Below, one piece after another: positions 1-64,000 of a stretch of 64,000 bases of DNA. A program made the translations under genes and the position numbers. The stretch is taken from contig NZ_CP049199.1 of NCBI RefSeq assembly GCF_011045195.1, positions 1,984,001 through 2,048,000 of the forward strand. The letters are read 5' to 3'. The notes under the pieces were generated by a model, which saw nothing but the letters and a program-made list of their open reading frames with translations, was not told where the DNA came from and searched no databases. Every line of letters starts with the position of its first letter. The first letter of the stretch is position 1. The DNA is from Caulobacter soli (GTDB taxonomy: Bacteria; Pseudomonadota; Alphaproteobacteria; Caulobacterales; Caulobacteraceae).

Positions 1-1158
<1,158 letters not shown>

Positions 1159-1159
1159 G

Positions 1160-1978
1160 TCAGCGGTCCCCGTCCAGGCGCGGATCCAGCCGGTCGCGCA
1201 GGCCGTCGCCCAGAAGGTTCAGGCCCAGAACGGTGATGACGATGGCCAGGCCTGGGAAGATCGCCTGCAGCGGCGAGGTGCTGATCAGGGTCTGGGCGTC
1301 GGCCAGCATCCGGCCCCAGCTTGCGGCCGGCGGCTGGGCGCCCAGGCCGATATAGGACAGGCCGGCCTCGGCGATGATCCCCAGCGAAAATTGCAGGGTG
1401 GCCTGGACGATCAGGATGCTGAGCAGGCCCGGCAGGATGTGCTCCCACGAGATCCGCGCCTGGCCCTTGCCGGCCGTGCGGGCGGCCAGCACGTAGTCGC
1501 GGGTCCACAGGGACAGCGCCGCGCCGCGTGTCAGGCGGGCGAAGACCGGGATGTTGAACACGCCGATGGCGATCACGGCGTTGATCGCGCCGGGGCCGAG
1601 CACGGCGGTCAACAGGATGGCCAGGATCAGCGAGGGGAAGGCGAAGATCACGTCGTTGGCGCGCATGACCAACTCGTCGATCCAGCCGCGCCGGGCCGCC
1701 GCCAGCAGGCCCAGCGGCACGCCGACGCCGGCGCCCAGCAGCACCGCCACCAGCGACACGGCCAGGGCGTTGCGGGCGCCGGCCAGGACCATCGACAGGG
1801 TGTCGCGCCCGAAGTGGTCCGTGCCCAGCCAGTGGGCGGCCGAAGGGCCTTGCAGACGATGGGCGATGTCGAAGGCGGCGACGTCGTAGGGCGTCCAGGC
1901 CAGCGAGCCCAGGGCGGCCAGCACGAACAGCGCCGCGATCGTCGCGCCAACGATGAGACTGACGGGGCGGCGGCTCAT
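1160..1978 (-). CDS. ABC transporter permease, DppC/OppC type
   Basis: Inner-membrane permease subunit, 272 residues, of a peptide-type importer. It has an N-terminal membrane segment after MSRRPVSLIVGA, a DppC-like N-terminal region (WLGTDHFGRD) and the cytoplasmic EAA-type coupling loop around DYVLAARTAGKG, which docks on the ATPase. Length matches the family (about 270-300). The ATG at 1978 overlaps the stop of the upstream fusion gene by 4 bases (ATGA), so translation is probably coupled. The frame is open upstream as far as about 2407, but those codons overlap the fusion gene and do not resemble the family. Confidence 0.92.
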   Translation of the reverse strand: MSRRPVSLIVGATIAALFVLAALGSLAWTPYDVAAFDIAHRLQGPSAAHWLGTDHFGRDTLSMVLAGARNALAVSLVAVLLGAGVGVPLGLLAAARRGWIDELVMRANDVIFAFPSLILAILLTAVLGPGAINAVIAIGVFNIPVFARLTRGAALSLWTRDYVLAARTAGKGQARISWEHILPGLLSILIVQATLQFSLGIIAEAGLSYIGLGAQPPAASWGRMLADAQTLISTSPLQAIFPGLAIVITVLGLNLLGDGLRDRLDPRLDGDR

Positions 1979-4530
1979 GACCGGTTCCTCCCGCGCAGCC
2001 GGGGATCGACCAGCACATAGGCCACGTCGATCAGGAAGGTGGTGGCGATCACGGCGAAGACCAGCACCATGACCACGCCCTGCACCACGATCAGGTCGCG
2101 CTGGGTGATCGCTTGCAGCACCAGTCGTCCCAGGCCCGGCAGGAAGAAGACGTTCTCGATGATCACGCTGCCGGCCAGCAGAAACGGGAACTGCAGGCCC
2201 AGGATGGTCAGCAGGGGGATCAGGGCGTTGGGCAGGCCGTGACGCCACAGGGCTTGGCCAGACGACAGGCCCTTGGCGCGGGCGGTGCGCATGTAGTCCT
2301 CGGCCAGGGTGTCGATCAGGGCCGAGCGAGTGACGCGGGCGATGATCGCCGCCTGGGGTACAGCCAGGGCCAGCGACGGCAGGGTCAGGGCCTTGAGCGC
2401 CGGCCACAGGCCCGCGTCCCAGCCCGGAAAGCCGCCCGCCGAGAACCAGCGCAGGCCCATCGAGAAGCCCATGACCAGCAGGACGCCGAACCAGAAGTTG
2501 GGAATGGCCACGCCGATCTGGGTCAGGCCCATCACCGTCGTGTCGGCCGCGCCGCCGCGCCGCGCCGCCGCGAGGGCGCCGATCGGCGCGCCGATCAGCA
2601 CCGACAGCGCCATGGCCGCCATGGCCAGGGGCAGGGAGACGGCCAGGCGCTCGGCGACAAGGCCAGCCACCGGCGTCTGGTAGGTGTAGCTGACGCCCAG
2701 GTCGCCGTGCAGCATCCCCAGCAGCCAGGCCAGGTAGCGCTGCGGCGCCGGACCTTCCAGCCCCATCTGGTGGCGCAGATTGGCCACGGCTTCGGGATTG
2801 GCGTTGAGGCCCAGCATGTAGGCGGCCGGATCGCCGGGCACGACCTGGATGATGGCGAAGACCACAACGCTGGCGGCCAGCAGGGTCACGGCCATCACCG
2901 CCGCGCGGCCGCCCAGATAGGCCGCGCCGAAGCGGGCCAGCAGGGCGACGAGGCCCGCGACCACGACGAAGCCGGCTACGATCCCGAGCACGCCGCCCAC
3001 GCCGCTGCTCTTGGTCGTGGCGGTTTCGCCATCTGAGCCTGGCGTGTCGAAATAGGCCGCGTGGAGATCGACGGTCTGGGTCGGCGAATTGACCCAGAAG
3101 TCCTTCAGGCCGGCGTCAAACACACCCAGGCGCGGGAACTGGAACAGGAAGCCGTTGACGACGTCGTCGGCGATCTTGCGCTGGATCTGCCGGAGGATGT
3201 CAGTGCGCTGGGCCTCGTCGGTGGTGGCCTTCAAGGCCTCCATCAGCCCGTGAAAGGCGTCGCTGTGATAGCCGAAATAGTAGTCGGCCTTGTCGTAGAT
3301 CCCGTAGTCCATGGGCTCGGCGTGGCTGACGACGCTGAGGTCGAAGGCGTGGCGGCCGTAGACCTGGTCCAGCCACTGGGCCCATTCGAGGTTCTCGATC
3401 TTCACCTTGATGCCGACGGCGGCCAGCTGCGACGCGGCGATCTCGCCGCTGCGGCGGGCGTAGTTGGGCGGTGGCAGCTTCATGGTCAGGGTGAAGCCTT
3501 TCGGGTAGCCAGCCTGCGCCAGCAGCGCCTTGGCCTTGGCCACGTCGTGCGGATACAGGCCGGTCAGGTCGACATAGGCGGCGTTCTGCGGCGGGAAGTG
3601 GCTGCCGATCGGCGTGCCGTAGCCATACATGGCCGCGTCGATGATCGCCCGACGGTCCAGGGCGTGCTGGATGGCTCGCCGCACGCGCACATCGGCCAGC
3701 GGTCCGCTGCGGCTGTTGATCGCCAGGATCACTTCGCCCTCGCTGGACGCGGCGATGACCTTCAGCGACGGGTCGGCGCGCAACTGGGCCAGGTTCTCGG
3801 GGGCGGGGTAGTCGGGGAAGGCGTCGACGTCGTGGGTCTTGATCGCGGCGAAGGCGGCGGCCGGATCGGCGATGAACTTGAACGTCACCTGGCGCAGTTT
3901 GGCCGGCGCGCCCCAGTAGCCGTCATTGCGGACCAGGGTCACCGCGTCGCCGCGCCGCCAGCCGGAGAACTTGAAAGGACCCGTGCCGACCGGCGCCGTG
4001 GCTAGAGATCCGGCCGACTTCGGCGAAACCATGACCGTATCGCCCCAGGCCAGAACGTAGAGCAGGTTGCTGTCGGCCCGGGACAGGTGCAGCCGCACGG
4101 TGACGGGATCGACGACCTCGACCTGACGGATGACGCTCAGCGCCTCCTTCTGGACGTTGGTCGAGGTCGGGGCGAGGGCGCGTTCCAGGCTGAACTTGAC
4201 GACGCGGGCGTCGAAGGGCGTCCCGTCCTGGAAGCGCACGCCGCCCCGCAGGTGGAAGGTGTAGGTCAGGCCGTCGGGCGCGACCTCCCAGTATGTCGCC
4301 AACAACGGCTTGATGGCGCCATCGCGGTCCAGCCGGACCAGGCCTTCGAAGATATTGCCGTAGACCACCTCGTCGGTGGCCACCGCCGCGCCCGAGGTCG
4401 GGTCGAGATTGGGCGGTTCCAGTTGCAAGGCCAGGGTCAGGTTGTCCTTGGCCATAGCCGGCCCGCCCGCGCCCACCAGGACGAGCGTCAGGGCGGCGAG
4501 GATCGCGCCGAAAAGCCTGGACAGTCTCAC
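1975..4530 (-). CDS. Fused periplasmic peptide-binding protein and DppB-type permease
   Basis: A single 851-residue protein with two parts that are normally separate subunits. Residues 1-27 look like a signal peptide. Residues about 28-495 form a family 5 solute-binding domain (LEPPNLDPTSG near the start). A Ser/Thr/Gly-rich linker leads to a membrane segment near 515-535 and a DppB-like permease to the C-terminus, with the coupling loop DYMRTARAKG near 745. The binding domain would be tethered to its own channel on the periplasmic face. Start is GTG at 4530, overlapping the stop of the TPR gene (GTGA). A sequencing artefact is unlikely, because the frame stays open through a plausible linker and no start or stop lies at the junction. 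Confidence 0.88.
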   Translation of the reverse strand: MRLSRLFGAILAALTLVLVGAGGPAMAKDNLTLALQLEPPNLDPTSGAAVATDEVVYGNIFEGLVRLDRDGAIKPLLATYWEVAPDGLTYTFHLRGGVRFQDGTPFDARVVKFSLERALAPTSTNVQKEALSVIRQVEVVDPVTVRLHLSRADSNLLYVLAWGDTVMVSPKSAGSLATAPVGTGPFKFSGWRRGDAVTLVRNDGYWGAPAKLRQVTFKFIADPAAAFAAIKTHDVDAFPDYPAPENLAQLRADPSLKVIAASSEGEVILAINSRSGPLADVRVRRAIQHALDRRAIIDAAMYGYGTPIGSHFPPQNAAYVDLTGLYPHDVAKAKALLAQAGYPKGFTLTMKLPPPNYARRSGEIAASQLAAVGIKVKIENLEWAQWLDQVYGRHAFDLSVVSHAEPMDYGIYDKADYYFGYHSDAFHGLMEALKATTDEAQRTDILRQIQRKIADDVVNGFLFQFPRLGVFDAGLKDFWVNSPTQTVDLHAAYFDTPGSDGETATTKSSGVGGVLGIVAGFVVVAGLVALLARFGAAYLGGRAAVMAVTLLAASVVVFAIIQVVPGDPAAYMLGLNANPEAVANLRHQMGLEGPAPQRYLAWLLGMLHGDLGVSYTYQTPVAGLVAERLAVSLPLAMAAMALSVLIGAPIGALAAARRGGAADTTVMGLTQIGVAIPNFWFGVLLVMGFSMGLRWFSAGGFPGWDAGLWPALKALTLPSLALAVPQAAIIARVTRSALIDTLAEDYMRTARAKGLSSGQALWRHGLPNALIPLLTILGLQFPFLLAGSVIIENVFFLPGLGRLVLQAITQRDLIVVQGVVMVLVFAVIATTFLIDVAYVLVDPRLRGRNRS

Positions 4531-5900
4531 GCCAGGGCCGCCAGTCGGCGCTCGACGCGCGCGCGGGCCTTGGCCGCCTCGCGCGGCAGGCCCAGGCGGT
4601 CATAGACCTGCGCCAAGGCGCCGTTCAACGGCACGCCGTCCGGATCGAAGGCGCGGCGCAACTCGAGCGTCTGTTGCGCCTCGTTAAGTCGGCCGGCGCG
4701 GATCGCGGCGTCCAGGGCGATCTGTTCGAAGAAGTCGCGCTGGGCGTGGCTGCCGCCGACCTCGATCAACCGGGGCAGGGCGGTGCGCAGGCCCTGGACG
4801 GCGGCTTCGTGGTCGCCGCGCGCATGGGCGACCAGACCTTCGGCGGCGGGCAGGGCCGCGTCGCGCCAAGCCGCGCGGGTGAGGTTGGGCGCTGTGCTCG
4901 CCATGCGGCGCACGGCCGCCAGCAAAGGATCGGCCTCGGCCCGGCCAGCGCGGGCCAGGCCGTATAGATATTGCAGGGTCAGGAACGGCTGAACCACGTC
5001 CTCGCCGCGCTTGACCAAGTGGTCGGCCACATCGCTCCAGCGGTCGCCGACATCGACGCCGGCTAATTCCAGCCGGGCCAGCAGCGAAACCGCCCCGACC
5101 TGGTCCTGGGAGTAGTCCTTCTCCTGGGTCCAGCAATGCTGGTCGTAGGCGGCCAGGGCTTCGTCGAACCGGCCTTGGCTCAGATAGAACAGCGCCAGGT
5201 GCCACCACAGATGGGTGTCCATGAACGAGTTCAGGCCGGTCCAGGTGTCGCGCACGCCCTCAAGGAACAGCGCGCCCTCGTCGATGCGGCCCTGGGTCAG
5301 CATCACATGGGCCAGGGCGTGCTGAGCCCAAGGTTCCTTGCGCTTCAGCGCCAGGGCTCGCCGCGCCGAGGCTTCGGCCTCGTCCAGCAGGTGGCACTGC
5401 TCGTAGGCGAAGGCCAGCATGCCGTGCAGGTGCGGATTGTCGGCGTTGGCCTCGGCCACGCCGGCGGCCGCGCGGAGCATGGCGGCGAAATCGCCGCGAT
5501 TGAAGGCGTGGTACTGGCGTAGCTTGAGGATCAGCAGGTCGTTGGGCCAGGCGGCGAGGATCGCGTCGGCGATCGTCTCGGCCCGGGCGATGTCGTCGTC
5601 GAACCAGGCCAGCAGGAAGTCGACCGCGGCCTGCTCACGGGGATGGGCGTGGGGGCGCGCGGCATGAGCCTTGGCGACATAGGGCGCGGCGAGGCCTGGC
5701 CCTTCCGGCGACTCCAGCAGCAGCCACAGCATGCCGGCATAGGCGTTGAGCAGGGCGCTGGCGGGATCGGCGTCGGCCGCCGCCAGCACGCCGGCGGCCC
5801 GGGTCTCGTAGGCCAGGAAGCCTTCGACGAAGTCGTTCACCGCCGCCAGGGCGGCGTCGGACGAAGCAGTGACGGGGTTGCCCAGGGAGTCGACGCGCAT
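4527..5900 (-). CDS. Tetratricopeptide repeat protein, TTC38-like
   Basis: A 457-residue, mostly alpha-helical protein with no evident signal peptide, probably cytoplasmic. It carries TPR-like repeats (for example a run around LLDEAEASARRALALK and another around GRFDEALAAYDQHCW) and the HLWWHLALF segment typical of the tetratricopeptide-repeat-38 family. The biochemical role of that family is poorly known. It sits directly upstream of, and overlaps by 4 bases, the binding-protein/permease fusion, which suggests a role linked to peptide uptake or use of the imported substrate. Start ATG at 5900. Confidence 0.8.
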   Translation of the reverse strand: MRVDSLGNPVTASSDAALAAVNDFVEGFLAYETRAAGVLAAADADPASALLNAYAGMLWLLLESPEGPGLAAPYVAKAHAARPHAHPREQAAVDFLLAWFDDDIARAETIADAILAAWPNDLLILKLRQYHAFNRGDFAAMLRAAAGVAEANADNPHLHGMLAFAYEQCHLLDEAEASARRALALKRKEPWAQHALAHVMLTQGRIDEGALFLEGVRDTWTGLNSFMDTHLWWHLALFYLSQGRFDEALAAYDQHCWTQEKDYSQDQVGAVSLLARLELAGVDVGDRWSDVADHLVKRGEDVVQPFLTLQYLYGLARAGRAEADPLLAAVRRMASTAPNLTRAAWRDAALPAAEGLVAHARGDHEAAVQGLRTALPRLIEVGGSHAQRDFFEQIALDAAIRAGRLNEAQQTLELRRAFDPDGVPLNGALAQVYDRLGLPREAAKARARVERRLAALA

Positions 5901-5922
5901 GGAGGTACTCTAGTCGGCGAAG

Positions 5923-5950
5923 ACGGGCGCGCCAGACACGGCGCGCCCGT
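5923..5950 (-). terminator. GC-rich hairpin between hydrolase and TPR genes
   Basis: Perfect 11-base inverted repeat (ACGGGCGCGCC with its complement at 5940-5950) and a 6-base loop, immediately after the hydrolase stop when read on the minus strand. No U-tract follows, so it may reduce read-through or protect a 3' end rather than act as a full intrinsic terminator. Confidence 0.5.
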
Positions 5951-5955
5951 TCGCG

Positions 5956-6924
5956 TCACTTGGTCGGGTGAGCGGCCAGGAAGGCGGCGACGTCGTCAGC
6001 CGTACGCTGCGGAATCTCCACCTGGGGCAGGTGGCCGACCTTCGGATAGATGATCAGCTGGGCGCCCGGGATCGCCTCGGCGAACTTATGGGCGCTGGCG
6101 ACCTCGATCAGGGGATCGGTCTCGCCCCACAGCACCAGGGTCGGGACCTTGATCGTCGACAGCGCTTCCTTGGTCGCCTGGCTGTGCTTGCCCGGCTGGA
6201 TCGACATCAGAATGGCGCGGTGGCCCGGCGCGCGCTGCAGTTCGGCCCAGCGGGCGATGAAGGCGTCGGTGATCACGGCCGGATCGCCGACCTCGCCGCG
6301 CAGACCCGAGCGGATCAGCGGCGCGTTGTCGATCGAACGCAGGAAGGCCCGGCCCCATGAATATTGCAGCAGCTTGAAGGCCAGCGGCGGCTTCTTCAGG
6401 GTTTCGGACGGCCAGCCGGCGGCGTCGGCCAGGATCAGGGCGTCGACGCGGTCGGGATAGCGCACGGTCGTCTGCCAGGCCACGCCGCCGCCCATCGAGT
6501 TGCCGGCGATGGCGAACTTGGGCAGGGCCAACTTGGCGGCCAGGGCGTCGATCAGCTCGGCGAAGCCGTCGGCGCTGGCGACGTAGCCGGCCGGAGCGCG
6601 GGTCAGGCCGTGCCCGGGCAGGTCGACGGTGATGATCCGGTAGCGATCGGAAAGGCGCGCGACCCAGCCGTCCCACGAGAAGTGCGAGTCGCCAAAGCCG
6701 TGGACCAGCACCAGCACCGGACCGTCGGCCTTGCCCTGGTCCTTGTAGTGCAGGTGAACGCCGCCCGGCAGGTCGGCGTAGTGCGAGGCGGCCGTGGCGT
6801 ACTTGGCCTCCAGCGTCTCATAGGGAATGTCGGGCCCGCGCAGCAGCAGCCAGCCGACAAAGCCGGCGACCACGACCAGCGCGATCACGCCGCCCAGCAC
6901 CGACAACAGGATCTTGATCATCAC
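5956..6924 (-). CDS. Membrane-anchored alpha/beta hydrolase
   Basis: A 322-residue alpha/beta-hydrolase-fold enzyme. One N-terminal hydrophobic segment (about residues 4-28) suggests a membrane anchor with the catalytic domain in the periplasm. Visible motifs are the oxyanion region HGFGDSHFSW, the nucleophile elbow GNSMGGG (Ser), an acidic residue in GETDPL and the catalytic His in KVGHLPQVE. Substrate cannot be told from sequence: ester, amide and C-C bond hydrolases share these motifs. It lies between a TonB receptor and the ABC importer genes on the same strand, so it may process an imported compound. ATG-ATG at 6924; either codon could start. Confidence 0.85.
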   Translation of the reverse strand: MMIKILLSVLGGVIALVVVAGFVGWLLLRGPDIPYETLEAKYATAASHYADLPGGVHLHYKDQGKADGPVLVLVHGFGDSHFSWDGWVARLSDRYRIITVDLPGHGLTRAPAGYVASADGFAELIDALAAKLALPKFAIAGNSMGGGVAWQTTVRYPDRVDALILADAAGWPSETLKKPPLAFKLLQYSWGRAFLRSIDNAPLIRSGLRGEVGDPAVITDAFIARWAELQRAPGHRAILMSIQPGKHSQATKEALSTIKVPTLVLWGETDPLIEVASAHKFAEAIPGAQLIIYPKVGHLPQVEIPQRTADDVAAFLAAHPTK

Positions 6925-6960
6925 GAAGGTTCCGAAAACGGCGTTTACTGGAGAGACTGT

Positions 6961-6987
6961 CCGGGCGGCCGCGAAGGGACCGCCCGG
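6961..6987 (-). terminator. Hairpin between TonB receptor and hydrolase genes
   Basis: Perfect 8-base inverted repeat (CCGGGCGG and CCGCCCGG) with an 11-base loop, just past the receptor stop on the minus strand. There is no T-run, so termination strength is uncertain; it could set different expression levels of receptor and downstream genes. Confidence 0.4.
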
Positions 6988-7002
6988 CAGGTTTGGCCAA
7001 GA

Positions 7003-9189
7003 CTAGAACGCGTAGCTGGCGCGGACGCCATAGGTCGCCGGCCGACCAGCCGCCCCGACCTTCGCCGAGGTCAGGAAGTAGTTGCGGGTGACGTCATACT
7101 TCTCGTTGAAGATGTTGCGGCCCCACAGACCCAGGCTCCACGGGCCATCCTTGGGTTGGATCGTCAGGTTCGCGTTGGCCAGCCAGTAGGAGGCCACGGT
7201 GTACTCCGTGCCGAGGAACGACGGCGACTTGTCGCGATAAGCGTAGTCCGTGGCGGCCTGGACGTCGAAGTCTCCGACTGCCCAGGTGTAGCTGACCGTG
7301 CCGCCGTAGCTGATGCGCGGGAAGTCCAGGGCCACGCCCGACTTGTCGATGGTCTTGGCCGACCACAGGTGGGTGACCGGATCCTGGACCGCCGAGCTGG
7401 CGTCGACGTCGTCGAAGGTCTTGTAGCTGCCCTTCTTGTAGCTGGCCGTCTGGGTGATCTGCAGACCGTGGAACGGGGTCCACTGCAGCTCCAGCTCACC
7501 GCCGTAGATCTCGGACTTCGGCGCGTTGGTGATCCGGCCGATGGCGCCGTTGGCCGGGTTGATGACCACGCCCAGCACCTGTTGATCGCGGTAGTCGTAG
7601 TAGAAGACCGAACCGTTCAGGCGCAGGTTGCGCGCCAGATCACCCTTGAAGCCGGTTTCATAGGCCCAGAGCACTTCGGGCTTGAAGGCGTTGATCTGGT
7701 CAGCCTGGGGCGAGTTGTAGACGGTGAAGCCGCCCGACTTCACGCCGCGGCTGACATTGGCGTAGAGCAGGACGTTGTCGTCGGCTTGGAACTCCACGCC
7801 CGCCTTGCCGGACAGCTCGTTCAGCGAGGTGTGACGGTCGCCGTTGGTGAACAGCGGCGCGCCGCCGATCTTGGTGGCGAAGTTCTCCAGGTCGCGCTCT
7901 TCGTGCTCGTAACGCAGGCCCAGAATGGCCTTGAAGCGCGGCGTGATGGCGTATTCGCCCTGGCCAAAGCCGCTGATCGACTCGACCTTCTGGCTGTAGG
8001 ACGTGTTGGTGATGAACCCCAGGCTTTGGGTGAAATCGGTGAGGAAGGTCTCGTCCAGCTTCTGGTGGCTGTAGTAGGCGCCGGCCACCCAGTTGAGCGG
8101 GCCCGCGTCCTTGGAGGCCAGGCGGACTTCCTGCGAATAGACGTCGACGTCGCTGCCCCAGAACGTGTCGGACTCCGAGGTCGACTTGGCGTCCCAGTCG
8201 TTCAGTTCGCGGCGCTTGAGCTTTTCGTACGAGCTGATGCTGGTCAGCTTGGCGAAGCCCAGGTCGACATTGGCGGTGATCGAGCCGCCGCCCGACTCGT
8301 TGTCACGCGAGGGCTTTTCGCCGGGCGAGACGCCCGCCAGGGCGGCGAAGGTCGCGGAAGGACCCCAGCCGGTGGCGTTGTACTTGGTGTCGCCGACCTG
8401 GCCAGGCACGTTGAGCAGATAGAGGCCCTGGCCGTCCGACTTGTCGCGGCCGTAATGGGCGCTGGCCAGCACGTCGACCTTGTCGGTCGGGGTCCAGTCC
8501 AGCTGGCCGCGGACGGCCGAACGGTCGGCGTCGCCGAGCTTCTCGCCGGTGACGCGGTTCTTCTGCCAGGCTCCGCCCTGTTCGGTCACCGCCGACAGAC
8601 GGCCCTTCAGGGTGTCGCTGATCGGACCGGAGACGAAGCCCTCGACCTTGGCGCTGTCGAAGCGGCCGTACTCGGCGGTGACGCCGGCCGACAGGTGGTC
8701 GGTCGGGCGGTTGGTGATGAAGTTGATCGCGCCGCCCGTGGTGTTGCGGCCGTAGAGCGTGCCTTGCGGACCGCGCAGCACTTCCACGCGGTCGATGTCG
8801 TAGAGCACGCCCTGGGTGGCGGCCGGCACGGGATAGGCCACTTCATCGACATAGACGCCGACGGTCGGGGTGTTGTTGGTGGCGTAGTCGTCGAAGCCCA
8901 CGCCGCGCAGGCGGAACTGCGGCTGGCCGCCGCCGAAGGCTGGCGTGACTTCCAGACTGGGCGTTTGGTACTGCAACTGGTTGACATTGGTCACGCCGCG
9001 CGCGGCCAACTGTTCCCCGGAGATCACCGAAAGGGCGATGCCGACGTCCTGGGCGGACTGTTCGCGGCGCTGGGCGGTGACGACCACCTGCTCCAGTTCG
9101 GTGTTGTTGGTCGCCTGGGCATAGGCGCCGGCCGCGAAGGCGGTGGCGATCGCGCCGGTGGCGGCCCCAATGAGAAGACGCTTGATCAT
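7003..9189 (-). CDS. TonB-dependent outer-membrane receptor
   Basis: A 728-residue outer-membrane active transporter. It has a signal peptide ending near AYAQA, a TonB-box-like start to the mature protein (ELEQVVVTAQRR), a plug domain with VEVLRGPQGTLYGRN, and a beta-barrel ending in the typical terminal Phe (RASYAF). There is no N-terminal STN domain, so it is a simple transporter and not a signalling one. Genes for a hydrolase, a TPR protein and a peptide-type ABC importer follow on the same strand, consistent with one outer-to-inner membrane uptake pathway. The substrate is unknown; a peptide or peptide-like molecule is inferred from the ABC genes. Confidence 0.93.
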   Translation of the reverse strand: MIKRLLIGAATGAIATAFAAGAYAQATNNTELEQVVVTAQRREQSAQDVGIALSVISGEQLAARGVTNVNQLQYQTPSLEVTPAFGGGQPQFRLRGVGFDDYATNNTPTVGVYVDEVAYPVPAATQGVLYDIDRVEVLRGPQGTLYGRNTTGGAINFITNRPTDHLSAGVTAEYGRFDSAKVEGFVSGPISDTLKGRLSAVTEQGGAWQKNRVTGEKLGDADRSAVRGQLDWTPTDKVDVLASAHYGRDKSDGQGLYLLNVPGQVGDTKYNATGWGPSATFAALAGVSPGEKPSRDNESGGGSITANVDLGFAKLTSISSYEKLKRRELNDWDAKSTSESDTFWGSDVDVYSQEVRLASKDAGPLNWVAGAYYSHQKLDETFLTDFTQSLGFITNTSYSQKVESISGFGQGEYAITPRFKAILGLRYEHEERDLENFATKIGGAPLFTNGDRHTSLNELSGKAGVEFQADDNVLLYANVSRGVKSGGFTVYNSPQADQINAFKPEVLWAYETGFKGDLARNLRLNGSVFYYDYRDQQVLGVVINPANGAIGRITNAPKSEIYGGELELQWTPFHGLQITQTASYKKGSYKTFDDVDASSAVQDPVTHLWSAKTIDKSGVALDFPRISYGGTVSYTWAVGDFDVQAATDYAYRDKSPSFLGTEYTVASYWLANANLTIQPKDGPWSLGLWGRNIFNEKYDVTRNYFLTSAKVGAAGRPATYGVRASYAF

Positions 9190-9261
9190 GGAACTATCCC
9201 CTGTGTCGGCGTTGCGTGATCTTCGTCACGACAAAACGCCGGTTTCAAATCTCACGTAACA

Positions 9262-9278
9262 CCTACCGACTCAGTAGG
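9262..9278. promoter_or_regulatory. Palindromic operator candidate upstream of the TonB receptor gene
   Basis: CCTACCGACTCAGTAGG is a 17-base palindrome with one mismatched pair, centred about 80 bases upstream of the receptor start. Size and symmetry resemble TetR-family operators. No TetR gene is present in the window. Nothing else was recognised in the 320-base gap 9190-9510; the open frame across it looks non-coding. Confidence 0.45.
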
Positions 9279-9510
9279 GATTGAAAACCGAGTTTTTCTC
9301 TCCGTATCGCCAAGCTTCTCTATCGGCTGGAAAGCCAAGCAGGCTCTGGGATTGCGTCCGGTTGTGGCCCGCAACTTGAGGGCGTCGCGCCAGCGGTTCG
9401 GGAGGGATCGGAGAAACAAAATCTCATAGGGCGGCCAGGAATTCAGGCCGGCCGGGGGGCTTGCTCGAAGCGCGCGTGACGGGCGATGCCTCGCCTGAAA
9501 CGAGGATCCC

Positions 9511-10839
9511 ATGTCCAAAGCCAACGCTCCAAGTCTCGACGCCTACTGGATGCCCTTCACCGCCAATCGGCAGTTCAAGGCCGAGCCGCGCCTGCTGTCC
9601 TCGGCGCAAGGCATGTACTACGCAGACCCCGAAGGCCGACAGGTTCTGGACGGCACGGCGGGTCTTTGGTGCGTTAACGCGGGCCACGGCCGACCCGAAA
9701 TCGCCGAGGCGGCGTCGCGGCAACTGCTGGAACTGGACTACGCGCCGTCGTTCCAGATGGGGCATCCGGTGGCCTTCCAGTTCGCCGAGGCCCTGGCGGC
9801 GATCGCGCCGGGCGGCCCCGAGTCGGGCCTGGATCGCGTATTCTTCGCCAATTCCGGCTCCGAGGCCGTCGACAGCGCCTTGAAGATCGCCTTGGCCTAC
9901 CAGCGGGCGATCGGGCAGGGCACCCGCACCCGGCTGATCGGGCGCGAGCGTGGCTATCACGGCGTGGGCTTCGGCGGCATCTCGGTGGGCGGGCTGGTCA
10001 ACAATCGCCGAGCGTTCCCGACCCTGAACGGCGCCGATCATCTTCGCCACACGCACGACCTGGAGCGCAACGCCTTCTCGACGGGCCTGCCCGAGCACGG
10101 CGCGGATCTGGCGGATGATCTGGAACGCCTGGTCGCCCTGCACGGCGCGGAGACGATCGCGGCGGTGATCGTCGAGCCCGTCGCCGGCTCGGCCGGCGTG
10201 CTGTTGCCGCCGAAGGGTTATCTGGAACGGTTGCGGACGATCTGCGACCGTTATGGGATCCTGCTGATCTTCGACGAGGTGATCACGGGCTTTGGCCGGC
10301 TGGGGACACCTTTCGCCGTCGACTATTTCGGAGTCATTCCGGATCTCGTCACGACCGCGAAGGGGATCACCAACGGCGCCGTGCCGCTCGGCGCGGTGTT
10401 CGCCAGCCGCAAGGTGCATGACGCCCTGATGACGGGTCCGGACGCGGCGATCGAGCTCTTCCACGGCTACACCTATTCCGGCCATCCCGTCGCCTGCGCG
10501 GCCGGCCTGGCGACGCTCGAGATTTACAGGCGCGAAGGTCTTCTGACGCGCGCCGCCCAGACCGCCGAGGTCTGGACCCAGGCGATCGGCGGCCTGAGGG
10601 CTTCGCCGCACGTCATCGACATCCGCACGATCGGCCTGATGGCCGGGATCGAGCTGGCGTCGCGACCCGGCGAGCCCGGCAAGCGCGCCTATGACGTCTT
10701 CACCGACTGTTTCCGCAACGGACTGCTGGTCCGGGTCACGGGCGACATCATCGCGCTGTCGCCGCCCCTGATCGCGGATGCGAGCCATATCGAGGAACTG
10801 GTGACGAAGCTGGGGGCGGCCCTGGAGCGCGTGGCTTAA
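9511..10839 (+). CDS. Omega-amino acid:pyruvate-type aminotransferase (class III)
   Basis: A 442-residue cytoplasmic PLP enzyme of aminotransferase class III, likely transferring the amino group of beta-alanine or another omega-amino acid (or amine) to pyruvate. Visible features are the N-terminal YWMPFTANRQFK typical of the omega-amino acid:pyruvate group, the cofactor phosphate region FFANSGSEAVDSALK, the conserved Asp in LLIFDEVITGFGR (D255) and the Schiff-base Lys in TTAKGITNGA (K284). Length fits the family (about 440). ATG at 9511 follows GAACGAGG-like purines. It stands alone on the plus strand, so substrate assignment rests on family resemblance only. Confidence 0.88.
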   Translation: MSKANAPSLDAYWMPFTANRQFKAEPRLLSSAQGMYYADPEGRQVLDGTAGLWCVNAGHGRPEIAEAASRQLLELDYAPSFQMGHPVAFQFAEALAAIAPGGPESGLDRVFFANSGSEAVDSALKIALAYQRAIGQGTRTRLIGRERGYHGVGFGGISVGGLVNNRRAFPTLNGADHLRHTHDLERNAFSTGLPEHGADLADDLERLVALHGAETIAAVIVEPVAGSAGVLLPPKGYLERLRTICDRYGILLIFDEVITGFGRLGTPFAVDYFGVIPDLVTTAKGITNGAVPLGAVFASRKVHDALMTGPDAAIELFHGYTYSGHPVACAAGLATLEIYRREGLLTRAAQTAEVWTQAIGGLRASPHVIDIRTIGLMAGIELASRPGEPGKRAYDVFTDCFRNGLLVRVTGDIIALSPPLIADASHIEELVTKLGAALERVA

Positions 10840-10890
10840 AGCCCGCCGCGATCCACAGCGCGGGCGATATGGCCTTCGGTCACTTTGTTT

Positions 10891-10919
10891 GACGGAAACG
10901 CGCGCGCCGTGCATCGCTC
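10891..10919 (+). promoter_or_regulatory. ECF-type promoter upstream of the sigma factor gene
   Basis: GACGGAAAC, 11 variable bases, then GCATCGCTC. The same two blocks at the same spacing occur at 12481-12509 upstream of the TonB receptor gene. GGAAAC is a typical ECF -35 element. The pair implies autoregulation of the sigma gene and control of the receptor by the same sigma. Confidence 0.75.
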
Positions 10920-10952
10920 CTGGAAAGGCTCAACGCCAGGCGAGGAAACCGA

Positions 10953-11534
10953 TTGCAGGATGGACGCGCGCGTATCGTGGCGTGGCTGGGGCGGGAGATC
11001 CTGCCCCATGAAGCCGACGTGCGCGCGTGGCTTCGGCGATCCCTGGCCGCGGCGGGCGACGCCGACGACGTGATCCAGGAGACCTATTGCCGGTTAGCCG
11101 GCCTGGCCTCCATCGATCACATCGAAAGTCCGCGCGCCTATTTCTTCCAGGCCGCGCGGAGCGTCGCCCTAGAGCAGCTTCGGCGGGCCAGGGTAGTTCG
11201 GATCGAAACGGTGACGGAAATCGACGCGCTGAACGTCGAACTGGACGAGCCTTCGCCCGAACGCATCGCTGGCGGACGCCGGGAACTGGCCCGGGTGCAG
11301 CGGCTGATCGCCGCCTTGCCCGAGCGGTGCCGGCGCATCTTCGAGATGCGCAAGATCGAAGGTCTGCCGCAGCGCGAGATCGCCCGCCGCATGGGGGTGA
11401 CCGAGCATGTGGTCGAGAATGAATCCGTGAGGGGGCTACGCGCCATCCTCGCCGCCCTCGCCGAGGGTGAAACCCCTGAGTCCGCCGTTCCAAGGAGATC
11501 GAGCCCCCATGATCGAACGCGAAAGCGCCGCTGA
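10953..11534 (+). CDS. ECF RNA polymerase sigma factor, FecI-like
   Basis: A 193-residue ECF sigma factor. Region 2 is visible (GDADDVIQETYCRLAG, then SPRAYFFQAARSVALEQLRR), and so is region 4 (LPERCRRIFEMRKIEGLPQREIA in two adjacent stretches, then MGVTEHVVEN). The likely start is TTG at 10953, preceded by GAGGA at 6 bases; no ATG in this frame lies nearby. It overlaps the FecR gene by 26 bases. With FecR and the STN-containing receptor downstream it forms a cell-surface signalling trio. The twin promoter motif upstream suggests it transcribes itself. Confidence 0.9.
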   Translation: MQDGRARIVAWLGREILPHEADVRAWLRRSLAAAGDADDVIQETYCRLAGLASIDHIESPRAYFFQAARSVALEQLRRARVVRIETVTEIDALNVELDEPSPERIAGGRRELARVQRLIAALPERCRRIFEMRKIEGLPQREIARRMGVTEHVVENESVRGLRAILAALAEGETPESAVPRRSSPHDRTRKRR

Positions 11535-12465
11535 CATCGAGGCGCAAGCCGTCCGATGGGTGGTCCGCGCCGATCAGGGCGAGGTCACCGAAGCGGAGCG
11601 AACCGAATTGGACGCGTGGCTGGCGGGCGACCCTCGTCGCCAGGGCGCCTATGTCCGGGCTGAGGCCGCCTGGACGATGCTGGATCGCGCCCGGGCGCTG
11701 AATGGCGATCCGGCCACGCCGACCGTCTCCACGCGTCGGCCGGACCGGCGCGGCCTGCTGGCGGGAGTGGGCGCGGCGGTCGCGGCCTGCGCGGCCGTGA
11801 TCGTGGTCCCCAGGCTGTTGTCGGCTCGCTACGGCACCGCGGTGGGCGAGATTCGGCGCGTGCCGCTGTCGGACGGATCGATGGCGGCGATCAACACCGA
11901 CACCGTCCTGGACGTCGCCATGCGGTCCGACCTGCGGCAGGTGAGGCTGGACAAGGGCGAGGCCTGGTTCCAGGTCGCCAAGGATCCGGAACGGCCGTTC
12001 GTGGTCAAAAGCGGGCCGGTGCGGGTGCGCGCCGTGGGCACGGCCTTTTCGGTGCGGCGGCGCGAAGGCGGCTGCGAGGTGCTGGTCACCGAGGGCGTGG
12101 TCGAAACCTGGTCCAGCGACGCCGGCGACGCGCCGCGCCGCGTGGCGGCGGGCGAGCGCATCTTCGTCAGCGACGAGGCCGGGCCCGCGACGCCCGCCGT
12201 CGCGCCCATCGACATCACGCGTGACCTGGCCTGGCGCGACGGCCAGATCGTGCTGGACGGCGAGGACTTCGGGGCCGCCGCCGCCGATTTCAACCGCTAC
12301 AACGACCGCAAGATCGTGATCACCGACGAAAAGCTGGCCGACGAGAAACTGGTCGGCTGGTTCCGCACCAACGAGCCCGAAAGCTTCGCGCGCGCCGCCG
12401 CCGCCAGCTTTGGCGCGCGGGTCAGCGTGCGCGGCGAAGTGATCCTGGTCGAGGCCGGCGAATAA
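11509..12465 (+). CDS. FecR-family anti-sigma factor / sigma regulator
   Basis: A 318-residue inner-membrane regulator that holds or activates the ECF sigma factor according to the state of the receptor. The N-terminal cytoplasmic part (AVRWVVRADQGEVTEAERTE) is the typical FecR sigma-contact region. A membrane segment lies near residues 85-105, followed by the periplasmic FecR domain (VGEIRRVPLSDGS, AWFQVAKDPERPF, VGTAFSVRR) and a C-terminal STN-contacting region. ATG at 11509 is preceded by AAGGAGA; a GTG at 11467 is in frame but has no such site. It overlaps the end of the sigma gene. Confidence 0.92.
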   Translation: MIERESAADIEAQAVRWVVRADQGEVTEAERTELDAWLAGDPRRQGAYVRAEAAWTMLDRARALNGDPATPTVSTRRPDRRGLLAGVGAAVAACAAVIVVPRLLSARYGTAVGEIRRVPLSDGSMAAINTDTVLDVAMRSDLRQVRLDKGEAWFQVAKDPERPFVVKSGPVRVRAVGTAFSVRRREGGCEVLVTEGVVETWSSDAGDAPRRVAAGERIFVSDEAGPATPAVAPIDITRDLAWRDGQIVLDGEDFGAAAADFNRYNDRKIVITDEKLADEKLVGWFRTNEPESFARAAAASFGARVSVRGEVILVEAGE

Positions 12466-12480
12466 TTTTTACCGTCTTCT

Positions 12481-12509
12481 GACGGAAACCGGTTTCCGCC
12501 GCATCGCTC
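12481..12509 (+). promoter_or_regulatory. ECF-type promoter upstream of the transducer TonB receptor
   Basis: GACGGAAAC, 11 bases, GCATCGCTC: identical blocks and spacing to the site at 10891-10919. It lies 16 bases after the FecR stop and about 55 bases before the receptor start, as expected for a promoter controlled by the local sigma factor. Confidence 0.75.
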
Positions 12510-12563
12510 AAGACAGGCGCTCTTAGAAGCGCCGCTGGAAAACCGTTATAGGGAGGGCGCCGC

Positions 12564-15500
12564 ATGGGATATCCGCGGCATGACTACGCAAAGACATCCT
12601 TGATGCTGGCCGCGGGGGCCACGGCCCTGCTGGTCGGCGCTCAGGCTCACGCCCAGACACGCAAGTTCGACGTGCCGGCGCAGTCGGCCGCCACGGGCAT
12701 CCCCCAGTTTGGCCAGCAGGCCGACCTGCAGATCCTGGCGCCTCAGGCGGTCGTCAAGGACAAGCGCGTCAATGCGGTTCGCGGAGCCTATTCGGTGCCG
12801 GACGGCCTGACGCGGCTGCTGCAGGGCGGCGAGCTGGTGGTGGTCTCCAACGACGGCCGCACCGCGGTGCTGGGCCAGAAGGCCCACGTTCAGCTGGCCT
12901 CGACCGCGCCGGTCGCTCTGCCCCAGGACGCCGCGCCCGCCTCAGCGCCCGCGAGCGCCGACGAGCAGAGCTCCGAGGTCGAGGAAGTGGTCGTCACCGG
13001 CTTCCGCGCCAGCCTGGGCAGCGCCCTGAGCGTCAAGCGCCGCTCCAACGGCGTGGTCGATGTCATCAAGGCCGAGGACATCGCCGACTTCCCGGACGCC
13101 AACCTGGCCGAGTCGATCCAGCGCGTCCCCGGCGTGTCGATCGCCCGCGACGCCGGCGAGGGGCGCCAGATCACCGTTCGTGGCCTGGGCCCGCAGTTCA
13201 CCCGCGTGCGCATCAACGGCGTCGAAGGCCAGAGCACGGCCAGCGGCACCGACAGCTCGGGCGGCGCCAACCGCAACCGCTCGTTCGACTTCAACGTCTT
13301 CGCCTCGGAGCTCTTCAACAGCATCACGGTGCGCAAGACCGCCTCGGCCCAGACCGAGGAAGGTTCGTTGGGCGCGACCGTCGACCTGCAGACCGGCCGG
13401 CCGTTCGACTACAAGGGCCGCACGTTCGTGGTCTCGGCCCAGGAAGGCTACAACGACCTGTCCAAGGCCTGGGACCCCCGCCTGGCGCTGCTGGCGTCCG
13501 ACACCTGGCTCGACGGCAAGCTCGGCGCGCTGGTCTCGGTGGCCTATACCGAGCGTGAGCTGCTGGAAGAAGGCCACGGATCGGGCGGCTGGCTGAACGG
13601 CACCGAGGTGGGCGGCTACAGCCCGGCCTCGACCTTCACCCAGGCCAGCCAGGCCAGCGTCTTCTCGCCGCGCTTCCCGCGTTACGGCCGACTGACCCAC
13701 AACCAGAAGCGTCTAGGCGTGACCACGTCGCTGCAGTTCCGGCCCGACGAGAACACCCTGTTCAGCGCCGACTTCCTCTATTCGGACTTCAAGGCGACTC
13801 GCGAGGAGAACTGGCTGGAGGCGCTGTCCTTCGCCCGTAACGCCTCGCAAGGCGGCCGTCCCGAGATCATCGTTCGCGACGGCGCGGTCAACGCCAAGGG
13901 CGACATGGTCTACGGCCTGTTCGACGACGTGGACATCGAGAGCGAAAGCCGCTTCGACAAGCTGGACACCAAGTACACCCAGGCCACCTTCACCGGCGAG
14001 CACCAGTTCGGCGAGCGCCTGAAGGTCACGGGCCTGGTCGGCTTCTCCAAGTCCGACATGGAAAACCCGATCCAGACCACGGTGATCATGAACCGTGAGA
14101 ATTCGGACGGTTTTTCGTACGATTACCGACCCGACGCCAACCTGCCGCTGATCAACTACGGCTTCAACGTCAACGATCCGCTGGCCTACAACTTCGGGGC
14201 GGCGCGTTCGGAAATCCGTCTGCGTCCGCAGGGCGTGGTCAACAAGATCGGCACCGCCCAGCTCGACGGCGACTACAAGCTGAACGACAATCTGCACCTG
14301 AAGGTCGGCGTCAACTTCAAGGACTACACCTTCGACTCCTGGGCCATGGCCCGGGTCAACGAGTCGGTGGTGCCGAGCCTGCCGGCCGGCGTCACCCTGG
14401 CCAGCCTGACCAAGACGGTGTCGGGCTTCGGCAAGAACCTCGGCGCGCCGTCGGGCGTGCCGACCTCGTGGTCGGCCCCCGACCTGAACGCCTTCGCCAA
14501 GCTGTTCGACATCTATAACGGCCAGGGCCTGTTCGAACTCAGCGGCGCCAGCAACGCCAACGCGCGCGGCAACATCCGTAGCGTCGAGGAGAAGGATTCG
14601 GCGGCCTACGGGCAGATCGACTTCAACACCGACCACTTCGCCTGGCCGATCCGCGGCGACGTCGGCGTGCGCTATGTGAAGACCAAGCAGAGCTCGACCG
14701 GTTACCAGTTGGTGGCCGGCGCGGCCCAGCAGGCCACCGTGGAGCGCGAATACGACGACTGGCTGCCCGCCCTGAACATCACCGCCGAGGTCACCTCCGA
14801 CTTCCTGCTGCGCTTCGGCGCGGCCAAGGTGATGACCCGTCCGAACCTGGGGAGCCTGACGCCGGGCGGCAGCCTCAGCACGGTGGGCGTGTTCAGCGTC
14901 AGCTCGGGCAACCCCAACCTGGATCCGATCCGGGCCACCACCTACGACCTGTCGGCCGAGTGGTACTTCGCCGAAGGGGCCCTGTTCTCGGTCGGCCTGT
15001 TCTACAAGGACATCGACACTTACATCCAGACCTCGCGCATCTCGCAGCCGTTCAGCGCCTCTGGCCTGCCGGCCAGCCTGCTCGACGGCCTGGGCGTCTC
15101 GGTCAACGACACCTTCCTGTTCAGCCAGCCGGTCAACACCAAGGGCGGCCCGCTGAAGGGGATCGAGGTCAGCTACCAGCAGCCGTTCAGCTTCCTGCCG
15201 GGCTTCCTGAGCCACACCGGGGCGATCTTCAACGTCACCGTGGTCGACTCCAAGATCGACTACATCTCGGCGCGCTCGCCCACGGGCTTTGTGCAGGATG
15301 ACCTGGTCGGCCTGTCGAAGAACGCGTTCAACGCGACCGTCTATTACGAAGACGACCGGTTCAGCGCGCGGGTCTCGGGCGCCTACCGCGACAAGTACCT
15401 GACGGCGGTGCCTAGCGGGACCAGCACCAACGACGTCGACGGCGTGCGTGACACCTTCACCGTCGACGCCTCGGTCAGCTACGCGATCAACAAGCGCCTG

Positions 15501-15632
15501 AAGCTGACGTTCGAGGGGCTGAACCTGACTGATGCGTTCAACGATCAGTACACGGATAGCAAGCGCGATAGCGTCTACGTCTATTCCCACACGGGCCGGC
15601 AGTACAATTTTGGCCTGCGTTACTCGTTCTAG
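12564..15632 (+). CDS. TonB-dependent receptor with N-terminal STN signalling domain
   Basis: A 1022-residue outer-membrane receptor/transducer. A signal peptide ends near AHAQT. Residues about 33-110 form an STN domain (KFDVPAQSAATGIPQFGQQ to VVVSNDGRTAVLG in family layout), which reports ligand binding to FecR. A TonB box-like EEVVVTGFRASL precedes a plug (LAESIQRVPGVSI, QITVRGLGPQFT), and a long barrel ends in GLRYSF. Start ATG 12564 follows AGGGAGGGC. The next gene is a pectinesterase, so the ligand may be a pectin fragment such as oligogalacturonide (inference from neighbourhood). The promoter motif upstream places it under the local ECF sigma. Confidence 0.93.
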   Translation: MGYPRHDYAKTSLMLAAGATALLVGAQAHAQTRKFDVPAQSAATGIPQFGQQADLQILAPQAVVKDKRVNAVRGAYSVPDGLTRLLQGGELVVVSNDGRTAVLGQKAHVQLASTAPVALPQDAAPASAPASADEQSSEVEEVVVTGFRASLGSALSVKRRSNGVVDVIKAEDIADFPDANLAESIQRVPGVSIARDAGEGRQITVRGLGPQFTRVRINGVEGQSTASGTDSSGGANRNRSFDFNVFASELFNSITVRKTASAQTEEGSLGATVDLQTGRPFDYKGRTFVVSAQEGYNDLSKAWDPRLALLASDTWLDGKLGALVSVAYTERELLEEGHGSGGWLNGTEVGGYSPASTFTQASQASVFSPRFPRYGRLTHNQKRLGVTTSLQFRPDENTLFSADFLYSDFKATREENWLEALSFARNASQGGRPEIIVRDGAVNAKGDMVYGLFDDVDIESESRFDKLDTKYTQATFTGEHQFGERLKVTGLVGFSKSDMENPIQTTVIMNRENSDGFSYDYRPDANLPLINYGFNVNDPLAYNFGAARSEIRLRPQGVVNKIGTAQLDGDYKLNDNLHLKVGVNFKDYTFDSWAMARVNESVVPSLPAGVTLASLTKTVSGFGKNLGAPSGVPTSWSAPDLNAFAKLFDIYNGQGLFELSGASNANARGNIRSVEEKDSAAYGQIDFNTDHFAWPIRGDVGVRYVKTKQSSTGYQLVAGAAQQATVEREYDDWLPALNITAEVTSDFLLRFGAAKVMTRPNLGSLTPGGSLSTVGVFSVSSGNPNLDPIRATTYDLSAEWYFAEGALFSVGLFYKDIDTYIQTSRISQPFSASGLPASLLDGLGVSVNDTFLFSQPVNTKGGPLKGIEVSYQQPFSFLPGFLSHTGAIFNVTVVDSKIDYISARSPTGFVQDDLVGLSKNAFNATVYYEDDRFSARVSGAYRDKYLTAVPSGTSTNDVDGVRDTFTVDASVSYAINKRLKLTFEGLNLTDAFNDQYTDSKRDSVYVYSHTGRQYNFGLRYSF

Positions 15633-15654
15633 GTAATCCTCCTCCCGAGGAATG

Positions 15655-15694
15655 GGGCGCTGGCCGATTTGTCCCGGCCGGCGCCCGCTTTTTT
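15655..15694 (+). terminator. Intrinsic terminator between receptor and pectinesterase genes
   Basis: 12-base stem (15655-15666 with 15675-15686, one G-T pair), 8-base loop, then GC and six T's. It follows the receptor stop and ends only about 10 bases before the pectinesterase ATG, so the downstream gene is either expressed by read-through or from its own start within or before the hairpin. Confidence 0.8.
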
Positions 15695-15703
15695 GAGGTT
15701 TCG

Positions 15704-16810
15704 ATGCGAAGGTTTTCGATCTCTCGACGCGCCTTGCTGGCGGGCGCCGCCTTGCTGGCCCCGGGCGTGGCCCTGGCCGCCGCGTCCTACGACGCCGTGC
15801 TCAAGCGGCCGGACGATCCTCGGCGGTTCGCGGCGCCCACTTATCCCAGCCTGTCAGCCGCCATCGCCGCCGCGCCGGCCGACGGGACCCGGCCGTTCCG
15901 CATCCTGGTCACGCGCGGCGTCTGGGACGAGCAGGTCGTCGTCGACAAGCCGTTCGTCCATCTGATCGGCGAGGATCGCCACGCCTCGGTGATCAGCCAC
16001 CTGGCGGCCTCGGGCCTGACCGCGCCCGACGGCAAGCGCTGGGGCACCTTCCGCACCCCGACGCTTTTTGTCCGCGCGTCCGACTTCGCCGCCCGCAACC
16101 TGACGATCCAGAACGCTTTCGACGGTCTGGCCGAGATGACCAAGGCGGGCGGGCTGCATTCGCACGACGGGGCGGGACCGCAGGCCGTGGCCCTGATGCT
16201 GGACAAGGGCAGCGACCGCGCGCGCTTCACCGAGGTCGATCTGCTCAGCTACCAGGACACGCTGTTTCCCGACGCCGGGCGCAGCCTGTTCGAGCGCTGC
16301 CTGATCGCCGGCAGCTACGACTTCATCTTCGGCGCGGGCCGCGCGTGGTTCGAGCAGTGCGAGATCCGTTCGCGTCCTCGGCCCGTCGATCCGGTCGACG
16401 GCTATATCGTCGCGCCCAGCACGCCGATCGAACAACCCTACGGCTTCGTCTTCCATCGCTGCCGATTGACCGCCGACAAAGGCGTCAAGCCCGGCAGCGT
16501 CTATCTCGGCCGGCCCTGGCGTCCGTCGAGCGTCTTCCCGGACGGTCGCTATGGCGATCCGCGCTTCGTCGGCGCGGCTACGTTCCTGGACTGCTGGATG
16601 GACCGCCACATCGCCCCCGAGGGCTGGACCGAGATGTGGTATACCGGCAAGGACGGCAACCCGCGCACGATGCTGCAGCCGGAGAGCGCGCGGTTCTCGC
16701 AGTTCCGCGCGCAGGGGCCGGGAGCGGGCCCTCTGCGTCGAGGCAAGTGGCTGACTCCGGCCGAAGCCAAGGGCTTTAATCGTGGCAACGTGTTGGCGGG
16801 ATGGTCCTGA
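15704..16810 (+). CDS. Exported pectinesterase (pectin methylesterase, CE8 family)
   Basis: Removes methyl esters from pectin galacturonate chains, making them accessible to lyases. A 368-residue right-handed beta-helix enzyme with a Tat-like leader (SRRALLAGAALL) and cleavage near ALAAA. Family motifs are all present: GPQAVALM (Q160), SYQDTLF (catalytic D185), GSYDFIFGAG (catalytic D206), and YLGRPWRP (R270, W272). ATG 15704 has GAGG close upstream. It follows the STN-type receptor and its sigma/FecR pair, which together look like a pectin-sensing and pectin-use locus. Activity is well supported by motifs; localisation (periplasm or outside) is not determinable. Confidence 0.92.
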   Translation: MRRFSISRRALLAGAALLAPGVALAAASYDAVLKRPDDPRRFAAPTYPSLSAAIAAAPADGTRPFRILVTRGVWDEQVVVDKPFVHLIGEDRHASVISHLAASGLTAPDGKRWGTFRTPTLFVRASDFAARNLTIQNAFDGLAEMTKAGGLHSHDGAGPQAVALMLDKGSDRARFTEVDLLSYQDTLFPDAGRSLFERCLIAGSYDFIFGAGRAWFEQCEIRSRPRPVDPVDGYIVAPSTPIEQPYGFVFHRCRLTADKGVKPGSVYLGRPWRPSSVFPDGRYGDPRFVGAATFLDCWMDRHIAPEGWTEMWYTGKDGNPRTMLQPESARFSQFRAQGPGAGPLRRGKWLTPAEAKGFNRGNVLAGWS

Positions 16811-16823
16811 CCGGCCCGCTGAC

Positions 16824-18608
16824 CTATTCGCGTCGCCCGGGGATGAAATAGGCCTGCCGGTCGCCCTCGGCCTTTGAGGTGTTGGCGTGGATTTGCAGCA
16901 GGTCCTTGCGGGTCAGCAGACCCACCAGCCGGCCGCCTGCATCGGTGACGGGGATGCGCCCCTGGCCGGTGGCCAGCATCAGTTCGACAGCCTGGGCGAC
17001 CACATCGCCGGGGTGAACGACGGGGAGGGCGGCGTCCGATACACGCTCGGTCAGGGTCTGCCCCTTGTGCCCGCCCTCGACCCGCCAGGCCAGGGCGTCG
17101 GCCCGCGACACCAGACCCACCAGCCGTCCGGACGCCTCGACCACGGGATAGACCCGCTGTTGGCCCTCTTGGAGGATCGCCATGGCGTCCGGAATGGACA
17201 GATCGGCGGCCAGCGTATCGACCTGATGGACCATGACCTCCGAGACGCGGACCAGTTCATAGGGATCCACACCGTATTCGCGCGTGATGTGGCGTCCTCG
17301 GCGGGCGATCTTCTCGGTCAGGATCGACCGTTTGAGCAGCAGCACCGTCGTGGCGTAGGCCGCAGCCGAAGCGGCCAACAACGGCGCCAACATCCGCCAG
17401 TCGCCCGTTAGCTCGACCGCGAAGATGACGCTCGTCAGCGGCGAACGCATCGTCCCGCCCAGCATCGCCGCCATGCCCAGCAGGGCCCAGAAGCCCGGAT
17501 CGCCCGGCAGAATTTGGCCAACCAGCCAACCCATCGCCCCGCCAAGGATCAGCAACGGCGCCAGGACGCCGCCCGAGGTTCCCGACGACAGAGCCACAAG
17601 CCAGATCGCCGCCTTGACCGCCAGCAGGATCAGCACGGCCTGGACCACCATGTGGCCCGTCAACAGGTCCCGGATGACGTCGTAGCCCACGCCCAACGCT
17701 CGGGGTTCGATCAGTCCGCCCAGACCCACGGCCAGGCCACCGAGCGCCGGCCACCACATCCAGTGAAGGGGCAGTCGCTCGAACGCGTCCTCCAGGCTGT
17801 AGAGCAGCTTGGTCAACAGGCCTGACTGAAGTCCGGCCAGGACACCGAGACTCGCGCACAGCGCCAGGCCCCACCAAGGCAGAACAGGATCGGCGGAAAA
17901 GGGGAACAACGGTCCTGTCCCGAACAGCCACGGTCGCCAGCCGGTGGCGACCACCGCGGCGACCGCTACGGGAATGAAGCTGCGGGGGCGCCATTCGAAC
18001 AGCAGGAGTTCGACCGCCAGCAACACCGCCGCCACCGGCGTTCCGAAGATCGCGGTCATGCCGGCCGCGGCGCCGGCCACCAACAGGGTCTTTCGCTCCG
18101 CCGCGCTCAGATGGAAGAACTGGGCGAACAACGAGCCGATCGCGCCGCCGGTCATGATGATCGGTCCTTCGGCGCCGAAGGGACCGCCGGTTCCGATGGA
18201 GATGGCCGAGGAGATCGGTTTCAGCACCGCCACCTTGGGCGACATCCGACTGCCGCCGATCAGGATCGCCTCGATGGCTTCGGGAATCCCATGCCCTCGG
18301 ATCTTTTCCGATCCGAACCGCGCCATCAGCCCGATGACCAGGCCGCCCAGTACAGGCGCGGCGACCATCCAAGGCGACGGGGTCAGATGTTCCATGGAGC
18401 GGGTGAAGAGATCGAGTTTGCCGAACCAGATCAGATTGGTCGCCAGGGTGATCAAGCGGATCAACAGCCAGGCGGCGCTCGTGCCGCCGGCGCCCACCAC
18501 CACGGCCATGGCCGCCAGCATCAACAGGCGACGGTCGGCGGTGAAGTCGCCCAGGGCGCGGCGGGGCGCGGTCGTCACGGAACTGGACTTGGCGTCGGCG
18601 ATGGTCAT
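16824..18608 (-). CDS. ClC-family chloride channel/transporter with CBS domains
   Basis: A 594-residue inner-membrane anion channel or H+/anion antiporter. It keeps the ClC selectivity-filter motifs: GTGGPFGAEGPI with the gating Glu, and SSGTSGGVLAP. A Glu is retained at the position of the internal proton glutamate (VAAVLLAVELLLFEW). A pair of CBS domains, likely nucleotide-sensing, occupies about residues 450-580. I chose ATG 18608 because GAGAGGAAGC precedes it; an ATG at 18623 and a TTG at 18644 are in frame but lack a ribosome site. It is divergent from marR with a palindrome between. It ends 13 bases from the convergent pectinesterase gene. Confidence 0.92.
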   Translation of the reverse strand: MTIADAKSSSVTTAPRRALGDFTADRRLLMLAAMAVVVGAGGTSAAWLLIRLITLATNLIWFGKLDLFTRSMEHLTPSPWMVAAPVLGGLVIGLMARFGSEKIRGHGIPEAIEAILIGGSRMSPKVAVLKPISSAISIGTGGPFGAEGPIIMTGGAIGSLFAQFFHLSAAERKTLLVAGAAAGMTAIFGTPVAAVLLAVELLLFEWRPRSFIPVAVAAVVATGWRPWLFGTGPLFPFSADPVLPWWGLALCASLGVLAGLQSGLLTKLLYSLEDAFERLPLHWMWWPALGGLAVGLGGLIEPRALGVGYDVIRDLLTGHMVVQAVLILLAVKAAIWLVALSSGTSGGVLAPLLILGGAMGWLVGQILPGDPGFWALLGMAAMLGGTMRSPLTSVIFAVELTGDWRMLAPLLAASAAAYATTVLLLKRSILTEKIARRGRHITREYGVDPYELVRVSEVMVHQVDTLAADLSIPDAMAILQEGQQRVYPVVEASGRLVGLVSRADALAWRVEGGHKGQTLTERVSDAALPVVHPGDVVAQAVELMLATGQGRIPVTDAGGRLVGLLTRKDLLQIHANTSKAEGDRQAYFIPGRRE

Positions 18609-18645
18609 GCTTCCTCTCGACATGGCGTCTTGTGGAAGCGCCAAT

Positions 18646-18662
18646 ATATCGTATTACGACAT
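18646..18662. promoter_or_regulatory. Palindromic operator between clc and marR genes
   Basis: A 17-base near-perfect palindrome with a perfect 11-base core, TCGTATTACGA (18649-18659). It is AT-rich and sits between two divergent starts (18608 minus, 18681 plus), in a position to control both. This is the usual layout of a MarR autoregulatory site; binding is inferred. Confidence 0.6.
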
Positions 18663-18680
18663 TATCCAAGAGGGCGACGT

Positions 18681-19118
18681 TTGAGCGATCGGATCGATGA
18701 GCAGGAAGGCCTGACGCGCGCCCAGTACGTGAGCCTGGCGGCCTTCCGATACGAACTGCGCCGGTTCCTGGCGTTTAGCGAGACCGCCGCTCATGACGCC
18801 GGGCTGCCCGCCCAGCAACATCAGGCCTTGCTGGTGATCGCCGGTTTCGACGGCGCGGATGCGCCGACGGTGGGCGCGCTGTCCGAACGGCTTATGATCG
18901 CGCCCCACACCGCCGCGGAACTTGCCGCGCGCATGGTCGAGGCGGGCCTGATCACCAAGACGCCGTCGCCGACCGATCGCCGCAAGATGCGGTTGGCCTT
19001 GACGGGCAAGGCCGAAAGCCTTCTGGCAGGACTGAGCGCGGCCCATCTCAAGGAACTGAAATCCCTGGAACCGGCCCTGACCGCCGCCTTGGCCCGCCTG
19101 GGTCACGGCCAGGCCTGA
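18681..19118 (+). CDS. MarR-family transcriptional regulator
   Basis: A 145-residue winged-helix repressor. The MarR core is visible: LPAQQHQALLVIAGF, the recognition region APTVGALSERLMIAPHTAAELAARM, and the wing LITKTPSPTDRRKMRLALTGKA. Start TTG at 18681 with AGAGGG about 8 bases upstream; the frame stays open far upstream, but that part runs opposite the clc gene and through the palindrome. It is followed after 21 bases by the HPP/CBS gene, likely one operon, and is divergent from the ClC gene. It probably represses both by binding the palindrome at 18646-18662. Ligand unknown. Confidence 0.85.
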   Translation: MSDRIDEQEGLTRAQYVSLAAFRYELRRFLAFSETAAHDAGLPAQQHQALLVIAGFDGADAPTVGALSERLMIAPHTAAELAARMVEAGLITKTPSPTDRRKMRLALTGKAESLLAGLSAAHLKELKSLEPALTAALARLGHGQA

Positions 19119-19139
19119 CACCTCGAACGCCGAAGGATC

Positions 19140-20270
19140 ATGCAGCACACGTTTTCCCAGGTCCTGCGCGGCCGCAATCCGATCCGGCCCGCCGATATCC
19201 TGCGCTCGGGCCTGGGCGCCTTGCTGGGCATACCGGCCACGGGCCTTCTGGCCCATCTGATCACCAGCGGACATCCGTCGGCCCTGCCGCTGCTTATCCC
19301 GCCGATCGGCGCCTCGGCGGTGCTGGCCTTCGCCGTGCCGGCCAGTCCGCTGGCCCAGCCCCGCGCGATCATCGGCGGTAACATGATCTCGGCCTTGGTC
19401 GGCGTGACCTGCGCGCTGATCTTTCACGCTCATCCCGCCCTGGCCGCCGCGGTCGCGGTGGCGTTCGCGATCATCGCCATGAGCCTGTTGGGCTGCCTGC
19501 ACCCGCCCGGTGGTGCGGTCGCCCTGGGCGCGGCTCTCGTCGCGGGACCGATCGGCGCAGCGTCTTACGCCTCTGTCTTCGTGCCCGTCGGCCTGTGCTC
19601 GACGCTACTGGTCTTGTCGGCGATGACCTATGCGCGGGCGGTGGGACGCTCGTACCCGCACCGTGTCGCGCCGCCGCCGAATGTCCATGACACTCGGGAC
19701 GCGCCGCCGTTGCAGCGCGTGGGCTTCACCGCCGCCGACATCGACCAGGCCCTGGCTCACTATGGCGAACTGCTGGACGTCGATCGCGAGGACCTGGACG
19801 CCCTGTTCCGCGAGGTAGAGCTGCAGGCCCATCGCCGCATCCACGCCCGCATCCTATGCAGCGACATCATGTCCCGCGACGTGCTCAGCGTGGATCTGCA
19901 CCAGAGCGCCGAAAGCGCGCTCGCCTATCTGCGCCGGCACGACCTGCGTTCGGCGCCCGTCATCGACGCCGATCGCAGAGTCGTCGGCATGGTGCGCCGA
20001 GCCGAACTGCAGACTGGGCGAGAAGGCCCGGTAGAGGCGGTGCTGGATCCCTTCGTGCACAAGGTGCGCCCCGGCACCGCGATCGAGGCCTTGCTGCCGA
20101 TCCTGTCCAGCGGCACAGCGCACGAGGCCTTGGTGGTCGACGAGCACCGGGTGCTCCTGGGCATCATCACCCAGACGGACCTGTTGGGCGTCCTTTATCG
20201 CGCCCACATCGTCGAGGCCGTTGCGCTGCAGCGCGTGCAGGACGGTGGAGCCATCGATCCGGTGATCTAG
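19140..20270 (+). CDS. HPP-family membrane protein with paired CBS domains
   Basis: A 376-residue protein with an N-terminal HPP domain (about residues 15-170, four membrane segments, containing the diagnostic LGCLHPPGGAV) and a cytoplasmic pair of CBS domains (about 235-365, starting at CSDIMSRDVLSVD). HPP proteins are membrane proteins of uncertain function; some are implicated in nitrite transport. The CBS pair suggests adenine-nucleotide control. ATG 19140 begins 21 bases after marR. Together with the divergent ClC channel it suggests a MarR-regulated anion-handling unit (inference). Confidence 0.87.
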   Translation: MQHTFSQVLRGRNPIRPADILRSGLGALLGIPATGLLAHLITSGHPSALPLLIPPIGASAVLAFAVPASPLAQPRAIIGGNMISALVGVTCALIFHAHPALAAAVAVAFAIIAMSLLGCLHPPGGAVALGAALVAGPIGAASYASVFVPVGLCSTLLVLSAMTYARAVGRSYPHRVAPPPNVHDTRDAPPLQRVGFTAADIDQALAHYGELLDVDREDLDALFREVELQAHRRIHARILCSDIMSRDVLSVDLHQSAESALAYLRRHDLRSAPVIDADRRVVGMVRRAELQTGREGPVEAVLDPFVHKVRPGTAIEALLPILSSGTAHEALVVDEHRVLLGIITQTDLLGVLYRAHIVEAVALQRVQDGGAIDPVI

Positions 20271-20294
20271 CGTGATCCGTTGGCGCCGACGCTT

Positions 20295-21875
20295 TCAGGC
20301 GATCAACTCGTAGGCGGGCAAGGTCAGGAATTCCTCCAGGGCGTCGGCGAGCACCATGCGCGAGAACAGGTGAGCGGCTTCCTCCAGGCGGTCGGACGGG
20401 AAGTCGCGTCGCAGGCCGGCCATCTCCTCGGTCAGCAGGCTGACGAAGAGCTGCGAGGTGATCTCGCGCCCGTCGTCGAGGTCGGCGCCCAGCTTGATCC
20501 ACTGCCACAGTTGCGTGCGGCAGATCTCGGCGGTCGCGGCGTCTTCCATCAGATTGTAGAGCGGCACCGCACCCCGGCCCTCGATCCAGGCCTGGGTGTA
20601 GCGAACGCCGACGCGGATGTTCTCGCGCACGCCGGCCTCGGTCCGGCCGCCTTCGTGCAGTTCCAGCATCTGGGCCTGCGTGATCGACAGGTCCGCCAGG
20701 CGCTTGTCCAACTGGTTGGGCGTGGGCATCAGGCGGTTGAAGACCTCCATGGCCACCGGCACCAGGTCGGGGTGGGCGACCCAGGTGCCGTCGTGGCCGG
20801 CGCCGGCCTCGCGTTCCTTGTCGGCGCGGACTTTGGCGAAGGCGGCCTGGTTGGCGGCCTCGTCGCCCTTGATGGGGATCTGGGCGGCCATGCCGCCCAT
20901 GGCGAAGGCGCCGCGACGGTGGCAGGTCTGGATCAGCTTCAGCGAATAGGCGCCCAGGAAGGCCTTGCCCATCACCATGGCCGAGCGGTCCGGCGTCAGG
21001 AACGCAGGCGTGCGGCCCAGGCGCTTGATGAACGAGAAGATGTAGTCCCAGCGGCCGCAGTTCAGGCCGGCCATGTGGTCGCGCAGTTCGAAGATGATCT
21101 CGTCCATCTCGAAGGCGGCCGGGATGGTCTCGATCAGCACCGTGGCCTTGATCGTGCCGTTGGGAAGACCCAGAGCCGCCTGGGCGTGGACGAACACCTC
21201 ATTCCAGAGGCGCGCCTCCAGATGGCTCTCCAGCTTGGGCAGATAAAAGTAGGGGCCCGAGCCTTGGTCCAGCGAGGCCTTGGCGTTGTGGAACAGGTAA
21301 AGCCCGAAGTCGAACAGCGCGCCGCTGACGACCTCGCCGTCGACCTCCATGTGACGCTCGGGCAGGTGCCAGCCACGCGGGCGGATCTTCAGCACCGCCG
21401 GATTGGCGCCCAGGGCGTAGGACTTGCCCGACTTGGCGTCGACATGGGTCAGGTCGCCGGCCCAGCGGTCCTTCAGATTGACCTGGCCCTCGATCAGGTT
21501 GGACCAGGTCGGCGAGGTGGCGTCCTCGAAGTCGGCCATGAACACCTTGGCCCCGCAGTTGAGGGCGTTGATGATCATCTTGCGGTCGACGGGGCCGGTG
21601 ATCTCGACGCGGCGGTCCTGCAGGTCGGCGGGGATCGGCGCGACGGTCCAGTCGTTCTCGCGGATGTCGGCGGTGTCTTCCAGGAAGTCCGGCAGGTCGC
21701 CGGCGTCGAAGCGGGCCTGGCGCGCGACGCGGGCGGCCAGCAGTTCGCGCCGGCGAGCGTCAAAGCGGCGATGCAGATCGGCCACGAAGGCCAGGGCCTC
21801 GGGCGTCAGCACCTCTACCGCGCGGCCTTCAATCGGACCGGTGACCTGGATGTTGGCGGCGACGTCGAGGGGCAT
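20295..21875 (-). CDS. aceB: Malate synthase A
   Basis: Second enzyme of the glyoxylate shunt: glyoxylate + acetyl-CoA gives malate + CoA, in the cytoplasm. 526 residues, the usual length for isoform A. Characteristic stretches include GAKVFMADFEDATSPTWSN, AVLKIRPRGWHLPERH, VLIETIPAAFEMDEI and NCGRWDYIFSFIK, and a C-terminal region with GVRYTQAWIEGRGAVP. It lies downstream of aceA and a small gene on the same strand with short gaps, so all three are probably one transcript under the divergent regulator at 24046. Start ATG 21875. Confidence 0.96.
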   Translation of the reverse strand: MPLDVAANIQVTGPIEGRAVEVLTPEALAFVADLHRRFDARRRELLAARVARQARFDAGDLPDFLEDTADIRENDWTVAPIPADLQDRRVEITGPVDRKMIINALNCGAKVFMADFEDATSPTWSNLIEGQVNLKDRWAGDLTHVDAKSGKSYALGANPAVLKIRPRGWHLPERHMEVDGEVVSGALFDFGLYLFHNAKASLDQGSGPYFYLPKLESHLEARLWNEVFVHAQAALGLPNGTIKATVLIETIPAAFEMDEIIFELRDHMAGLNCGRWDYIFSFIKRLGRTPAFLTPDRSAMVMGKAFLGAYSLKLIQTCHRRGAFAMGGMAAQIPIKGDEAANQAAFAKVRADKEREAGAGHDGTWVAHPDLVPVAMEVFNRLMPTPNQLDKRLADLSITQAQMLELHEGGRTEAGVRENIRVGVRYTQAWIEGRGAVPLYNLMEDAATAEICRTQLWQWIKLGADLDDGREITSQLFVSLLTEEMAGLRRDFPSDRLEEAAHLFSRMVLADALEEFLTLPAYELIA

Positions 21876-21953
21876 GGCGTATCCTGTAGCTCTGTGGCGG
21901 TCTCCCGGGCGCGAGGGCCCGGGAGGAAGCGTATCGACTAGGTGTGTTGTAGA

Positions 21954-22187
21954 TCAGGCGCTCTTGCCGGCGCCATTGGGTCGCACGGTCGGGACGATCT
22001 GGTCGCCCCAGTTGCCGGCCCCGTCGTGGTGACGCGAGGTGCGCACCAGCTCGACGGAATAGCCGGCCGCGATCGCCCGTTGCACCGCCTCGTTCAAGCG
22101 GTGAGCGGCCTCGGCCACCCGATCGACCGCGCGTTGTTCGGCGGAGGCGTTCGGCATGGCGGCGGGAGCAAATTGCGTGGCGGTCAT
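21954..22187 (-). CDS. Small hypothetical protein between aceA and aceB
   Basis: A 77-residue protein with no signal peptide or membrane segment. The first half is Ala-rich and helical (RVAEAAHRLNEAVQRAIAAG), and the second ends in a polar stretch (RTSRHHDGAGNWGDQIVP). I do not recognise a family. It is likely real: ATG at 22187 follows AAAGGA at good spacing, and it sits between aceA and aceB on the same strand with gaps of about 50 and 78 bases. A role linked to the glyoxylate shunt is a guess from position. Confidence 0.65.
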   Translation of the reverse strand: MTATQFAPAAMPNASAEQRAVDRVAEAAHRLNEAVQRAIAAGYSVELVRTSRHHDGAGNWGDQIVPTVRPNGAGKSA

Positions 22188-22237
22188 GATGGAATCCTTT
22201 GATCGGGTGGGGGGAAGGAGGATGAGCCGGTCGCCGA

Positions 22238-23773
22238 CTATTCGGCGGCGAACTGGTTCATGGTGTTGGCGTGGCCGCCGGCCTTCAGGGCGCGTTCGCC
22301 GGCGACCATTTCCTTGAAGGTGTCGCCCAGGTCCGAGCCGACCTCGTGCTGGTGCTTCACGGCCGAGACGCCGCGACGGATTTCCTCGCGCTGGACGGTG
22401 TTGACGTAGGCCTTCATTCGGTCGGGACCGAAATAGCCGCGCGACAGCTCGTCCATGCTCTTGGCCGTCAGGTGGAAGGTCGGCAGGGTGATCAGGTTGT
22501 GGAACACCCCGGCGCGGGCCGCGATGTCGGCCTGGAAGGCCGCCAGGCGGGCGTCGGTTTCCTGGCCCAGGTCGCTGGCGTCGAACTCGGCCGACATCAG
22601 GCTGTTGCCCTCGGGGTAGGAGTCCTTGTGGATCTTGCCCTCGGCGATCCATTGGTCACGCACCTGGCGACGCAGGTTCAGGGTCCAGTTGAACGACGGC
22701 GAGTTGTTGTAGGTCAGCTTGGCGTTGGGCACGACCTTGCGGATCTCGGTCACCATCGAGGCGATCTCGTCGACGTTCGGGGTGTCGGTTTCGATCCACA
22801 GCAGGTCGGCGCCGCCCTGGGTCAGCGAGGCGATGCAGTCCTCGATGACGCGAGCCCGGCCGGTGCCTTCCTGGAAGGCGAACAGGCCGTTGGGCATGCG
22901 CACCGGCTTTTCGAACTGGCCATCCTTGTAGATCGCCAGCTCGCCCGGCAGGATCGGACTGTCGACGGTGATGGCCTCGGTCTTCAGCCACTTGATGTAG
23001 TCGCTGGCGAGGTCGCCCGGTTCCTGGCTGACCGGGATCTTCTGGGTCAGGCCCGCGCCCAGGCTGTCGGTGCGGGCGACGATGACGCCCTCGTCGACGC
23101 CCAGTTCCTCGAAGGCCAGGCGGCAGGCGCGCAGCTTCTCGATGAAGTCCTCGCGCGGCACGGTGACCTTGCCGTCCTGGTGGCCGCATTGCTTGGCGTC
23201 GGAGACCTGGTTCTCGATCTGCAGGCAGCAGGCGCCGGCCTTGATCATCTCCTTGGCCAGGATGTAGGTCGCGTTCTCGTTGCCGAAGCCGGCGTCGATG
23301 TCGGCGATGATCGGCACGACGTGGGTCTCGAAGTTGTCGATCGCGGCGATCGCGGTCTTCTCGGCGACCTGGTCGCCGGCGTCGCGCGCGGTCTTCAGGG
23401 CCTTGAACAGGTCGTTGATCGCCACTTCGTCGGCCTGGCGCAGCGAGACGTAGATCTCCTCGATCAGGTCGACGACCGAGGTCTTCTCGTGCATCGACTG
23501 GTCGGGCAGGTGACCGAAGCGGTTGCGAAGGCCGGCGACCATCCAGCCCGACAGGTAGACGTAGGCGCCCTTGGTGGTGCCGCGCAGGCGCTTGACCGAC
23601 TTGATCATCTGCTGGGCGTGGAAGCCCGACCAGCAGCCCAGCGACTGGGTGAACTTGGTGCTGTCCAGGTCATAGGCGGCCATGTCGGCGCGCATGACGC
23701 CGGCCATCTCGCGGGCGATGTCCAGGTGGGTCGAGAAGGTGTTTTGCAGCTTCAGCTGGATGATGTCGTCCAC
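22238..23773 (-). CDS. aceA: Isocitrate lyase, N-terminus interrupted by an in-frame TAG
   Basis: First enzyme of the glyoxylate shunt: isocitrate gives succinate + glyoxylate. The long bacterial form, with catalytic Cys in DAKQCGHQDGK, metal/substrate segments VVPIIADIDAGFGN and LWIETDTPN, and the C-terminal NTMNQF. The homologous reading frame begins at ATG 23860 (MTTLRKT, then stop, then AQHRQELLGRYPDGTAP), but codon 8 is TAG at 23837-23839. Downstream the frame is intact. The coordinates given start at the first later start codon, GTG 23773, which lacks a ribosome-binding site and drops 29 codons (511 instead of 540 residues). Expression may rely on reinitiation, suppression, or the TAG may be an error or a real loss of function. 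Confidence 0.85.
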   Translation of the reverse strand: MDDIIQLKLQNTFSTHLDIAREMAGVMRADMAAYDLDSTKFTQSLGCWSGFHAQQMIKSVKRLRGTTKGAYVYLSGWMVAGLRNRFGHLPDQSMHEKTSVVDLIEEIYVSLRQADEVAINDLFKALKTARDAGDQVAEKTAIAAIDNFETHVVPIIADIDAGFGNENATYILAKEMIKAGACCLQIENQVSDAKQCGHQDGKVTVPREDFIEKLRACRLAFEELGVDEGVIVARTDSLGAGLTQKIPVSQEPGDLASDYIKWLKTEAITVDSPILPGELAIYKDGQFEKPVRMPNGLFAFQEGTGRARVIEDCIASLTQGGADLLWIETDTPNVDEIASMVTEIRKVVPNAKLTYNNSPSFNWTLNLRRQVRDQWIAEGKIHKDSYPEGNSLMSAEFDASDLGQETDARLAAFQADIAARAGVFHNLITLPTFHLTAKSMDELSRGYFGPDRMKAYVNTVQREEIRRGVSAVKHQHEVGSDLGDTFKEMVAGERALKAGGHANTMNQFAAE

Positions 23774-23860
23774 GGCGATGCCGGCCGGCGCCGTGCCGTC
23801 GGGATAGCGGCCCAGCAGCTCCTGGCGGTGTTGGGCCTAGGTCTTGCGCAGCGTCGTCAT
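23774..23860 (-). other. Original aceA 5' end with premature amber codon
   Basis: Reading from ATG 23860 gives seven sense codons, then TAG (23837-23839), then 21 more sense codons in the same frame leading into the aceA body. A single base change from TAC would restore Tyr and a 540-codon gene. From memory, related Caulobacter isocitrate lyases begin in this same way with Tyr at this position. Confidence 0.75.
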
Positions 23861-23993
23861 CGGTCGTGGGTCCCACATCAGGCGTCGATCCGGCCCGACC
23901 GCGGGAGGTGCGGGAAGGGCGGTCGGACAAGGAAGCGTTCGTGACGAGGAGCTAACGCCGCACCGCGGAAACGGTCGAACCTATTGAAGGTGA

Positions 23994-24018
23994 TTTGTCA
24001 CAAAGAGACTTTGTAAAA
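23994..24018. promoter_or_regulatory. Palindromic regulator sites between aceA and its divergent regulator
   Basis: TTTGTCACAAA (23994-24004) is a perfect 11-base palindrome, followed by a related half site TTTGTAAAA (24010-24018). Both lie 28-52 bases upstream of the regulator start and in the aceA upstream region. RamB-type regulators are known to use TTTGCAAA-like sites, so these are candidate operators for the regulator at 24046. Apart from this the 185-base gap holds only the expected promoters. Confidence 0.6.
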
Positions 24019-24045
24019 TATGTAAAGCCATGACAAGTTGACCAT

Positions 24046-25470
24046 ATGGCGACGAATGACAAGAAGCTCTTCCTGGGCGGCCGACTGAAGCGGCTGCGGC
24101 GCGACCTGGGGGTCACCCAAAGCCGAATGGCCGAGGACCTCGGCGTCTCGCCCAGCTATTTCAATCTGCTGGAGCGCAACCAGCGGCCGGTCACGGCCCA
24201 GATCCTGCTGCGCCTGGCCGACGCCTACGACCTGGACCTGCGCAGCCTGTCGGCCGACGATCCCGGCGGCGGGGCCAGCCTGGAAGAGGTGCTGGCCGAC
24301 AAGATGTTCGCAGACCTGGGCGTCAACCGCCACGAGTCGGCCGAGGTCGCCGAGCTGTCGCCGGCCTTCGCCGAGGCGATGACCCGGCTCTATCGCGCCT
24401 ATCTGGATCGCGGCCGACTGATCGACCTGGGCGCCTTCGAGCGCCCGGACGGCGCGACGGCGGCCTCGGCCTCCTCGCCCACGGACTGGGTGCGCGATCT
24501 CGTCGGCGCCCAGCGCAACCACTTCGCCGAGCTGGAAGTGGTCGCCGAGCGGATCGTCGCGGCCATGAAGGCCGATCCCCAGGACCTCGGTCCGGCCGTC
24601 CGTGCGCGCCTGCTGGAGCAGTTCGGCGTCCAGACCCGGGTCATGCCGGTCGAGACCATGACCGGCTCGTTGCGCCGCTATGACCATCACCGCAAGCGGC
24701 TGATGCTGTCCGAAACCCTGGCCCCGGCCAGCCGCATCTTCGCCGTCTGCTACCAGTTGGGCCTGATGGAGGCGGGCGAGACGCTCACCGCCCTGACCGA
24801 TCGCTTCCAGGCGCCCGACCGCGCCACGCGCCAGCTGCTGAAGGTGTTCCTCGACAACTACCTGGCCGCGGCGATCATGACGCCGTACGAGCCGTTCCTG
24901 TCAGCGATGGAGGCCAGCGGCTACGACATCGAGCGGGTCCGCTCGCGGTTCGGTATCAGCTACGAGCAGGCGGCCCAACGGCTGACCACGCTGAGCCGGC
25001 CGGGTTCGCGCGGCGTGCCGTTCTTCATGATGCGGCTGGACGCGGCGGGCAACATCTCCAAGCGCTTCGCCGCTGGCCCATTCCCGTTTTCGCGCTTCGG
25101 CGGCGCCTGCCCGCGCTGGAATGTCCACGACAGCTTCAAGACGCCGGGGCGGATCATCACCCAGGTGATCGAGACCCCCGACCGCGAGCGCTACTTCACC
25201 CTGTCGCGCACCGTGCGCCGGGTGTCGGGCCTGCAGGCGGGACTGGAGGACGAACTGGTCATCGGCCTGGGCTGCGAGCTGAAATACGCCGGCAAGTTGG
25301 TCTACGCCCGAGGCCTGGACATCGCCACGCCGCTGGCCGTGGAGATCGGCCCGTCCTGCCGCATCTGCGAGCGTCCGGCCTGTCCCCAACGGGCGGCGGC
25401 GCCGATCAACAGGACCTTGCTGGTCGAAGAATCCAGCAAGGCCCTGTCGCCGTTTCCGTTCGTGGCGTGA
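24046..25470 (+). CDS. XRE-family acyl-CoA/acetate metabolism regulator (RamB/ScfR-like)
   Basis: A 474-residue cytoplasmic regulator with an N-terminal helix-turn-helix of the Cro/C1 type (about residues 8-65: LKRLRRDLGVTQSRMAEDLGVS in adjacent parts). A central IrrE-peptidase-like domain and a C-terminal short-chain acyl-CoA-regulator region follow (FSRFGGACPRWNVHD, then a Cys cluster CRICERPACPQR). This architecture is that of RamB and related controllers of acetate and propionate use. It is divergent from aceA with palindromic sites between, so it most likely controls the glyoxylate shunt and itself. ATG 24046; no strong Shine-Dalgarno. Confidence 0.88.
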   Translation: MATNDKKLFLGGRLKRLRRDLGVTQSRMAEDLGVSPSYFNLLERNQRPVTAQILLRLADAYDLDLRSLSADDPGGGASLEEVLADKMFADLGVNRHESAEVAELSPAFAEAMTRLYRAYLDRGRLIDLGAFERPDGATAASASSPTDWVRDLVGAQRNHFAELEVVAERIVAAMKADPQDLGPAVRARLLEQFGVQTRVMPVETMTGSLRRYDHHRKRLMLSETLAPASRIFAVCYQLGLMEAGETLTALTDRFQAPDRATRQLLKVFLDNYLAAAIMTPYEPFLSAMEASGYDIERVRSRFGISYEQAAQRLTTLSRPGSRGVPFFMMRLDAAGNISKRFAAGPFPFSRFGGACPRWNVHDSFKTPGRIITQVIETPDRERYFTLSRTVRRVSGLQAGLEDELVIGLGCELKYAGKLVYARGLDIATPLAVEIGPSCRICERPACPQRAAAPINRTLLVEESSKALSPFPFVA

Positions 25471-25473
25471 GGC

Positions 25474-25830
25474 TCAGGCCTGGCAGGGCGCGTCCTTCAG
25501 CGCGACCATCACGAACTCGCCCACCGCCGAGCGCCGGCGCGTGCCGGTCAGTAGGCCCTCGGCCCAAAACTCGACCTCGACAGTCATCGACCGTTCGCCC
25601 GTTCGGGTGACTTTCGGGATCAGTTCGACGAGGTCGCCGCCCGCCACCGGCACGGCGAAGTCCACCCGTTGCGAGGCCGCCATCACCACGACCTTGCGGC
25701 TGTGACGGGCGCCGGCGACAAAGGCGGCCTTGCCCATCATCGCCAGGGCCTCGCCGCCAAACAGCGTGCCGTGATGATTGGCGTCGGTGGGGAAGACGAT
25801 GTCGATGAGCCGGCTGACGGGGCCGCTCAT
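25474..25830 (-). CDS. Acyl-CoA thioesterase, hotdog fold (YciA/BACH-like)
   Basis: A 118-residue hotdog-fold hydrolase of acyl-CoA esters. It has the family signature NHHGTLFGGEALAMMGKAAF with the conserved Asn/Gly region, and the RVDFAVPV strand. It is shorter than many homologues but covers one full hotdog domain; such proteins work as oligomers. Start ATG 25830 overlaps the metE stop by 4 bases (ATGA), so it is translated with metE and placed under the same B12 control, an unexpected pairing. It ends 3 bases from the convergent regulator gene. Confidence 0.85.
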   Translation of the reverse strand: MSGPVSRLIDIVFPTDANHHGTLFGGEALAMMGKAAFVAGARHSRKVVVMAASQRVDFAVPVAGGDLVELIPKVTRTGERSMTVEVEFWAEGLLTGTRRRSAVGEFVMVALKDAPCQA

Positions 25831-28169
25831 GCCACACCCGTCGCTTGACGCACGATCCTGGCCGCCTCGACCATGTTGATCAGGGCGGCGCGGGTCTCGG
25901 GCCATTTGCGGGTCTTCAGGCCGCAGTCGGGGTTGACCCAGAGCTGGCCGGACGAGAGTCGGGTCTGGGCGGCCTTCAGGAGGTCGGTCATCTCCTCGAC
26001 GGCGGGCACGCGCGGCGAATGGATGTCGTAGACGCCGGGGCCGATCTCGGCCGGATAGGCATAGGCCTCGAAGGCGTCGAGCAACTCCATTTTCGACCGG
26101 GCGGTCTCGATGGAGATGACGTCGGCGTCCATCGCCCCGATCGCGGCGATGATGTCGTTGAACTCCGAATAGCACATGTGGGTGTGGATCTGAGTGTGAT
26201 CGGCCACGCCCGAGGCGGTCAGGCGGAAGCACTCGACCGCCCAGTCCAGATAGGCCCCCCAGTCGCCTCGGCGCAACGGCAGGCCTTCGCGCAGGGCCGC
26301 CTCGTCGATCTGGATCACCTTGGCGCCGGCCGTCTCCAGGTCGACGACCTCGTCGCGGATGGCCAGGGCGATCTGACGGCACGCCAGTGAACGCGGAACG
26401 TCGTCACGCACGAACGACCAGTTGAGGATGGTCACCGGACCGGTCAGCATGCCCTTCATCGGCTTGTCGGTCAGGCTCTGGGCGTAGCGCCACCATTCCA
26501 CTGTCATCGGCGCGGGGCGCGAGACGTCGCCGTACAGGATCGGCGGGCGCACGCAGCGCGAGCCGTACGACTGCACCCAGCCATGCTTGGTGAAGACGAA
26601 GCCTGACAGCTGCTCGCCGAAGTACTGCACCATGTCGTTGCGCTCGAACTCGCCGTGGACCAGCACGTCCAGGCCGATCTCCTCCTGCCAGGCCACCGTG
26701 CGGGCGGTTTCTTCGCGCAGGAACGTCGCGTAGTCGGCGTCGCTGAGTTCGCCCTTGCCGTGAGCCGAGCGGGCCTTGCGCACATCCTCGGTCTGCGGGA
26801 ACGAACCGATGGTGGTGGTGGGAAAAGCCGGCAGGTCGAGGCGTGGGATCTGGATCGCTTGCCGGCGGCCGAACGCGGACGTGCGCTTGGCCATGGCCGG
26901 AGTCATGGCGGCCAGACGGGCGGCCACCGCCGCGTCGTGGATCTTGGGCGAGGTGCGGCGGGCCTCGGCCGCGACCTGGCTGGCGGCCAGGTGTCCGGCG
27001 ACGCTGGGACGTCCCTGGTTCAGCGCGGCGGCCAGGATGACCAACTCCTCGATCTTCTGGACGGCGAAGGCCAGCCACTGGCGGACCTCCGGATCGATCC
27101 CGGTCTCAAGCTCCAGATCGACCGGGCTGTGCAGCAGCGAGCAGGACGGCGCCAGGATCACGCGGTCGCCCCCGCGCTTGGAGACGATCGGATCCAGGCG
27201 GTCGAGCAGGGCAGGGAGGTTCGCGCGCCAGACGTTGCGGCCGTCGATCACGCCCAGCGACAGCACCAGGCCTTCACGGCTGGCGGACAGAACACGGTCC
27301 AGTTCCTCGGGCGCGCGCGCCAGGTCGATATGCAGGCCGTCGATGGGCAGGTTGACCGCTGTGCTCAAATTGTCGCCATAGCCGCCGAAATAGCTGGTCA
27401 GCATCAGGCGCAGGCCTGGAACCGCATGGCTCAGGGCGCCGTAGGCCCGGCGCAGTTCACCGCGCTCGAACTCGGTGAGGTCCAGCGCCAGGCAGGGCTC
27501 GTCGATCTGCACCCAGTCGGCGCCGGCCCGTTGGAGCCGGGTCAGGACCTCGGCATAGACCGGGATCAGGGCCGACAGCAGCGACAACGGCGAGAAGTCT
27601 TCGTCCTTGGTCTTGGCCAATTTCAAGAAGGTCACCGGTCCCAGCAGCACCGGCCGGGTGTGGACGCCCAGGGCCTTGGCCTCGAGGAACTCGTCGACGG
27701 GCTTGGTGGACGAGAGGGCGAAGGCCTGGTCGCGCGACACCTCGGGGGCCAGGTAGTGGTAGTTGGTGTCGAACCACTTGGTCATCTCCATGGCCGGAAG
27801 GCCGTGACCATGGGAATGGGCGTGTCCGTGAGCGCAGGCCTCCTCGCCGCTGGAACCTTGAGTTCCCCGGGCCATGGCGAAATAGGCGGCGGTGTCGATC
27901 GGGCCGCCGGTCCAGCCGTAGAGGGGTGGGATGGCGCCGACCATCACGCTGGTGTCCAGCACGTGGTCGTAGAGCGAGAAGTCGTTGCTGGGCACATGGG
28001 CCACGCCCAGAGCGGCCTGGCGGGCCCAGGTCTTGGCTCGCAGTTCGGCGGCCGTGGCCAGCAGGGTTGGGGCGTCGGTCTTGCCGGCCCAATGGGATTC
28101 CAGGGCGAACTTCAGCTCGCGTTTGGGGCCGATGCGGGGAAAGCCGAGCGTGGCGACGGTGACGGTCAT
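25827..28169 (-). CDS. metE: Cobalamin-independent methionine synthase
   Basis: Transfers a methyl group from methyltetrahydropteroyl-polyglutamate to homocysteine, giving methionine, in the cytoplasm. 780 residues, near the usual 750-770. Two homologous barrels; the C-terminal one has the zinc ligands in HTHMCYSEFND (His, Cys) and NPDCGLKTRKW (Cys). FPTTTIGSFPQTEDVRKAR begins the catalytic half. A His-rich insert (about residues 113-125, HGHAHSHGHG) precedes the conserved EMTKWFDTNYHYLAPE and is unusual. A cobalamin riboswitch lies upstream, so expression should fall when B12 is available. Start ATG 28169; a second dyad upstream suggests additional transcriptional control. Confidence 0.96.
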   Translation of the reverse strand: MTVTVATLGFPRIGPKRELKFALESHWAGKTDAPTLLATAAELRAKTWARQAALGVAHVPSNDFSLYDHVLDTSVMVGAIPPLYGWTGGPIDTAAYFAMARGTQGSSGEEACAHGHAHSHGHGLPAMEMTKWFDTNYHYLAPEVSRDQAFALSSTKPVDEFLEAKALGVHTRPVLLGPVTFLKLAKTKDEDFSPLSLLSALIPVYAEVLTRLQRAGADWVQIDEPCLALDLTEFERGELRRAYGALSHAVPGLRLMLTSYFGGYGDNLSTAVNLPIDGLHIDLARAPEELDRVLSASREGLVLSLGVIDGRNVWRANLPALLDRLDPIVSKRGGDRVILAPSCSLLHSPVDLELETGIDPEVRQWLAFAVQKIEELVILAAALNQGRPSVAGHLAASQVAAEARRTSPKIHDAAVAARLAAMTPAMAKRTSAFGRRQAIQIPRLDLPAFPTTTIGSFPQTEDVRKARSAHGKGELSDADYATFLREETARTVAWQEEIGLDVLVHGEFERNDMVQYFGEQLSGFVFTKHGWVQSYGSRCVRPPILYGDVSRPAPMTVEWWRYAQSLTDKPMKGMLTGPVTILNWSFVRDDVPRSLACRQIALAIRDEVVDLETAGAKVIQIDEAALREGLPLRRGDWGAYLDWAVECFRLTASGVADHTQIHTHMCYSEFNDIIAAIGAMDADVISIETARSKMELLDAFEAYAYPAEIGPGVYDIHSPRVPAVEEMTDLLKAAQTRLSSGQLWVNPDCGLKTRKWPETRAALINMVEAARIVRQATGVA

Positions 28170-28289
28170 TTTGAAAAGCCTCTGCCGGTGTGAAGGCGGA
28201 GGCTGATCGGGACGCGCGCGAGATTGCGCGCACGGGTCCTCGCGGCCCGGTCACGCCTGCATGCGACCAGACCGGACACCCCGCCGGAG

Positions 28290-28500
28290 GACGTTATCTG
28301 TCGAGGCAGGTCTCCTGGCTCACGGGTCATCACCCCTGTCCTGGCCTTCCCGACACGCCACCGATCCAGCTTCGGCGCGTCAGTGACACGTATTGGACAG
28401 CGGCTCGCCGCTCACAGTTGCGGGGGCAGCGCCGGGCTCGGGATTTCACCCCCTCACCGACTTCCCTCTTAGCTGCGGACGCAAGCGTGCGTCCGCAGAA
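28290..28500 (-). promoter_or_regulatory. Cobalamin riboswitch in the metE leader
   Basis: On the minus strand the leader contains AAGAGGGAAGTCGGTGAG, GCTGCCCCCGCAACTGT and the B12 box AGCCAGGAGACCTGCC (28305-28320), in the correct order and spacing for an AdoCbl riboswitch. A perfect 10-base stem (28473-28482 with 28489-28498) lies at its 5' end. Between the aptamer and metE ATG (about 120 bases) there are GC-rich hairpins but no T-run, so control is probably by translation or Rho and not by an intrinsic terminator. Confidence 0.95.
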
Positions 28501-28538
28501 CCACGACAAGCCCATGTGATCGTATCGGAGGAATGCCG

Positions 28539-28576
28539 TCAAGAGAGATATAAGGATATCTTTATATCCCTCTTGA
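28539..28576. promoter_or_regulatory. AT-rich 38-base dyad upstream of the metE riboswitch
   Basis: Two 19-base arms centred at 28557/28558; 17 of 19 pairs are Watson-Crick. The core is GATATAAGGATATC followed by TTTATATC. It lies just upstream of the riboswitch, where the metE promoter should be. Its core resembles, from memory, ArsR-family (SahR-type) operators of methionine-cycle genes in alphaproteobacteria; this is not verified. Bases 28577-28750 show nothing else I can name and should hold the promoter of the sigma gene at 28751. Confidence 0.65.
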
Positions 28577-28750
28577 TCGTTGTCTCGGCCATGGCCGGAG
28601 AGTTGTCGACCGGCGCCGAAAGTCGGTTGCTTGGTGCGTGGTTTTCGCGATTTTTCCGAGGGCCGCGCGCCGGCTCTCACTAAACCGTCACATACTTTCG
28701 TAGGAAGGGGTGGTTCTTCCTCTTCACGGGCTCGCGCCAGGATCACCACC

Positions 28751-29230
28751 ATGCGACCGGTCAGGGATATCGCGCAGCGGATGAAGGCCTCGTTGATGCG
28801 CAAGGGCGTGTCGATCACCGAGGTCGACGACCTTGTGCAGGAAGCCTTCGTTCGCCTGGCCAGCTACAGCCAGTCGAGCGAAGTCAATGAACCCGAAGGC
28901 TTTCTGATGCGCACGGCGTCCAACCTGGTTATCGACGAGCATCGAAGGCGAAAGCGAGCGAAGATCATCGATCAACCCGTGGAAGATTTGGCTTTAGTCG
29001 ATAATGAGCCGCTGCCGGATGCGGTTTGGGCCGGTCGAAAACGTCTAGAGAGATTGAACGCCGGTTTCGCGGCGCTCGATCCGGTGACGCGGCGCATGTT
29101 GCGGGCCCAGCGGGTCGAAGGGTCTAGCGTCGGCGAAATCGCACGGCGTGAGGGGTTGAGCGTGAGCGCGGTCGAGAAGCGTTTGGCCAAGGGCATGCTC
29201 TTTCTGGTGAAGTGGATGGACGGATGGTGA
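28751..29230 (+). CDS. ECF RNA polymerase sigma factor (secretion-locus regulator)
   Basis: A 159-residue ECF sigma factor of the FecI type. Region 2 is ITEVDDLVQEAFVRLASYS and EGFLMRTASNLVIDEHRRRKR. Region 4 is ALDPVTRRMLRAQRVEGSSV with GEIARREGLSVSAVEKRLAK. ATG 28751 follows AGGATCACC; the frame is open further upstream but the extra residues are not sigma-like. It overlaps the FecR gene by a few bases. It heads the two-partner secretion locus, so it probably transcribes that operon. I did not find a clear duplicated promoter motif upstream of it and of tpsB, unlike the other ECF locus in this window. Confidence 0.88.
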   Translation: MRPVRDIAQRMKASLMRKGVSITEVDDLVQEAFVRLASYSQSSEVNEPEGFLMRTASNLVIDEHRRRKRAKIIDQPVEDLALVDNEPLPDAVWAGRKRLERLNAGFAALDPVTRRMLRAQRVEGSSVGEIARREGLSVSAVEKRLAKGMLFLVKWMDGW

Positions 29231-30198
29231 GGGACGGCAAGACCGCGCTGAACGAAGCGCCGGACCGCGTCCTCGCCGAGGCGGCCCTCTGGCTCGTGCG
29301 CGACAAGGGGCGGGCCGAGACGAAGGCCGAGCAGGGACGTGCGCGGTGGATGGCGGAAGACCCCGTCCATGAGGCGGCCTATGCGCGGACCTTGTCGGTC
29401 TGGGACGACCTGGGTCAGGTCGCGCCGGACTGGAAGTCCGATCGCGCCGCGCCGGGCCTGCGGATCCGGGCTCGCGAACTGGCGCTGGCGTGCCTGGTCG
29501 TCTGCGTCTGCGCGCTGGGCCTGTTCGCGCACCTGCGCGACCCGGACTACACCACCCGCGTAGGCGAGCAGCGTACGGTGCAACTGGACGACGGCACGCG
29601 CGTCACCCTCAACACCGGTACCCGTATCGTCGTGCGGTACAGTCGCGGCGAGCGACACATTCGCCTCGACCACGGAGAGGCCTATTTCGACGTCGCCCAC
29701 AACGCCGCCCGTCCGTTCTTCGTCGACGCGGGGCATGACTATGTCCGGGCGCTGGGCACGGTCTTCATCGTTCGCAACGACCAGCCTAAGCTGGAGGTGA
29801 CCTTGCTGGCGGGCGCGGTGCAGGTGGGCAGCCGCGACGCCGAGGCGAGGGGGGCGTCGGTGATCCTGGCGCCGGGCGACCGGTTGCGCCGAGACGGCGA
29901 GACCCAAGGTTTGCTGGACCGGCCTTCCCTCGACACCGTGACGGCCTGGCGGCAAGGCGAGCTGGTGCTCGAAAATACGCCGCTGCTGGTCGCGGTCGGC
30001 GAGATGAACCGCTACACGCGCCGTCCGATCCAGATCAGCGTCGCCGACGCCGCGGGCGTGCGCCTGAGCGGGGTGTTCAAGACCGGCGACAGCGACGCCT
30101 TCGTCGCCACGCTGGCGGCGCTCTATGGCTTCAAGCTAGACAAGCGCCCCGACGCCTTGGTGCTGTCGGGCGCGCCGGTGCGGGCCGCGCGCTCCTGA
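29224..30198 (+). CDS. FecR-family anti-sigma factor (secretion-locus regulator)
   Basis: A 324-residue inner-membrane signal relay. The cytoplasmic N-terminus contains EAALWLVRDKGRAETKAE, followed by a Cys/Leu-rich membrane segment (ALACLVVCVCALGLFAHL, about residues 88-106). The periplasmic FecR domain follows (VGEQRTVQLDDGTRVTLNTG, HGEAYFDVAHNAARPFFVD, ALGTVFIVRN). The last 70 residues (GEMNRYTRRPIQISVAD to DKRPDALVLSG) are the STN-contacting region. ATG 29224 overlaps the sigma stop. No TonB receptor follows; instead the locus encodes a TpsA with a C-terminal STN domain, the likely partner. Confidence 0.9.
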   Translation: MVRDGKTALNEAPDRVLAEAALWLVRDKGRAETKAEQGRARWMAEDPVHEAAYARTLSVWDDLGQVAPDWKSDRAAPGLRIRARELALACLVVCVCALGLFAHLRDPDYTTRVGEQRTVQLDDGTRVTLNTGTRIVVRYSRGERHIRLDHGEAYFDVAHNAARPFFVDAGHDYVRALGTVFIVRNDQPKLEVTLLAGAVQVGSRDAEARGASVILAPGDRLRRDGETQGLLDRPSLDTVTAWRQGELVLENTPLLVAVGEMNRYTRRPIQISVADAAGVRLSGVFKTGDSDAFVATLAALYGFKLDKRPDALVLSGAPVRAARS

Positions 30199-30334
30199 TC
30201 GGACGCGCGGCCAAACTATTTTGAAATTTCCGGTGTGGTTTCGCACCGCTGCGGCGTCCTTGATCTGACGCGCTAGACCGGTCGGGCGATTGTGACGCCC
30301 GCGCCCCGCTTTCATCGCGTTCCAGACTTGCAGG

Positions 30335-30372
30335 ACCGATCGTGGATCGGTGCGCGCGGTGTGTCCGCGCGC
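30335..30372 (+). terminator. Tandem hairpins downstream of fecR
   Basis: Two perfect stems in a row: ACCGATC/GATCGGT (30335-30351) and GCGCGCGG/CCGCGCGC (30352-30372), the latter followed by CTTGTTCTGT, which is moderately T-rich. They probably end the sigma-fecR transcript. The 135 bases before them (30199-30334) show no gene. Confidence 0.55.
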
Positions 30373-30374
30373 CT

Positions 30375-30520
30375 TGTTCTGTAAGTACATCTCGAACGAT
30401 TCTGTTCTGTATTTTCCAGTATACTGAAAACTATAGAGTCTATTTTTGACTCATGGCGACATGTGAAATCATTATTTCAATAAATTACGTGAGTTTCACA
30501 AAACTTATACATTGGAAATG
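30375..30520 (+). promoter_or_regulatory. AT-rich control region upstream of tpsB
   Basis: A strikingly AT-rich island in a GC-rich genome. It holds a direct repeat TGTTCTGTA (30375-30383 and 30403-30411), a perfect palindrome CAGTATACTG (30417-30426) with partly symmetric flanks, a GAGTC/GACTC pair, a dyad TGAAAT/ATTTCA (30464-30479) and a FecI-like -35 candidate GGAAAT (30514-30519). It most likely carries the promoter and operators of the secretion operon. Bases 30521-30660 form an untranslated leader with no recognised element. Confidence 0.6.
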
Positions 30521-30660
30521 TAGACCGCCTTCCAGAGATTTTGAGGCTCCGTCCGATGATCATCTTGATCGGGGAGGGCGGTGTCTTGCGGCGTGATGTT
30601 GTTTTTCGCGCCGATAGTCGTGGCGACCTTGAGTGTCGGGGCGTCGGAAGGGGGCTTTGA

Positions 30661-32280
30661 ATGCAAGCGGTTGGTTCGCGCTGGGCTTGCGCGGCTGTGA
30701 TGGCGGTTGCGTGGGCGCATGGCGCCGTCGCGCAGGAAGCGCCTGCTCCGGCGGACGCGGGCAAGCCCGTGGAGCGCCGGGTCGATCTTCTCAACTATCG
30801 GGTCGAGGGCAACACGGTCCTGTCGCGCCTGGATGTCGAGAAGGCGGTCTATCCTTTCCTGGGTCCGCAACGCAGCGCGGACGATGTCGAGGCGGCGCGC
30901 GCCGCCCTGGAAAAGGCCTATCGCGACAAGGGCTATGAAACCGTCGGGGTCGAGATCCCCGAACAGGATGTGCAGGACGGCGTCATCCGTCTGACGGTGG
31001 TGGAGTTGAAGGTCGGCCGCCTGCGAGTGACCGACGCGCGACACTTCTCGCCCGAGGATATCAAGAAGCGCGCACCGGCCCTGGCCGAGGGCCAGGTGCC
31101 CAACTACGCGGCGGTTTCCAAGCAGGTCCTGGAGCTCAACAAGACCAACGCCGACCGCACGATCACGCCGACGCTGCGCGCCGGGGACACGCCGGGCACG
31201 GTGGACGTCGACCTGCAGGTGCAGGACGCCCTGCCGCTGCACGGTTCGCTGGAGCTGAACGATCGCAGCAGCAGCCGCACCGAGCGCCTGCGCGTCTCCG
31301 GCTCGGTTCGCTACACCAACCTCTTCCAGCGCGAGCACAGCCTCAGCCTGCAAGGTCAATTCGCGCCGCAGGACCCTAAGCAGACCTGGCTGGTGACGGG
31401 ATCCTACGCCGCGCCGATCCAAGGCACGCCGTTCACCGTCGTGGCCTACGCGGTCCATTCCGACAGCGACGTGGCGGCCGTGGGCGGCATCAACGTGGTC
31501 GGCAGCGGCGACATCTTCGGCCTGCGCGGCATTTACAGCTTCTCGTCGGGCGGACTGTTCCACACCCTGACCGCGGGCGTCGACTACAAGAACTTCAAGG
31601 AAGATCTGATCGTCGGCCCCGAGTACGGCCACACGCCGATCGACTACTATCCGCTGACGCTGCAGTACGGCCTGATCGGTCGGGGCGAAAAGGACGACGT
31701 CGACCTGACGGTGGCGTTGAATGTCGGCCTGCGCGGGCTGGATTCCGACGAGGCCGAGTTCCGCTTCAAGCGCTACAACGCCAGCGCCAACTGGGCCTAT
31801 CTGCGGGCCGACGCCTCGTATGTGCGTCGCCTGCCTTGGGACATCCGGGCCAGCCTCAAGCTCTCGGGCCAGTATGCGGGCCAGCCGTTGATCAGCAACG
31901 AGCAGTTCAGCGCCGGCGGCCTGGACAGCGTGCGCGGCTATTACGAGAGCCAGGAATTGGGCGACGACGGCGTCTCGGGCCAGTTCGACCTGGAAAGCCC
32001 CTCTATCCATCGCTGGTTCGGCGGCGTGGTCGACGAATGGCGGTTCTTCGCCTTCGCCGACGGGGCCTATCTGAAGATCTACGATCCGTTGGCCGACGCC
32101 ACCGGCGCGCTGGACGACACGTCCAGCCTGGCCAGCGTCGGTTTCGGCATGCGCCAGCGGCTGCTGCGTCGCGTGAACCTGTCGGCCCTGTTGGCCGCCC
32201 CCCTCAAGAACAAGCAATCGACCATCATCGACTACGGCGATGACTGGCGCGGACAGTTCCGCGTCTGGCTCGATTTCTAG
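30661..32280 (+). CDS. Two-partner secretion transporter TpsB (ShlB/FhaC/HecB family)
   Basis: Outer-membrane barrel that exports a cognate TpsA protein. 539 residues, the normal size. After a signal peptide (cleavage near AVAQE) comes a ShlB-type POTRA domain (about 40-115: LLNYRVEGNTVLSRLDVEKA, QDVQDGVIRLTVVEL), a second POTRA (about 115-195), and the barrel with the family hallmark region around FSAGGLDSVRGYYE (the VRGY motif). It ends in Phe (VWLDF). ATG 30661 follows GAAGGGGGC. The TpsA partner is encoded seven genes later at 37372. Confidence 0.93.
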   Translation: MQAVGSRWACAAVMAVAWAHGAVAQEAPAPADAGKPVERRVDLLNYRVEGNTVLSRLDVEKAVYPFLGPQRSADDVEAARAALEKAYRDKGYETVGVEIPEQDVQDGVIRLTVVELKVGRLRVTDARHFSPEDIKKRAPALAEGQVPNYAAVSKQVLELNKTNADRTITPTLRAGDTPGTVDVDLQVQDALPLHGSLELNDRSSSRTERLRVSGSVRYTNLFQREHSLSLQGQFAPQDPKQTWLVTGSYAAPIQGTPFTVVAYAVHSDSDVAAVGGINVVGSGDIFGLRGIYSFSSGGLFHTLTAGVDYKNFKEDLIVGPEYGHTPIDYYPLTLQYGLIGRGEKDDVDLTVALNVGLRGLDSDEAEFRFKRYNASANWAYLRADASYVRRLPWDIRASLKLSGQYAGQPLISNEQFSAGGLDSVRGYYESQELGDDGVSGQFDLESPSIHRWFGGVVDEWRFFAFADGAYLKIYDPLADATGALDDTSSLASVGFGMRQRLLRRVNLSALLAAPLKNKQSTIIDYGDDWRGQFRVWLDF

Positions 32281-32311
32281 AACGCACGATCTCGACTGGA
32301 GAATGACTGAG

Positions 32312-34117
32312 ATGAAGAAGTTTTTTGTAACTCTGTTCTTGCTCCTGGTCGTGATCCCGCGGCCGGCCCTGGCCTCGTGGAACGCGGACTGGTCGCAACG
32401 GCGCAAGATCACCCTGGAAGCCCAGAACCTGCGGGGCGTCACCGAGGAGGTGAAGCGCGCGCCGGTGCTGGTGCGGCTGCACAGCGGCGTCCTGGACTTC
32501 AGCCAGGTGCGTCCGGACGGCGCGGACCTGCGCTTCGTGGCCGGCGACGACAAGACGCCGCTGACCTACCACATCGAGCGCTTCGACCCGACGGCCGAGC
32601 TCGGCCTGGTCTGGGTGGACGTGCCGTCGGTGCCGGCCGGCAAGAGCCAGGACATCTGGCTCTATTTCGGCAACCCGGCCGCCAAGCCGGTGTCCAATCC
32701 GGCCGCCACCTATGACGGCGAACAGTCGCTGGACTACCACTTCGGCGAAACGGCCGGCGGCCCGGTCGACCAGACGGCCAACGGCAACAAGCCCAGCGTC
32801 TTCACCGCCACCCCGACCCTCGAGGGCCTGAGCGCCGGCGGCGCCAGCTTCCAGGCGACCAGCCAACTGCGCGTGGCGCCCAGCGCCTCCCTGGCGGTTC
32901 CGGCCGAAGGGCGCATGACCTTCTCGGCCTGGATCAAGCCCGCGGCGGCCGGCCAGCCCGAAGACGCGGCGGTGTATTCGAAGTTCGGCGCGGCCGGCGA
33001 AGGCGGCGCGGATCGCCTGGTGCTGGGCCTGCGCAACGGCGTGCCCTATGTCCGCGTGGCCGGCGCCGTGACCGGCGAGGCGACCGCCGCCGCGGCGGTG
33101 TCGCCCGGCAGCTGGACCCACCTGGCGGTGACGGCCGGCGACAAGATCACCCTCTATGTCAACGGCGTCGCGGCCGGCTCCATCGACGCCAAGTTGCCCG
33201 CTCTGGGCGGCGAAGACATCGTCGGCGCGGCCGGCGGCCTGCCGTCCTTCGTCGGCGACCTGGACGAGGTGGGACGCGCCAACACGGAGCGATCGGCCTC
33301 GGCCATCGCCCTGGCCGCCCAGTCGCAAGGCCGTTCGGCGGTGTTCACCGCCTTCGCGCCGGAAGCCGAAAGCACCAAGGGCGGCGAGGGCGGTTACTTC
33401 GGCATCCTGCTCAAGGCCCTGACGCCCGACGCCTGGGCGGTGATCATCGTCCTCTGCATCATGGCGGCCCTGTCGTGGGTCGTGATGATCGGCAAGGGCC
33501 TGTTCCTGAACCGCACGGCCTCGGCCAACCGCGACTTCCTGGACGACTTCAGCGAAGCCATGGCTCGCCAAGGCGCCCACGACGGCTTGGCCCGTCTGGA
33601 CGTCGACCGCCACGCCGACAGCTCGTCGCTGGCCCGGCTGTTCCACATCGGCCGCCGCGAGCTGCAGGTTCGCCTGGCCGAGAACGGCGCGGCCGGTCGC
33701 GCCGCCACCCGCTTCGCCCTGGCGCCGCAATCCATCGCCGCCATCCGTTCGGCCCTGGATGCGGGCCAGGCGCGCGAGAGCCAAAAGCTCAACAGCTCCA
33801 TGGTCCTGCTGACCATCGCCATCTCGGGCGGTCCGTTCATCGGTCTGCTGGGCACGGTGCTGGGCGTGATGATCACCTTCGCGGCCGTGGCCGCCGCCGG
33901 CGACGTCAACATCAACGCCATCGCCCCCGGCATCGCCGCGGCTCTGCTGGCCACGGTGGCGGGCCTGGCCGTCGCGATCCCGGCCCTGTTTGGCTACAAC
34001 TACCTGCTCTCGCGCTCCGACGAGATCGGCGTCGAGCAGCAGATCTTCGTCGACGAACTCGAAAAGCGCATCGCCGAGACCTATCGCGGCGCGCCGCTCC
34101 CCCTGGCCGCTGAATAG
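32312..34117 (+). CDS. DUF2341-LamG-ExbB fusion (proton channel with periplasmic sensor/binding domains)
   Basis: A 601-residue inner-membrane protein. Signal sequence (residues 1-21) is followed by a DUF2341 domain (about 25-130), a LamG/concanavalin-like domain (about 145-330), and a MotA/TolQ/ExbB proton-channel domain with membrane segments near 372-393, 498-525 and 540-565 (ISGGPFIGLLGTVLGVMITF). The extra domains would face the periplasm. With ExbD and TonB next to it, it forms a private proton-motive-force transducer. ATG 32312 chosen; ATG 32303 in frame is possible. DUF2341-ExbB fusions occur elsewhere, but their job is not established. Confidence 0.88.
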   Translation: MKKFFVTLFLLLVVIPRPALASWNADWSQRRKITLEAQNLRGVTEEVKRAPVLVRLHSGVLDFSQVRPDGADLRFVAGDDKTPLTYHIERFDPTAELGLVWVDVPSVPAGKSQDIWLYFGNPAAKPVSNPAATYDGEQSLDYHFGETAGGPVDQTANGNKPSVFTATPTLEGLSAGGASFQATSQLRVAPSASLAVPAEGRMTFSAWIKPAAAGQPEDAAVYSKFGAAGEGGADRLVLGLRNGVPYVRVAGAVTGEATAAAAVSPGSWTHLAVTAGDKITLYVNGVAAGSIDAKLPALGGEDIVGAAGGLPSFVGDLDEVGRANTERSASAIALAAQSQGRSAVFTAFAPEAESTKGGEGGYFGILLKALTPDAWAVIIVLCIMAALSWVVMIGKGLFLNRTASANRDFLDDFSEAMARQGAHDGLARLDVDRHADSSSLARLFHIGRRELQVRLAENGAAGRAATRFALAPQSIAAIRSALDAGQARESQKLNSSMVLLTIAISGGPFIGLLGTVLGVMITFAAVAAAGDVNINAIAPGIAAALLATVAGLAVAIPALFGYNYLLSRSDEIGVEQQIFVDELEKRIAETYRGAPLPLAAE

Positions 34118-34128
34118 GGGGAGGGCCG

Positions 34129-34533
34129 ATGCAAGCGCAGTCCCGACGCAAGCCCTACGACGAGATCAACATCACACCGATGTTGGACCTGGCGTACGTC
34201 CTGCTGATCATCTTCATCATCATGACCACGGCGGCGGTCCAGGGCATCAAGGTCAATGTGCCCAAGGCCAGCTCCTCGGTCAGCCTGGCCAAGCCGACGA
34301 CCAAGGCGATCACCGTCGACAGCAGCGGGCAGGTCTACCTGGACACCTATCCGGTGACGATCGACGAGCTGGAGTCACAGCTGCGCTCGTTCAAGGCGGT
34401 GACGCCCGACTTCCCGGTGGTGATCAAGGGCGACCGCGTCTCGCAGTATGGCCGGATCATGGAAGTGCTGGACGCCTGCGGGCGGGTCGGCATCACCCAG
34501 CTGGGCCTCGTCAGCGAACGCGCCAAGGGGTGA
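34129..34533 (+). CDS. exbD: Biopolymer transport protein ExbD/TolR
   Basis: A 134-residue partner of ExbB. One N-terminal membrane segment contains the essential Asp (INITPMLDLAYVLLIIFI, D20), followed by a small periplasmic domain (KAITVDSSGQVYLDTYPVT to GRVGITQLGLVSE). It couples proton flow to TonB movement. ATG 34129 has GGGGGAGGG upstream; the gene starts 11 bases after the ExbB fusion and ends 8 bases before tonB. Clearly one operon. Confidence 0.95.
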   Translation: MQAQSRRKPYDEINITPMLDLAYVLLIIFIIMTTAAVQGIKVNVPKASSSVSLAKPTTKAITVDSSGQVYLDTYPVTIDELESQLRSFKAVTPDFPVVIKGDRVSQYGRIMEVLDACGRVGITQLGLVSERAKG

Positions 34534-34541
34534 GGCCGACC

Positions 34542-35225
34542 ATGTCCTCGCACCGTTCCTCGCGCCGACGCCGCTGGCTCGCCCCGACTCTCGTGGCGGT
34601 GGGCGTGCTCGGCCTGATCACCGCGGCCGTGCTGCTGTGGCCGCATTCGTCCAACTACGAGGCGCCGAGACGGGTGGTCCAGGAGATCACCCTGGTCACG
34701 CCGCCTCCGCCCCCTCCGCCCGAACCGGAGGAGAAGATCATGGAGCAGGAAGAGGTCATCCAGCCGACCGACGATCCGAAGGTCCAGAAGGACGTCGACA
34801 CGCCGTCCGACCAGCCCGACGACCAGCCTTCGGAAACCTCTGAAGCCGCAGGGCTGGACAAGCCGGCCGACGCCGGTTCCGACAGCTTCCACCTGGCGTC
34901 GGGCGGCGGCGGCGGCCTCTTTGGGCGCGGCGGCGGCGGTGGCGGCGATGGTGGGTGGGGGGCCTTTGTCGAGACCCACATCCGCCGGGCCCTCCAGCGC
35001 GATCCTCGAACCCGCACCGCCCAGGGTTATCTGAAGATCGCCGTCGAAATCGATCCGAACGGCCGCTTCACCGGCGCGACGCTGCGATCCAGCACCGGGG
35101 ACGACAAGCTGGACGGAGCGATCCGCGAAGTCCTGTCGAGCCTGCCGCCGCTCAGCCGTGGTCGGCCGCCGAAGATCGAAGGCGTGACCTTCGCCACCAT
35201 CAACATGAAGCGCCCCGTCGGCTGA
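34542..35225 (+). CDS. tonB: TonB-family energy transducer
   Basis: A 227-residue protein with one N-terminal membrane segment (about 14-34), a short Pro-rich spacer (TPPPPPPPEPEEK), an acidic stretch, a Gly-rich hinge (GGGGGLFGRGGGGGG) and a TonB-like C-terminal domain (FVETHIRRALQRDPRTRTAQ to GVTFATINMKRP). The spacer is shorter than in housekeeping TonB proteins. It transmits energy from the adjacent ExbB/ExbD to an outer-membrane client, possibly TpsB or the porin in this locus (inference). ATG 34542, 8 bases after exbD. Confidence 0.88.
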   Translation: MSSHRSSRRRRWLAPTLVAVGVLGLITAAVLLWPHSSNYEAPRRVVQEITLVTPPPPPPPEPEEKIMEQEEVIQPTDDPKVQKDVDTPSDQPDDQPSETSEAAGLDKPADAGSDSFHLASGGGGGLFGRGGGGGGDGGWGAFVETHIRRALQRDPRTRTAQGYLKIAVEIDPNGRFTGATLRSSTGDDKLDGAIREVLSSLPPLSRGRPPKIEGVTFATINMKRPVG

Positions 35226-35251
35226 GCCGACGCGACGATCCAGGAACCATC

Positions 35252-36808
35252 ATGCGAATCCAGACCGCTCTTCTCTGCGCCGCCGCGACGCTGGTCACCG
35301 GCCTTGCCGCCGCGCCGGCCCCGGCCCACGCGCAATCCACCGACGACATCGGCGTCGAGATCCTGCAACTGCTCGTCGACGAGGGCCTGTTGCCCCGTGA
35401 AAAGGCGCAGGAGCTAATGGCCCGCGCCAAGCACGCGGCCGAGCTGCGCCATCAGCGCGAGGCCCCTGCGGCCCCGGGCGTCATCGACGTGCCTTACGTG
35501 CCTGAAGTGGTCCGCAACCAGATCCGCGACGAAGTGCGTCAGGAAGTGGTGGCCCAGGCCAAGACCGAAGGTTGGGTCGCGCCCAACACCATTCCCGCCT
35601 GGCTCAACCAGGTCACCCTCTCGGGCGACTTCCGCATGCGTTACCAGGGCGAGTTCTTCGACAAGGGGAATTTTCCCTACTTCCCGGACGTCAACGCCAT
35701 TAACCAGGCCGGCGGCGTCACGGACGCCAGCGGCTTCCCGCTGCTGAACTCGACCGTCAACCGTCACCGCGCCCGCTATCGCGCGCGGCTGGGCGTCGAC
35801 GCCAAGATCAATTCGGCGGTGAAGGTCGGTTTGCGCCTGGCCTCGGGCGACGACGCCGGCGCCATCTCGACCAACAAGACCTTGGGCGACTTCTTCAACA
35901 AGGACCCGATCTGGATCGATCGGGCCTATGTCGAGGTCACGCCGGTCGCGGGCCTGAGCTTCACGGGCGGCCGGATGCCCAACCCCTTCTGGTCCACCGA
36001 CATGGTCTGGGATCCGGACATCAATCCCGAGGGCGCGGCCATTTCGGCGCGTCATGACTTCGGCGAGCACCTGGCCGGCCTCAAGCTGTTCGGCGTCGGC
36101 GGCGCCTTCCCGCTGCAGGAACGCGGCAAGGACCACAAGGACCGCTGGATGTACGGCGCCCAGGTCGGGTTCGAGATCGCGCCGGTCGACGCGGTGACGG
36201 TCAAGGGCGCGGTGGCCTACTACGCCTATGATCGCGTGCAGAGCGAGAAGAACGCGCCCGACGGCTCGCGCCTCAACGACTTCACGGCCCCGCCGTCGCT
36301 GTCCCAGGGCAACTCGGTGTTCAACATCCGCACCGACGGTCTGACCACCCTGGCCGGCCTGGCTTCGGACTTCAATCTGCTGAACGTCACGGGCAGCCTG
36401 ACCTACAACGGCTTCGGCGCGAACAAGGTGAAGCTGACCGCCGACTACGTGGTCAACCAGTCGTTCGACGCCGCCCAGATCGCCAAGCTGCGCGGCGAGG
36501 ACGGCGTGGCTCCGGGCGACTCCGGTTGGCAGCTGCGCCTCGACGCCGGCCGCGACAGCATCAAGAAGCGCGGCGATTGGCAGGTGGCGGCGGCCTACAA
36601 GCGCATCGAGACCGACGCGGTGCTCGACATCTTCACCGACAGCGACTTCGGTCTCGGCGGCACCGATGTGAAGGGCTACGTGATCGACGCCAACATCGGC
36701 ATCTACGACAACACCTCGGTCGGGGTGAGCTGGCTGAGCACCAACGCCATCAGCCGCCCGCCGTTCGCGGTCGACGTCCTGCAGCTCAACCTCAACACCC
36801 GGTTCTGA
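35252..36808 (+). CDS. Putative outer-membrane porin
   Basis: A 518-residue exported protein: signal peptide ending at AHAQS, a helical segment rich in charged residues (about 30-105, IGVEILQLLVDEGLLPREKAQ), then a beta-barrel domain beginning near LSGDFRMRYQGEFFD and ending in Phe (LNLNTRF). This is the layout of the 'putative porin' family, in which the helical part may anchor to peptidoglycan or trimerise. ATG 35252, 26 bases after tonB. Its presence in a secretion locus suggests it is a client of the local TonB or an accessory at the surface. Confidence 0.85.
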   Translation: MRIQTALLCAAATLVTGLAAAPAPAHAQSTDDIGVEILQLLVDEGLLPREKAQELMARAKHAAELRHQREAPAAPGVIDVPYVPEVVRNQIRDEVRQEVVAQAKTEGWVAPNTIPAWLNQVTLSGDFRMRYQGEFFDKGNFPYFPDVNAINQAGGVTDASGFPLLNSTVNRHRARYRARLGVDAKINSAVKVGLRLASGDDAGAISTNKTLGDFFNKDPIWIDRAYVEVTPVAGLSFTGGRMPNPFWSTDMVWDPDINPEGAAISARHDFGEHLAGLKLFGVGGAFPLQERGKDHKDRWMYGAQVGFEIAPVDAVTVKGAVAYYAYDRVQSEKNAPDGSRLNDFTAPPSLSQGNSVFNIRTDGLTTLAGLASDFNLLNVTGSLTYNGFGANKVKLTADYVVNQSFDAAQIAKLRGEDGVAPGDSGWQLRLDAGRDSIKKRGDWQVAAAYKRIETDAVLDIFTDSDFGLGGTDVKGYVIDANIGIYDNTSVGVSWLSTNAISRPPFAVDVLQLNLNTRF

Positions 36809-36818
36809 GGGGGCTCGC

Positions 36819-37340
36819 ATGCGTCACGTCATCATCGCCGCCGCGCTCTGCGGCGCTCTCCACGTTCCCGCCGCCCAAGCGGCCGCGGCCAAGCCCATGC
36901 CCGCCGCGGTCGTCCCGGCCGCCGACCAGGTCCTGGCGCTTCAGGCCGAGTTGGCCGACCTGCGCGATCGCTATCAGCGCCAGCAGGTCGTCGCCGACAA
37001 CGCCCGCCAGGAGACCGACGCCCTGCGCGCCGAGCTCAAGCTGAAGGATGAACTTCTGGTCCTGGGCCGGCAGCGCAACGCGGAGCTCTACACGATCTCG
37101 TCGGAGATCCTGGACCGGCTGGCGCGCCGCAAGAGCCTGGAGCCTTTCGTTCAGGCCCATCGTGTCTCGATGGAAAACAAGGTGCAGGACTACGAGGATC
37201 GCCTGCGCGCGGCCCGCGTCTACGACACGACCCTGCCGCCCAGTGTCCAGCTGCGTATGCAGCAGGAACTGAGCGCCAAGGCCGCCGCGGCGCCGGACCC
37301 TGCCCAGGCCGCGGCCCCGACCTCACCCGCCCAACGCTGA
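36819..37340 (+). CDS. Periplasmic coiled-coil protein of unknown function
   Basis: A 173-residue protein with a signal peptide (cleavage near AQAAA) and a long coiled coil (about residues 33-75, LALQAELADLRDRYQRQQ). A second helical stretch and an Ala/Pro-rich tail follow (AAAPDPAQAAAPTSPAQ). No enzyme motif. The gene starts 10 bases after the porin and ends 31 bases before tpsA, so it belongs to the operon. A scaffold or chaperone role for TpsA passage is possible but unproven. Confidence 0.78.
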   Translation: MRHVIIAAALCGALHVPAAQAAAAKPMPAAVVPAADQVLALQAELADLRDRYQRQQVVADNARQETDALRAELKLKDELLVLGRQRNAELYTISSEILDRLARRKSLEPFVQAHRVSMENKVQDYEDRLRAARVYDTTLPPSVQLRMQQELSAKAAAAPDPAQAAAPTSPAQR

Positions 37341-37371
37341 TTTTCTTCCAGACCCGTTCCTGGAGTACGCC

Positions 37372-40300
37372 ATGACTCGCTCTCTGCTCGTCGCCTCTCG
37401 CCGTCTGCGTGGCGCCTCCCATTGGCTCGCCGGAGCCAGCCTCGTCGCGATGGCGGTGGCCACCGGCGTCACGCCCGCCGGCGCCCAATCGACCCCGTTC
37501 GGGTCGATGGTCGGAATGCAGGCGGGCAAGGTGATCCTGCCCGGCGGCGCGGTCTCGCAGTGGAGCGGCGCCAACCGTCCGACCATCGGCACGGCCGCCG
37601 ACGGCCGACCGCTGATGACCATCGAGCAGACCCAGCAGAAGGCGTTGCTGGACTGGGAGCAGTTCAAGCTGCAGACCAACGAGGTCCTGGAATTCCAGCA
37701 GCAGTCGGCGGACTGGATCGCGGTGAACCGCGTGCACGGGGCGGCGGCGGCCGAGGTCAACGGCGAGATCCGGGCCAAGGGCCGGGTGTTCATCTTCAAC
37801 GACAACGGCGTGCTGATCGGCCCCAACGCCAAGATCAACACCCGTCAACTGGTCACGGGGCAGGGCGTCTCGGATGTGCTGCTGGACGGCGCGACGACCA
37901 CCATCGTCCAGAGCCGCGAGCGGGCCACCCTGAACTGGACCGACATGAGCATGGCCGCCGGCCAGGTGCTCAAGTTCCAACAGGAGAAGAAGGACTGGAT
38001 CGCGCTCAATCGCTCGATGACGCCGGGCGTGACGACCCTGGCCGGATCGATCGAAGCTCCTGGCAACATCTATCTGGTGGCGCCCCAGGGCTTGGCGATC
38101 AACGGCTCGGTCAAGGCCCAGCAGGTCATCGCCTCGTCGCTGAACATTGGCGACGATCAGTTCGCGGTGGGCCTCAATTCCTATGCCCGCGACTACAACA
38201 ATCGCCTCGACCCGACCTTCTCCAACACCTGGATCTACAATTGGGGCTACAGCACCGAGTCCTATAAGAACCTGGCCAAGGATCTACCCGTCGTCGTCGA
38301 TCCCAACGATCCGCTTCGTTATAACGTCACCGTCGGACGCAGCGGCTCGATCGAGACCGGCCAGTTCGGCAAGGTGATGTTGTTTGGTCCGCGGGTGACC
38401 AACCAGGGCCGGATCAAGGTCGTCGACGAAGGCCAGGTCGTCCTGGCGGCGGGCGAGAACATCTATCTGAACACCGCACCCGGCGGTCAGGCCAACGTCA
38501 GCGTCGGCGCCTATAATCCGCTGGCCTTCCTGCGCGCCAATATCGCGTATTCGGGGCCCAGCAACGTGGTGAGCGACGTCGGCTGGCAGAACTTCTATCT
38601 GAAGCTCACGGGGGTCCAGTACGCGATCGGCGACGTCGTGCCCTACGCGGTGATCAGCAGCCTGACCTCGGGCGGCAAGATCGAGAGCTTCCTCAACAAT
38701 CTCCAATACGAGCGGGCGCGTGACGTCGGCTATGTGGCCAGCAACGAAGGCGTCATCACGTCGCTGCGCGGCGGCGAGGTCGATTTCCGCGGCCTGAACC
38801 TGAACCAGATGGGCTCCATCGAGATGACTTCCACGGCATTGTTCCGTGGAAAGATCAATTTCGCCACCATCGTCCGCGATTACCGGGAATATCCCAACGG
38901 CGACATGGACGGTCCCGATGTCCCGGGCCACGGCGTCGTCACCTTCGGCAAGGGCAGCCTGACCCAGATCACGCCGGACCTGGACTCCACCGACAGCATT
39001 CCCGTCGGATCGGGCAGCCAGTCGGTGGGATCGCTGAAGATCAACGCCGCCCAGGTCCACCTGCAGGAAGACTCGCTGATCTACATGCCCAGCGGCAAGG
39101 TCAACATCCTGCTCGACGCCGCCGGCAACCTCTACGACAACAACCGCGGCCAAGGCGCCAACCAGGACAACGAGGACGGCACGCGCTTCATGATGGATCG
39201 CGGCGCGACCATCGATCTGTCGGGCTGGCGAAACACCGTCCTGGCCATGGGCTCCAACCGGGTCACCGGAAAGCTGTTCGCAGCCCAGCTGTCGGATTCG
39301 CCGCTGCAACGCGACGGGGCCTTGTATCGCCAGGAAATCTCGGTCGATCGGCGCTACGGCACCAACCTGGCCGCCTGGTCCAGCTTCGACAACCTGAGCC
39401 AGGGGACGCTGGCCCAGTTCCTGACCGACGGCGGCTCGTTCACCCTCGATGTCGACGACGACTTCATCATGAAGCCGGGTTCGGTGATCGACGTCTCGGG
39501 CGGCCTGACCACCTACGAGGCCGGCTACGTCTACACCACGCTGCTGCGGCGGCTGGACGGCTCGATCATCGACATCCGCGAGGCCGATCCGGATGAGCTC
39601 TACATGGGCCTGGCCAACCAGTGGACCCAGTACGACACCAAGTGGGGCAAGTCGCAGACCTTCTACATCCCGCTGATTTCCAGCCTGCAAGGCAAGTACG
39701 AAACCAGCTACGTCCAGGGCGGCGCGGGCGGCAAGATCGAGATCCTGGCGCCTGACGCGGTGCTGCAAGGCACGGTCAAGGGGGCCGTCACGGCGGGGCG
39801 CTACCAGCGGGCCAACCTGCCCAAGGGCGGCAGCTTCATTCTCAACAAGGCCGGCATCGACGAAGGCGAATACGTCAGCAACAACGTGCTGATCTCGGCC
39901 ATCGAGACCATGCTGCCCGACAGCTTCGGCCTCTTCGACAAGCTCAGCGACGTCTATGGCGACCAGTTCGGCGAGGAGTTCGATCGCGACGAGGACAAGC
40001 CGAACCGCGGCGTCCGGACCTTCGACAACACCACCCTGACGTCCGACGACTTCTTCAACCGCTCGACCATGGGCAGCTATTCGCTGTCGCAGGCCAACCG
40101 GGTCGACGGCCTGCACAATCCGTTCCCGGCGTTGGACGGCACGGCCGTGGTGGTCGAGTCGGGCGTGAACCTGAACCTGGCCAACGGGGCGTCGTTCGCG
40201 TTGAACGCCGAGGAGCGCATGCAGTTCTTCGGCTCCATCCGGACCGAAGGCGGCGCGGTCAGCCTGAGCGGCATGTCGCTGGAGTTCGCCAAGGACACCC

Positions 40301-43300
40301 GCCTGGACACCCGGGGATCCTGGTACAGCGACTACGAGGTGCTGGAACCGGTGTCGTCGGACACGCTGCCCAGGATCAACGGCGGCGCGATCACCCTTTG
40401 GGCGGGTGGCAACAGCCTGCTGGCTCCGGTCGACGACGTCCGGATGATCCTGCCGGACACCATGGTGATCGACAGCTCGGCCGGCGCCTGGGTGAACCGC
40501 CAGGGCAAGCTGACCCTGGGCAAGGGCGGTAATCTCAGCGTTACGGCGGGCTTGCTGGACGCCCAGGATCTGGACCTGTCGGGCCTAGACCATGCCCGCG
40601 CCTACGGACTGGGCGGCAACGGCGGCTTCAGCCTGGCCCTGGAGACGCCGATCTATATCGGCGACGCCTTGCCCGCGCCCGAGACGCCGGTCGATCCCGC
40701 CGACCCGGAACCCAACATCCGGCTGCTGTCGTCCGCGTTCTTCAGCCACAGCGGCTTTTCGTCGATCACTCTCCAGGCGCCGTCGATCACGGTCGGCGAG
40801 AACGTGCGGGTCGATGCGACGACGGCCAGCTTGCGCCTGAAGGAAGGCACCTTGCTGGATCCCGCGCCGCCGGCCTTCTGGGCGCCGTCGGGGACGGACG
40901 TCTACGACATCGCCGAGCCGGTCTATATGGCGCCGGAGCTGCGCTCGTCGGCCCTGCGTCGCGGCATGGACATCACCTTCAACGGCGGCACGGCGGTGCT
41001 CGAAGGCGCCTCGGTGAGCACCGAGGTCGGCGGTAAACTGACGATCGGCGGTTCGGCCAATATCCAGGGCACGTTGAACGCGCCAGCGGGCCAGATCACC
41101 CTGTCGGGCGGCGACACCAGTTCGGTGGTCCTGGGCAAGAACGCCCGTCTTCTGGCGCAGGGCGTGGCCCTGATCACCAAGCGCGGCCTGACCAAGGACG
41201 GCCGCGCCACGGTCAGCGGCGAAGTCCTGCCGGGCGGCCAGATCAGCATCAACGCCGGCAAGGTCGTGTTCGAGGCGGGCGCGGTGCTCGACGTGTCGGG
41301 CGCTTCGGCGGCGTTCGACTTCACCACCAACGCGCTGGGCACGGTCGTGCTGCAGCCGCAGACCGTCGCTTCGGACGCGGGCTCGATCTCGATCGCCGGC
41401 GACGCGATGGACATCAACTCGGCCACCTATCGCGCCTTCGCCGGCGGACCAGGCGCGCGGGGCGGTAGCTTCTCGGTCAGCTGGGGCGGGCGCTATGGAC
41501 CGCCCGGCGGCCCGCCGCCCGGCCGGACGGCGGCCCAGGTCGTCGACGATCTCGAATTCTATTTCCAGCAAGGCTACGTCTACGACGTCAATTTCAACGT
41601 CCTGACCACGCCCTACGGCGTCGACCTGTCGACCGTCCTGTGGGAGTGGCTGACCGGCTTCCCGATCCCGTTCCCGGCCGGAACCACGGTGTCCAACCGC
41701 GCCGAATTGTTGAAGACCTTCAACGACTATACGGTCGCGGCCTATGGTCCTCCGCCGGTCTTCATGATCGGCGACAACCTGCCGCCGCCGATCACCGGCG
41801 CGCCGCCGACCATGCCGACCCTCGATCCCAGCCTGGAGGCCTTGTTCGTGGCGTTCGGCTACGTCCCGCCGGCGCCGGTCGCCGAGCCGGCGGCGAGCGT
41901 ACGCCTGTCCACCGCGCGGATCGCGGACGGCGGCTTCTCGTCGTTCCAGGTCGCCGCCTCGCCCGGCGTGGTGTTCGTGGGCGATGCAACCCTCGGCGGC
42001 AAGAAGGCCGACGGCAGCTTTGTCTTCGACTCCATCTCGATCGACACACCGCGGATCATGGGGCAGGCCGGCGCCAATGTGCGCCTGGAGGCCGGCGTCG
42101 TCCGTCTTTCGGGAGGGGGCGCGTCGAACGGTGATTTCGGCGACACGAGCATCTACGACATCGCCCTGGCCAATATGGACGTCCGGCGGCTGAGCGCCGA
42201 CACCCGGCTGTCGATCGCGGCCGACACCCTGCTGCAGATCCAGGGCGCGGAATTCTACGGCTTCTCCGACACGCTGCTGGCCAGCCAGGGCGACATCCGC
42301 CTGGTCGGCCAGGCGTCCCAGCCGATCAACGGCGTCTATGCGGCGCCCGCCTCGTCGGTCTCGAGCCCCGGCAAGATCAGCTTCAAGGCCGACCAACTGT
42401 ACGTCGCCACCGGCCACAAGGTGGACGTGACGTCCGAGGACACGATCCGGATCCTGCCGCAGGACGCCGGCACGCCGCTGAACGGGTCGCCCTATGAAGC
42501 GGCGGCCCAGCTGACCCTCACGGCGCCGAACATCATCCAGGGCGGTATCGTGAGATCGCCCCTGGGCACCATCAACCTGGTGGCCGTCGACGGTCCCGCC
42601 GGACCGGGAAGCGTCGTCCTGGCGGCGGGCAGCATCACGTCCACCTCGGGCGACGGCCACGTCATCCCCTACGGCTTCGTCAGCAACGGCGACACCTGGA
42701 TCGATCCCTACACCAAGCTGGAACTGACGGTCCTGCCGGCCAAGTCGGTCAACATCTCGGGCCAGTCGGTCGACCTGCAAGAAGGCGCGGTGATCGACGT
42801 CTCGGGCGGTGGCGACCTCTATGCCCGCGAGTTCGTCGCGGGCATCGGCGGCACGACCGATTGGCTGACGGGCTATCGCGACGCCGACTACAAGTGGGTG
42901 TCGAGTCCCGACCAGATCTTCGCCGTGCTGCCTTCGTTCGAGGGCGACATCGCGCCCTACGGTCTGACTGGCGGCGGCGGCCTGGGCGTCGGCGACAAGA
43001 TCTACCTGGCGGGGGGTAGCGGCCTGAAAGCCGGCTACTACACCTTGCTGCCGGCCGAATTCGCGCTGCTGCCCGGCGGCTTCCGCGTGACGGCCAACCA
43101 TGGCCACACCGATCTCAACGTCATGATGCCGGGCCAGCACGTCGACCTGGCGGACGGCTCGTCCATCCAGTCGGGCTATCGCTACACCGAAGGGACCCCG
43201 TATCGCGACACCGTGAACCACGGCTTCATGGTGATGAACGGCGACACCCTGCGGATGCGCTCGCAGTACAACGAGATCACCGCCAACGGCTTCTTCACCT

Positions 43301-46300
43301 CGGAAGCCTTCCTCAAGAAGGCGCTGCGCACCAACCGACCGATCGGCGATGTGCCGCGTATTCCCCTGGACGGCGGCAGCGTGGTCCTGAAAGCCGCGCG
43401 CAGCTTGAACCTGGACGCCACCTTGAAGTCCGCGGCCGCGGAAGGTGGGCGCGGCGGTTTCGCCGACATCGACGCCAGCCGTATCGTCGTGGTCGGCGCC
43501 AATTCCGACCTGACCAAATATGCGGGCTATCTGGTCCTCGACAGCGATCGTCTGAACTCGTTCGGCGCCGAAAGCCTGCTGTTGGGCGGCACGCGTCGCC
43601 AAGGCGAACAAAGCCTGGAGCTGGCGATTTCCGGCCAGGATGTGGTGATCGACAACACCGGTTCGGTGCTGAAGGGCCCGGAACTGCTGTTCGCCGCCCG
43701 TGACAAGGTCACGGTGGAAAACGGCAGCGTGATCGAGACCAGCGGCAAGATCAGCGGCAGCTCGGGCGACCTGCGCATCCTGCCGGCCTTCGACAAGGTG
43801 GTCGATCCTGGCCAGCCCTGGGATCCGAACGACGACGTCACGGTCAACGCCGCGCTCGACCAGGGCGCGGTGCTGCGGCTGTCCAGCGGCGAGCAGGTTT
43901 CGGTTCTGCGCAACACCGCGGCGATCGACGCGATGTCGGCGCTGCGCGCCGATCCCGTCGCCCTGGCCGCGGCCAACGCCAAGCGCGTCGCGATGGGTCT
44001 GTCGCCGATCGTTCCCGCCGGCAATCTGGTGATCGCCGACGGCGCGGTTCTGCGCAGCAGCCGGTCGATCGTTCTGGACGCCACGATGGACACCCAGCTG
44101 TCACGCCAAGCGACCCTGGACGCGGCGCAGATCAGCGCGGCGGCGTCGCGGATCAGCATCGGCGCGGCGCCGATCGGCACGGCCGGCCTGGTGTTCGCGG
44201 GGGGATCGGCCGAGGCCCTGGCTTCGGCTACCGACCTCACGCTCAAGAGCTATTCGACCATCGACATCTACGGTGGGGCGACCCTGAAGGCTGCCGACGG
44301 CCTGCGCCTGGACAGCCGCGAGATCCGCCTGCTGAACGCCAACGGCGCGACGGCCACCATTGCCGGCCAGTCGGTGACCCTGGCCAACACCGCCGACGCC
44401 AGCGCGACCGCGCCGACGATCGGGACGGGCAAGCTTCTGATCGACGCCACCAACATCTATCTGGAAGGCGGCGACAAGCGGATCTCCGGCGTGGATCTGG
44501 TGACCCTGCGGGCCGGCCAGCGCGTGATCGGACGCGAGACAGGCACGTTGTTCCTGCCCGGCGACCTGGTTGTCGAGGCGGCCAATTTCACCGTCGAAAG
44601 CGGTGGGCAGACCTTCCTGGACGCCGTCGGGGCGGTGACCATCGCCAACAACGGCCGCACCGACCTTCCGCCCATGACCACCTTCGGCGCGACCCTCGGC
44701 TTCACCGGCAATACGGTGACGAACACCGGGCGCATCCTGCTGACGGGCGGCACGGTCAATCTGCGGGCCCGCGGCGGAGACGTGGTGCTGGCGGATAGTT
44801 CGAGCATCGACGTGACCAGCAGCGTCAGCCAGATCTTCGACACCCTGGTCGGTGTCGGCGCGGGCACGATCAACCTCACCTCCGATCATGGAGACGTGAG
44901 GATGGCGACGGGCGCCGTGGTCGACGTTTCCGGCACGACCGCTGGCGGCGACGCTGGTCGTCTCAACATCGCGGCCGGTCAGGGACAAGCCGACATGCGC
45001 GGCCAGATGAAGGGCGCATCCCACGGCGGGGCGCAGAGCGGCTCGTTCTCGATGGTCGCCAGCCAGATCGCCGACTTCAGCGCCTTCAACGCCGCGCTGG
45101 ACAGCGGCGGTTTCATGCAGTCGCGCCGCTTCGAGGTGAGCCAAGGCGATCTGGACGTCACCGGAACCATCCGGGTTCAGAACTTCTCGGCCATCGCCAA
45201 CCAGGGCTCGATCAACGTCACCGGCGTCGTGCGCACCACGGGCGACTCTGGTGGTCGCATCCAGATCTCGGCGACCGACAACGTCAACCTGGCCGCGGGC
45301 TCGCAACTGCTGGCCAAGGCCAATGCGGCGGACGGTTCGGGCGGCACGGTGTTCTTGGAGACCACCGGCCGCAACGGCGGCCAGGTCTCGGTCGCCGCCG
45401 GTTCGCTGATTGATGTCAGCGGTACGGGCGAGGGCGGCCGGCTGGTGCGCCTGCGGGCTCCGCAACTGGCCGGCGGCGACGTCGCCATCGCGCCGGTCCA
45501 GGGCTCGATCCTGGGGGCGCGCCAGGTGATCGCCGAGGGCTTCAAGGTCTATGACAACGTCTCGACCATCGACCAGTCGGTGATCAACACGGTCTCGGCC
45601 GACGCCAACGCCTTCATGGCGAACGCAGCGGCCATCCGGGCCCGACTGGGCTCGGGCGTCACCGTCCAGCCCGGCATCGAGCTGCGCAGCGCTGGCGACA
45701 TGACGCTGGCCACGGATTGGGATCTCCACACCCTGCGCTTCAACGGCGCGGCCGGCGTCCTGACCCTGCGGGCGGCGGGCGACCTGCTGCTGAACGCCAA
45801 TCTCAGCGACGGCTTCGATAGGGCCGGCGCCGACGCCACCCTGGTCGGCGGCGCGTCGTGGACGCTGAACCTGGCGGCCGGCGCCAACATCATCAGCCCG
45901 GACTCGCTGGCGGTGCTGCCGGTCGGTCAGCTGGCCACCGGCAAGGGTTCGGTGATCGTCGGCGGCACGCCCGACACCATCGAATACTATCGCGTGGAGA
46001 TCACCAGCGGCCCGCGCGCCGGCACGACCGAGAACCGCCTCTACGTCCGCAACGGCGACGGCACGGTGGGCCCGGAGCTGAGCCGCGATGCGGCCACGGG
46101 CCAGTATGTCGACCCCGACAGCGGCGCGCTGATCGCCTTCGATCCCACGACTAACGACTATGTCGACACCCAGCGCTACGCCCGTGTGGCGCTGCCCGAA
46201 TACTTCGCCGTAAACAACGGCGGCGGTCAGGGGGTCCCGTGGGATCAGTATGGCAATGGCGAACCTTCGCAGATCACCCAGTACGGCCAGAGCCGCGGCG

Positions 46301-49300
46301 TGCAGTGGGACAATTCCACGGGCTACATCGTGCGTACCGGCACGGCCGGGATCAACATCGGCAGCGGTCGGGACATCGTCCTGCAATACAAGCCGTCGGT
46401 GATCTACACGGCGGGTGACTACGCCGCGCCGGTCGCCGACTTCGCCGCGCCCACGCGCCTGCCGTTGGACGCTTCGGCGGGCCTCTGGGGTCCGATGAGC
46501 GGCTACTACCTGCAAGGCGGCGGCGACATCCTGATGAAGGCCGGCGGCGACATCGTCGGCGCGGGCAGCGACCAACTGCCGAACGCCTGGCTCTGGCGCT
46601 ACGGCAACGTCAACACCGTCGGAGACTTCAAGACGCCCGACCTCATGGGCTTCAAGGACCTGGGGCGCGACTACGACCAGACCACCTGGTTCGTGCGCTT
46701 CGACCGCTATCAGGCCGGGATCGGCGCCTTGGGCGGCGGCAATGTCGACATCAGCGCGGCCGGCGACATCACCAACCTGACCGTCAACCTGCCCAATACC
46801 GGTCGGGTCAGCGGGGGTCACGATGGGCTGGCCAAGGTTCTGCACACCGACGGCGGCGGCAACCTCTCGATCTTCGCGGGCGGCAACATCGGCACCGGCA
46901 ACTTCTACGTCGCCGAGGGGCAGGCCCAGATCACGGCGGGCGGGGCGTTCACCACCACCCGGCAGATCGACGCGATCCGCAGCTCTGGGTACGGCGTGAA
47001 CCAGAGCCGTGGCTACGATCTCTACACGATGCTGTTCACCTCTTCGGGCGACTTCCACCTGCAGAGCGGCGGTGATCTGAACATCGACGCGGTCCTGGAC
47101 CCGCTGGCGCTCGCGCCGGTGATGAACAACCAACTGGGCGGCGGCGGCGTGTTCGGCGTCGGCGGCTATCAGCAGCACCAGGGCGACGACCGGGATCGCG
47201 AGCTCTACGGCGCGGCCTTCTTCAGCTACACGCCGGACGCCAAGATCGCGCTGTTCTCAGCGGGCGGCGACGTCAACCTGTGGAACAACTACGGCAACAT
47301 CGGCATCGTCGCCTGGAAGGGCGGCTTCATCCAGCCCCAGCACAACTTCGTCACGCCGTATGGCTACACGATCGGCGACGCCGGTCAGGTCCCCGCCGTC
47401 TGGCCGGGTACGCTCAGCGCGGTGGCGGCGGCCGGTGACGTGGTCGTCAAGGGCGGTCTCTACTTGGCGCCGTCCCCGACCGGCAATCTGGAGCTTCTGG
47501 CCCATAACGACGTGCGGCTGGGGCAGGGGACACGAGCCGACGACCCCTTCGCCGAGCTCAATCGCGACGCTCAGAACTTCTTCCCCGGCTACGAAGGGAT
47601 CTTCATGAGCCAGTCGCTGCTGGAGCTGATGCCCAGCGCGACGAACGTCCGCATGCTTTATGGCTCGGCCGCGCCGCAGGGGCTGCTGGAACAGGCCGGC
47701 TTCAAGCCGGGCGGCTCGGTCTCTCAGACTCAGCTGTTCACGCCGACCTACAGGCCCGACCTGCACGAGGGCGACACCAACCCGGCCAAGATCTACGCCG
47801 CGGTAGGCGACGTGGTGACCACCGCGCCGATCAACCTGCCCAAGGCGCTGTTGGTCCAGGCCGGCGACAATGTCTACTTCCCCAACTTCCAGCTGCAGCA
47901 CAACAACGCCACCGACTACAGCCTGGTGCGGGCCGGCAACGGCCTCTACTTCTCCAACGCTGGCCAGATCGCGATCACGGGTCCCGGCCGCCTGGAGGTC
48001 GAGACCGGTCACGACTTCTACATGCCCAGCAACGGCAAGGGGATCACCAGCGGCCGGGTTCTGGTCTATGCGGACGGCCTGGCCGGCAACCAGGCGCCGC
48101 CGCCGCCTTCACCGCTGGACCCGAACGCCACAGCCGCCGATATCGCCATCAGCACCGGCTTCAACCAGACGCCGTCCTACCAGGCGTTCGAGGACGCCTA
48201 CCTCAATCCCGAGAAGGCCGGCGGCATGGCCGACTTCCTGCTGGATGACGCGGGTGACGGCCGCAAGCTGTCTTACTACCTGTTCGACCGCGTTTATAAC
48301 CGGGGCGGCGATCCGAAGAGCCAGCCGATGACGCCGGAACTGCGGGCCGGTTTCGTCAACTATGTGCGCGGCCTGCAGGGGCTGAAGCCCCTGGACACCC
48401 AGATCGAGCAGACGGCCTATGTGGCGACCGCGTGGAGTTTCTGGGCGGACTTGCCGCTGGACCAGAAGACGCCATTCGACGCCTTCCTGCCGCGCGGACC
48501 TGGCGTGAAGGCTCTGCGCGCCGAGAACTACCTGCCCGAAACGCACGAAGGCCTCGTCAACTACGTGCGCCAGTTGCAAGGGCTGGATCCGCTGGACAGC
48601 CAGGCCGAGCAACTGGCCTATCTCGACACGGCCTGGTCCTATTGGTCGACGCTGTCGAACGATCGCAAGACGCCGTTCTACCGGGATGTGCTGTTCCTGG
48701 AACTGCGCACCACCGGACGCGAGGCCAACGCCCCCGACAATCCGCGCAGCGGCTCCAGCTTCCGGGGCTACGACGCCATCAAGGCCCTGTTCCCGGGTGC
48801 CGAGAAGCCGGACGGGACGGCGCTGGGCGCGGGTGAATCGCGCTGGGCGGGCGACTTCGAGACCTATGCCAGCCGAGTGATCTCGTCGGGCGGCGGCAAG
48901 ATCGAGTTCGTCTCTCCGGGCGGCGGCTTCAAGCTGGCCAACTCGGCGGCCAAGCCAGGCGACACCGGTCAGCCGGCCTTTGAAGGCGACCGTGGCAATG
49001 CGCTGCGGGCCGGCGTGGTCACCACCGACGGCGGCGGGATCAACATCTTCGCCCGCCAGAGCGTGACACTGAACCAGTCGCGCGTGATGACCACCAAGGG
49101 CGGCAATATCCTGATCTGGTCGTCCTACGGAGACATCGCGGCGGGCAAGGGCGCCAAGACCTCGGTCACCGCGCCGTTCTACGACTACAATATCGACGGT
49201 TGGGAGCGCATGAACCGGGTCCAGGCCGGTCTGCCCACCGGCGCCGGCATCCAGACGGTCGCCAGCGTCGCCGGCTCGCCGGTGGCGGACGTCGACCTGA

Positions 49301-49956
49301 TCGCGCCCAACGGGGTCGTCGACGCCGGCGACGCGGGCATCACGGTCAGCGGCAACTTCAACGTCTTCGCCATCGAGATCCTGGGCGCCGACAATATCGA
49401 CGTCTCGGGCATCGCCACGGGTCTGCCGACGCCGCCGGCCGCCGCGCCGATCTCGCTGGACAACCTGTCGTCCAAGTCCAACGACGTGGAGAAGGCCATC
49501 GAGATGGCGGTGAACGGCATCCGCCAGAACGCCGCCATCGTGTCGCCCTCGATCATCGAAGTGCAGGTGACGGGCTTCGGCGACTGCCAGAGCCAGGACG
49601 CGGCGTGCGCGCCCCCGGCCAAGCCTGAGCAGATCTCGCAAGAGACGGTGACCGGTCGCTTTGTCACGCCGATGCGCGTGGCCTTCGACGACCGGCCGGC
49701 TCCGCCCAAGCCGCAAGACTTCGACATCGCGCCTCAGCCTCTGGCCGATGCGGTGCGAGCGGTGGGCCGGGCGTCGGGCGTCAACATTCTCTACGACGCC
49801 GACACCTTTGCTCAACGGCGCTCCTCGCCCGTGCGCGGTCGAATGACGCCGGAGCAGGCGCTGGAGCAATTGCTCATGGACCAGCATGTCACCGCGATGC
49901 GGGTCGGGGCGGGCACTATCGTGCTGCGCCGCGCCCGCCCCGGCATGACCGGCTGA
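37372..49956 (+). CDS. Filamentous haemagglutinin-type TpsA exoprotein with C-terminal STN domain
   Basis: A 4194-residue secreted adhesin-like protein, exported by TpsB. A signal peptide ends near AGAQS (residue 40). The N-terminal TPS/haemagglutination region is present as two tandem units (about 92-165 and 186-260; WIAVNR and WIALNR), with NDNGVLIGP in place of the usual NPNG motif. A very long beta-helical stalk follows, full of G-x-I/V and 'DVSG' turns. Near residues 3660-3770 are two copies of a helical repeat. The last 78 residues (4117-4194) are an STN domain, FDIAPQPLADAVRAVG to TIVLRRA. ATG 37372 follows CTGGAG. The STN end is the natural partner for the FecR of this locus. Confidence 0.93.
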   Translation: MTRSLLVASRRLRGASHWLAGASLVAMAVATGVTPAGAQSTPFGSMVGMQAGKVILPGGAVSQWSGANRPTIGTAADGRPLMTIEQTQQKALLDWEQFKLQTNEVLEFQQQSADWIAVNRVHGAAAAEVNGEIRAKGRVFIFNDNGVLIGPNAKINTRQLVTGQGVSDVLLDGATTTIVQSRERATLNWTDMSMAAGQVLKFQQEKKDWIALNRSMTPGVTTLAGSIEAPGNIYLVAPQGLAINGSVKAQQVIASSLNIGDDQFAVGLNSYARDYNNRLDPTFSNTWIYNWGYSTESYKNLAKDLPVVVDPNDPLRYNVTVGRSGSIETGQFGKVMLFGPRVTNQGRIKVVDEGQVVLAAGENIYLNTAPGGQANVSVGAYNPLAFLRANIAYSGPSNVVSDVGWQNFYLKLTGVQYAIGDVVPYAVISSLTSGGKIESFLNNLQYERARDVGYVASNEGVITSLRGGEVDFRGLNLNQMGSIEMTSTALFRGKINFATIVRDYREYPNGDMDGPDVPGHGVVTFGKGSLTQITPDLDSTDSIPVGSGSQSVGSLKINAAQVHLQEDSLIYMPSGKVNILLDAAGNLYDNNRGQGANQDNEDGTRFMMDRGATIDLSGWRNTVLAMGSNRVTGKLFAAQLSDSPLQRDGALYRQEISVDRRYGTNLAAWSSFDNLSQGTLAQFLTDGGSFTLDVDDDFIMKPGSVIDVSGGLTTYEAGYVYTTLLRRLDGSIIDIREADPDELYMGLANQWTQYDTKWGKSQTFYIPLISSLQGKYETSYVQGGAGGKIEILAPDAVLQGTVKGAVTAGRYQRANLPKGGSFILNKAGIDEGEYVSNNVLISAIETMLPDSFGLFDKLSDVYGDQFGEEFDRDEDKPNRGVRTFDNTTLTSDDFFNRSTMGSYSLSQANRVDGLHNPFPALDGTAVVVESGVNLNLANGASFALNAEERMQFFGSIRTEGGAVSLSGMSLEFAKDTRLDTRGSWYSDYEVLEPVSSDTLPRINGGAITLWAGGNSLLAPVDDVRMILPDTMVIDSSAGAWVNRQGKLTLGKGGNLSVTAGLLDAQDLDLSGLDHARAYGLGGNGGFSLALETPIYIGDALPAPETPVDPADPEPNIRLLSSAFFSHSGFSSITLQAPSITVGENVRVDATTASLRLKEGTLLDPAPPAFWAPSGTDVYDIAEPVYMAPELRSSALRRGMDITFNGGTAVLEGASVSTEVGGKLTIGGSANIQGTLNAPAGQITLSGGDTSSVVLGKNARLLAQGVALITKRGLTKDGRATVSGEVLPGGQISINAGKVVFEAGAVLDVSGASAAFDFTTNALGTVVLQPQTVASDAGSISIAGDAMDINSATYRAFAGGPGARGGSFSVSWGGRYGPPGGPPPGRTAAQVVDDLEFYFQQGYVYDVNFNVLTTPYGVDLSTVLWEWLTGFPIPFPAGTTVSNRAELLKTFNDYTVAAYGPPPVFMIGDNLPPPITGAPPTMPTLDPSLEALFVAFGYVPPAPVAEPAASVRLSTARIADGGFSSFQVAASPGVVFVGDATLGGKKADGSFVFDSISIDTPRIMGQAGANVRLEAGVVRLSGGGASNGDFGDTSIYDIALANMDVRRLSADTRLSIAADTLLQIQGAEFYGFSDTLLASQGDIRLVGQASQPINGVYAAPASSVSSPGKISFKADQLYVATGHKVDVTSEDTIRILPQDAGTPLNGSPYEAAAQLTLTAPNIIQGGIVRSPLGTINLVAVDGPAGPGSVVLAAGSITSTSGDGHVIPYGFVSNGDTWIDPYTKLELTVLPAKSVNISGQSVDLQEGAVIDVSGGGDLYAREFVAGIGGTTDWLTGYRDADYKWVSSPDQIFAVLPSFEGDIAPYGLTGGGGLGVGDKIYLAGGSGLKAGYYTLLPAEFALLPGGFRVTANHGHTDLNVMMPGQHVDLADGSSIQSGYRYTEGTPYRDTVNHGFMVMNGDTLRMRSQYNEITANGFFTSEAFLKKALRTNRPIGDVPRIPLDGGSVVLKAARSLNLDATLKSAAAEGGRGGFADIDASRIVVVGANSDLTKYAGYLVLDSDRLNSFGAESLLLGGTRRQGEQSLELAISGQDVVIDNTGSVLKGPELLFAARDKVTVENGSVIETSGKISGSSGDLRILPAFDKVVDPGQPWDPNDDVTVNAALDQGAVLRLSSGEQVSVLRNTAAIDAMSALRADPVALAAANAKRVAMGLSPIVPAGNLVIADGAVLRSSRSIVLDATMDTQLSRQATLDAAQISAAASRISIGAAPIGTAGLVFAGGSAEALASATDLTLKSYSTIDIYGGATLKAADGLRLDSREIRLLNANGATATIAGQSVTLANTADASATAPTIGTGKLLIDATNIYLEGGDKRISGVDLVTLRAGQRVIGRETGTLFLPGDLVVEAANFTVESGGQTFLDAVGAVTIANNGRTDLPPMTTFGATLGFTGNTVTNTGRILLTGGTVNLRARGGDVVLADSSSIDVTSSVSQIFDTLVGVGAGTINLTSDHGDVRMATGAVVDVSGTTAGGDAGRLNIAAGQGQADMRGQMKGASHGGAQSGSFSMVASQIADFSAFNAALDSGGFMQSRRFEVSQGDLDVTGTIRVQNFSAIANQGSINVTGVVRTTGDSGGRIQISATDNVNLAAGSQLLAKANAADGSGGTVFLETTGRNGGQVSVAAGSLIDVSGTGEGGRLVRLRAPQLAGGDVAIAPVQGSILGARQVIAEGFKVYDNVSTIDQSVINTVSADANAFMANAAAIRARLGSGVTVQPGIELRSAGDMTLATDWDLHTLRFNGAAGVLTLRAAGDLLLNANLSDGFDRAGADATLVGGASWTLNLAAGANIISPDSLAVLPVGQLATGKGSVIVGGTPDTIEYYRVEITSGPRAGTTENRLYVRNGDGTVGPELSRDAATGQYVDPDSGALIAFDPTTNDYVDTQRYARVALPEYFAVNNGGGQGVPWDQYGNGEPSQITQYGQSRGVQWDNSTGYIVRTGTAGINIGSGRDIVLQYKPSVIYTAGDYAAPVADFAAPTRLPLDASAGLWGPMSGYYLQGGGDILMKAGGDIVGAGSDQLPNAWLWRYGNVNTVGDFKTPDLMGFKDLGRDYDQTTWFVRFDRYQAGIGALGGGNVDISAAGDITNLTVNLPNTGRVSGGHDGLAKVLHTDGGGNLSIFAGGNIGTGNFYVAEGQAQITAGGAFTTTRQIDAIRSSGYGVNQSRGYDLYTMLFTSSGDFHLQSGGDLNIDAVLDPLALAPVMNNQLGGGGVFGVGGYQQHQGDDRDRELYGAAFFSYTPDAKIALFSAGGDVNLWNNYGNIGIVAWKGGFIQPQHNFVTPYGYTIGDAGQVPAVWPGTLSAVAAAGDVVVKGGLYLAPSPTGNLELLAHNDVRLGQGTRADDPFAELNRDAQNFFPGYEGIFMSQSLLELMPSATNVRMLYGSAAPQGLLEQAGFKPGGSVSQTQLFTPTYRPDLHEGDTNPAKIYAAVGDVVTTAPINLPKALLVQAGDNVYFPNFQLQHNNATDYSLVRAGNGLYFSNAGQIAITGPGRLEVETGHDFYMPSNGKGITSGRVLVYADGLAGNQAPPPPSPLDPNATAADIAISTGFNQTPSYQAFEDAYLNPEKAGGMADFLLDDAGDGRKLSYYLFDRVYNRGGDPKSQPMTPELRAGFVNYVRGLQGLKPLDTQIEQTAYVATAWSFWADLPLDQKTPFDAFLPRGPGVKALRAENYLPETHEGLVNYVRQLQGLDPLDSQAEQLAYLDTAWSYWSTLSNDRKTPFYRDVLFLELRTTGREANAPDNPRSGSSFRGYDAIKALFPGAEKPDGTALGAGESRWAGDFETYASRVISSGGGKIEFVSPGGGFKLANSAAKPGDTGQPAFEGDRGNALRAGVVTTDGGGINIFARQSVTLNQSRVMTTKGGNILIWSSYGDIAAGKGAKTSVTAPFYDYNIDGWERMNRVQAGLPTGAGIQTVASVAGSPVADVDLIAPNGVVDAGDAGITVSGNFNVFAIEILGADNIDVSGIATGLPTPPAAAPISLDNLSSKSNDVEKAIEMAVNGIRQNAAIVSPSIIEVQVTGFGDCQSQDAACAPPAKPEQISQETVTGRFVTPMRVAFDDRPAPPKPQDFDIAPQPLADAVRAVGRASGVNILYDADTFAQRRSSPVRGRMTPEQALEQLLMDQHVTAMRVGAGTIVLRRARPGMTG
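37648..38140 (+). repeat. Tandem duplication of the TPS unit in tpsA
   Basis: Two units share the protein pattern W..(6-8)..VL-E/K-FQQ..DWIA-V/L-NR..G-x-I-x-A..(I/V): residues about 92-165 and 186-260. Repetition is visible at protein level; DNA has diverged. Confidence 0.6.
48352..48681 (+). repeat. Two helical repeats near the TpsA C-terminus
   Basis: Copies begin at 48352 and 48553 (201 bases apart). Shared protein pattern: VNYVR-x-LQGL-x-PLD-x-Q-x-EQ, then AY..TAWS-F/Y-W and KTPF. These are alpha-helical and stand out from the beta-helical stalk. Confidence 0.7.
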
Positions 49957-49964
49957 TGACCGAT

Positions 49965-49994
49965 CGCCCCGCCTTCCTTGGGGAGGGCGGGGCG
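49965..49994 (+). terminator. GC-rich hairpin after tpsA
   Basis: Perfect 9-base stem CGCCCCGCC/GGCGGGGCG starting 8 bases after the tpsA stop. No T-run follows. It may partly terminate or protect the tpsA message while letting some transcription reach the chaperone gene. Confidence 0.5.
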
Positions 49995-50059
49995 CGCCTC
50001 CTGAACTCAACCTCACGTCGGGCGTCCGCGCCTGGCCGATCATCATCAAGGACGATCCC

Positions 50060-50677
50060 ATGAACACCCCCCTCGCCGTGGTCCTGGCCACGGCCGTGAT
50101 TTCCGCTGTCGCCGCGCCGAGCCACGCTCAAGGCCAAGCGACGTCTTCCCCGACCCTGAACGAAGGACCGGTGGTGGCCGGTGTCTGCCTGATCTCGCGG
50201 GAGGCGATCTTCGCCAACGCCAAGGTGGGGCAGGCGGCCTCCGCTCGGCTCAAGCAATTGGCCGACGCGGCCGAGGCCGAGGTCGAAAGCGACCGCAAGC
50301 CGTTGGACGCCGAGATCAAGGCGTTCCAGGCCGAGGCCCCCAAGTTGCCGGACGCGCAACGCCGGGCGCGCGAACAAGCCCTGGGCGCGAAACTTCAGCC
50401 CGTGCAGGCCAAGGCGGCTTTGCGTGGCCGTGAGATCGAGGCCACGCGGACCAAGGCCATGGGGCGCATCGCCGACGCCGCCCAGCCCGTGATCGCCCAG
50501 GTCTTCAAGCAGCGCGCCTGCGGCCTGCTGCTGGACCGCAATTCGGTGCTGGCCGGCAACATGACCAACGATCTGACCCCGGCCGTCGTGCAGGGGCTGG
50601 ACGCCAAGATTTCGACCATCGCGTTCGAGCGTGAAGTCCTGCCGCCTCAGGCGGCCGGCGCCGTCCCGACGCGCTAG
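50060..50677 (+). CDS. Skp/OmpH-family periplasmic chaperone
   Basis: A 205-residue exported protein: signal peptide ending near SHAQG, a short beta segment (VVAGVCLISREAIFANAKVGQAASARL in family layout), long helices rich in charged residues (the Skp tentacles), and a C-terminal strand (QRACGLLLDRNSVLAGN). Skp proteins keep outer-membrane and autotransporter-like substrates unfolded in the periplasm. It has two Cys that could form a disulfide. Lying directly after tpsA, it is probably a dedicated chaperone for the 4194-residue TpsA. ATG 50060. Confidence 0.85.
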   Translation: MNTPLAVVLATAVISAVAAPSHAQGQATSSPTLNEGPVVAGVCLISREAIFANAKVGQAASARLKQLADAAEAEVESDRKPLDAEIKAFQAEAPKLPDAQRRAREQALGAKLQPVQAKAALRGREIEATRTKAMGRIADAAQPVIAQVFKQRACGLLLDRNSVLAGNMTNDLTPAVVQGLDAKISTIAFEREVLPPQAAGAVPTR

Positions 50678-50720
50678 ACGCGACCTCGCCGCTCATTTCC
50701 TGTTTCGGAGTTTCCCTGCC

Positions 50721-51479
50721 ATGGCGTCCAAACCGCGCGCCGCGTCGACACCCCCGTTGCCGCTGTTCTATCGTGATCCGCTTCCGCTCTCCGCCTCGGT
50801 CCACGCCGCTTGGCGTCTGAAGGAGGGCGATGCGGCCTTCGCTCAGGACGCGGCCTATGCGCCGTTGGTTCTTGGCGAGTTGGCCGCCGCCTCGGCCAGC
50901 TATCCCGTGGTCTTCGCGGGCGAGCAGGCCGCGCCGGTCGCTATCCTGGGACTGGAGCAGCGCAACCTGTTCGTCGCCGACGGCCAGTGGGCCCCGTTCG
51001 TCCACGTGCCCGCCTATGTGCGACGCTATCCCTTTGGCTTCATCGCCACCCGCGATCCTGACGACTTCGTGCTGGCGATCGACGCGGGATCGGATCGTGT
51101 CGTTCAGGCGGGTGAGGAGGGCGAACCCCTGTTCGAGGACGGCAAGCCCAGCGCGCTGACGCTCCGAGCCCTGGCCTTCTGCGACGCCTTCAAGAGCGAG
51201 GCCGCCGCCACCGCCGCCTTCAGCCAAGCCTTGCTGGACAAGGGGCTGCTGATCGAACGTCGCGCCGACGCCACCTTGCCGGACGGCCGCAAACTGGGCC
51301 TTGAGGGCTTTCAGATCGTGGACTACGAGGCGTTTCAAGCCTTGGACTCCGACACGCTCGTCGACTGGCACGCCAAGGGCTGGCTGGCCTTGATCAACTT
51401 TCACCTGGCCTCGCTCGACCGTTTCCGCGTGCTGCTGGACCGTGAAGGCGCCGCCGCGGTCGAAGGTGGCGCGACCTAG
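50721..51479 (+). CDS. SapC-family protein
   Basis: A 252-residue protein without a signal peptide. It matches the SapC family, visible in PLFYRDPLPLSASVHAAWRL, YPVVFAGEQAAPVAILGLEQRNLFV and PFVHVPAYVRRYPFGF. The family is named after a Campylobacter S-layer gene; its function is unclear, and in Caulobacterales it often accompanies TonB receptors. ATG 50721 chosen because homology begins just after it; the frame is open about 30 codons upstream into the skp gene. It starts 43 bases after skp, so it is probably the last gene of the secretion operon. Confidence 0.85.
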   Translation: MASKPRAASTPPLPLFYRDPLPLSASVHAAWRLKEGDAAFAQDAAYAPLVLGELAAASASYPVVFAGEQAAPVAILGLEQRNLFVADGQWAPFVHVPAYVRRYPFGFIATRDPDDFVLAIDAGSDRVVQAGEEGEPLFEDGKPSALTLRALAFCDAFKSEAAATAAFSQALLDKGLLIERRADATLPDGRKLGLEGFQIVDYEAFQALDSDTLVDWHAKGWLALINFHLASLDRFRVLLDREGAAAVEGGAT

Positions 51480-51564
51480 GGCCTCGCGGTCAGCCTGATA
51501 GGACACGACGGCTGGACGGGCGGAAGGGGTCACGATGACCCTCATCCCCCGCCCAGCGCGGAGA

Positions 51565-51996
51565 TCAGGCTTCGCCTTCGCCAGTGTCGTCGGTCATGGT
51601 CCGCACGAGATCCAGGACCTGCCGGCGCACACGTCCACGGCCGATGCGCGGGAAAAGCTGGGCCAGTTCCAGGCCCTCGGACGTGGCCAGGAACGTCTGG
51701 ATTCCTTGTTCGGCCTTCGAGGCGGCGGAGTCGGGCGCTTCACTATCCGTCGGGTCGGCCAGGCCATCGAAGAAGAACGAGATGGGGACCTGCAGGGTCT
51801 TGGCGATCTGGTAGAGCTTGGAGGCGCTCACGCGGTTGGAGCCGCGCTCGTACTTTTGCACCTGCTGAAAGGTCAGCCCCAGGGACGCGGCCAGCTGGTC
51901 CTGGCTGACGCCGAGAATCTTGCGGCGCATGCGCACGCGGCCGCCCACATGCAGGTCGACGGGATTGGGGCGACGGCCCTCGGTTTGATCGTTCAT
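51565..51996 (-). CDS. XRE-family transcriptional regulator
   Basis: A 143-residue protein with a Cro/C1-type helix-turn-helix (about 18-72: GGRVRMRRKILGVSQDQLAA, LTFQQVQKYERGSNRVSASK) and a short acidic C-terminal tail. This form is common in alphaproteobacteria, in several copies per genome; its target cannot be told. It converges with the SapC gene and lies 98 bases downstream of acvB on the same strand. Start ATG 51996 follows GAGG at good spacing. Confidence 0.88.
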   Translation of the reverse strand: MNDQTEGRRPNPVDLHVGGRVRMRRKILGVSQDQLAASLGLTFQQVQKYERGSNRVSASKLYQIAKTLQVPISFFFDGLADPTDSEAPDSAASKAEQGIQTFLATSEGLELAQLFPRIGRGRVRRQVLDLVRTMTDDTGEGEA

Positions 51997-52094
51997 AGGT
52001 TTGCCTCCTCGGTTGATGAAAATGGTGCGGCCATGGTCGCCGCGGTCGCTCTCGAACGGGGTCGGGGCTGGGCCGCCAACCTCGTCGAAGGGGG

Positions 52095-53534
52095 TTACAG
52101 GCCCACGGCGCGATCCAGCGCCTGACCCACGGCGTCGTAGTCGCCGTTGAAATGGTGGTCGCCGGGCAGGCCGATCTTGCGCACGGCGGCGGGAAAGTTC
52201 GGGCAGGCGTCGTCGTGTTCCTGGGCGCCGTAGACGCAGACCACGGGGGTGTTCGTCATCGACGCCAGGACGGGCGCGATCGGATAGGTGTCCCTGCCGC
52301 TGACGTCGAGCCAGTCGCCGGGGTGGAACTCCAGCTCGCCGGTGGCGTCGGTTCCCAGCAGGGCGACGACGCGGACCTGACCGCGCAGGTCGGCCGGCAG
52401 GTGCTGAACAATGACCGGCAAGGCGTCGGCGCCGAACGAATAGCCGGCCAGGATCACGCGCTGCTTGCCCCAGGCGGCCTGGTAGTGGCGGATCACCGCG
52501 GCCAGATCGTCGGCGGCGGCCTGCGGCGAACGCTTGGTCCAGAAGTAGCGTAGGGAGTCGTAGCCAACCACGGGCACGCCAGCCTTGACGAAGCCTTGGG
52601 CCAAGCCTCGGTCGATGCTGGCCCAGCCGCCGTCGCCTGAATAGAACACCGCCAGGGTGTCGCCGTGCGACGCGACCGGAACCTCGATCAAGGGCAGGTT
52701 GGCCAGATTGGCGGAGGCCATTTGCACGGGCGGTGACACCGGCGCGATGGCCTCAAGCGCCCGCGATAGCCCCGCCGCGATCGGCGCGTCAGTCGCCAAG
52801 GTTTCGGTTCGGCCTTGCGGCAGCTTGGCGGCGAAGGCCTGGGCGGAGGCGACATCGGTCGTCTGCAGCATGACGAACGGAACGTTGAGCTTGGGCGCCG
52901 CGGCGTAGGTGAAACCACCCGTCGTCGCCGTGTGCGCCAGACCGCCGTCGCCGGCCAGCAGCGGACGAGTGGTCTTCAGGTCGGCCTGGAAGTTCAGCGC
53001 CGCGCCGCCCTGGAAGATACCGGCCGGCGACTGGGCCAGGGTCCCGTAGGCCAGGGCCGCGCCGGCCCCTTGGCCCACCAGGATCGGCCTGTGATAGGCC
53101 TTGAAGTCCAGGACCTTCTGCACCGCCTGGGACAGTTCGGAGAAATCGCCGGCCGGATAGAGGCCGTGCGGGCCGGCTTCCTGTTGGGCGGTTGGGATGT
53201 AGTGGCTGAGGTCCACGCCCACGACGGCGGCGTCGGCGCGGGTCAGTTGGCGAGCCAGGTCGGTCAAGGCCGGCGTCCAGCCGTTCTTGTCGGAGATCAG
53301 GATCACGAACCGGCTGGGCTCGGCGCCGCGCCGAAAGATCATCACCCGGCCGGCCGAGCCATAGCGGAAGCTGCTTTCGGTCAGGGGAGCCACGGTCGCA
53401 GCGGCCTGGGCCGTCGAGGCGGGCGAGGATTGCGCCGCCGCCGGAGCGGTCAGCGCCTCGCGCACGGCCAGGACGCCGCCCATCGCGGTCACCAGGACGG
53501 CGGTCGTGGTCAGCAGGATCTGGCGGACGGACAT
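52095..53534 (-). CDS. acvB: AcvB/VirJ-family periplasmic hydrolase
   Basis: A 479-residue exported protein (membrane-type leader, residues about 6-26) with two alpha/beta-hydrolase-like halves. The second half carries FYSGDGGWASIDRGLAQG and the nucleophile elbow GYSFGAD typical of AcvB/VirJ, with a late His in GDHHFNGDY. In Agrobacterium, AcvB degrades lysyl-phosphatidylglycerol in the periplasm; the substrate is inferred by homology. It lies 73 bases downstream of the mprF/lpiA gene, the conserved lpiA-acvB pairing, so synthesis and removal of the modified lipid are encoded together. Confidence 0.9.
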   Translation of the reverse strand: MSVRQILLTTTAVLVTAMGGVLAVREALTAPAAAQSSPASTAQAAATVAPLTESSFRYGSAGRVMIFRRGAEPSRFVILISDKNGWTPALTDLARQLTRADAAVVGVDLSHYIPTAQQEAGPHGLYPAGDFSELSQAVQKVLDFKAYHRPILVGQGAGAALAYGTLAQSPAGIFQGGAALNFQADLKTTRPLLAGDGGLAHTATTGGFTYAAAPKLNVPFVMLQTTDVASAQAFAAKLPQGRTETLATDAPIAAGLSRALEAIAPVSPPVQMASANLANLPLIEVPVASHGDTLAVFYSGDGGWASIDRGLAQGFVKAGVPVVGYDSLRYFWTKRSPQAAADDLAAVIRHYQAAWGKQRVILAGYSFGADALPVIVQHLPADLRGQVRVVALLGTDATGELEFHPGDWLDVSGRDTYPIAPVLASMTNTPVVCVYGAQEHDDACPNFPAAVRKIGLPGDHHFNGDYDAVGQALDRAVGL

Positions 53535-53607
53535 GGCGGGCTCTCCCTGACGGCTAAGTTGCGAGCCTGTTCTCGCAGAGCCGTCTGGCGCCCCCCTGGC
53601 CGCCGCC

Positions 53608-56199
53608 TTACCGATTTGTGAGAGAGCGCGGCTCGCGAGCGATCAGCCGGGTGGCGTCCAGCAGGGCGGCGGCCAGGCCCGAGGGCGGAGCCGCCAGGTA
53701 GCGCGGAGTCCAGACCGGATCGAACTTGCTCTTGAACGCCCGCAGGCCCTCGAAGCCGTAATAGGCGCCGCCGCGCTGGGCGATCTGGCGACCGACCTTG
53801 TGCCAGAAGGGCGCCAGGCGGTGATCGACCAGGCCCGACAACGGCGCCGTGCCGAGGTTGAACCAGGCGTAGCCTTGGGCCGTGGCCCAGAGGAACAGCT
53901 CGACGAACAGGAAGTCCATGGTCCCGCGCGGCGCGTCGTCGACGTGGCGCATCAGGTCGATCGAGGCCTCGACGCCGCCGCCGGTCCAGAGGTTGGCGAA
54001 GGCGATGATCTCCTCGCCGCGCCAGACAAGGGCGACGGGATCATGCGCGAGCACGGTCGGATCGAAACGGCCCAGGGAAAAGCCCTTTTCGCGGCCGCCA
54101 TGGCCAAGCAGCCAGGCGTCGGAGATCTCATGCAGGCGGCCCATCAAGGCGTCGCTGATCGGCGGCGCGACGACCTCGAAGCGCAGGCCGTCGCGCTGGC
54201 CGCGCGCATGGCTTTGACGCAGGTTGCGGCGCGCTCCGCCGGCCAGGTCGAAATCGGCCAAGGGCACGCGCGCTTCCTCGCCCAGCTTGATGGCCGACAG
54301 TCCCAGGTCCAGGTAGTCGGTGATGCGCTCGCCGCTGGCGTGATAGATCACCGGCCGCGCGTCCTGGCGGTCGGCCAGCTCGCGAAAACGCCACAGCAGT
54401 TTGCGGCCCTCGGCGGCGTCGCCGACCGGATCGCCCAGCATGATCAGGCTGCGGCCCATGGCCCCGTACATCAGGAAGGCCTCGCCATCGGCGGTGGATA
54501 GGATGGCCTTGTCGCCGGTCAGGGCCAGACGCGCGGTCGTGTCGGGCGAGCCTTCGACAAGGGGGCGGATCGTGTCCAGGGTCGCTTGGCTGGCCAGCGC
54601 GGCGCGGGCGTGGGGCAGGCGAGCCAGTCGCCAGATGCTGCCCGCCAGCATCAAGCCGCCCAGCAGGGCGATGCTGCGCAGGAAGCGCGCGTGGTCGGCG
54701 TGATAGCCGAAATGGGTCAGCAGGCGCGTCTCGAACGGGGCGGTGTCGTAGATCCAGGCGCCGAGCGCGATCGAGCCGGCGAAGACACCCAGCACGCCGG
54801 TGACCAACCAGGGGATCAGCGCGTCGCCCTCGATCGAGCCCCTGCGGGTGAACAGGCGGCGCGAAGCCAGCAGGGCCAGGAACAGGATGGCGGCAACGAC
54901 CGACGGCGCGAAATCGAGGCCCCGCAGCAGCGCGGTCGAGGCGGCCACCAGGGTGACGGGCAGGGCCACCAAGCGAGCGCTAGCCCGGTGGCGTAACAGG
55001 CCCAGCGACAGGACCATCAGGGCCAGGCCCGCCGCCAGGGAGATCAGGTGGCTGGTCTCCACGATGATCAGTGGCACGGCGGCGCGTAGCAGGCCCAGGC
55101 GCTCGGTGGGAATGCGGCCGACGGCGATCAGCACCAGGGCGCCGCCCAGGGCGAAGGACGACAAGGCCAGGGTGGCGGGGCCGACCAGTCGCCAGGCCCG
55201 CCGCGCGGTCAGGACGACCCGCCGCACGCCAGTTTCCTGGCTCAGCAGCAGGCCGCCGGCCAGGGTGAGCGGCAGGATGTAGTAGAACAGGCGATAGCCG
55301 ACGAAGGCGGCGGTCAGGGCCGCTCTATCCAGATTGGGCAGCAGGGCCAGCATCGCGCCTTCGAAGACGCCGACCCCGCCGGGCAGGCCCGAGAACAGGC
55401 CGGCGGCGGTGCTGACCGCATAGGCGCTGGCGAAGGCGGGGAAGGGCGGGGCAGCGTCGCCGACCAGCATCCAGACCAAGGCCGAGGTGACCAGGTTATC
55501 GGCCACGCCGATGACCAGTTGCGCCAGGGCCCAGCTCAGCGGCGGCAGGGTGAAGACCCGACCACGCACGCGCAGCGTTCCGCGCGCCAGGCCGCAGGCG
55601 GCCAAGTAGCCCAATGGGAAGAGCAGCAGGGCCGCGCCGATGGCCTTGGCCAGGCCGGGATGAAGATGCAGCGCCTGGAAGGTGGTGGGTGGGGCGGTCA
55701 ACAAGCTGACGCTCGCCAGGCTCGCCAGGCCCAGGGCGAACGAGACCGCGCAATAGAGCGTGGTGCGCGCCACCTTGCCGATATCGACGCCGTGGCGTCC
55801 GTAGAGGCGGGCGCGCACCGCTCCGGCCACCAGCGGCGTCAGGCCGATGCTGTTGGCGAAGGCGTAGGCGATGAACGAGCCCAGAAAGCCGGTATGTAGC
55901 GGCACCTTGGCGCCGGCCCAGCGCAGACCCAGCTGCTCGTTGGTGGCCAACAGGCTATAGCTGGCCGCCGCCATCAGCAGGGCCAGGCCGACACGGGGCA
56001 GGCCCCAGCCGGCGATCTCGCCGCGGATCTGGCCCAGGGACAGGCCGTGCAGTTCGCGCCACAGCACGTAGGCGGCCGCCGCCAACAACAGCGGCGGCGC
56101 CAGGCGCGCGGCGAAAGTCTTCACGGCAGGAAGCAGGGACTCGCGCATGGGGCGAACTGAAGCCGTGTTCGCTTCCGAGGTAAAGGTCGTGTCGGTCAC
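53608..56199 (-). CDS. mprF: Lysylphosphatidylglycerol synthase/flippase MprF (LpiA)
   Basis: Adds lysine from Lys-tRNA to phosphatidylglycerol and flips the product outward, lowering surface negative charge and raising resistance to cationic peptides and acid. 863 residues: an N-terminal membrane flippase domain (about 20-330, with GLFSGLPGGVGVFEGAML), further membrane segments to about 560, and a C-terminal cytoplasmic synthase domain (DUF2156, with ARRNLRQSHARGQRDGL and FNLGTAPLSG). Start GTG 56199 overlaps the DUF1003 stop by 4 bases; ATG 56148 in frame is an alternative. The acvB gene follows. Confidence 0.93.
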   Translation of the reverse strand: MTDTTFTSEANTASVRPMRESLLPAVKTFAARLAPPLLLAAAAYVLWRELHGLSLGQIRGEIAGWGLPRVGLALLMAAASYSLLATNEQLGLRWAGAKVPLHTGFLGSFIAYAFANSIGLTPLVAGAVRARLYGRHGVDIGKVARTTLYCAVSFALGLASLASVSLLTAPPTTFQALHLHPGLAKAIGAALLLFPLGYLAACGLARGTLRVRGRVFTLPPLSWALAQLVIGVADNLVTSALVWMLVGDAAPPFPAFASAYAVSTAAGLFSGLPGGVGVFEGAMLALLPNLDRAALTAAFVGYRLFYYILPLTLAGGLLLSQETGVRRVVLTARRAWRLVGPATLALSSFALGGALVLIAVGRIPTERLGLLRAAVPLIIVETSHLISLAAGLALMVLSLGLLRHRASARLVALPVTLVAASTALLRGLDFAPSVVAAILFLALLASRRLFTRRGSIEGDALIPWLVTGVLGVFAGSIALGAWIYDTAPFETRLLTHFGYHADHARFLRSIALLGGLMLAGSIWRLARLPHARAALASQATLDTIRPLVEGSPDTTARLALTGDKAILSTADGEAFLMYGAMGRSLIMLGDPVGDAAEGRKLLWRFRELADRQDARPVIYHASGERITDYLDLGLSAIKLGEEARVPLADFDLAGGARRNLRQSHARGQRDGLRFEVVAPPISDALMGRLHEISDAWLLGHGGREKGFSLGRFDPTVLAHDPVALVWRGEEIIAFANLWTGGGVEASIDLMRHVDDAPRGTMDFLFVELFLWATAQGYAWFNLGTAPLSGLVDHRLAPFWHKVGRQIAQRGGAYYGFEGLRAFKSKFDPVWTPRYLAAPPSGLAAALLDATRLIAREPRSLTNR

Positions 56200-56783
56200 G
56201 CCTCGGCCTCGGCTTGGCCGCCTTGCGCCCGGCGTTCGGCGTCCTTGCTCAGACCCGACAGGACGATCAGGTGAGCGGTCATGTCGGCCAGCTCGCGGTT
56301 TCTCAGGGCGTCGAGCTTCTCGTGCAGGGCCAGGATCTCCAGCTCGGCCTTGAGGTTGACCTCGTAGTCGTGCTCGGCGGCGGCGCGGTCCTTCGTGGCC
56401 TGGCGGTTCTGGCTCATCATGATCACCGGCGCCTGGATGGCCGCGACCATCGACAGGATCAGGTTCAGGAAGATGAAGGGATAGGGATCGAAGGGCTTGA
56501 GGCCCGTCCGGGTCAGGATCAGGCCGTTGAGGCCGGCCCAGATGGTCAAGAAGATCAGGAAGCCGATGATGAAGCTCCAGGAGCCGCCGATCTCGGCCAC
56601 GCGATCGGCCAGGCGCTGGCCGAAGGTCATGGCCTCGTCGGTCTCGTCGGCGATGTTGCGGGCGATGGCGGCGCGACGGATGATCTGCAGGATCACGCGC
56701 CGTTCCTCGGCTTCCAGTTCACGAAAGCCATGGCCCAGCAGACGCCGGGCCTCGGCGTCGAGCTTTTTGATCGTTTCGTTCAT
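56196..56783 (-). CDS. DUF1003 membrane protein
   Basis: A 195-residue inner-membrane protein of the DUF1003 family. It has a basic/acidic N-terminus, two membrane segments (about 70-92, SWSFIIGFLIFLTIWAGLN, and 103-125, FIFLNLILSMVAAIQAPVIM), then a coiled C-terminal tail (MSQNRQATKDRAAAEHDYEV). Function of the family is unknown. It overlaps mprF by 4 bases and leads the mprF-acvB operon, pointing to a role in envelope lipid homeostasis or metal/acid stress. Start ATG 56783. Confidence 0.9.
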   Translation of the reverse strand: MNETIKKLDAEARRLLGHGFRELEAEERRVILQIIRRAAIARNIADETDEAMTFGQRLADRVAEIGGSWSFIIGFLIFLTIWAGLNGLILTRTGLKPFDPYPFIFLNLILSMVAAIQAPVIMMSQNRQATKDRAAAEHDYEVNLKAELEILALHEKLDALRNRELADMTAHLIVLSGLSKDAERRAQGGQAEAEA

Positions 56784-56844
56784 CGCTTCGGCTCCCGGAA
56801 GGTGGAGCCGACCCTGATCGCAGCCCCTGACGGGCGCCTGGCGC

Positions 56845-56868
56845 GAACCTGAAAAATTTGTGAGGTTC
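56845..56868. promoter_or_regulatory. Inverted repeat with ATTTGTGAGGTT upstream of the DUF1003-mprF-acvB operon
   Basis: GAACCT and AGGTTC (56845-56850, 56863-56868) flank an AT-rich 12-base spacer. The right part, ATTTGTGAGGTT (56856-56867), nearly matches ATTTGTAAGGTT at 59276-59287. It lies 60-85 bases upstream of the DUF1003 start and touches the end of the histidine kinase gene. Candidate response-regulator site. Confidence 0.5.
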
Positions 56869-58222
56869 AGCTCGTCGGCGGCAGGCTCAGCACCACGCGC
56901 AGGCCGGGGCGGTTGTCTTCCAGCCGCAGTTGGCCGCCGTGCAACTTGGCGCAGGCGGCGGCGATGGCCAGGCCCAGGCCCGAACCGGTGGTGGCGCGGC
57001 TTTCGTCCAGTCGCACGAACCGCTCGAGCACCCGGCCGCGATCGGCGGCGGGCACGCCCGGGCCGCTGTCAGCGACGATCAGCTCGGCGCCGCCCTGGTC
57101 GGTGGAGCGCAGGGCGAGGGTCACGCTAGCGCCTGGGCCGGCGTAGCGGGCCGCATTGTGCAACAGGTTGCCCAGCGCCTGGCGCAGGATCAGTTCGTGG
57201 CCGACGAGCGGGATCGGGCCGGCGGGCGCCTCGATCGTCAAGCTCTGGTCCGCGTCCTCGATCACCGGTTCGAACAGGTCGCCCAGGTCGCGGACCAGTT
57301 CGGCCAGGTCCAGCGGCGCCATCAGATCGCGCGACAGACCCGACTCGGCGCGCGCGATATCGAGCAGGGCCCCGAAGGTGGCCAGGACCTCCTCGCATTG
57401 GGCTTGGGCCTCGCCGATCAGGGCCAGGCGCTCGCTCTCGGCAAGACCTTGGTCCTGGGCGCGATTGAGCGCGCCGCGCAGGCGGGTCAGGGGCGAGCGC
57501 AGGTCGTGCGACAGGCTGTCGGTGACCGTCCGCATGCCGGTCATCAGTTCCTCGATGCGCACCAGCATGGCGTTGACCGCGTCGGCCAGGTCGTCGAACA
57601 CGTCGCCTACGCCGGCGATCGGCGCGCGGGCCGAAAGGTCGCCGCCGGCGATCGTCTCGGCCGCCAGGGCGATGCCTTCGGCGCGACGCACGAGCAGCCG
57701 CCCCAGGAGGAGGGCCGCGCCCGCCACGATCACCAGACTGAATAACAGGGCCGCGCCGACCGCGGCGAGGATGGCCTGGTGGAAGGCGCGGCGATCGGCC
57801 AGATTCTCGTAGATGACCAGCGTGCCGCCGACGGCCATCGGCTGGAGCAGGATCTCGTAGTCGGCGCCGGCGATCCGCCGCGTGGCGTATCCGGGCTCGG
57901 GCAGGTCGGTCGCGTTCAGCAGGTTCGCGCCGCCCATCCGCGCGCCGTCGTTGTCGAAGACGGCGTAGGCGAAGGCGCCGTTCTCGTTGCGGGCGCGGTG
58001 ATCCAGCGCTCGCGCCATAGCGGGCAGGCCTTCCTGGTGCGCGAAGGCGACGAAGTAGTCGCGGGCGGTTTCGACCACCAGATGCTGGCGACGCTCGATC
58101 AGGCGTTCGCCGGCGTAATCCACGACGAACAGGCCGAAGGTTAGCGCCACCGCGACCGCCCCCGCCACGATCAGGGCTAGAGTCGAAGGCTTGGCGCCGC
58201 GGACTTTTCGGACGCGCTTCAA
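56867..58222 (-). CDS. Sensor histidine kinase
   Basis: A 451-residue two-membrane-segment sensor kinase: TM1 near 13-35, a periplasmic domain (about 36-148), TM2 near 150-175, HAMP (about 176-230), the H-box SLSHDLRSPLTRLRG (His239), N-box NLLHNAARYA, G1 DSGPGVPAADRG and G2 GSGLGLAIA. All catalytic motifs are intact. The start codon is TTG at 58222, overlapping the stop of the regulator gene by 4 bases. The stimulus is unknown. Its position before the mprF operon suggests it senses envelope stress such as cationic peptides or acid (inference). Confidence 0.92.
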   Translation of the reverse strand: MKRVRKVRGAKPSTLALIVAGAVAVALTFGLFVVDYAGERLIERRQHLVVETARDYFVAFAHQEGLPAMARALDHRARNENGAFAYAVFDNDGARMGGANLLNATDLPEPGYATRRIAGADYEILLQPMAVGGTLVIYENLADRRAFHQAILAAVGAALLFSLVIVAGAALLLGRLLVRRAEGIALAAETIAGGDLSARAPIAGVGDVFDDLADAVNAMLVRIEELMTGMRTVTDSLSHDLRSPLTRLRGALNRAQDQGLAESERLALIGEAQAQCEEVLATFGALLDIARAESGLSRDLMAPLDLAELVRDLGDLFEPVIEDADQSLTIEAPAGPIPLVGHELILRQALGNLLHNAARYAGPGASVTLALRSTDQGGAELIVADSGPGVPAADRGRVLERFVRLDESRATTGSGLGLAIAAACAKLHGGQLRLEDNRPGLRVVLSLPPTS

Positions 58223-58902
58223 GGCGCTTCCGATAGGCGGTAGCCCGAGCCGCGCACGGTGTGCAGCAAGGGCTTGTCGAAGCCTTCGTCGATCTTCTTG
58301 CGCAGGCGACTGATGTGGGTGTCGATCAGGCTGGTGTGCGGGTCGAAGCGATAGTCCCAGACCTCTTCCAGCAGCATGGTGCGGGTCACGACGCGGTCAC
58401 GGTGGCGTAGGAAATATTCCAGCAGCTTCAGCTCGCGCGGCAGCAGGTCCAACGTGCGGCCGGCCCGCGCGACGCGGCGCGACAGCAGGTCCAGGCTCAG
58501 CTCGCCGCACGCCAGGCTGGTCTCGACCGGTTTGGCGCCCCCGCGTCGCATCAGGTTGTCCAGCCGCGCGGAAAGCTCGGCGAAGCCGAAGGGCTTGGTC
58601 AGATAGTCGTCGGCGCCGGCCCTCAGGCCCGTGACCCGTTCATCCAAGTGAGCCAGGGCGCTGAGGATCAGGATCGGGGTCTGTACGCCGGCCGCCCGCA
58701 CGGCCTTGACCACCGACAGGCCGTCCATGCCCGGCACCATGCGGTCCATGACGATGGCGTCGAAATCGGCGCTGCTGGCCATGTAGAGGCCGTCGCGGCC
58801 GTCGGCGACGTGTTCGGCGGTGAAGCCGGCCTCGCGCAGGCCCTTCAGAATGTAGTCGGCCGTGTCGGCGTCGTCCTCGACCACCAGGATTCGTCGGCTC
58901 AT
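58219..58902 (-). CDS. OmpR-family response regulator
   Basis: A 227-residue DNA-binding regulator: receiver domain with the acidic pair in VVEDDAD, phospho-accepting Asp53 (IVMDRMVPG) and Lys103 (YLTKPFG), then a winged-helix effector domain (about 128-225: LLPRELKLLEYFLRHRDRVV, DTHISRLRKKID, TVRGSGYRL). Partner of the overlapping histidine kinase. Likely targets are the nearby units carrying ATTTGTRAGGTT (56856 and 59276), which are spaced like OmpR-type direct repeats at 59278/59309. ATG 58902. Confidence 0.93.
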   Translation of the reverse strand: MSRRILVVEDDADTADYILKGLREAGFTAEHVADGRDGLYMASSADFDAIVMDRMVPGMDGLSVVKAVRAAGVQTPILILSALAHLDERVTGLRAGADDYLTKPFGFAELSARLDNLMRRGGAKPVETSLACGELSLDLLSRRVARAGRTLDLLPRELKLLEYFLRHRDRVVTRTMLLEEVWDYRFDPHTSLIDTHISRLRKKIDEGFDKPLLHTVRGSGYRLSEAP

Positions 58903-58964
58903 CGATGCTCCTTGGCGTGAAGGGGGCAGACTGCCTCGCGTGGAGGTCGAGCGCTAGTCCCAGC

Positions 58965-59186
58965 TTATCCCTTGGCCACGCAAGAGGCGACGAAGGCCTG
59001 GCGCGTTCCGTGGCGCACCTTCTGGGCGGCCCACACCTTTTCACAGGCCGCATGCTTGGTTGTCTCGGCATGGGCGGCGGCATGATGAGGCGCTGGATGA
59101 CCGGCGGTCGCGGCGGCCTGGGCCGAAGCGGCCAGACCGGTCACGGCCAGGATCGCCGAGACGATCAGAGATCGGACGATAGACAT
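58965..59186 (-). CDS. Small exported protein, PsiF-like
   Basis: A 73-residue protein with a signal peptide (cleavage near AQAAA), a His/Ala-rich stretch (HPAPHHAAAHAETTKHA) and a C-terminal region CEKVWAAQKVRHGTRQAFVASCV. The spaced Cys pair and RQAF motif resemble the short PsiF phosphate-starvation protein repeat; this match is tentative. ATG 59186 with AAAGGAG upstream; an earlier start in frame lacks a ribosome site. It lies upstream of the two-component genes on the same strand, 62 bases before the regulator, and may be cotranscribed. The His-rich part could bind metal. Confidence 0.7.
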   Translation of the reverse strand: MSIVRSLIVSAILAVTGLAASAQAAATAGHPAPHHAAAHAETTKHAACEKVWAAQKVRHGTRQAFVASCVAKG

Positions 59187-59275
59187 GATGGCTCCTTTCA
59201 GAACCCGCGCCCGCGGGTCGGCGCGAAAGCATAAGGCCATAACGACCTTGCGGCGACCGGGCGCCCACCTTGCAG

Positions 59276-59318
59276 ATTTGTAAGGTTGGCGGCCGCTTTC
59301 TGGCGTCCTTGTAAGGTT
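59276..59318. promoter_or_regulatory. Direct repeats TTGTAAGGTT in a divergent promoter region
   Basis: Two exact copies of TTGTAAGGTT (59278-59287 and 59309-59318), 31 bases apart, about three helical turns. The first is part of ATTTGTAAGGTT, shared with the site upstream of DUF1003, and of an ACCTT/AAGGT dyad. They lie between the divergent starts at 59186 (minus) and 59404 (plus). Likely binding sites of the adjacent OmpR-type regulator. Confidence 0.6.
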
Positions 59319-59403
59319 GCTGAGCGGATCGCGTCAGGGCGCGGCTCCAGGGTGATGTCCATCGGCGCTTCCGCCGTCAGACAGACCTGAAGGAGACAAC
59401 ACC

Positions 59404-59631
59404 ATGTCCATCCGCGCTCTCATCGCCGTCGCCGTCCTGTCGACCGCCGGCTTGGCCGTCGGGGCCAACGCCGCCACCGTCGCTCCGGCTTCCGCTCCCG
59501 CCGCCAAGACCGCGCCGGCCAAGGCCAGGATCACGCCGGCCAAGGCGACCAAGACCGCCGCCAAGCCGGCTGTGCACAAGACCTCGGCGCACAAGAAGGC
59601 CCACGCGCCGCGTCGCGCCAAGCCGGCCTGA
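59404..59631 (+). CDS. Small basic Ala/Lys/Pro-rich exported protein
   Basis: A 75-residue protein: signal peptide (about residues 1-23, IALIAVAVLSTAG-like core, cleavage near ANAAT), then a low-complexity tail of Ala, Pro, Thr, Lys and His ending in KKAHAPRRAKPA. No known fold. Strongly positive mature part. ATG 59404 follows AAGGAGA. It is divergent from the small gene at 59186 across the direct repeats. In context with lysyl-lipid genes it may help neutralise the envelope or respond to acid (inference). Confidence 0.75.
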   Translation: MSIRALIAVAVLSTAGLAVGANAATVAPASAPAAKTAPAKARITPAKATKTAAKPAVHKTSAHKKAHAPRRAKPA

Positions 59632-59664
59632 TCTTCGGCTCCAAGCTCCCGAATCCGAAACCCA

Positions 59665-59700
59665 GGCCGCGACGCTCCCGTCCCCCCGAGCGTCGCGGCC
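59665..59700 (+). terminator. Strong hairpin after the small basic protein gene
   Basis: Perfect 13-base stem (59665-59677 with 59688-59700) and a 10-base loop, 34 bases after the stop at 59631. No T-run follows, but the stem is long enough to act as a terminator or 3'-end stabiliser. The next gene starts 21 bases later. Confidence 0.6.
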
Positions 59701-59721
59701 ATCGCCTTGTCCGGTGTCTCC

Positions 59722-60477
59722 ATGTCCTTGCCGATCGTCGCCCTGGCCGTCTCCGCCGCCATCATGGCCGCCGCGCCGGTCGAAACCGCCCACTATCCGT
59801 ATCAAGACTTGGGGCAGGTGCATGTGTTCGCGCCCAGCGGCCCGCCGCGTGGCGTGGCGGTGATCCTCTCGGGCGACGGCGGCTGGAAGCCCTGGGAGGC
59901 CAGCGGCCGGATGGCCGAGGCCCTGGCCCAACGCGGCGTTCTGGCCCTGGGCCTGAACGTCAATCCCACCATGGCCAAGATGACCTCGGGCGGTCGGCCC
60001 TACGATCTGGCTGGTGAAATGCAAGCCGTGGCCGCCGACGGCGCGCAGCGCTATCACGCCGCTGGACCGGTTTATTTCGGCGGCTACTCGGCTGGCGCGA
60101 CCCTGGCCTATGCCGCCGCCGCCCAGGCGCGCCCCGGCGAGGTGGCTGGACTGGTCACTGCTGGCTTCTGTCCCGACCAGGATACCGGCGCGCCGGTCGG
60201 CGACGCGGCGGGCCGCTCCCTCGGCCACAGGATGAAGGGCGTCGCCGGCTGGGTCTATCGGCCCACCGCCCTGACCGAGCCTTGGGGTCTGGTCGAAGGC
60301 GGCGAGGAGCACGGTTGCCCCGGTGGCTCGGTGGACGCCTTCGTCAAGGCCGTGCCAAGCGCGCGTCTGTGGACCGTCCCGGGCGTGAACCACCTCTTTC
60401 AGCCGCCTTCGGCGTGGAAGCCGCAACTCGATGCGGCTTTGGATCACGCCATGGGCGCTCCCCACGACAAGCTCTGA
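59722..60477 (+). CDS. VirJ-like exported hydrolase (AcvB C-terminal domain homologue)
   Basis: A 251-residue exported protein corresponding to the C-terminal half of AcvB. After a signal peptide (about 1-20) it has VAVILSGDGGWKPWEASGRM (matching the GDGGW region of AcvB) and the nucleophile elbow GGYSAGATLAY, with a late His in VPGVNHLFQPP. Cys residues in FCPDQD and HGCPGG may form a disulfide. ATG 59722 chosen; TTG 59707 in frame is less likely. VirJ proteins are short relatives of AcvB and may act on the same lipid. Its closeness to the mprF/acvB genes supports that. Confidence 0.82.
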   Translation: MSLPIVALAVSAAIMAAAPVETAHYPYQDLGQVHVFAPSGPPRGVAVILSGDGGWKPWEASGRMAEALAQRGVLALGLNVNPTMAKMTSGGRPYDLAGEMQAVAADGAQRYHAAGPVYFGGYSAGATLAYAAAAQARPGEVAGLVTAGFCPDQDTGAPVGDAAGRSLGHRMKGVAGWVYRPTALTEPWGLVEGGEEHGCPGGSVDAFVKAVPSARLWTVPGVNHLFQPPSAWKPQLDAALDHAMGAPHDKL

Positions 60478-60508
60478 CCAGAGCAGGTTGAGAGACGAAA
60501 TCCGGCCG

Positions 60509-60696
60509 AGGGGGCCAGCGTTCATGTACCGCCTCGACCGACGAGACCCCGCTGTTCGGCGGCCGGCTGTGCGCGCCCCACGGCCTGGCCGCGCTACGCG
60601 CCACGCGAGCGCAACACCATGCTGTTCGCGCCGCGCAGCCACGTGGTCAGCGATCCGGACGGACCCATGTGCGCGTTCTGGGCGACCCGCGCCTGA
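60509..60696 (+). pseudogene. Decayed C-terminal fragment of a type B carboxylesterase
   Basis: Three short stretches of a carboxylesterase C-terminus appear in order but in different frames: GPAFMYRLD (from 60512), ETPLFGGRLCAPHGLA (from 60543) and TAWPRYAPRERNTMLFAPRS to the stop at 60694 (from 60580). In intact family members these are FMYRFDW, TPVFGGRLGACHALE and WP.Y....R.TMVF. A frame change separates the first two and a deletion the last two. No start or catalytic domain remains. The open frame through this region on the plus strand is otherwise only antisense to the sulfotransferase. Confidence 0.7.
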
Positions 60697-60703
60697 GGCT
60701 CGC

Positions 60704-61846
60704 CTACGACCGCGCCGACGGCAGGTACCGGTCGTAATAGTCCTTGAAGTGGCGGCGCACGCCCTCGGCGGTCAGCCCGAATTCCTCCAGGCTGTATTCG
60801 TGCTTGCCGTGCTTGCCCTGCGGATTGTCGGCCAGCAGGCGCGTCATCGCCGCTTCGGCCTCGGGCGTGAACGGCTCGTCGAAGCGGGCGTAGAGCTTGC
60901 GCATCTGGCCGATCGGGTCGCGGATCTGGTCAGAATACTGGATGTCGTGGATCGCATCCTGGCCGTGCTTGTCGCGGAAGGCGTTCTGGCGCGCGATCAT
61001 GTGGTCGAAGGTGTCGATCGTCTGCGCCGCGATCTCGCGCAGGTCCACCGCGTCGCTAAAGATCGGGCGGACGTGACGCAGAAGGCTGCAGGCCGATCCC
61101 ACCACCTCTACGGGATCGCGATGGGTCATCACCAGTTGGGCGTCGGGATAGACGCTGGTCAGGGCGTCGAGGAACAGTGGGTGCCATGGGTTCTTGAGCA
61201 CCCAGCGCCCGCCGTTCTGGGACTGCAGGACTTGCAGCACCTGCTTGTGGAACTTGAAGGCCGGCAGGTAGTCGGCGCCCATGAACCAGTCGCGATAGCT
61301 GGGCACGTTCACCGTGGATTCGAAGATCTGCGAGCAGAACGACAGCGCCATCGGATACTGGCACTCGGTGGGCCCGTCGGCGTCCTCGTAGTGGATGGCG
61401 GCGATGTGGGGCATGTGCTTGACGCTCATGGCCAGCTTCTCGCGCTCGGCCACGAAGCGGGGATCGGTGCGCTGTTCGCCCGCCTTGGCGGGCGGCGCCG
61501 AATGCATCGCCTCCCAGCGCATCAGGCAGCCTCGCGCGGGATCGGCGCTCAGCAGGTTGATGGTCAGGGTCGTGCCGGTGCGCGGCAGGCCGAACACGAA
61601 CAGGGGCCGATCCACCGGTTGCTCGACGACCTCGGGATGGCGCGCCACATAGTCCACCACGCGCAGCCGGTTCGACAGCGTGCCGACCAGATTGGCTTCC
61701 CAGCGCTCGCCACCGCCGGTCGATAGCCGCGCCTCGGCGTCGGACGCGGCGACCAGCCGCTCCAGGCCCTCGCGCACGGTCGGGTCGCCCAGGTCGTTCA
61801 GCCCGGTGGCCGCCTGCGCCTTGGCGATGATGTCTTGAACCTGCAT
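60704..61846 (-). CDS. Sulfotransferase-family protein
   Basis: A 380-residue cytoplasmic protein of the PAPS-dependent sulfotransferase family. The 5'-phosphosulfate loop is visible as LPRTGTTLTINLL, and the 3'-phosphate region as VMTHRDPVEVVGSACSLL. WVLKNPWHPLFLDAL is a further family stretch. Substrate unknown. ATG 61846 follows AGGAA; a GTG sits just before. It is the last gene of a minus-strand cluster with VOC, DUF1330, CoA-transferase and SnoaL-like genes, a set often seen in catabolic loci for steroids, terpenoids or aromatics; this is inference. Confidence 0.87.
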   Translation of the reverse strand: MQVQDIIAKAQAATGLNDLGDPTVREGLERLVAASDAEARLSTGGGERWEANLVGTLSNRLRVVDYVARHPEVVEQPVDRPLFVFGLPRTGTTLTINLLSADPARGCLMRWEAMHSAPPAKAGEQRTDPRFVAEREKLAMSVKHMPHIAAIHYEDADGPTECQYPMALSFCSQIFESTVNVPSYRDWFMGADYLPAFKFHKQVLQVLQSQNGGRWVLKNPWHPLFLDALTSVYPDAQLVMTHRDPVEVVGSACSLLRHVRPIFSDAVDLREIAAQTIDTFDHMIARQNAFRDKHGQDAIHDIQYSDQIRDPIGQMRKLYARFDEPFTPEAEAAMTRLLADNPQGKHGKHEYSLEEFGLTAEGVRRHFKDYYDRYLPSARS

Positions 61847-61876
61847 CACGTTGTTCCTGTTGGTGAGGGGCGTCGA

Positions 61877-62356
61877 TCAGCGCGCGCCAGGCGCGGTCGG
61901 ACCGCCGATCTGGCCCCAGCGTTCGTCGGTCATCCAGGTGTATTCCAGGTAGTGGCCCAGGAACGGCCGGGCATCGAGATAGACGAAGCGCAGCGCGTCC
62001 CCGCCGCCCTCCAGGACGACCGGATAGGGCTGCTGGTCGACGCGGGCCCGGAACGACGTCCAGTCCGGAACTCGCATGCAGATATGGTGGAAGTGCAGGC
62101 CGTCGCCCTCGGGGAGGTCCCGGTCGTAGAGGTCGACCGTGCCGCTGATCGGCTGGATCAGCTCGTACTGCAGGTCGCCGACCCAGATGAAGGCCAGCTT
62201 GTTGGTCTGGGTGGCCGGACCTTGCGGCGTGCTCACCGAGGTCGTGCCCTCGTAGCGCAGGAGCCGATCGATCTTGGCCCGCTGCTCGAACGCGGCCACC
62301 CACTTGTCGATGTCGCGGGTGACGTAGGCGTTCTGATAGTGATGGCCTTCCAGCAT
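61877..62356 (-). CDS. VOC-family (glyoxalase/dioxygenase fold) protein
   Basis: A 159-residue protein of the vicinal-oxygen-chelate superfamily. The first half-motif is QNAYVTRDIDKWVAAFEQ. Metal-binding candidates are the His pair in GLHFHHICMRV and Glu in HYLEYTWMTDE. One-domain length suits a dimer with two sites. The reaction cannot be told: lyase, isomerase and dioxygenase members share this fold. ATG 62356 follows AGGAGA, a good start; the frame is open further upstream into the next gene. 26 bases after the DUF1330 gene, same operon. Confidence 0.87.
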   Translation of the reverse strand: MLEGHHYQNAYVTRDIDKWVAAFEQRAKIDRLLRYEGTTSVSTPQGPATQTNKLAFIWVGDLQYELIQPISGTVDLYDRDLPEGDGLHFHHICMRVPDWTSFRARVDQQPYPVVLEGGGDALRFVYLDARPFLGHYLEYTWMTDERWGQIGGPTAPGAR

Positions 62357-62382
62357 CGGGTGTCTCCTGAGGTCGGTCGAAA

Positions 62383-62682
62383 TCAGCGCGCGACGCCGTC
62401 GGCGATGACGATGCGATAGTCGGCGGCTTTCTGTCGGTGGGGCAGGGCGGCCTGATAGCCGGGACTGTCGTACCAAGCCTTGGCGGCCTCGACGGACTCG
62501 AACTCCAGCACGATCACGGCGTCGGGCGCGGGACCTTCGAGCGTCGTCACCGGACCTTCGAAGACGTGCGGCTTGATTGTCCACTGGCCGTCCGGTCCCT
62601 GGCGCGCCTTGGCGTTGTAGAGCGCCATTTCATCGGGATCCCGCACGGGGCTTTCGCGGAAGGCGATCAGATAGGCGGGCAT
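62383..62682 (-). CDS. DUF1330 protein
   Basis: A 99-residue ferredoxin-like alpha/beta-barrel protein of the DUF1330 family: MPAYLIAFRESPVRDPDEM at the start, VIVLEFESVEAAKAWYDSPG and YQAALPHRQKAADYRIVIADG near the end. These small dimeric proteins have no firmly assigned reaction but often sit in catabolic operons. ATG 62682 follows GGAGGAA. It is flanked by the VOC gene and the CoA-transferase gene on the same strand with gaps near 25 bases. Confidence 0.92.
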   Translation of the reverse strand: MPAYLIAFRESPVRDPDEMALYNAKARQGPDGQWTIKPHVFEGPVTTLEGPAPDAVIVLEFESVEAAKAWYDSPGYQAALPHRQKAADYRIVIADGVAR

Positions 62683-62707
62683 GGGTTCCTCCGGGCGGAT
62701 GGCGGTG

Positions 62708-63826
62708 TCAGATCAGGTCGGCGGCGGCGAGATCGGCGATCTCGCTGTCGGTGAAGCCGGCCGAGGCCAGCACGGCGTGGGTGTCGTCGCCCACCAGGAC
62801 CGGCGGGGTGACGTTGGTCTGGCCGTGGCTGCCGTCCGGACCCATCAGCCGCACCGGATTGGCGGGCGTGGGCGTGTCGGCGCATTGGACGACCGCGGCC
62901 CGCGCTCGGACCTGCGGATCGTCGAGCAACTGGCTGGCGTGGTTGACCAGGGTCACCGCCGCGCCGGCCGCCGACAGGCGTTCGACCCACTCGCCCGCCG
63001 GGCGCGCCCGGAAGGCCTGCGAAAGGGCCTCGGTGGCGCGATCGGCCTCCGTGGCCTGGTGCAGGGCGGGCTTCAGATCGGGAAGGCCCAGCCCGTCGCA
63101 GAGCGCGTCCCAGGTCCGCCGCTCGGCCGAAGCGACGGCGACGAAGCGGCCGTCGGCGCATTCGTAGAGCTTGCGGTCCGGGCTGGCGGGGATAGCGTAG
63201 GGGCGATCCGACAGCGGATTGATCCCACAGGTCAGCAGCCACGTCGCCGCTTCCGACAGACTGATGTCCAGATGGCAGCCTTCGCCCGTGCGCTCCCGTT
63301 GCAGCAGCGCGCCCTGGATGCCGATCACGGCGGTCAGCGCGCCGGCCTGCAGCGACAGCGAGATCTCCGGCTGCCAGGGTAAGTCGGACTTGAGCGCGCC
63401 CAGCAGGCCCGAATGGGCCAGGTAGGACAGGTCGTGGCCCGGACGCTCGGCGTAGGGACCGGTCTGGCCGAAGCCGGTGATCGAGCACCAGATCAGCTTC
63501 GGGTTTTCGGTGCGGGCCTGGGTGTAGCCGAAACCACGGGCCTCCATGGCGCCGGGCTTGGCGGTCTCGACCACCACGTCGACCGTCCGCGCCAGGCGGC
63601 GGAGGATCTCGATGGAGGCTGGATTGCGCTGGTCCAGGGTGATGGAGCGCTTGCCCCGGCTGAGCGCGACCTGGCGGACCACCAGGCTGGGCTTGCCCTT
63701 GTCGGCCGGCGCCTCGACGCGAATGACCTCCGCGCCCTGGTCGGCCAGGCTGACGGTGCAGAACCCCCCGGGCGGCATGGCCGTGAAGTCCAGGACGCGA
63801 ACGCCCGCAAGCGGTTGGAAGCCCAT
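62708..63826 (-). CDS. CaiB/BaiF-family CoA-transferase or acyl-CoA racemase
   Basis: A 372-residue family III CoA-transferase-like enzyme. Opening GVRVLDFTAMPPGGFC, then GAEVIRVEAPADKGKP and VVVETAKPGAMEARGFGY, with LIWCSITGFGQTGPYAERPGHDLSYLAHSG containing the Asp expected for the aspartyl-CoA intermediate. Shape and length agree with alpha-methylacyl-CoA racemase and related transferases, which act on branched or sterol-like acyl-CoA. ATG 63826 shares its first base with the upstream stop (TGATG). Specific substrate unknown. Confidence 0.9.
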   Translation of the reverse strand: MGFQPLAGVRVLDFTAMPPGGFCTVSLADQGAEVIRVEAPADKGKPSLVVRQVALSRGKRSITLDQRNPASIEILRRLARTVDVVVETAKPGAMEARGFGYTQARTENPKLIWCSITGFGQTGPYAERPGHDLSYLAHSGLLGALKSDLPWQPEISLSLQAGALTAVIGIQGALLQRERTGEGCHLDISLSEAATWLLTCGINPLSDRPYAIPASPDRKLYECADGRFVAVASAERRTWDALCDGLGLPDLKPALHQATEADRATEALSQAFRARPAGEWVERLSAAGAAVTLVNHASQLLDDPQVRARAAVVQCADTPTPANPVRLMGPDGSHGQTNVTPPVLVGDDTHAVLASAGFTDSEIADLAAADLI

Positions 63827-64000
63827 CAGCCGCGCCGGTAGATGCTGAGACGCTCGATCCGCCCCTGGGCGTCGAGGTGGAAGAAGTTGGCCGTGCGGCG
63901 GCTGGAGCCGTCGGGCAGGTGGGTCTCGATCTCGACCGCCACGCCGTTCGGACCGGCGATGAAGGCCTGGGGCGAAGGCGAAGGAGCCGCGCCCCAGATC
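63826..64000 (-). CDS. SnoaL/NTF2-like protein (partial, runs off the window)
   Basis: Only the last 57 codons are present; the gene continues beyond the right edge. The translated end includes AFIAGPNGVAVEIETHLPDG and TANFFHLDAQGRIERLSIYR, the terminal strands of the SnoaL/NTF2-like fold used by limonene-epoxide hydrolase, ketosteroid isomerase and polyketide cyclase relatives. Its stop overlaps the CoA-transferase start by one base (TGATG), so it is translated with the cluster downstream. Exact role not determinable from the fragment. Confidence 0.72.
   Translation of the reverse strand, partial: IWGAAPSPSPQAFIAGPNGVAVEIETHLPDGSSRRTANFFHLDAQGRIERLSIYRRG

Follow-up and report, generated by a model that had tools for sequence, protein, structure and literature searches.

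The window, a 64,000-nucleotide (64-kb) stretch of Caulobacter soli DNA, contains a locus whose genes all lie on the + strand in the order listed in Table 1, with gaps that are short or replaced by overlaps. The widest intergenic gap, between fecR and tpsB, is 462 bases. The first-pass annotation had joined the same genes by their common strand and short gaps, which we confirmed, and the module recurs in other genomes, so the grouping exceeds what chance would give. A TpsA with a TPS domain and a TpsB with POTRA domains and a ShlB/FhaC barrel identify the locus as two-partner secretion (type Vb). The Pfam domains and the conservation in other genomes also bear out the claim that this two-partner secretion locus is linked to a sigma/FecR pair and has an ExbB, ExbD and TonB of its own; the gene order was sought elsewhere and found conserved. 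The DUF2341/ExbB fusion may start at 32303 or 32312 instead of 32240, and its ExbB part gave its best score, 131 bits, against the TolQ model, under that model's cut-off. The 173-aa protein had no match in Pfam or NCBIfam, and relatives occupy the equivalent position in several loci.

Table 1. Genes, domains and candidate regulatory features of the locus, in positions of the window.
Feature	Positions	Strand	Evidence or remark
ECF sigma factor, FecI-like, 159 aa	28751..29230	+	Pfam Sigma70_r2 36.0, r4_2 35.6 bits
FecR-type anti-sigma factor, 328 aa	29212..30198	+	Pfam FecR 82.5 bits
Candidate sigma promoter GGTTT-N13-CGTCCTTG	30237..30262	+	Spacing common to fused loci of the first set
Terminator-like hairpin, fecR-tpsB gap	30349..30373	+	About 90 nt past the candidate promoter
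TpsB outer-membrane transporter	30661..32280	+	ShlB 70.5, POTRA_2 65.9 bits
DUF2341 - LamG-like - ExbB/TolQ fusion, 625 residues	32240..34117	+	Pfam DUF2341, Laminin_G_3 and MotA_ExbB
ExbD/TolR	34129..34533	+	Pfam ExbD 100 bits
TonB-like protein, 229 aa	34536..35225	+	TonB_2 21.1 bits, slightly below cut-off of 22
Porin_5 family outer-membrane protein	35252..36808	+	508.9 bits
Small protein, 173 aa, apparent signal peptide	36819..37340	+	Coiled-coil label from the first-pass annotation
TpsA, 4194 aa, C-terminal signalling tail	37372..49956	+	TPS, DUF3739 and STN domains
TPS secretion domain of TpsA	37615..38172	+	PF05860, two pieces
DUF3739 of TpsA, residues 3910-4020	49099..49431	+	98.7 bits
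Cysteine pair C4072/C4079, putative disulphide anchor	49585..49608	+	The only cysteines of TpsA
STN signalling domain, TpsA residues 4137-4188	49780..49935	+	Pfam; PDB profile matches; predicted fold
Skp/OmpH-like periplasmic chaperone	50060..50677	+	OmpH/Skp 76.0 bits
SapC family protein	50721..51479	+	201.3 bits; start codon picked from translation

The Pfam search of full-length TpsA detected an STN domain at the C-terminal end, which the first-pass annotation had not noticed, at 31.4 bits and so only 3 bits over the cut-off of 28.4. Pfam confirmed the domain in all 10 tails of STN-fused TpsA proteins that were submitted; the remaining six of the 16 were identified by an HMM built in this analysis. 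In profile comparison of the tail with the PDB, all 13 matches at E up to 0.1, the best at 2.9e-8, were to TonB-dependent transducers or to the signalling domains of such proteins. In the predicted model, the STN portion (pLDDT about 75-90) matched FpvA and PupB in Foldseek (E 3.2e-7 and 2.5e-6, respectively), while the linker in the tail was modelled at low confidence. Over their cut-offs Pfam reported only DUF3739, TPS and STN on TpsA, with no TonB-receptor plug or barrel, and inspection of the tail linker by eye found no conserved TonB box. The position of the STN is kept in three bacterial groups and its residues are conserved across diverged copies.

The two cysteines lie shortly N-terminal of the STN, and such a pair precedes the STN in 16/16 fused TpsA proteins. 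The unfused TpsA proteins of Peristeroidobacter and Solimonas end right past the equivalent pair, and their stretches held no STN, sigma factor or FecR. In the window, residues 111-303 of FecR matched the C-terminal signalling domain of PupR (6ovk_R, E 3.7e-20). FecR and the STN of TpsA are homologous to PupR and PupB, respectively, whose structures were solved together as the chains of a single signalling complex (6ovk).

To compare loci we collected stretches via the TpsA C-terminus, so that the counts cover two-partner systems with DUF3739. VreA was defined as a frame of <450 aa with an STN match at E < 1e-5 by the HMMs of this analysis, which were built from its own sequences; the window and 10 of the fused tails were checked with Pfam. 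The fused loci counted were all 16 for which DNA was reached, a further one (P0002) being known as protein only, and of the 73 unfused rows listed, about 39 were taken in (12/13, 6/9, 5/19, 2/2, 14/20 and 0/10 new), some of which may represent one genome under two handles. Three contig-edge stretches (G071c70, G115 and G1150b) and a two-partner system of another type (own2129) were left out of the counts. A stretch was scored as having no signalling genes when none lay within it; on the upstream side the stretches reach about 9 kb or more beyond tpsB, or about 15 kb where TpsA stands alone.

A sigma factor and FecR were present in 13/13 intact fused loci having upstream sequence (one via an inferred contig junction) and in 27 of the 28 VreA stretches, whereas the loci with neither form of STN had none (0/12). 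Either form of STN was accompanied by both genes in 40/40 of the fused or VreA stretches that were intact and included upstream sequence; the loci share descent, so these are not independent trials. VreA was absent from all 16 fused stretches, two of which (G157 and ERG5) lacked upstream sequence, and no frame of <450 aa with an STN was found in positions 20001-56000 of the window. There were two exceptions to the association: a 14th fused copy with a broken TpsA (G942), where the only sigma/FecR set of the stretch adjoins a TonB receptor, and a stretch in which an orphan VreA adjoins a fragment of TpsA (own4101). For six of the 16 fused loci we had written down a prediction before looking at them; of these six, five had the sigma factor, FecR and ExbB-ExbD-TonB and all six had the cysteine pair and no VreA.

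The fused form is rare, occurring in a Caulobacter-like genome, Asticcacaulis and Sphingomonadaceae. A protein search with the last 155 residues of TpsA returned a single protein besides that of the window, from a Caulobacter sp., although this word search misses others that exist; at that sensitivity no other fused TpsA was found in samples of the class (385 genomes) or the phylum (398 genomes). The genome of the window itself has three paralogues of the locus in which the VreA-like protein is separate; in Pfam, one of the genome's VreA-like proteins was above the cut-off, two were below it, and one at 4066867 was not listed. One genome of the Asticcacaulis group (G094) has two copies of the fused locus, which share a 7,528-base tract, 99.93% identical, from tpsB to about 230 codons into TpsA. 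Elsewhere the copies have diverged, with identities of 61% for the sigma factor, 45% for FecR and 57.5% for the STN, and most of TpsA has diverged too.

The first-pass annotation knew of no described system combining all of these parts. However, PUMA3/Vre-Pdt of Pseudomonas aeruginosa does, according to the sections of the literature available here (PMC2729926, PMC4971064, PMC7035377), and the bare gene combination is ruled out as a novelty. These papers describe, from 2009 on, vreAIR with pdtA, pdtB, exbB2 and exbD2, a set to which PA0696 also belongs; the later ones add tonB4 and a putative porin (PMC4971064, PMC7035377), and the 2009 paper already notes the association in several other bacteria (PMC2729926). 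Both the window locus and PUMA3/Vre-Pdt, whose genes we compare from the papers only, have an ECF sigma factor, a membrane anti-sigma factor, a large TpsA, a TpsB, ExbBD-TonB and a putative porin. In P. aeruginosa the STN belongs to VreA, which is a periplasmic protein in its own right and has a TonB/TolA-like end, whereas in the window it sits on the C-terminus of TpsA and there is no VreA. The window locus also has no type II secretion gene among its genes, unlike PUMA3/Vre-Pdt. With the TonB-dependent transducers FecA, FpvA, PupB and FoxA it shares an STN, a PupR-homologous FecR and a FecI-like sigma factor; in the transducers, however, the STN is N-terminal on an outer-membrane receptor, and in the window it is C-terminal on a secreted protein without plug or barrel. 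HMW1 and HxuA likewise have a cysteine pair near a C-terminus that is expected to be periplasmic (PMC5422565), but TpsA continues for about 115 residues, with the signalling domain, beyond the pair. The combination of sigma factor, anti-sigma factor, two-partner secretion, ExbBD and TonB is therefore known, and what appears to be new to this kind of system is an STN fused to the end of TpsA.

In the sigma tree, the window sigma factor grouped with TonB-receptor-type sigma factors and away from Vre-type ones, a placement that is not decisive. The fused-type sigma factors and FecR proteins each formed their own clade in the best trees, outside the VreA-type clade. The VreA-type FecR and sigma factors formed well supported clades of their own, and the VreA-type STN a weakly supported one. 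AU tests did not reject a single clade of fused and VreA-type pairs (p = 0.083, 0.225, 0.299 and 0.334). The best trees give no support to the idea that a simple gene fusion turned VreA into the fused STN, but the AU tests still allow a shared origin; separate recruitment of the two types of sigma/FecR pair is therefore not established.

The candidate promoter in the fecR-tpsB gap was noticed by eye and was then the only shared pattern (4-mer, gap of 10-19, 4-mer) in five representatives, with none in 100 shuffled sets. It was present at equal spacing in the gap of 8/8 fused loci of the first set. The longer exact pattern occurs once in the whole genome, and the short pattern once in the window against 0.66 expected by chance. 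At the set spacing the motif was found in none of five further, out-of-sample fused loci; a form one base shorter was seen by eye in two of these five and CGTCCTT in three. The out-of-sample result and a window count no better than chance rule the motif out as a general rule. Similar terminator-like hairpins occurred in 6 of 11 fecR-tpsB gaps (shuffled mean 0.73).

ExbB, ExbD and TonB shared a stretch with TpsB in 45/45 fetched loci of the Pdt type (14 fused, 21 with VreA and 10 without signalling genes). Because they accompany TpsB whether or not signalling genes are present, we assign them to the export machine. The first-pass annotation had gone further and proposed that they drive TpsA export or surface assembly by proton motive force, a separate claim that is compatible with the reading preferred below and that we hold as possible but rather doubtful. 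Besides the 45/45 loci, it is favoured by a two-partner system of another type in the same genome (G000:C1:2112001-2145000), which is without ExbB-ExbD-TonB, and by the near-identical tract of the two Asticcacaulis-group copies, which unites these genes with tpsB and the TPS domain. However, the available text on known two-partner systems states that they need no external energy, as shown in liposomes (PMC5422565), exbB2-exbD2-tonB4 of P. aeruginosa are termed uncharacterised (PMC7035377), and the three proteins could instead serve the porin, envelope bracing or signalling.

The best explanation, to which we give a probability of roughly 0.7, is that in this Pdt-type two-partner secretion locus the cell-surface-signalling transducer is the exported TpsA itself; the sigma factor and FecR would be at the locus because TpsA carries the STN domain. 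In this family TpsA is exported through TpsB with the N-terminus first. By analogy with HMW1 and HxuA, export would halt at the two-cysteine loop, and about 115 residues including the STN would stay in the periplasm, held at TpsB. Contact between STN and FecR would inform FecR that an anchored TpsA is present, or that it has been released or is under pull. FecR may be proteolysed when this contact is lost or altered, which would free the sigma factor, although the direction could be the opposite. The freed sigma factor would transcribe the operon from tpsB to tpsA, for which a promoter may lie in the fecR-tpsB gap, and ExbB-ExbD-TonB would act either on the export machine or on what it exports.

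Were the STN instead a mere anchor or docking module for TpsB, TonB or the cell wall, the sigma factor and FecR would sense something else. N0 domains of secretins, which are structural, are among the weaker Foldseek matches of the STN model, and P. aeruginosa could do without VreA in the conditions tested (PMC4971064, PMC7035377). We nevertheless consider a non-signalling role unlikely, since in both sequence and fold the STN is matched best by the signalling domains of TonB transducers, and the STN and the sigma/FecR pair were present or absent together in the counts above.

It is still less probable that the STN leaves the cell completely along with TpsA and acts there. The arrest of translocation is putative and the tail linker is predicted at low confidence, both of which would fit such a fate, but the FecR domain that partners STN is periplasmic and the cysteine pair is directly N-terminal of the STN in every fused TpsA. 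In HMW1 and HxuA a disulphide anchor is held to retain the tails in the periplasm (PMC5422565). Hardly credible is a chance in-frame STN, left without function when an adjacent receptor gene was fused. The small size of the domain, its position at the extreme end of TpsA and the broken gene of one fused copy (G942) would fit such an origin, yet the constant place of the STN in three groups, its conserved residues and the sigma factor and FecR alongside speak against this.

In P. aeruginosa, deletion of vreA left expression of the regulon in low phosphate unchanged (PMC4971064), as well as virulence in fish embryos (PMC7035377), and the STN protein of the related system is thus without a shown role. 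What VreA and VreR sense, and why signalling genes adjoin two-partner secretion, are called unknown or left open in the available text of these papers (PMC4971064, PMC7035377). The natural fusion of an STN to the end of TpsA directs attention to TpsA itself, and to an STN-FecR contact that can be measured. More tentatively, and with somewhat less than even confidence, we propose that TpsA is the sensor of its own export: a disulphide-locked periplasmic tail would hold the anti-sigma factor, operon transcription would track the number or mechanical state of anchored TpsA molecules, with TonB pulling on them, and STN/FecR/sigma signalling may have become tied to two-partner secretion on two occasions, through VreA and through the TpsA fusion. 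If TpsA is its own transducer, a secreted adhesin-like protein would join a kind of signalling known from nutrient receptors, and the last 60 or so codons of tpsA would offer a clean genetic handle on sigma output.

The genes named in the first-pass annotation were all present on the + strand, in the order ECF sigma factor, FecR, TpsB, DUF2341-LamG-ExbB fusion, ExbD, TonB-like protein (Pfam match slightly under the cut-off), Porin_5, a small protein with no family match, a TpsA of 4194 residues, Skp and SapC. What that description overlooked was an STN domain on TpsA, C-terminal to DUF3739 (Pfam), which was also recovered by a six-frame whole-genome search, in an open frame of 4227 residues. 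The ExbB and ExbD of the window scored higher with the TolQ and TolR models than with the ExbB and ExbD models, with every score below cut-off. Since the cobalamin riboswitch next to the sigma gene lies on the - strand, it was assigned to the divergent minus-strand gene, outside the sigma-TpsA locus.

Coordinates of the features discussed (window nucleotides, unless residues or another record are named)
Feature	Position	Strand	Remark
Second, ordinary cell-surface-signalling set	10953-15632	+	sigma, FecR, receptor-like protein of ~1020 residues with STN
Cobalamin riboswitch (Rfam RF00174)	28288-28520	-	112.4 bits; just upstream of sigma gene
Locus under study	28751-51479	+	
Gap downstream of fecR	30199-30660		
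GGTTY-N13-CGTC	30237		
DUF2341-LamG-ExbB fusion	32240-34117		large DUF2341-LamG part
FecR part matching PupR	FecR residues 111-303		C-terminal signalling domain of PupR, 3.7e-20
Cysteine pair of TpsA	C4072, C4079		directly before STN
STN domain of TpsA	TpsA residues 4137-4188		
Broken fused TpsA, genome G942 (L114-L115)	G942:C8:230574-233033		819-residue frame with DUF3739 and STN
Orphan VreA stretch, window's genome (L049)	G000:C1:4101136-4105000		beside 796-residue TpsA frame and SapC

Searched with a profile of 10 tails from TpsA proteins carrying STN (fused TpsA), the PDB gave 13 matching sequences with E no higher than 0.1 (best 2.9e-8), and every one of them is a TonB-dependent transducer or the signalling domain of one (HasR, FpvA, FemA, PupB, FecA, PupA). 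Pfam matched STN in 10 of 10 fused tails submitted. The predicted structure of the tail had a mean pLDDT of 66.9, with the STN part (~75-90) as the sole confident part, and its fold resembled FpvA and PupB in structure comparison. The window FecR matches PupR, which has been solved in complex with PupB (6ovk, 6ovm); the PupB-PupR interface has been probed by mutation (PMC11429574). We read the STN domain of TpsA as a transducer for FecR, with a probability of roughly 0.7. The direction of the proposed effect would follow FoxA/FoxR, where without signal the signalling domain holds the anti-sigma factor and shields it from proteolysis (PMC11637429).

The cysteine pair before STN comprises the only cysteines of the window TpsA and was found at the same place in 16 of 16 fused TpsA, most of which have further cysteines. 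By analogy with HMW1 and HxuA, in which a C-terminal disulphide loop is considered to fasten the tail in TpsB, its end remaining periplasmic (PMC5422565), the fused tail probably sits in the periplasm. The TpsA C-termini of Peristeroidobacter soli and a Solimonas MAG (62% and 61% identity to the query over the matched part) stop 9 and 4 residues past the same pair.

The first-pass annotation had proposed a search for the gene order in other genomes, and further loci of this type were indeed found: in samples of the window's family (199 genomes, and again 390), of its class and of its phylum, among named genome contigs, and in 298 genomes from the family to which Sphingomonas gei belongs, taken as Sphingomonadaceae from the name. 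Fused TpsA is rare: the window's family had 6 such loci, spread over 5 of 390 genomes, and the Sphingomonas gei family had 7, spread over 6 of 298; other named Sphingomonas records added more. A Caulobacter sp. protein (P0002), whose domain composition is visible in public databases, is 88% identical to the window TpsA over the tail. At three further loci of this type in the window's genome, TpsA stops at the cysteine pair, and sigma and FecR are preceded by a VreA-like protein encoded separately.

We compared 16 fused stretches, 28 with a separate VreA (a frame under 450 residues with an STN match) and 12 with neither STN form (10 with TpsB and two lone TpsA); these loci are related by descent, so the counts do not amount to independent trials, and the unfused ones are part of those listed. 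Short VreA was found in 0 of 16 fused stretches. All 13 intact fused loci for which upstream sequence was available had sigma and FecR, in one case (the second copy in G094, a genome of the Asticcacaulis group) via an inferred contig junction; fused ERG5 and G157 are without upstream sequence and outside the 13. The G942 stretch, with its broken TpsA, contained no TpsB, and its sole sigma and FecR adjoin a TonB receptor. Sigma and FecR accompanied 27 of 28 VreA stretches, the exception being the orphan VreA stretch, which looks like a remnant. A complete paralogous locus lies ~34 kb away from the orphan. Neither sigma nor FecR was found within the fetched stretch in the 12 loci with neither STN form. 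In six fused loci analysed after the prediction was set down, sigma, FecR and ExbB-ExbD-TonB were present in five (not G942), and VreA was absent and the cysteine pair present in all six. ExbB, ExbD and TonB accompanied TpsB in 45 of 45 loci (14 fused, 21 VreA, 10 neither); that they power TpsA export we consider possible but less likely than not. G1186b, G1147 and G1211 (L112-L113, L116-L119) showed an order variant in which exbB-exbD-tonB precede tpsB.

Two fused loci in the one-contig genome G094 are 99.93% identical along a 7,528-base tract, from ~180 bases before tpsB through exbB, exbD, tonB, the porin and the small gene to ~230 codons into TpsA. Beyond the tract the copies are 61% (sigma), 45% (FecR) and 57.5% (STN) identical, and their TpsA show 36-76% identity per 300 columns. 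The machine was kept alike, and the signalling pair and passenger stayed apart together. The contig ends at the tract edge, so that one junction had to be deduced; the pairing is supported by G060 and G068, in which a b-type FecR likewise accompanies a b-type TpsA (FecR tree; TpsA compared with G060).

FecR of fused loci formed one clade (support 100/100 with 8 rows, 99/93 with 13), as did FecR of VreA-type loci (100/99, 100/98). In the best trees the fused FecR fell among those that the window's genome has at TonB-receptor loci; the sigma tree agreed, and the STN tree did likewise with weak support (fused 73/52). AU tests did not reject one joint clade of the fused and VreA types (p = 0.083, 0.225 and 0.299; 0.334 for the three joined). 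The fused-locus TpsB clade (95/97 with 9 rows; weak, 83/60, with 14) adjoins the Peristeroidobacter-Solimonas pair, which is without signalling genes. STN, FecR and sigma were therefore probably gained together, or lost together in that pair.

In the first set, 8 of 8 fused loci had the pattern GGTTY-N13-CGTC in the fecR-tpsB gap; before tpsB on the coding strand it was found in 0 of 12 VreA-type and 0 of 6 unsignalled loci. It was the sole shared word pair of its form in five representatives (0 in 100 shuffled sets). The whole genome has a single match to a longer exact pattern; the short one is at chance level in the window (1 found vs 0.66 expected). At the set spacing it was present in 0 of 5 later fused loci having a fecR gap, and it is likely a promoter of one fused subgroup only. 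A terminator-like hairpin follows this candidate promoter in the window and some relatives. Such hairpins were found in 6 of 11 gaps downstream of fecR, against a mean of 0.73 and a maximum of 3 after shuffling; in four gaps they lie ~40-95 nt past the CGTCCTT site. They may act as an attenuator, belong to a small RNA or mark where the sigma-fecR transcript ends.

The first-pass annotation knew of no described system combining these genes, but PUMA3 of P. aeruginosa does so: its ECF sigma and anti-sigma factor, together with VreA, are joined to pdtA, pdtB, exbB2 and exbD2 (PMC2729926, PMC4971064, PMC7035377). Later papers add tonB4 and a putative porin (PMC4971064, PMC7035377), and similar clusters are reported from other bacteria (PMC2729926, PMC4971064, PMC7035377). 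The function of P. aeruginosa VreA is termed unknown there, and its deletion was without effect under the tested conditions (PMC4971064, PMC7035377), and this speaks against simply transferring the transducer model for TpsA-borne STN. Searches of the open-licence literature listed no paper describing a TpsA with a fused STN. The bare gene combination is already known, and the proposed wiring through a TpsA-borne STN is a new variation on it. In G551 (L059-L065), G834 (L070) and G755 (L075-L077) each TpsA gene has its own VreA-sigma-FecR set, with several sets per genome and some stretches without TpsB, so that one secretion machine may serve several regulated TpsA substrates.
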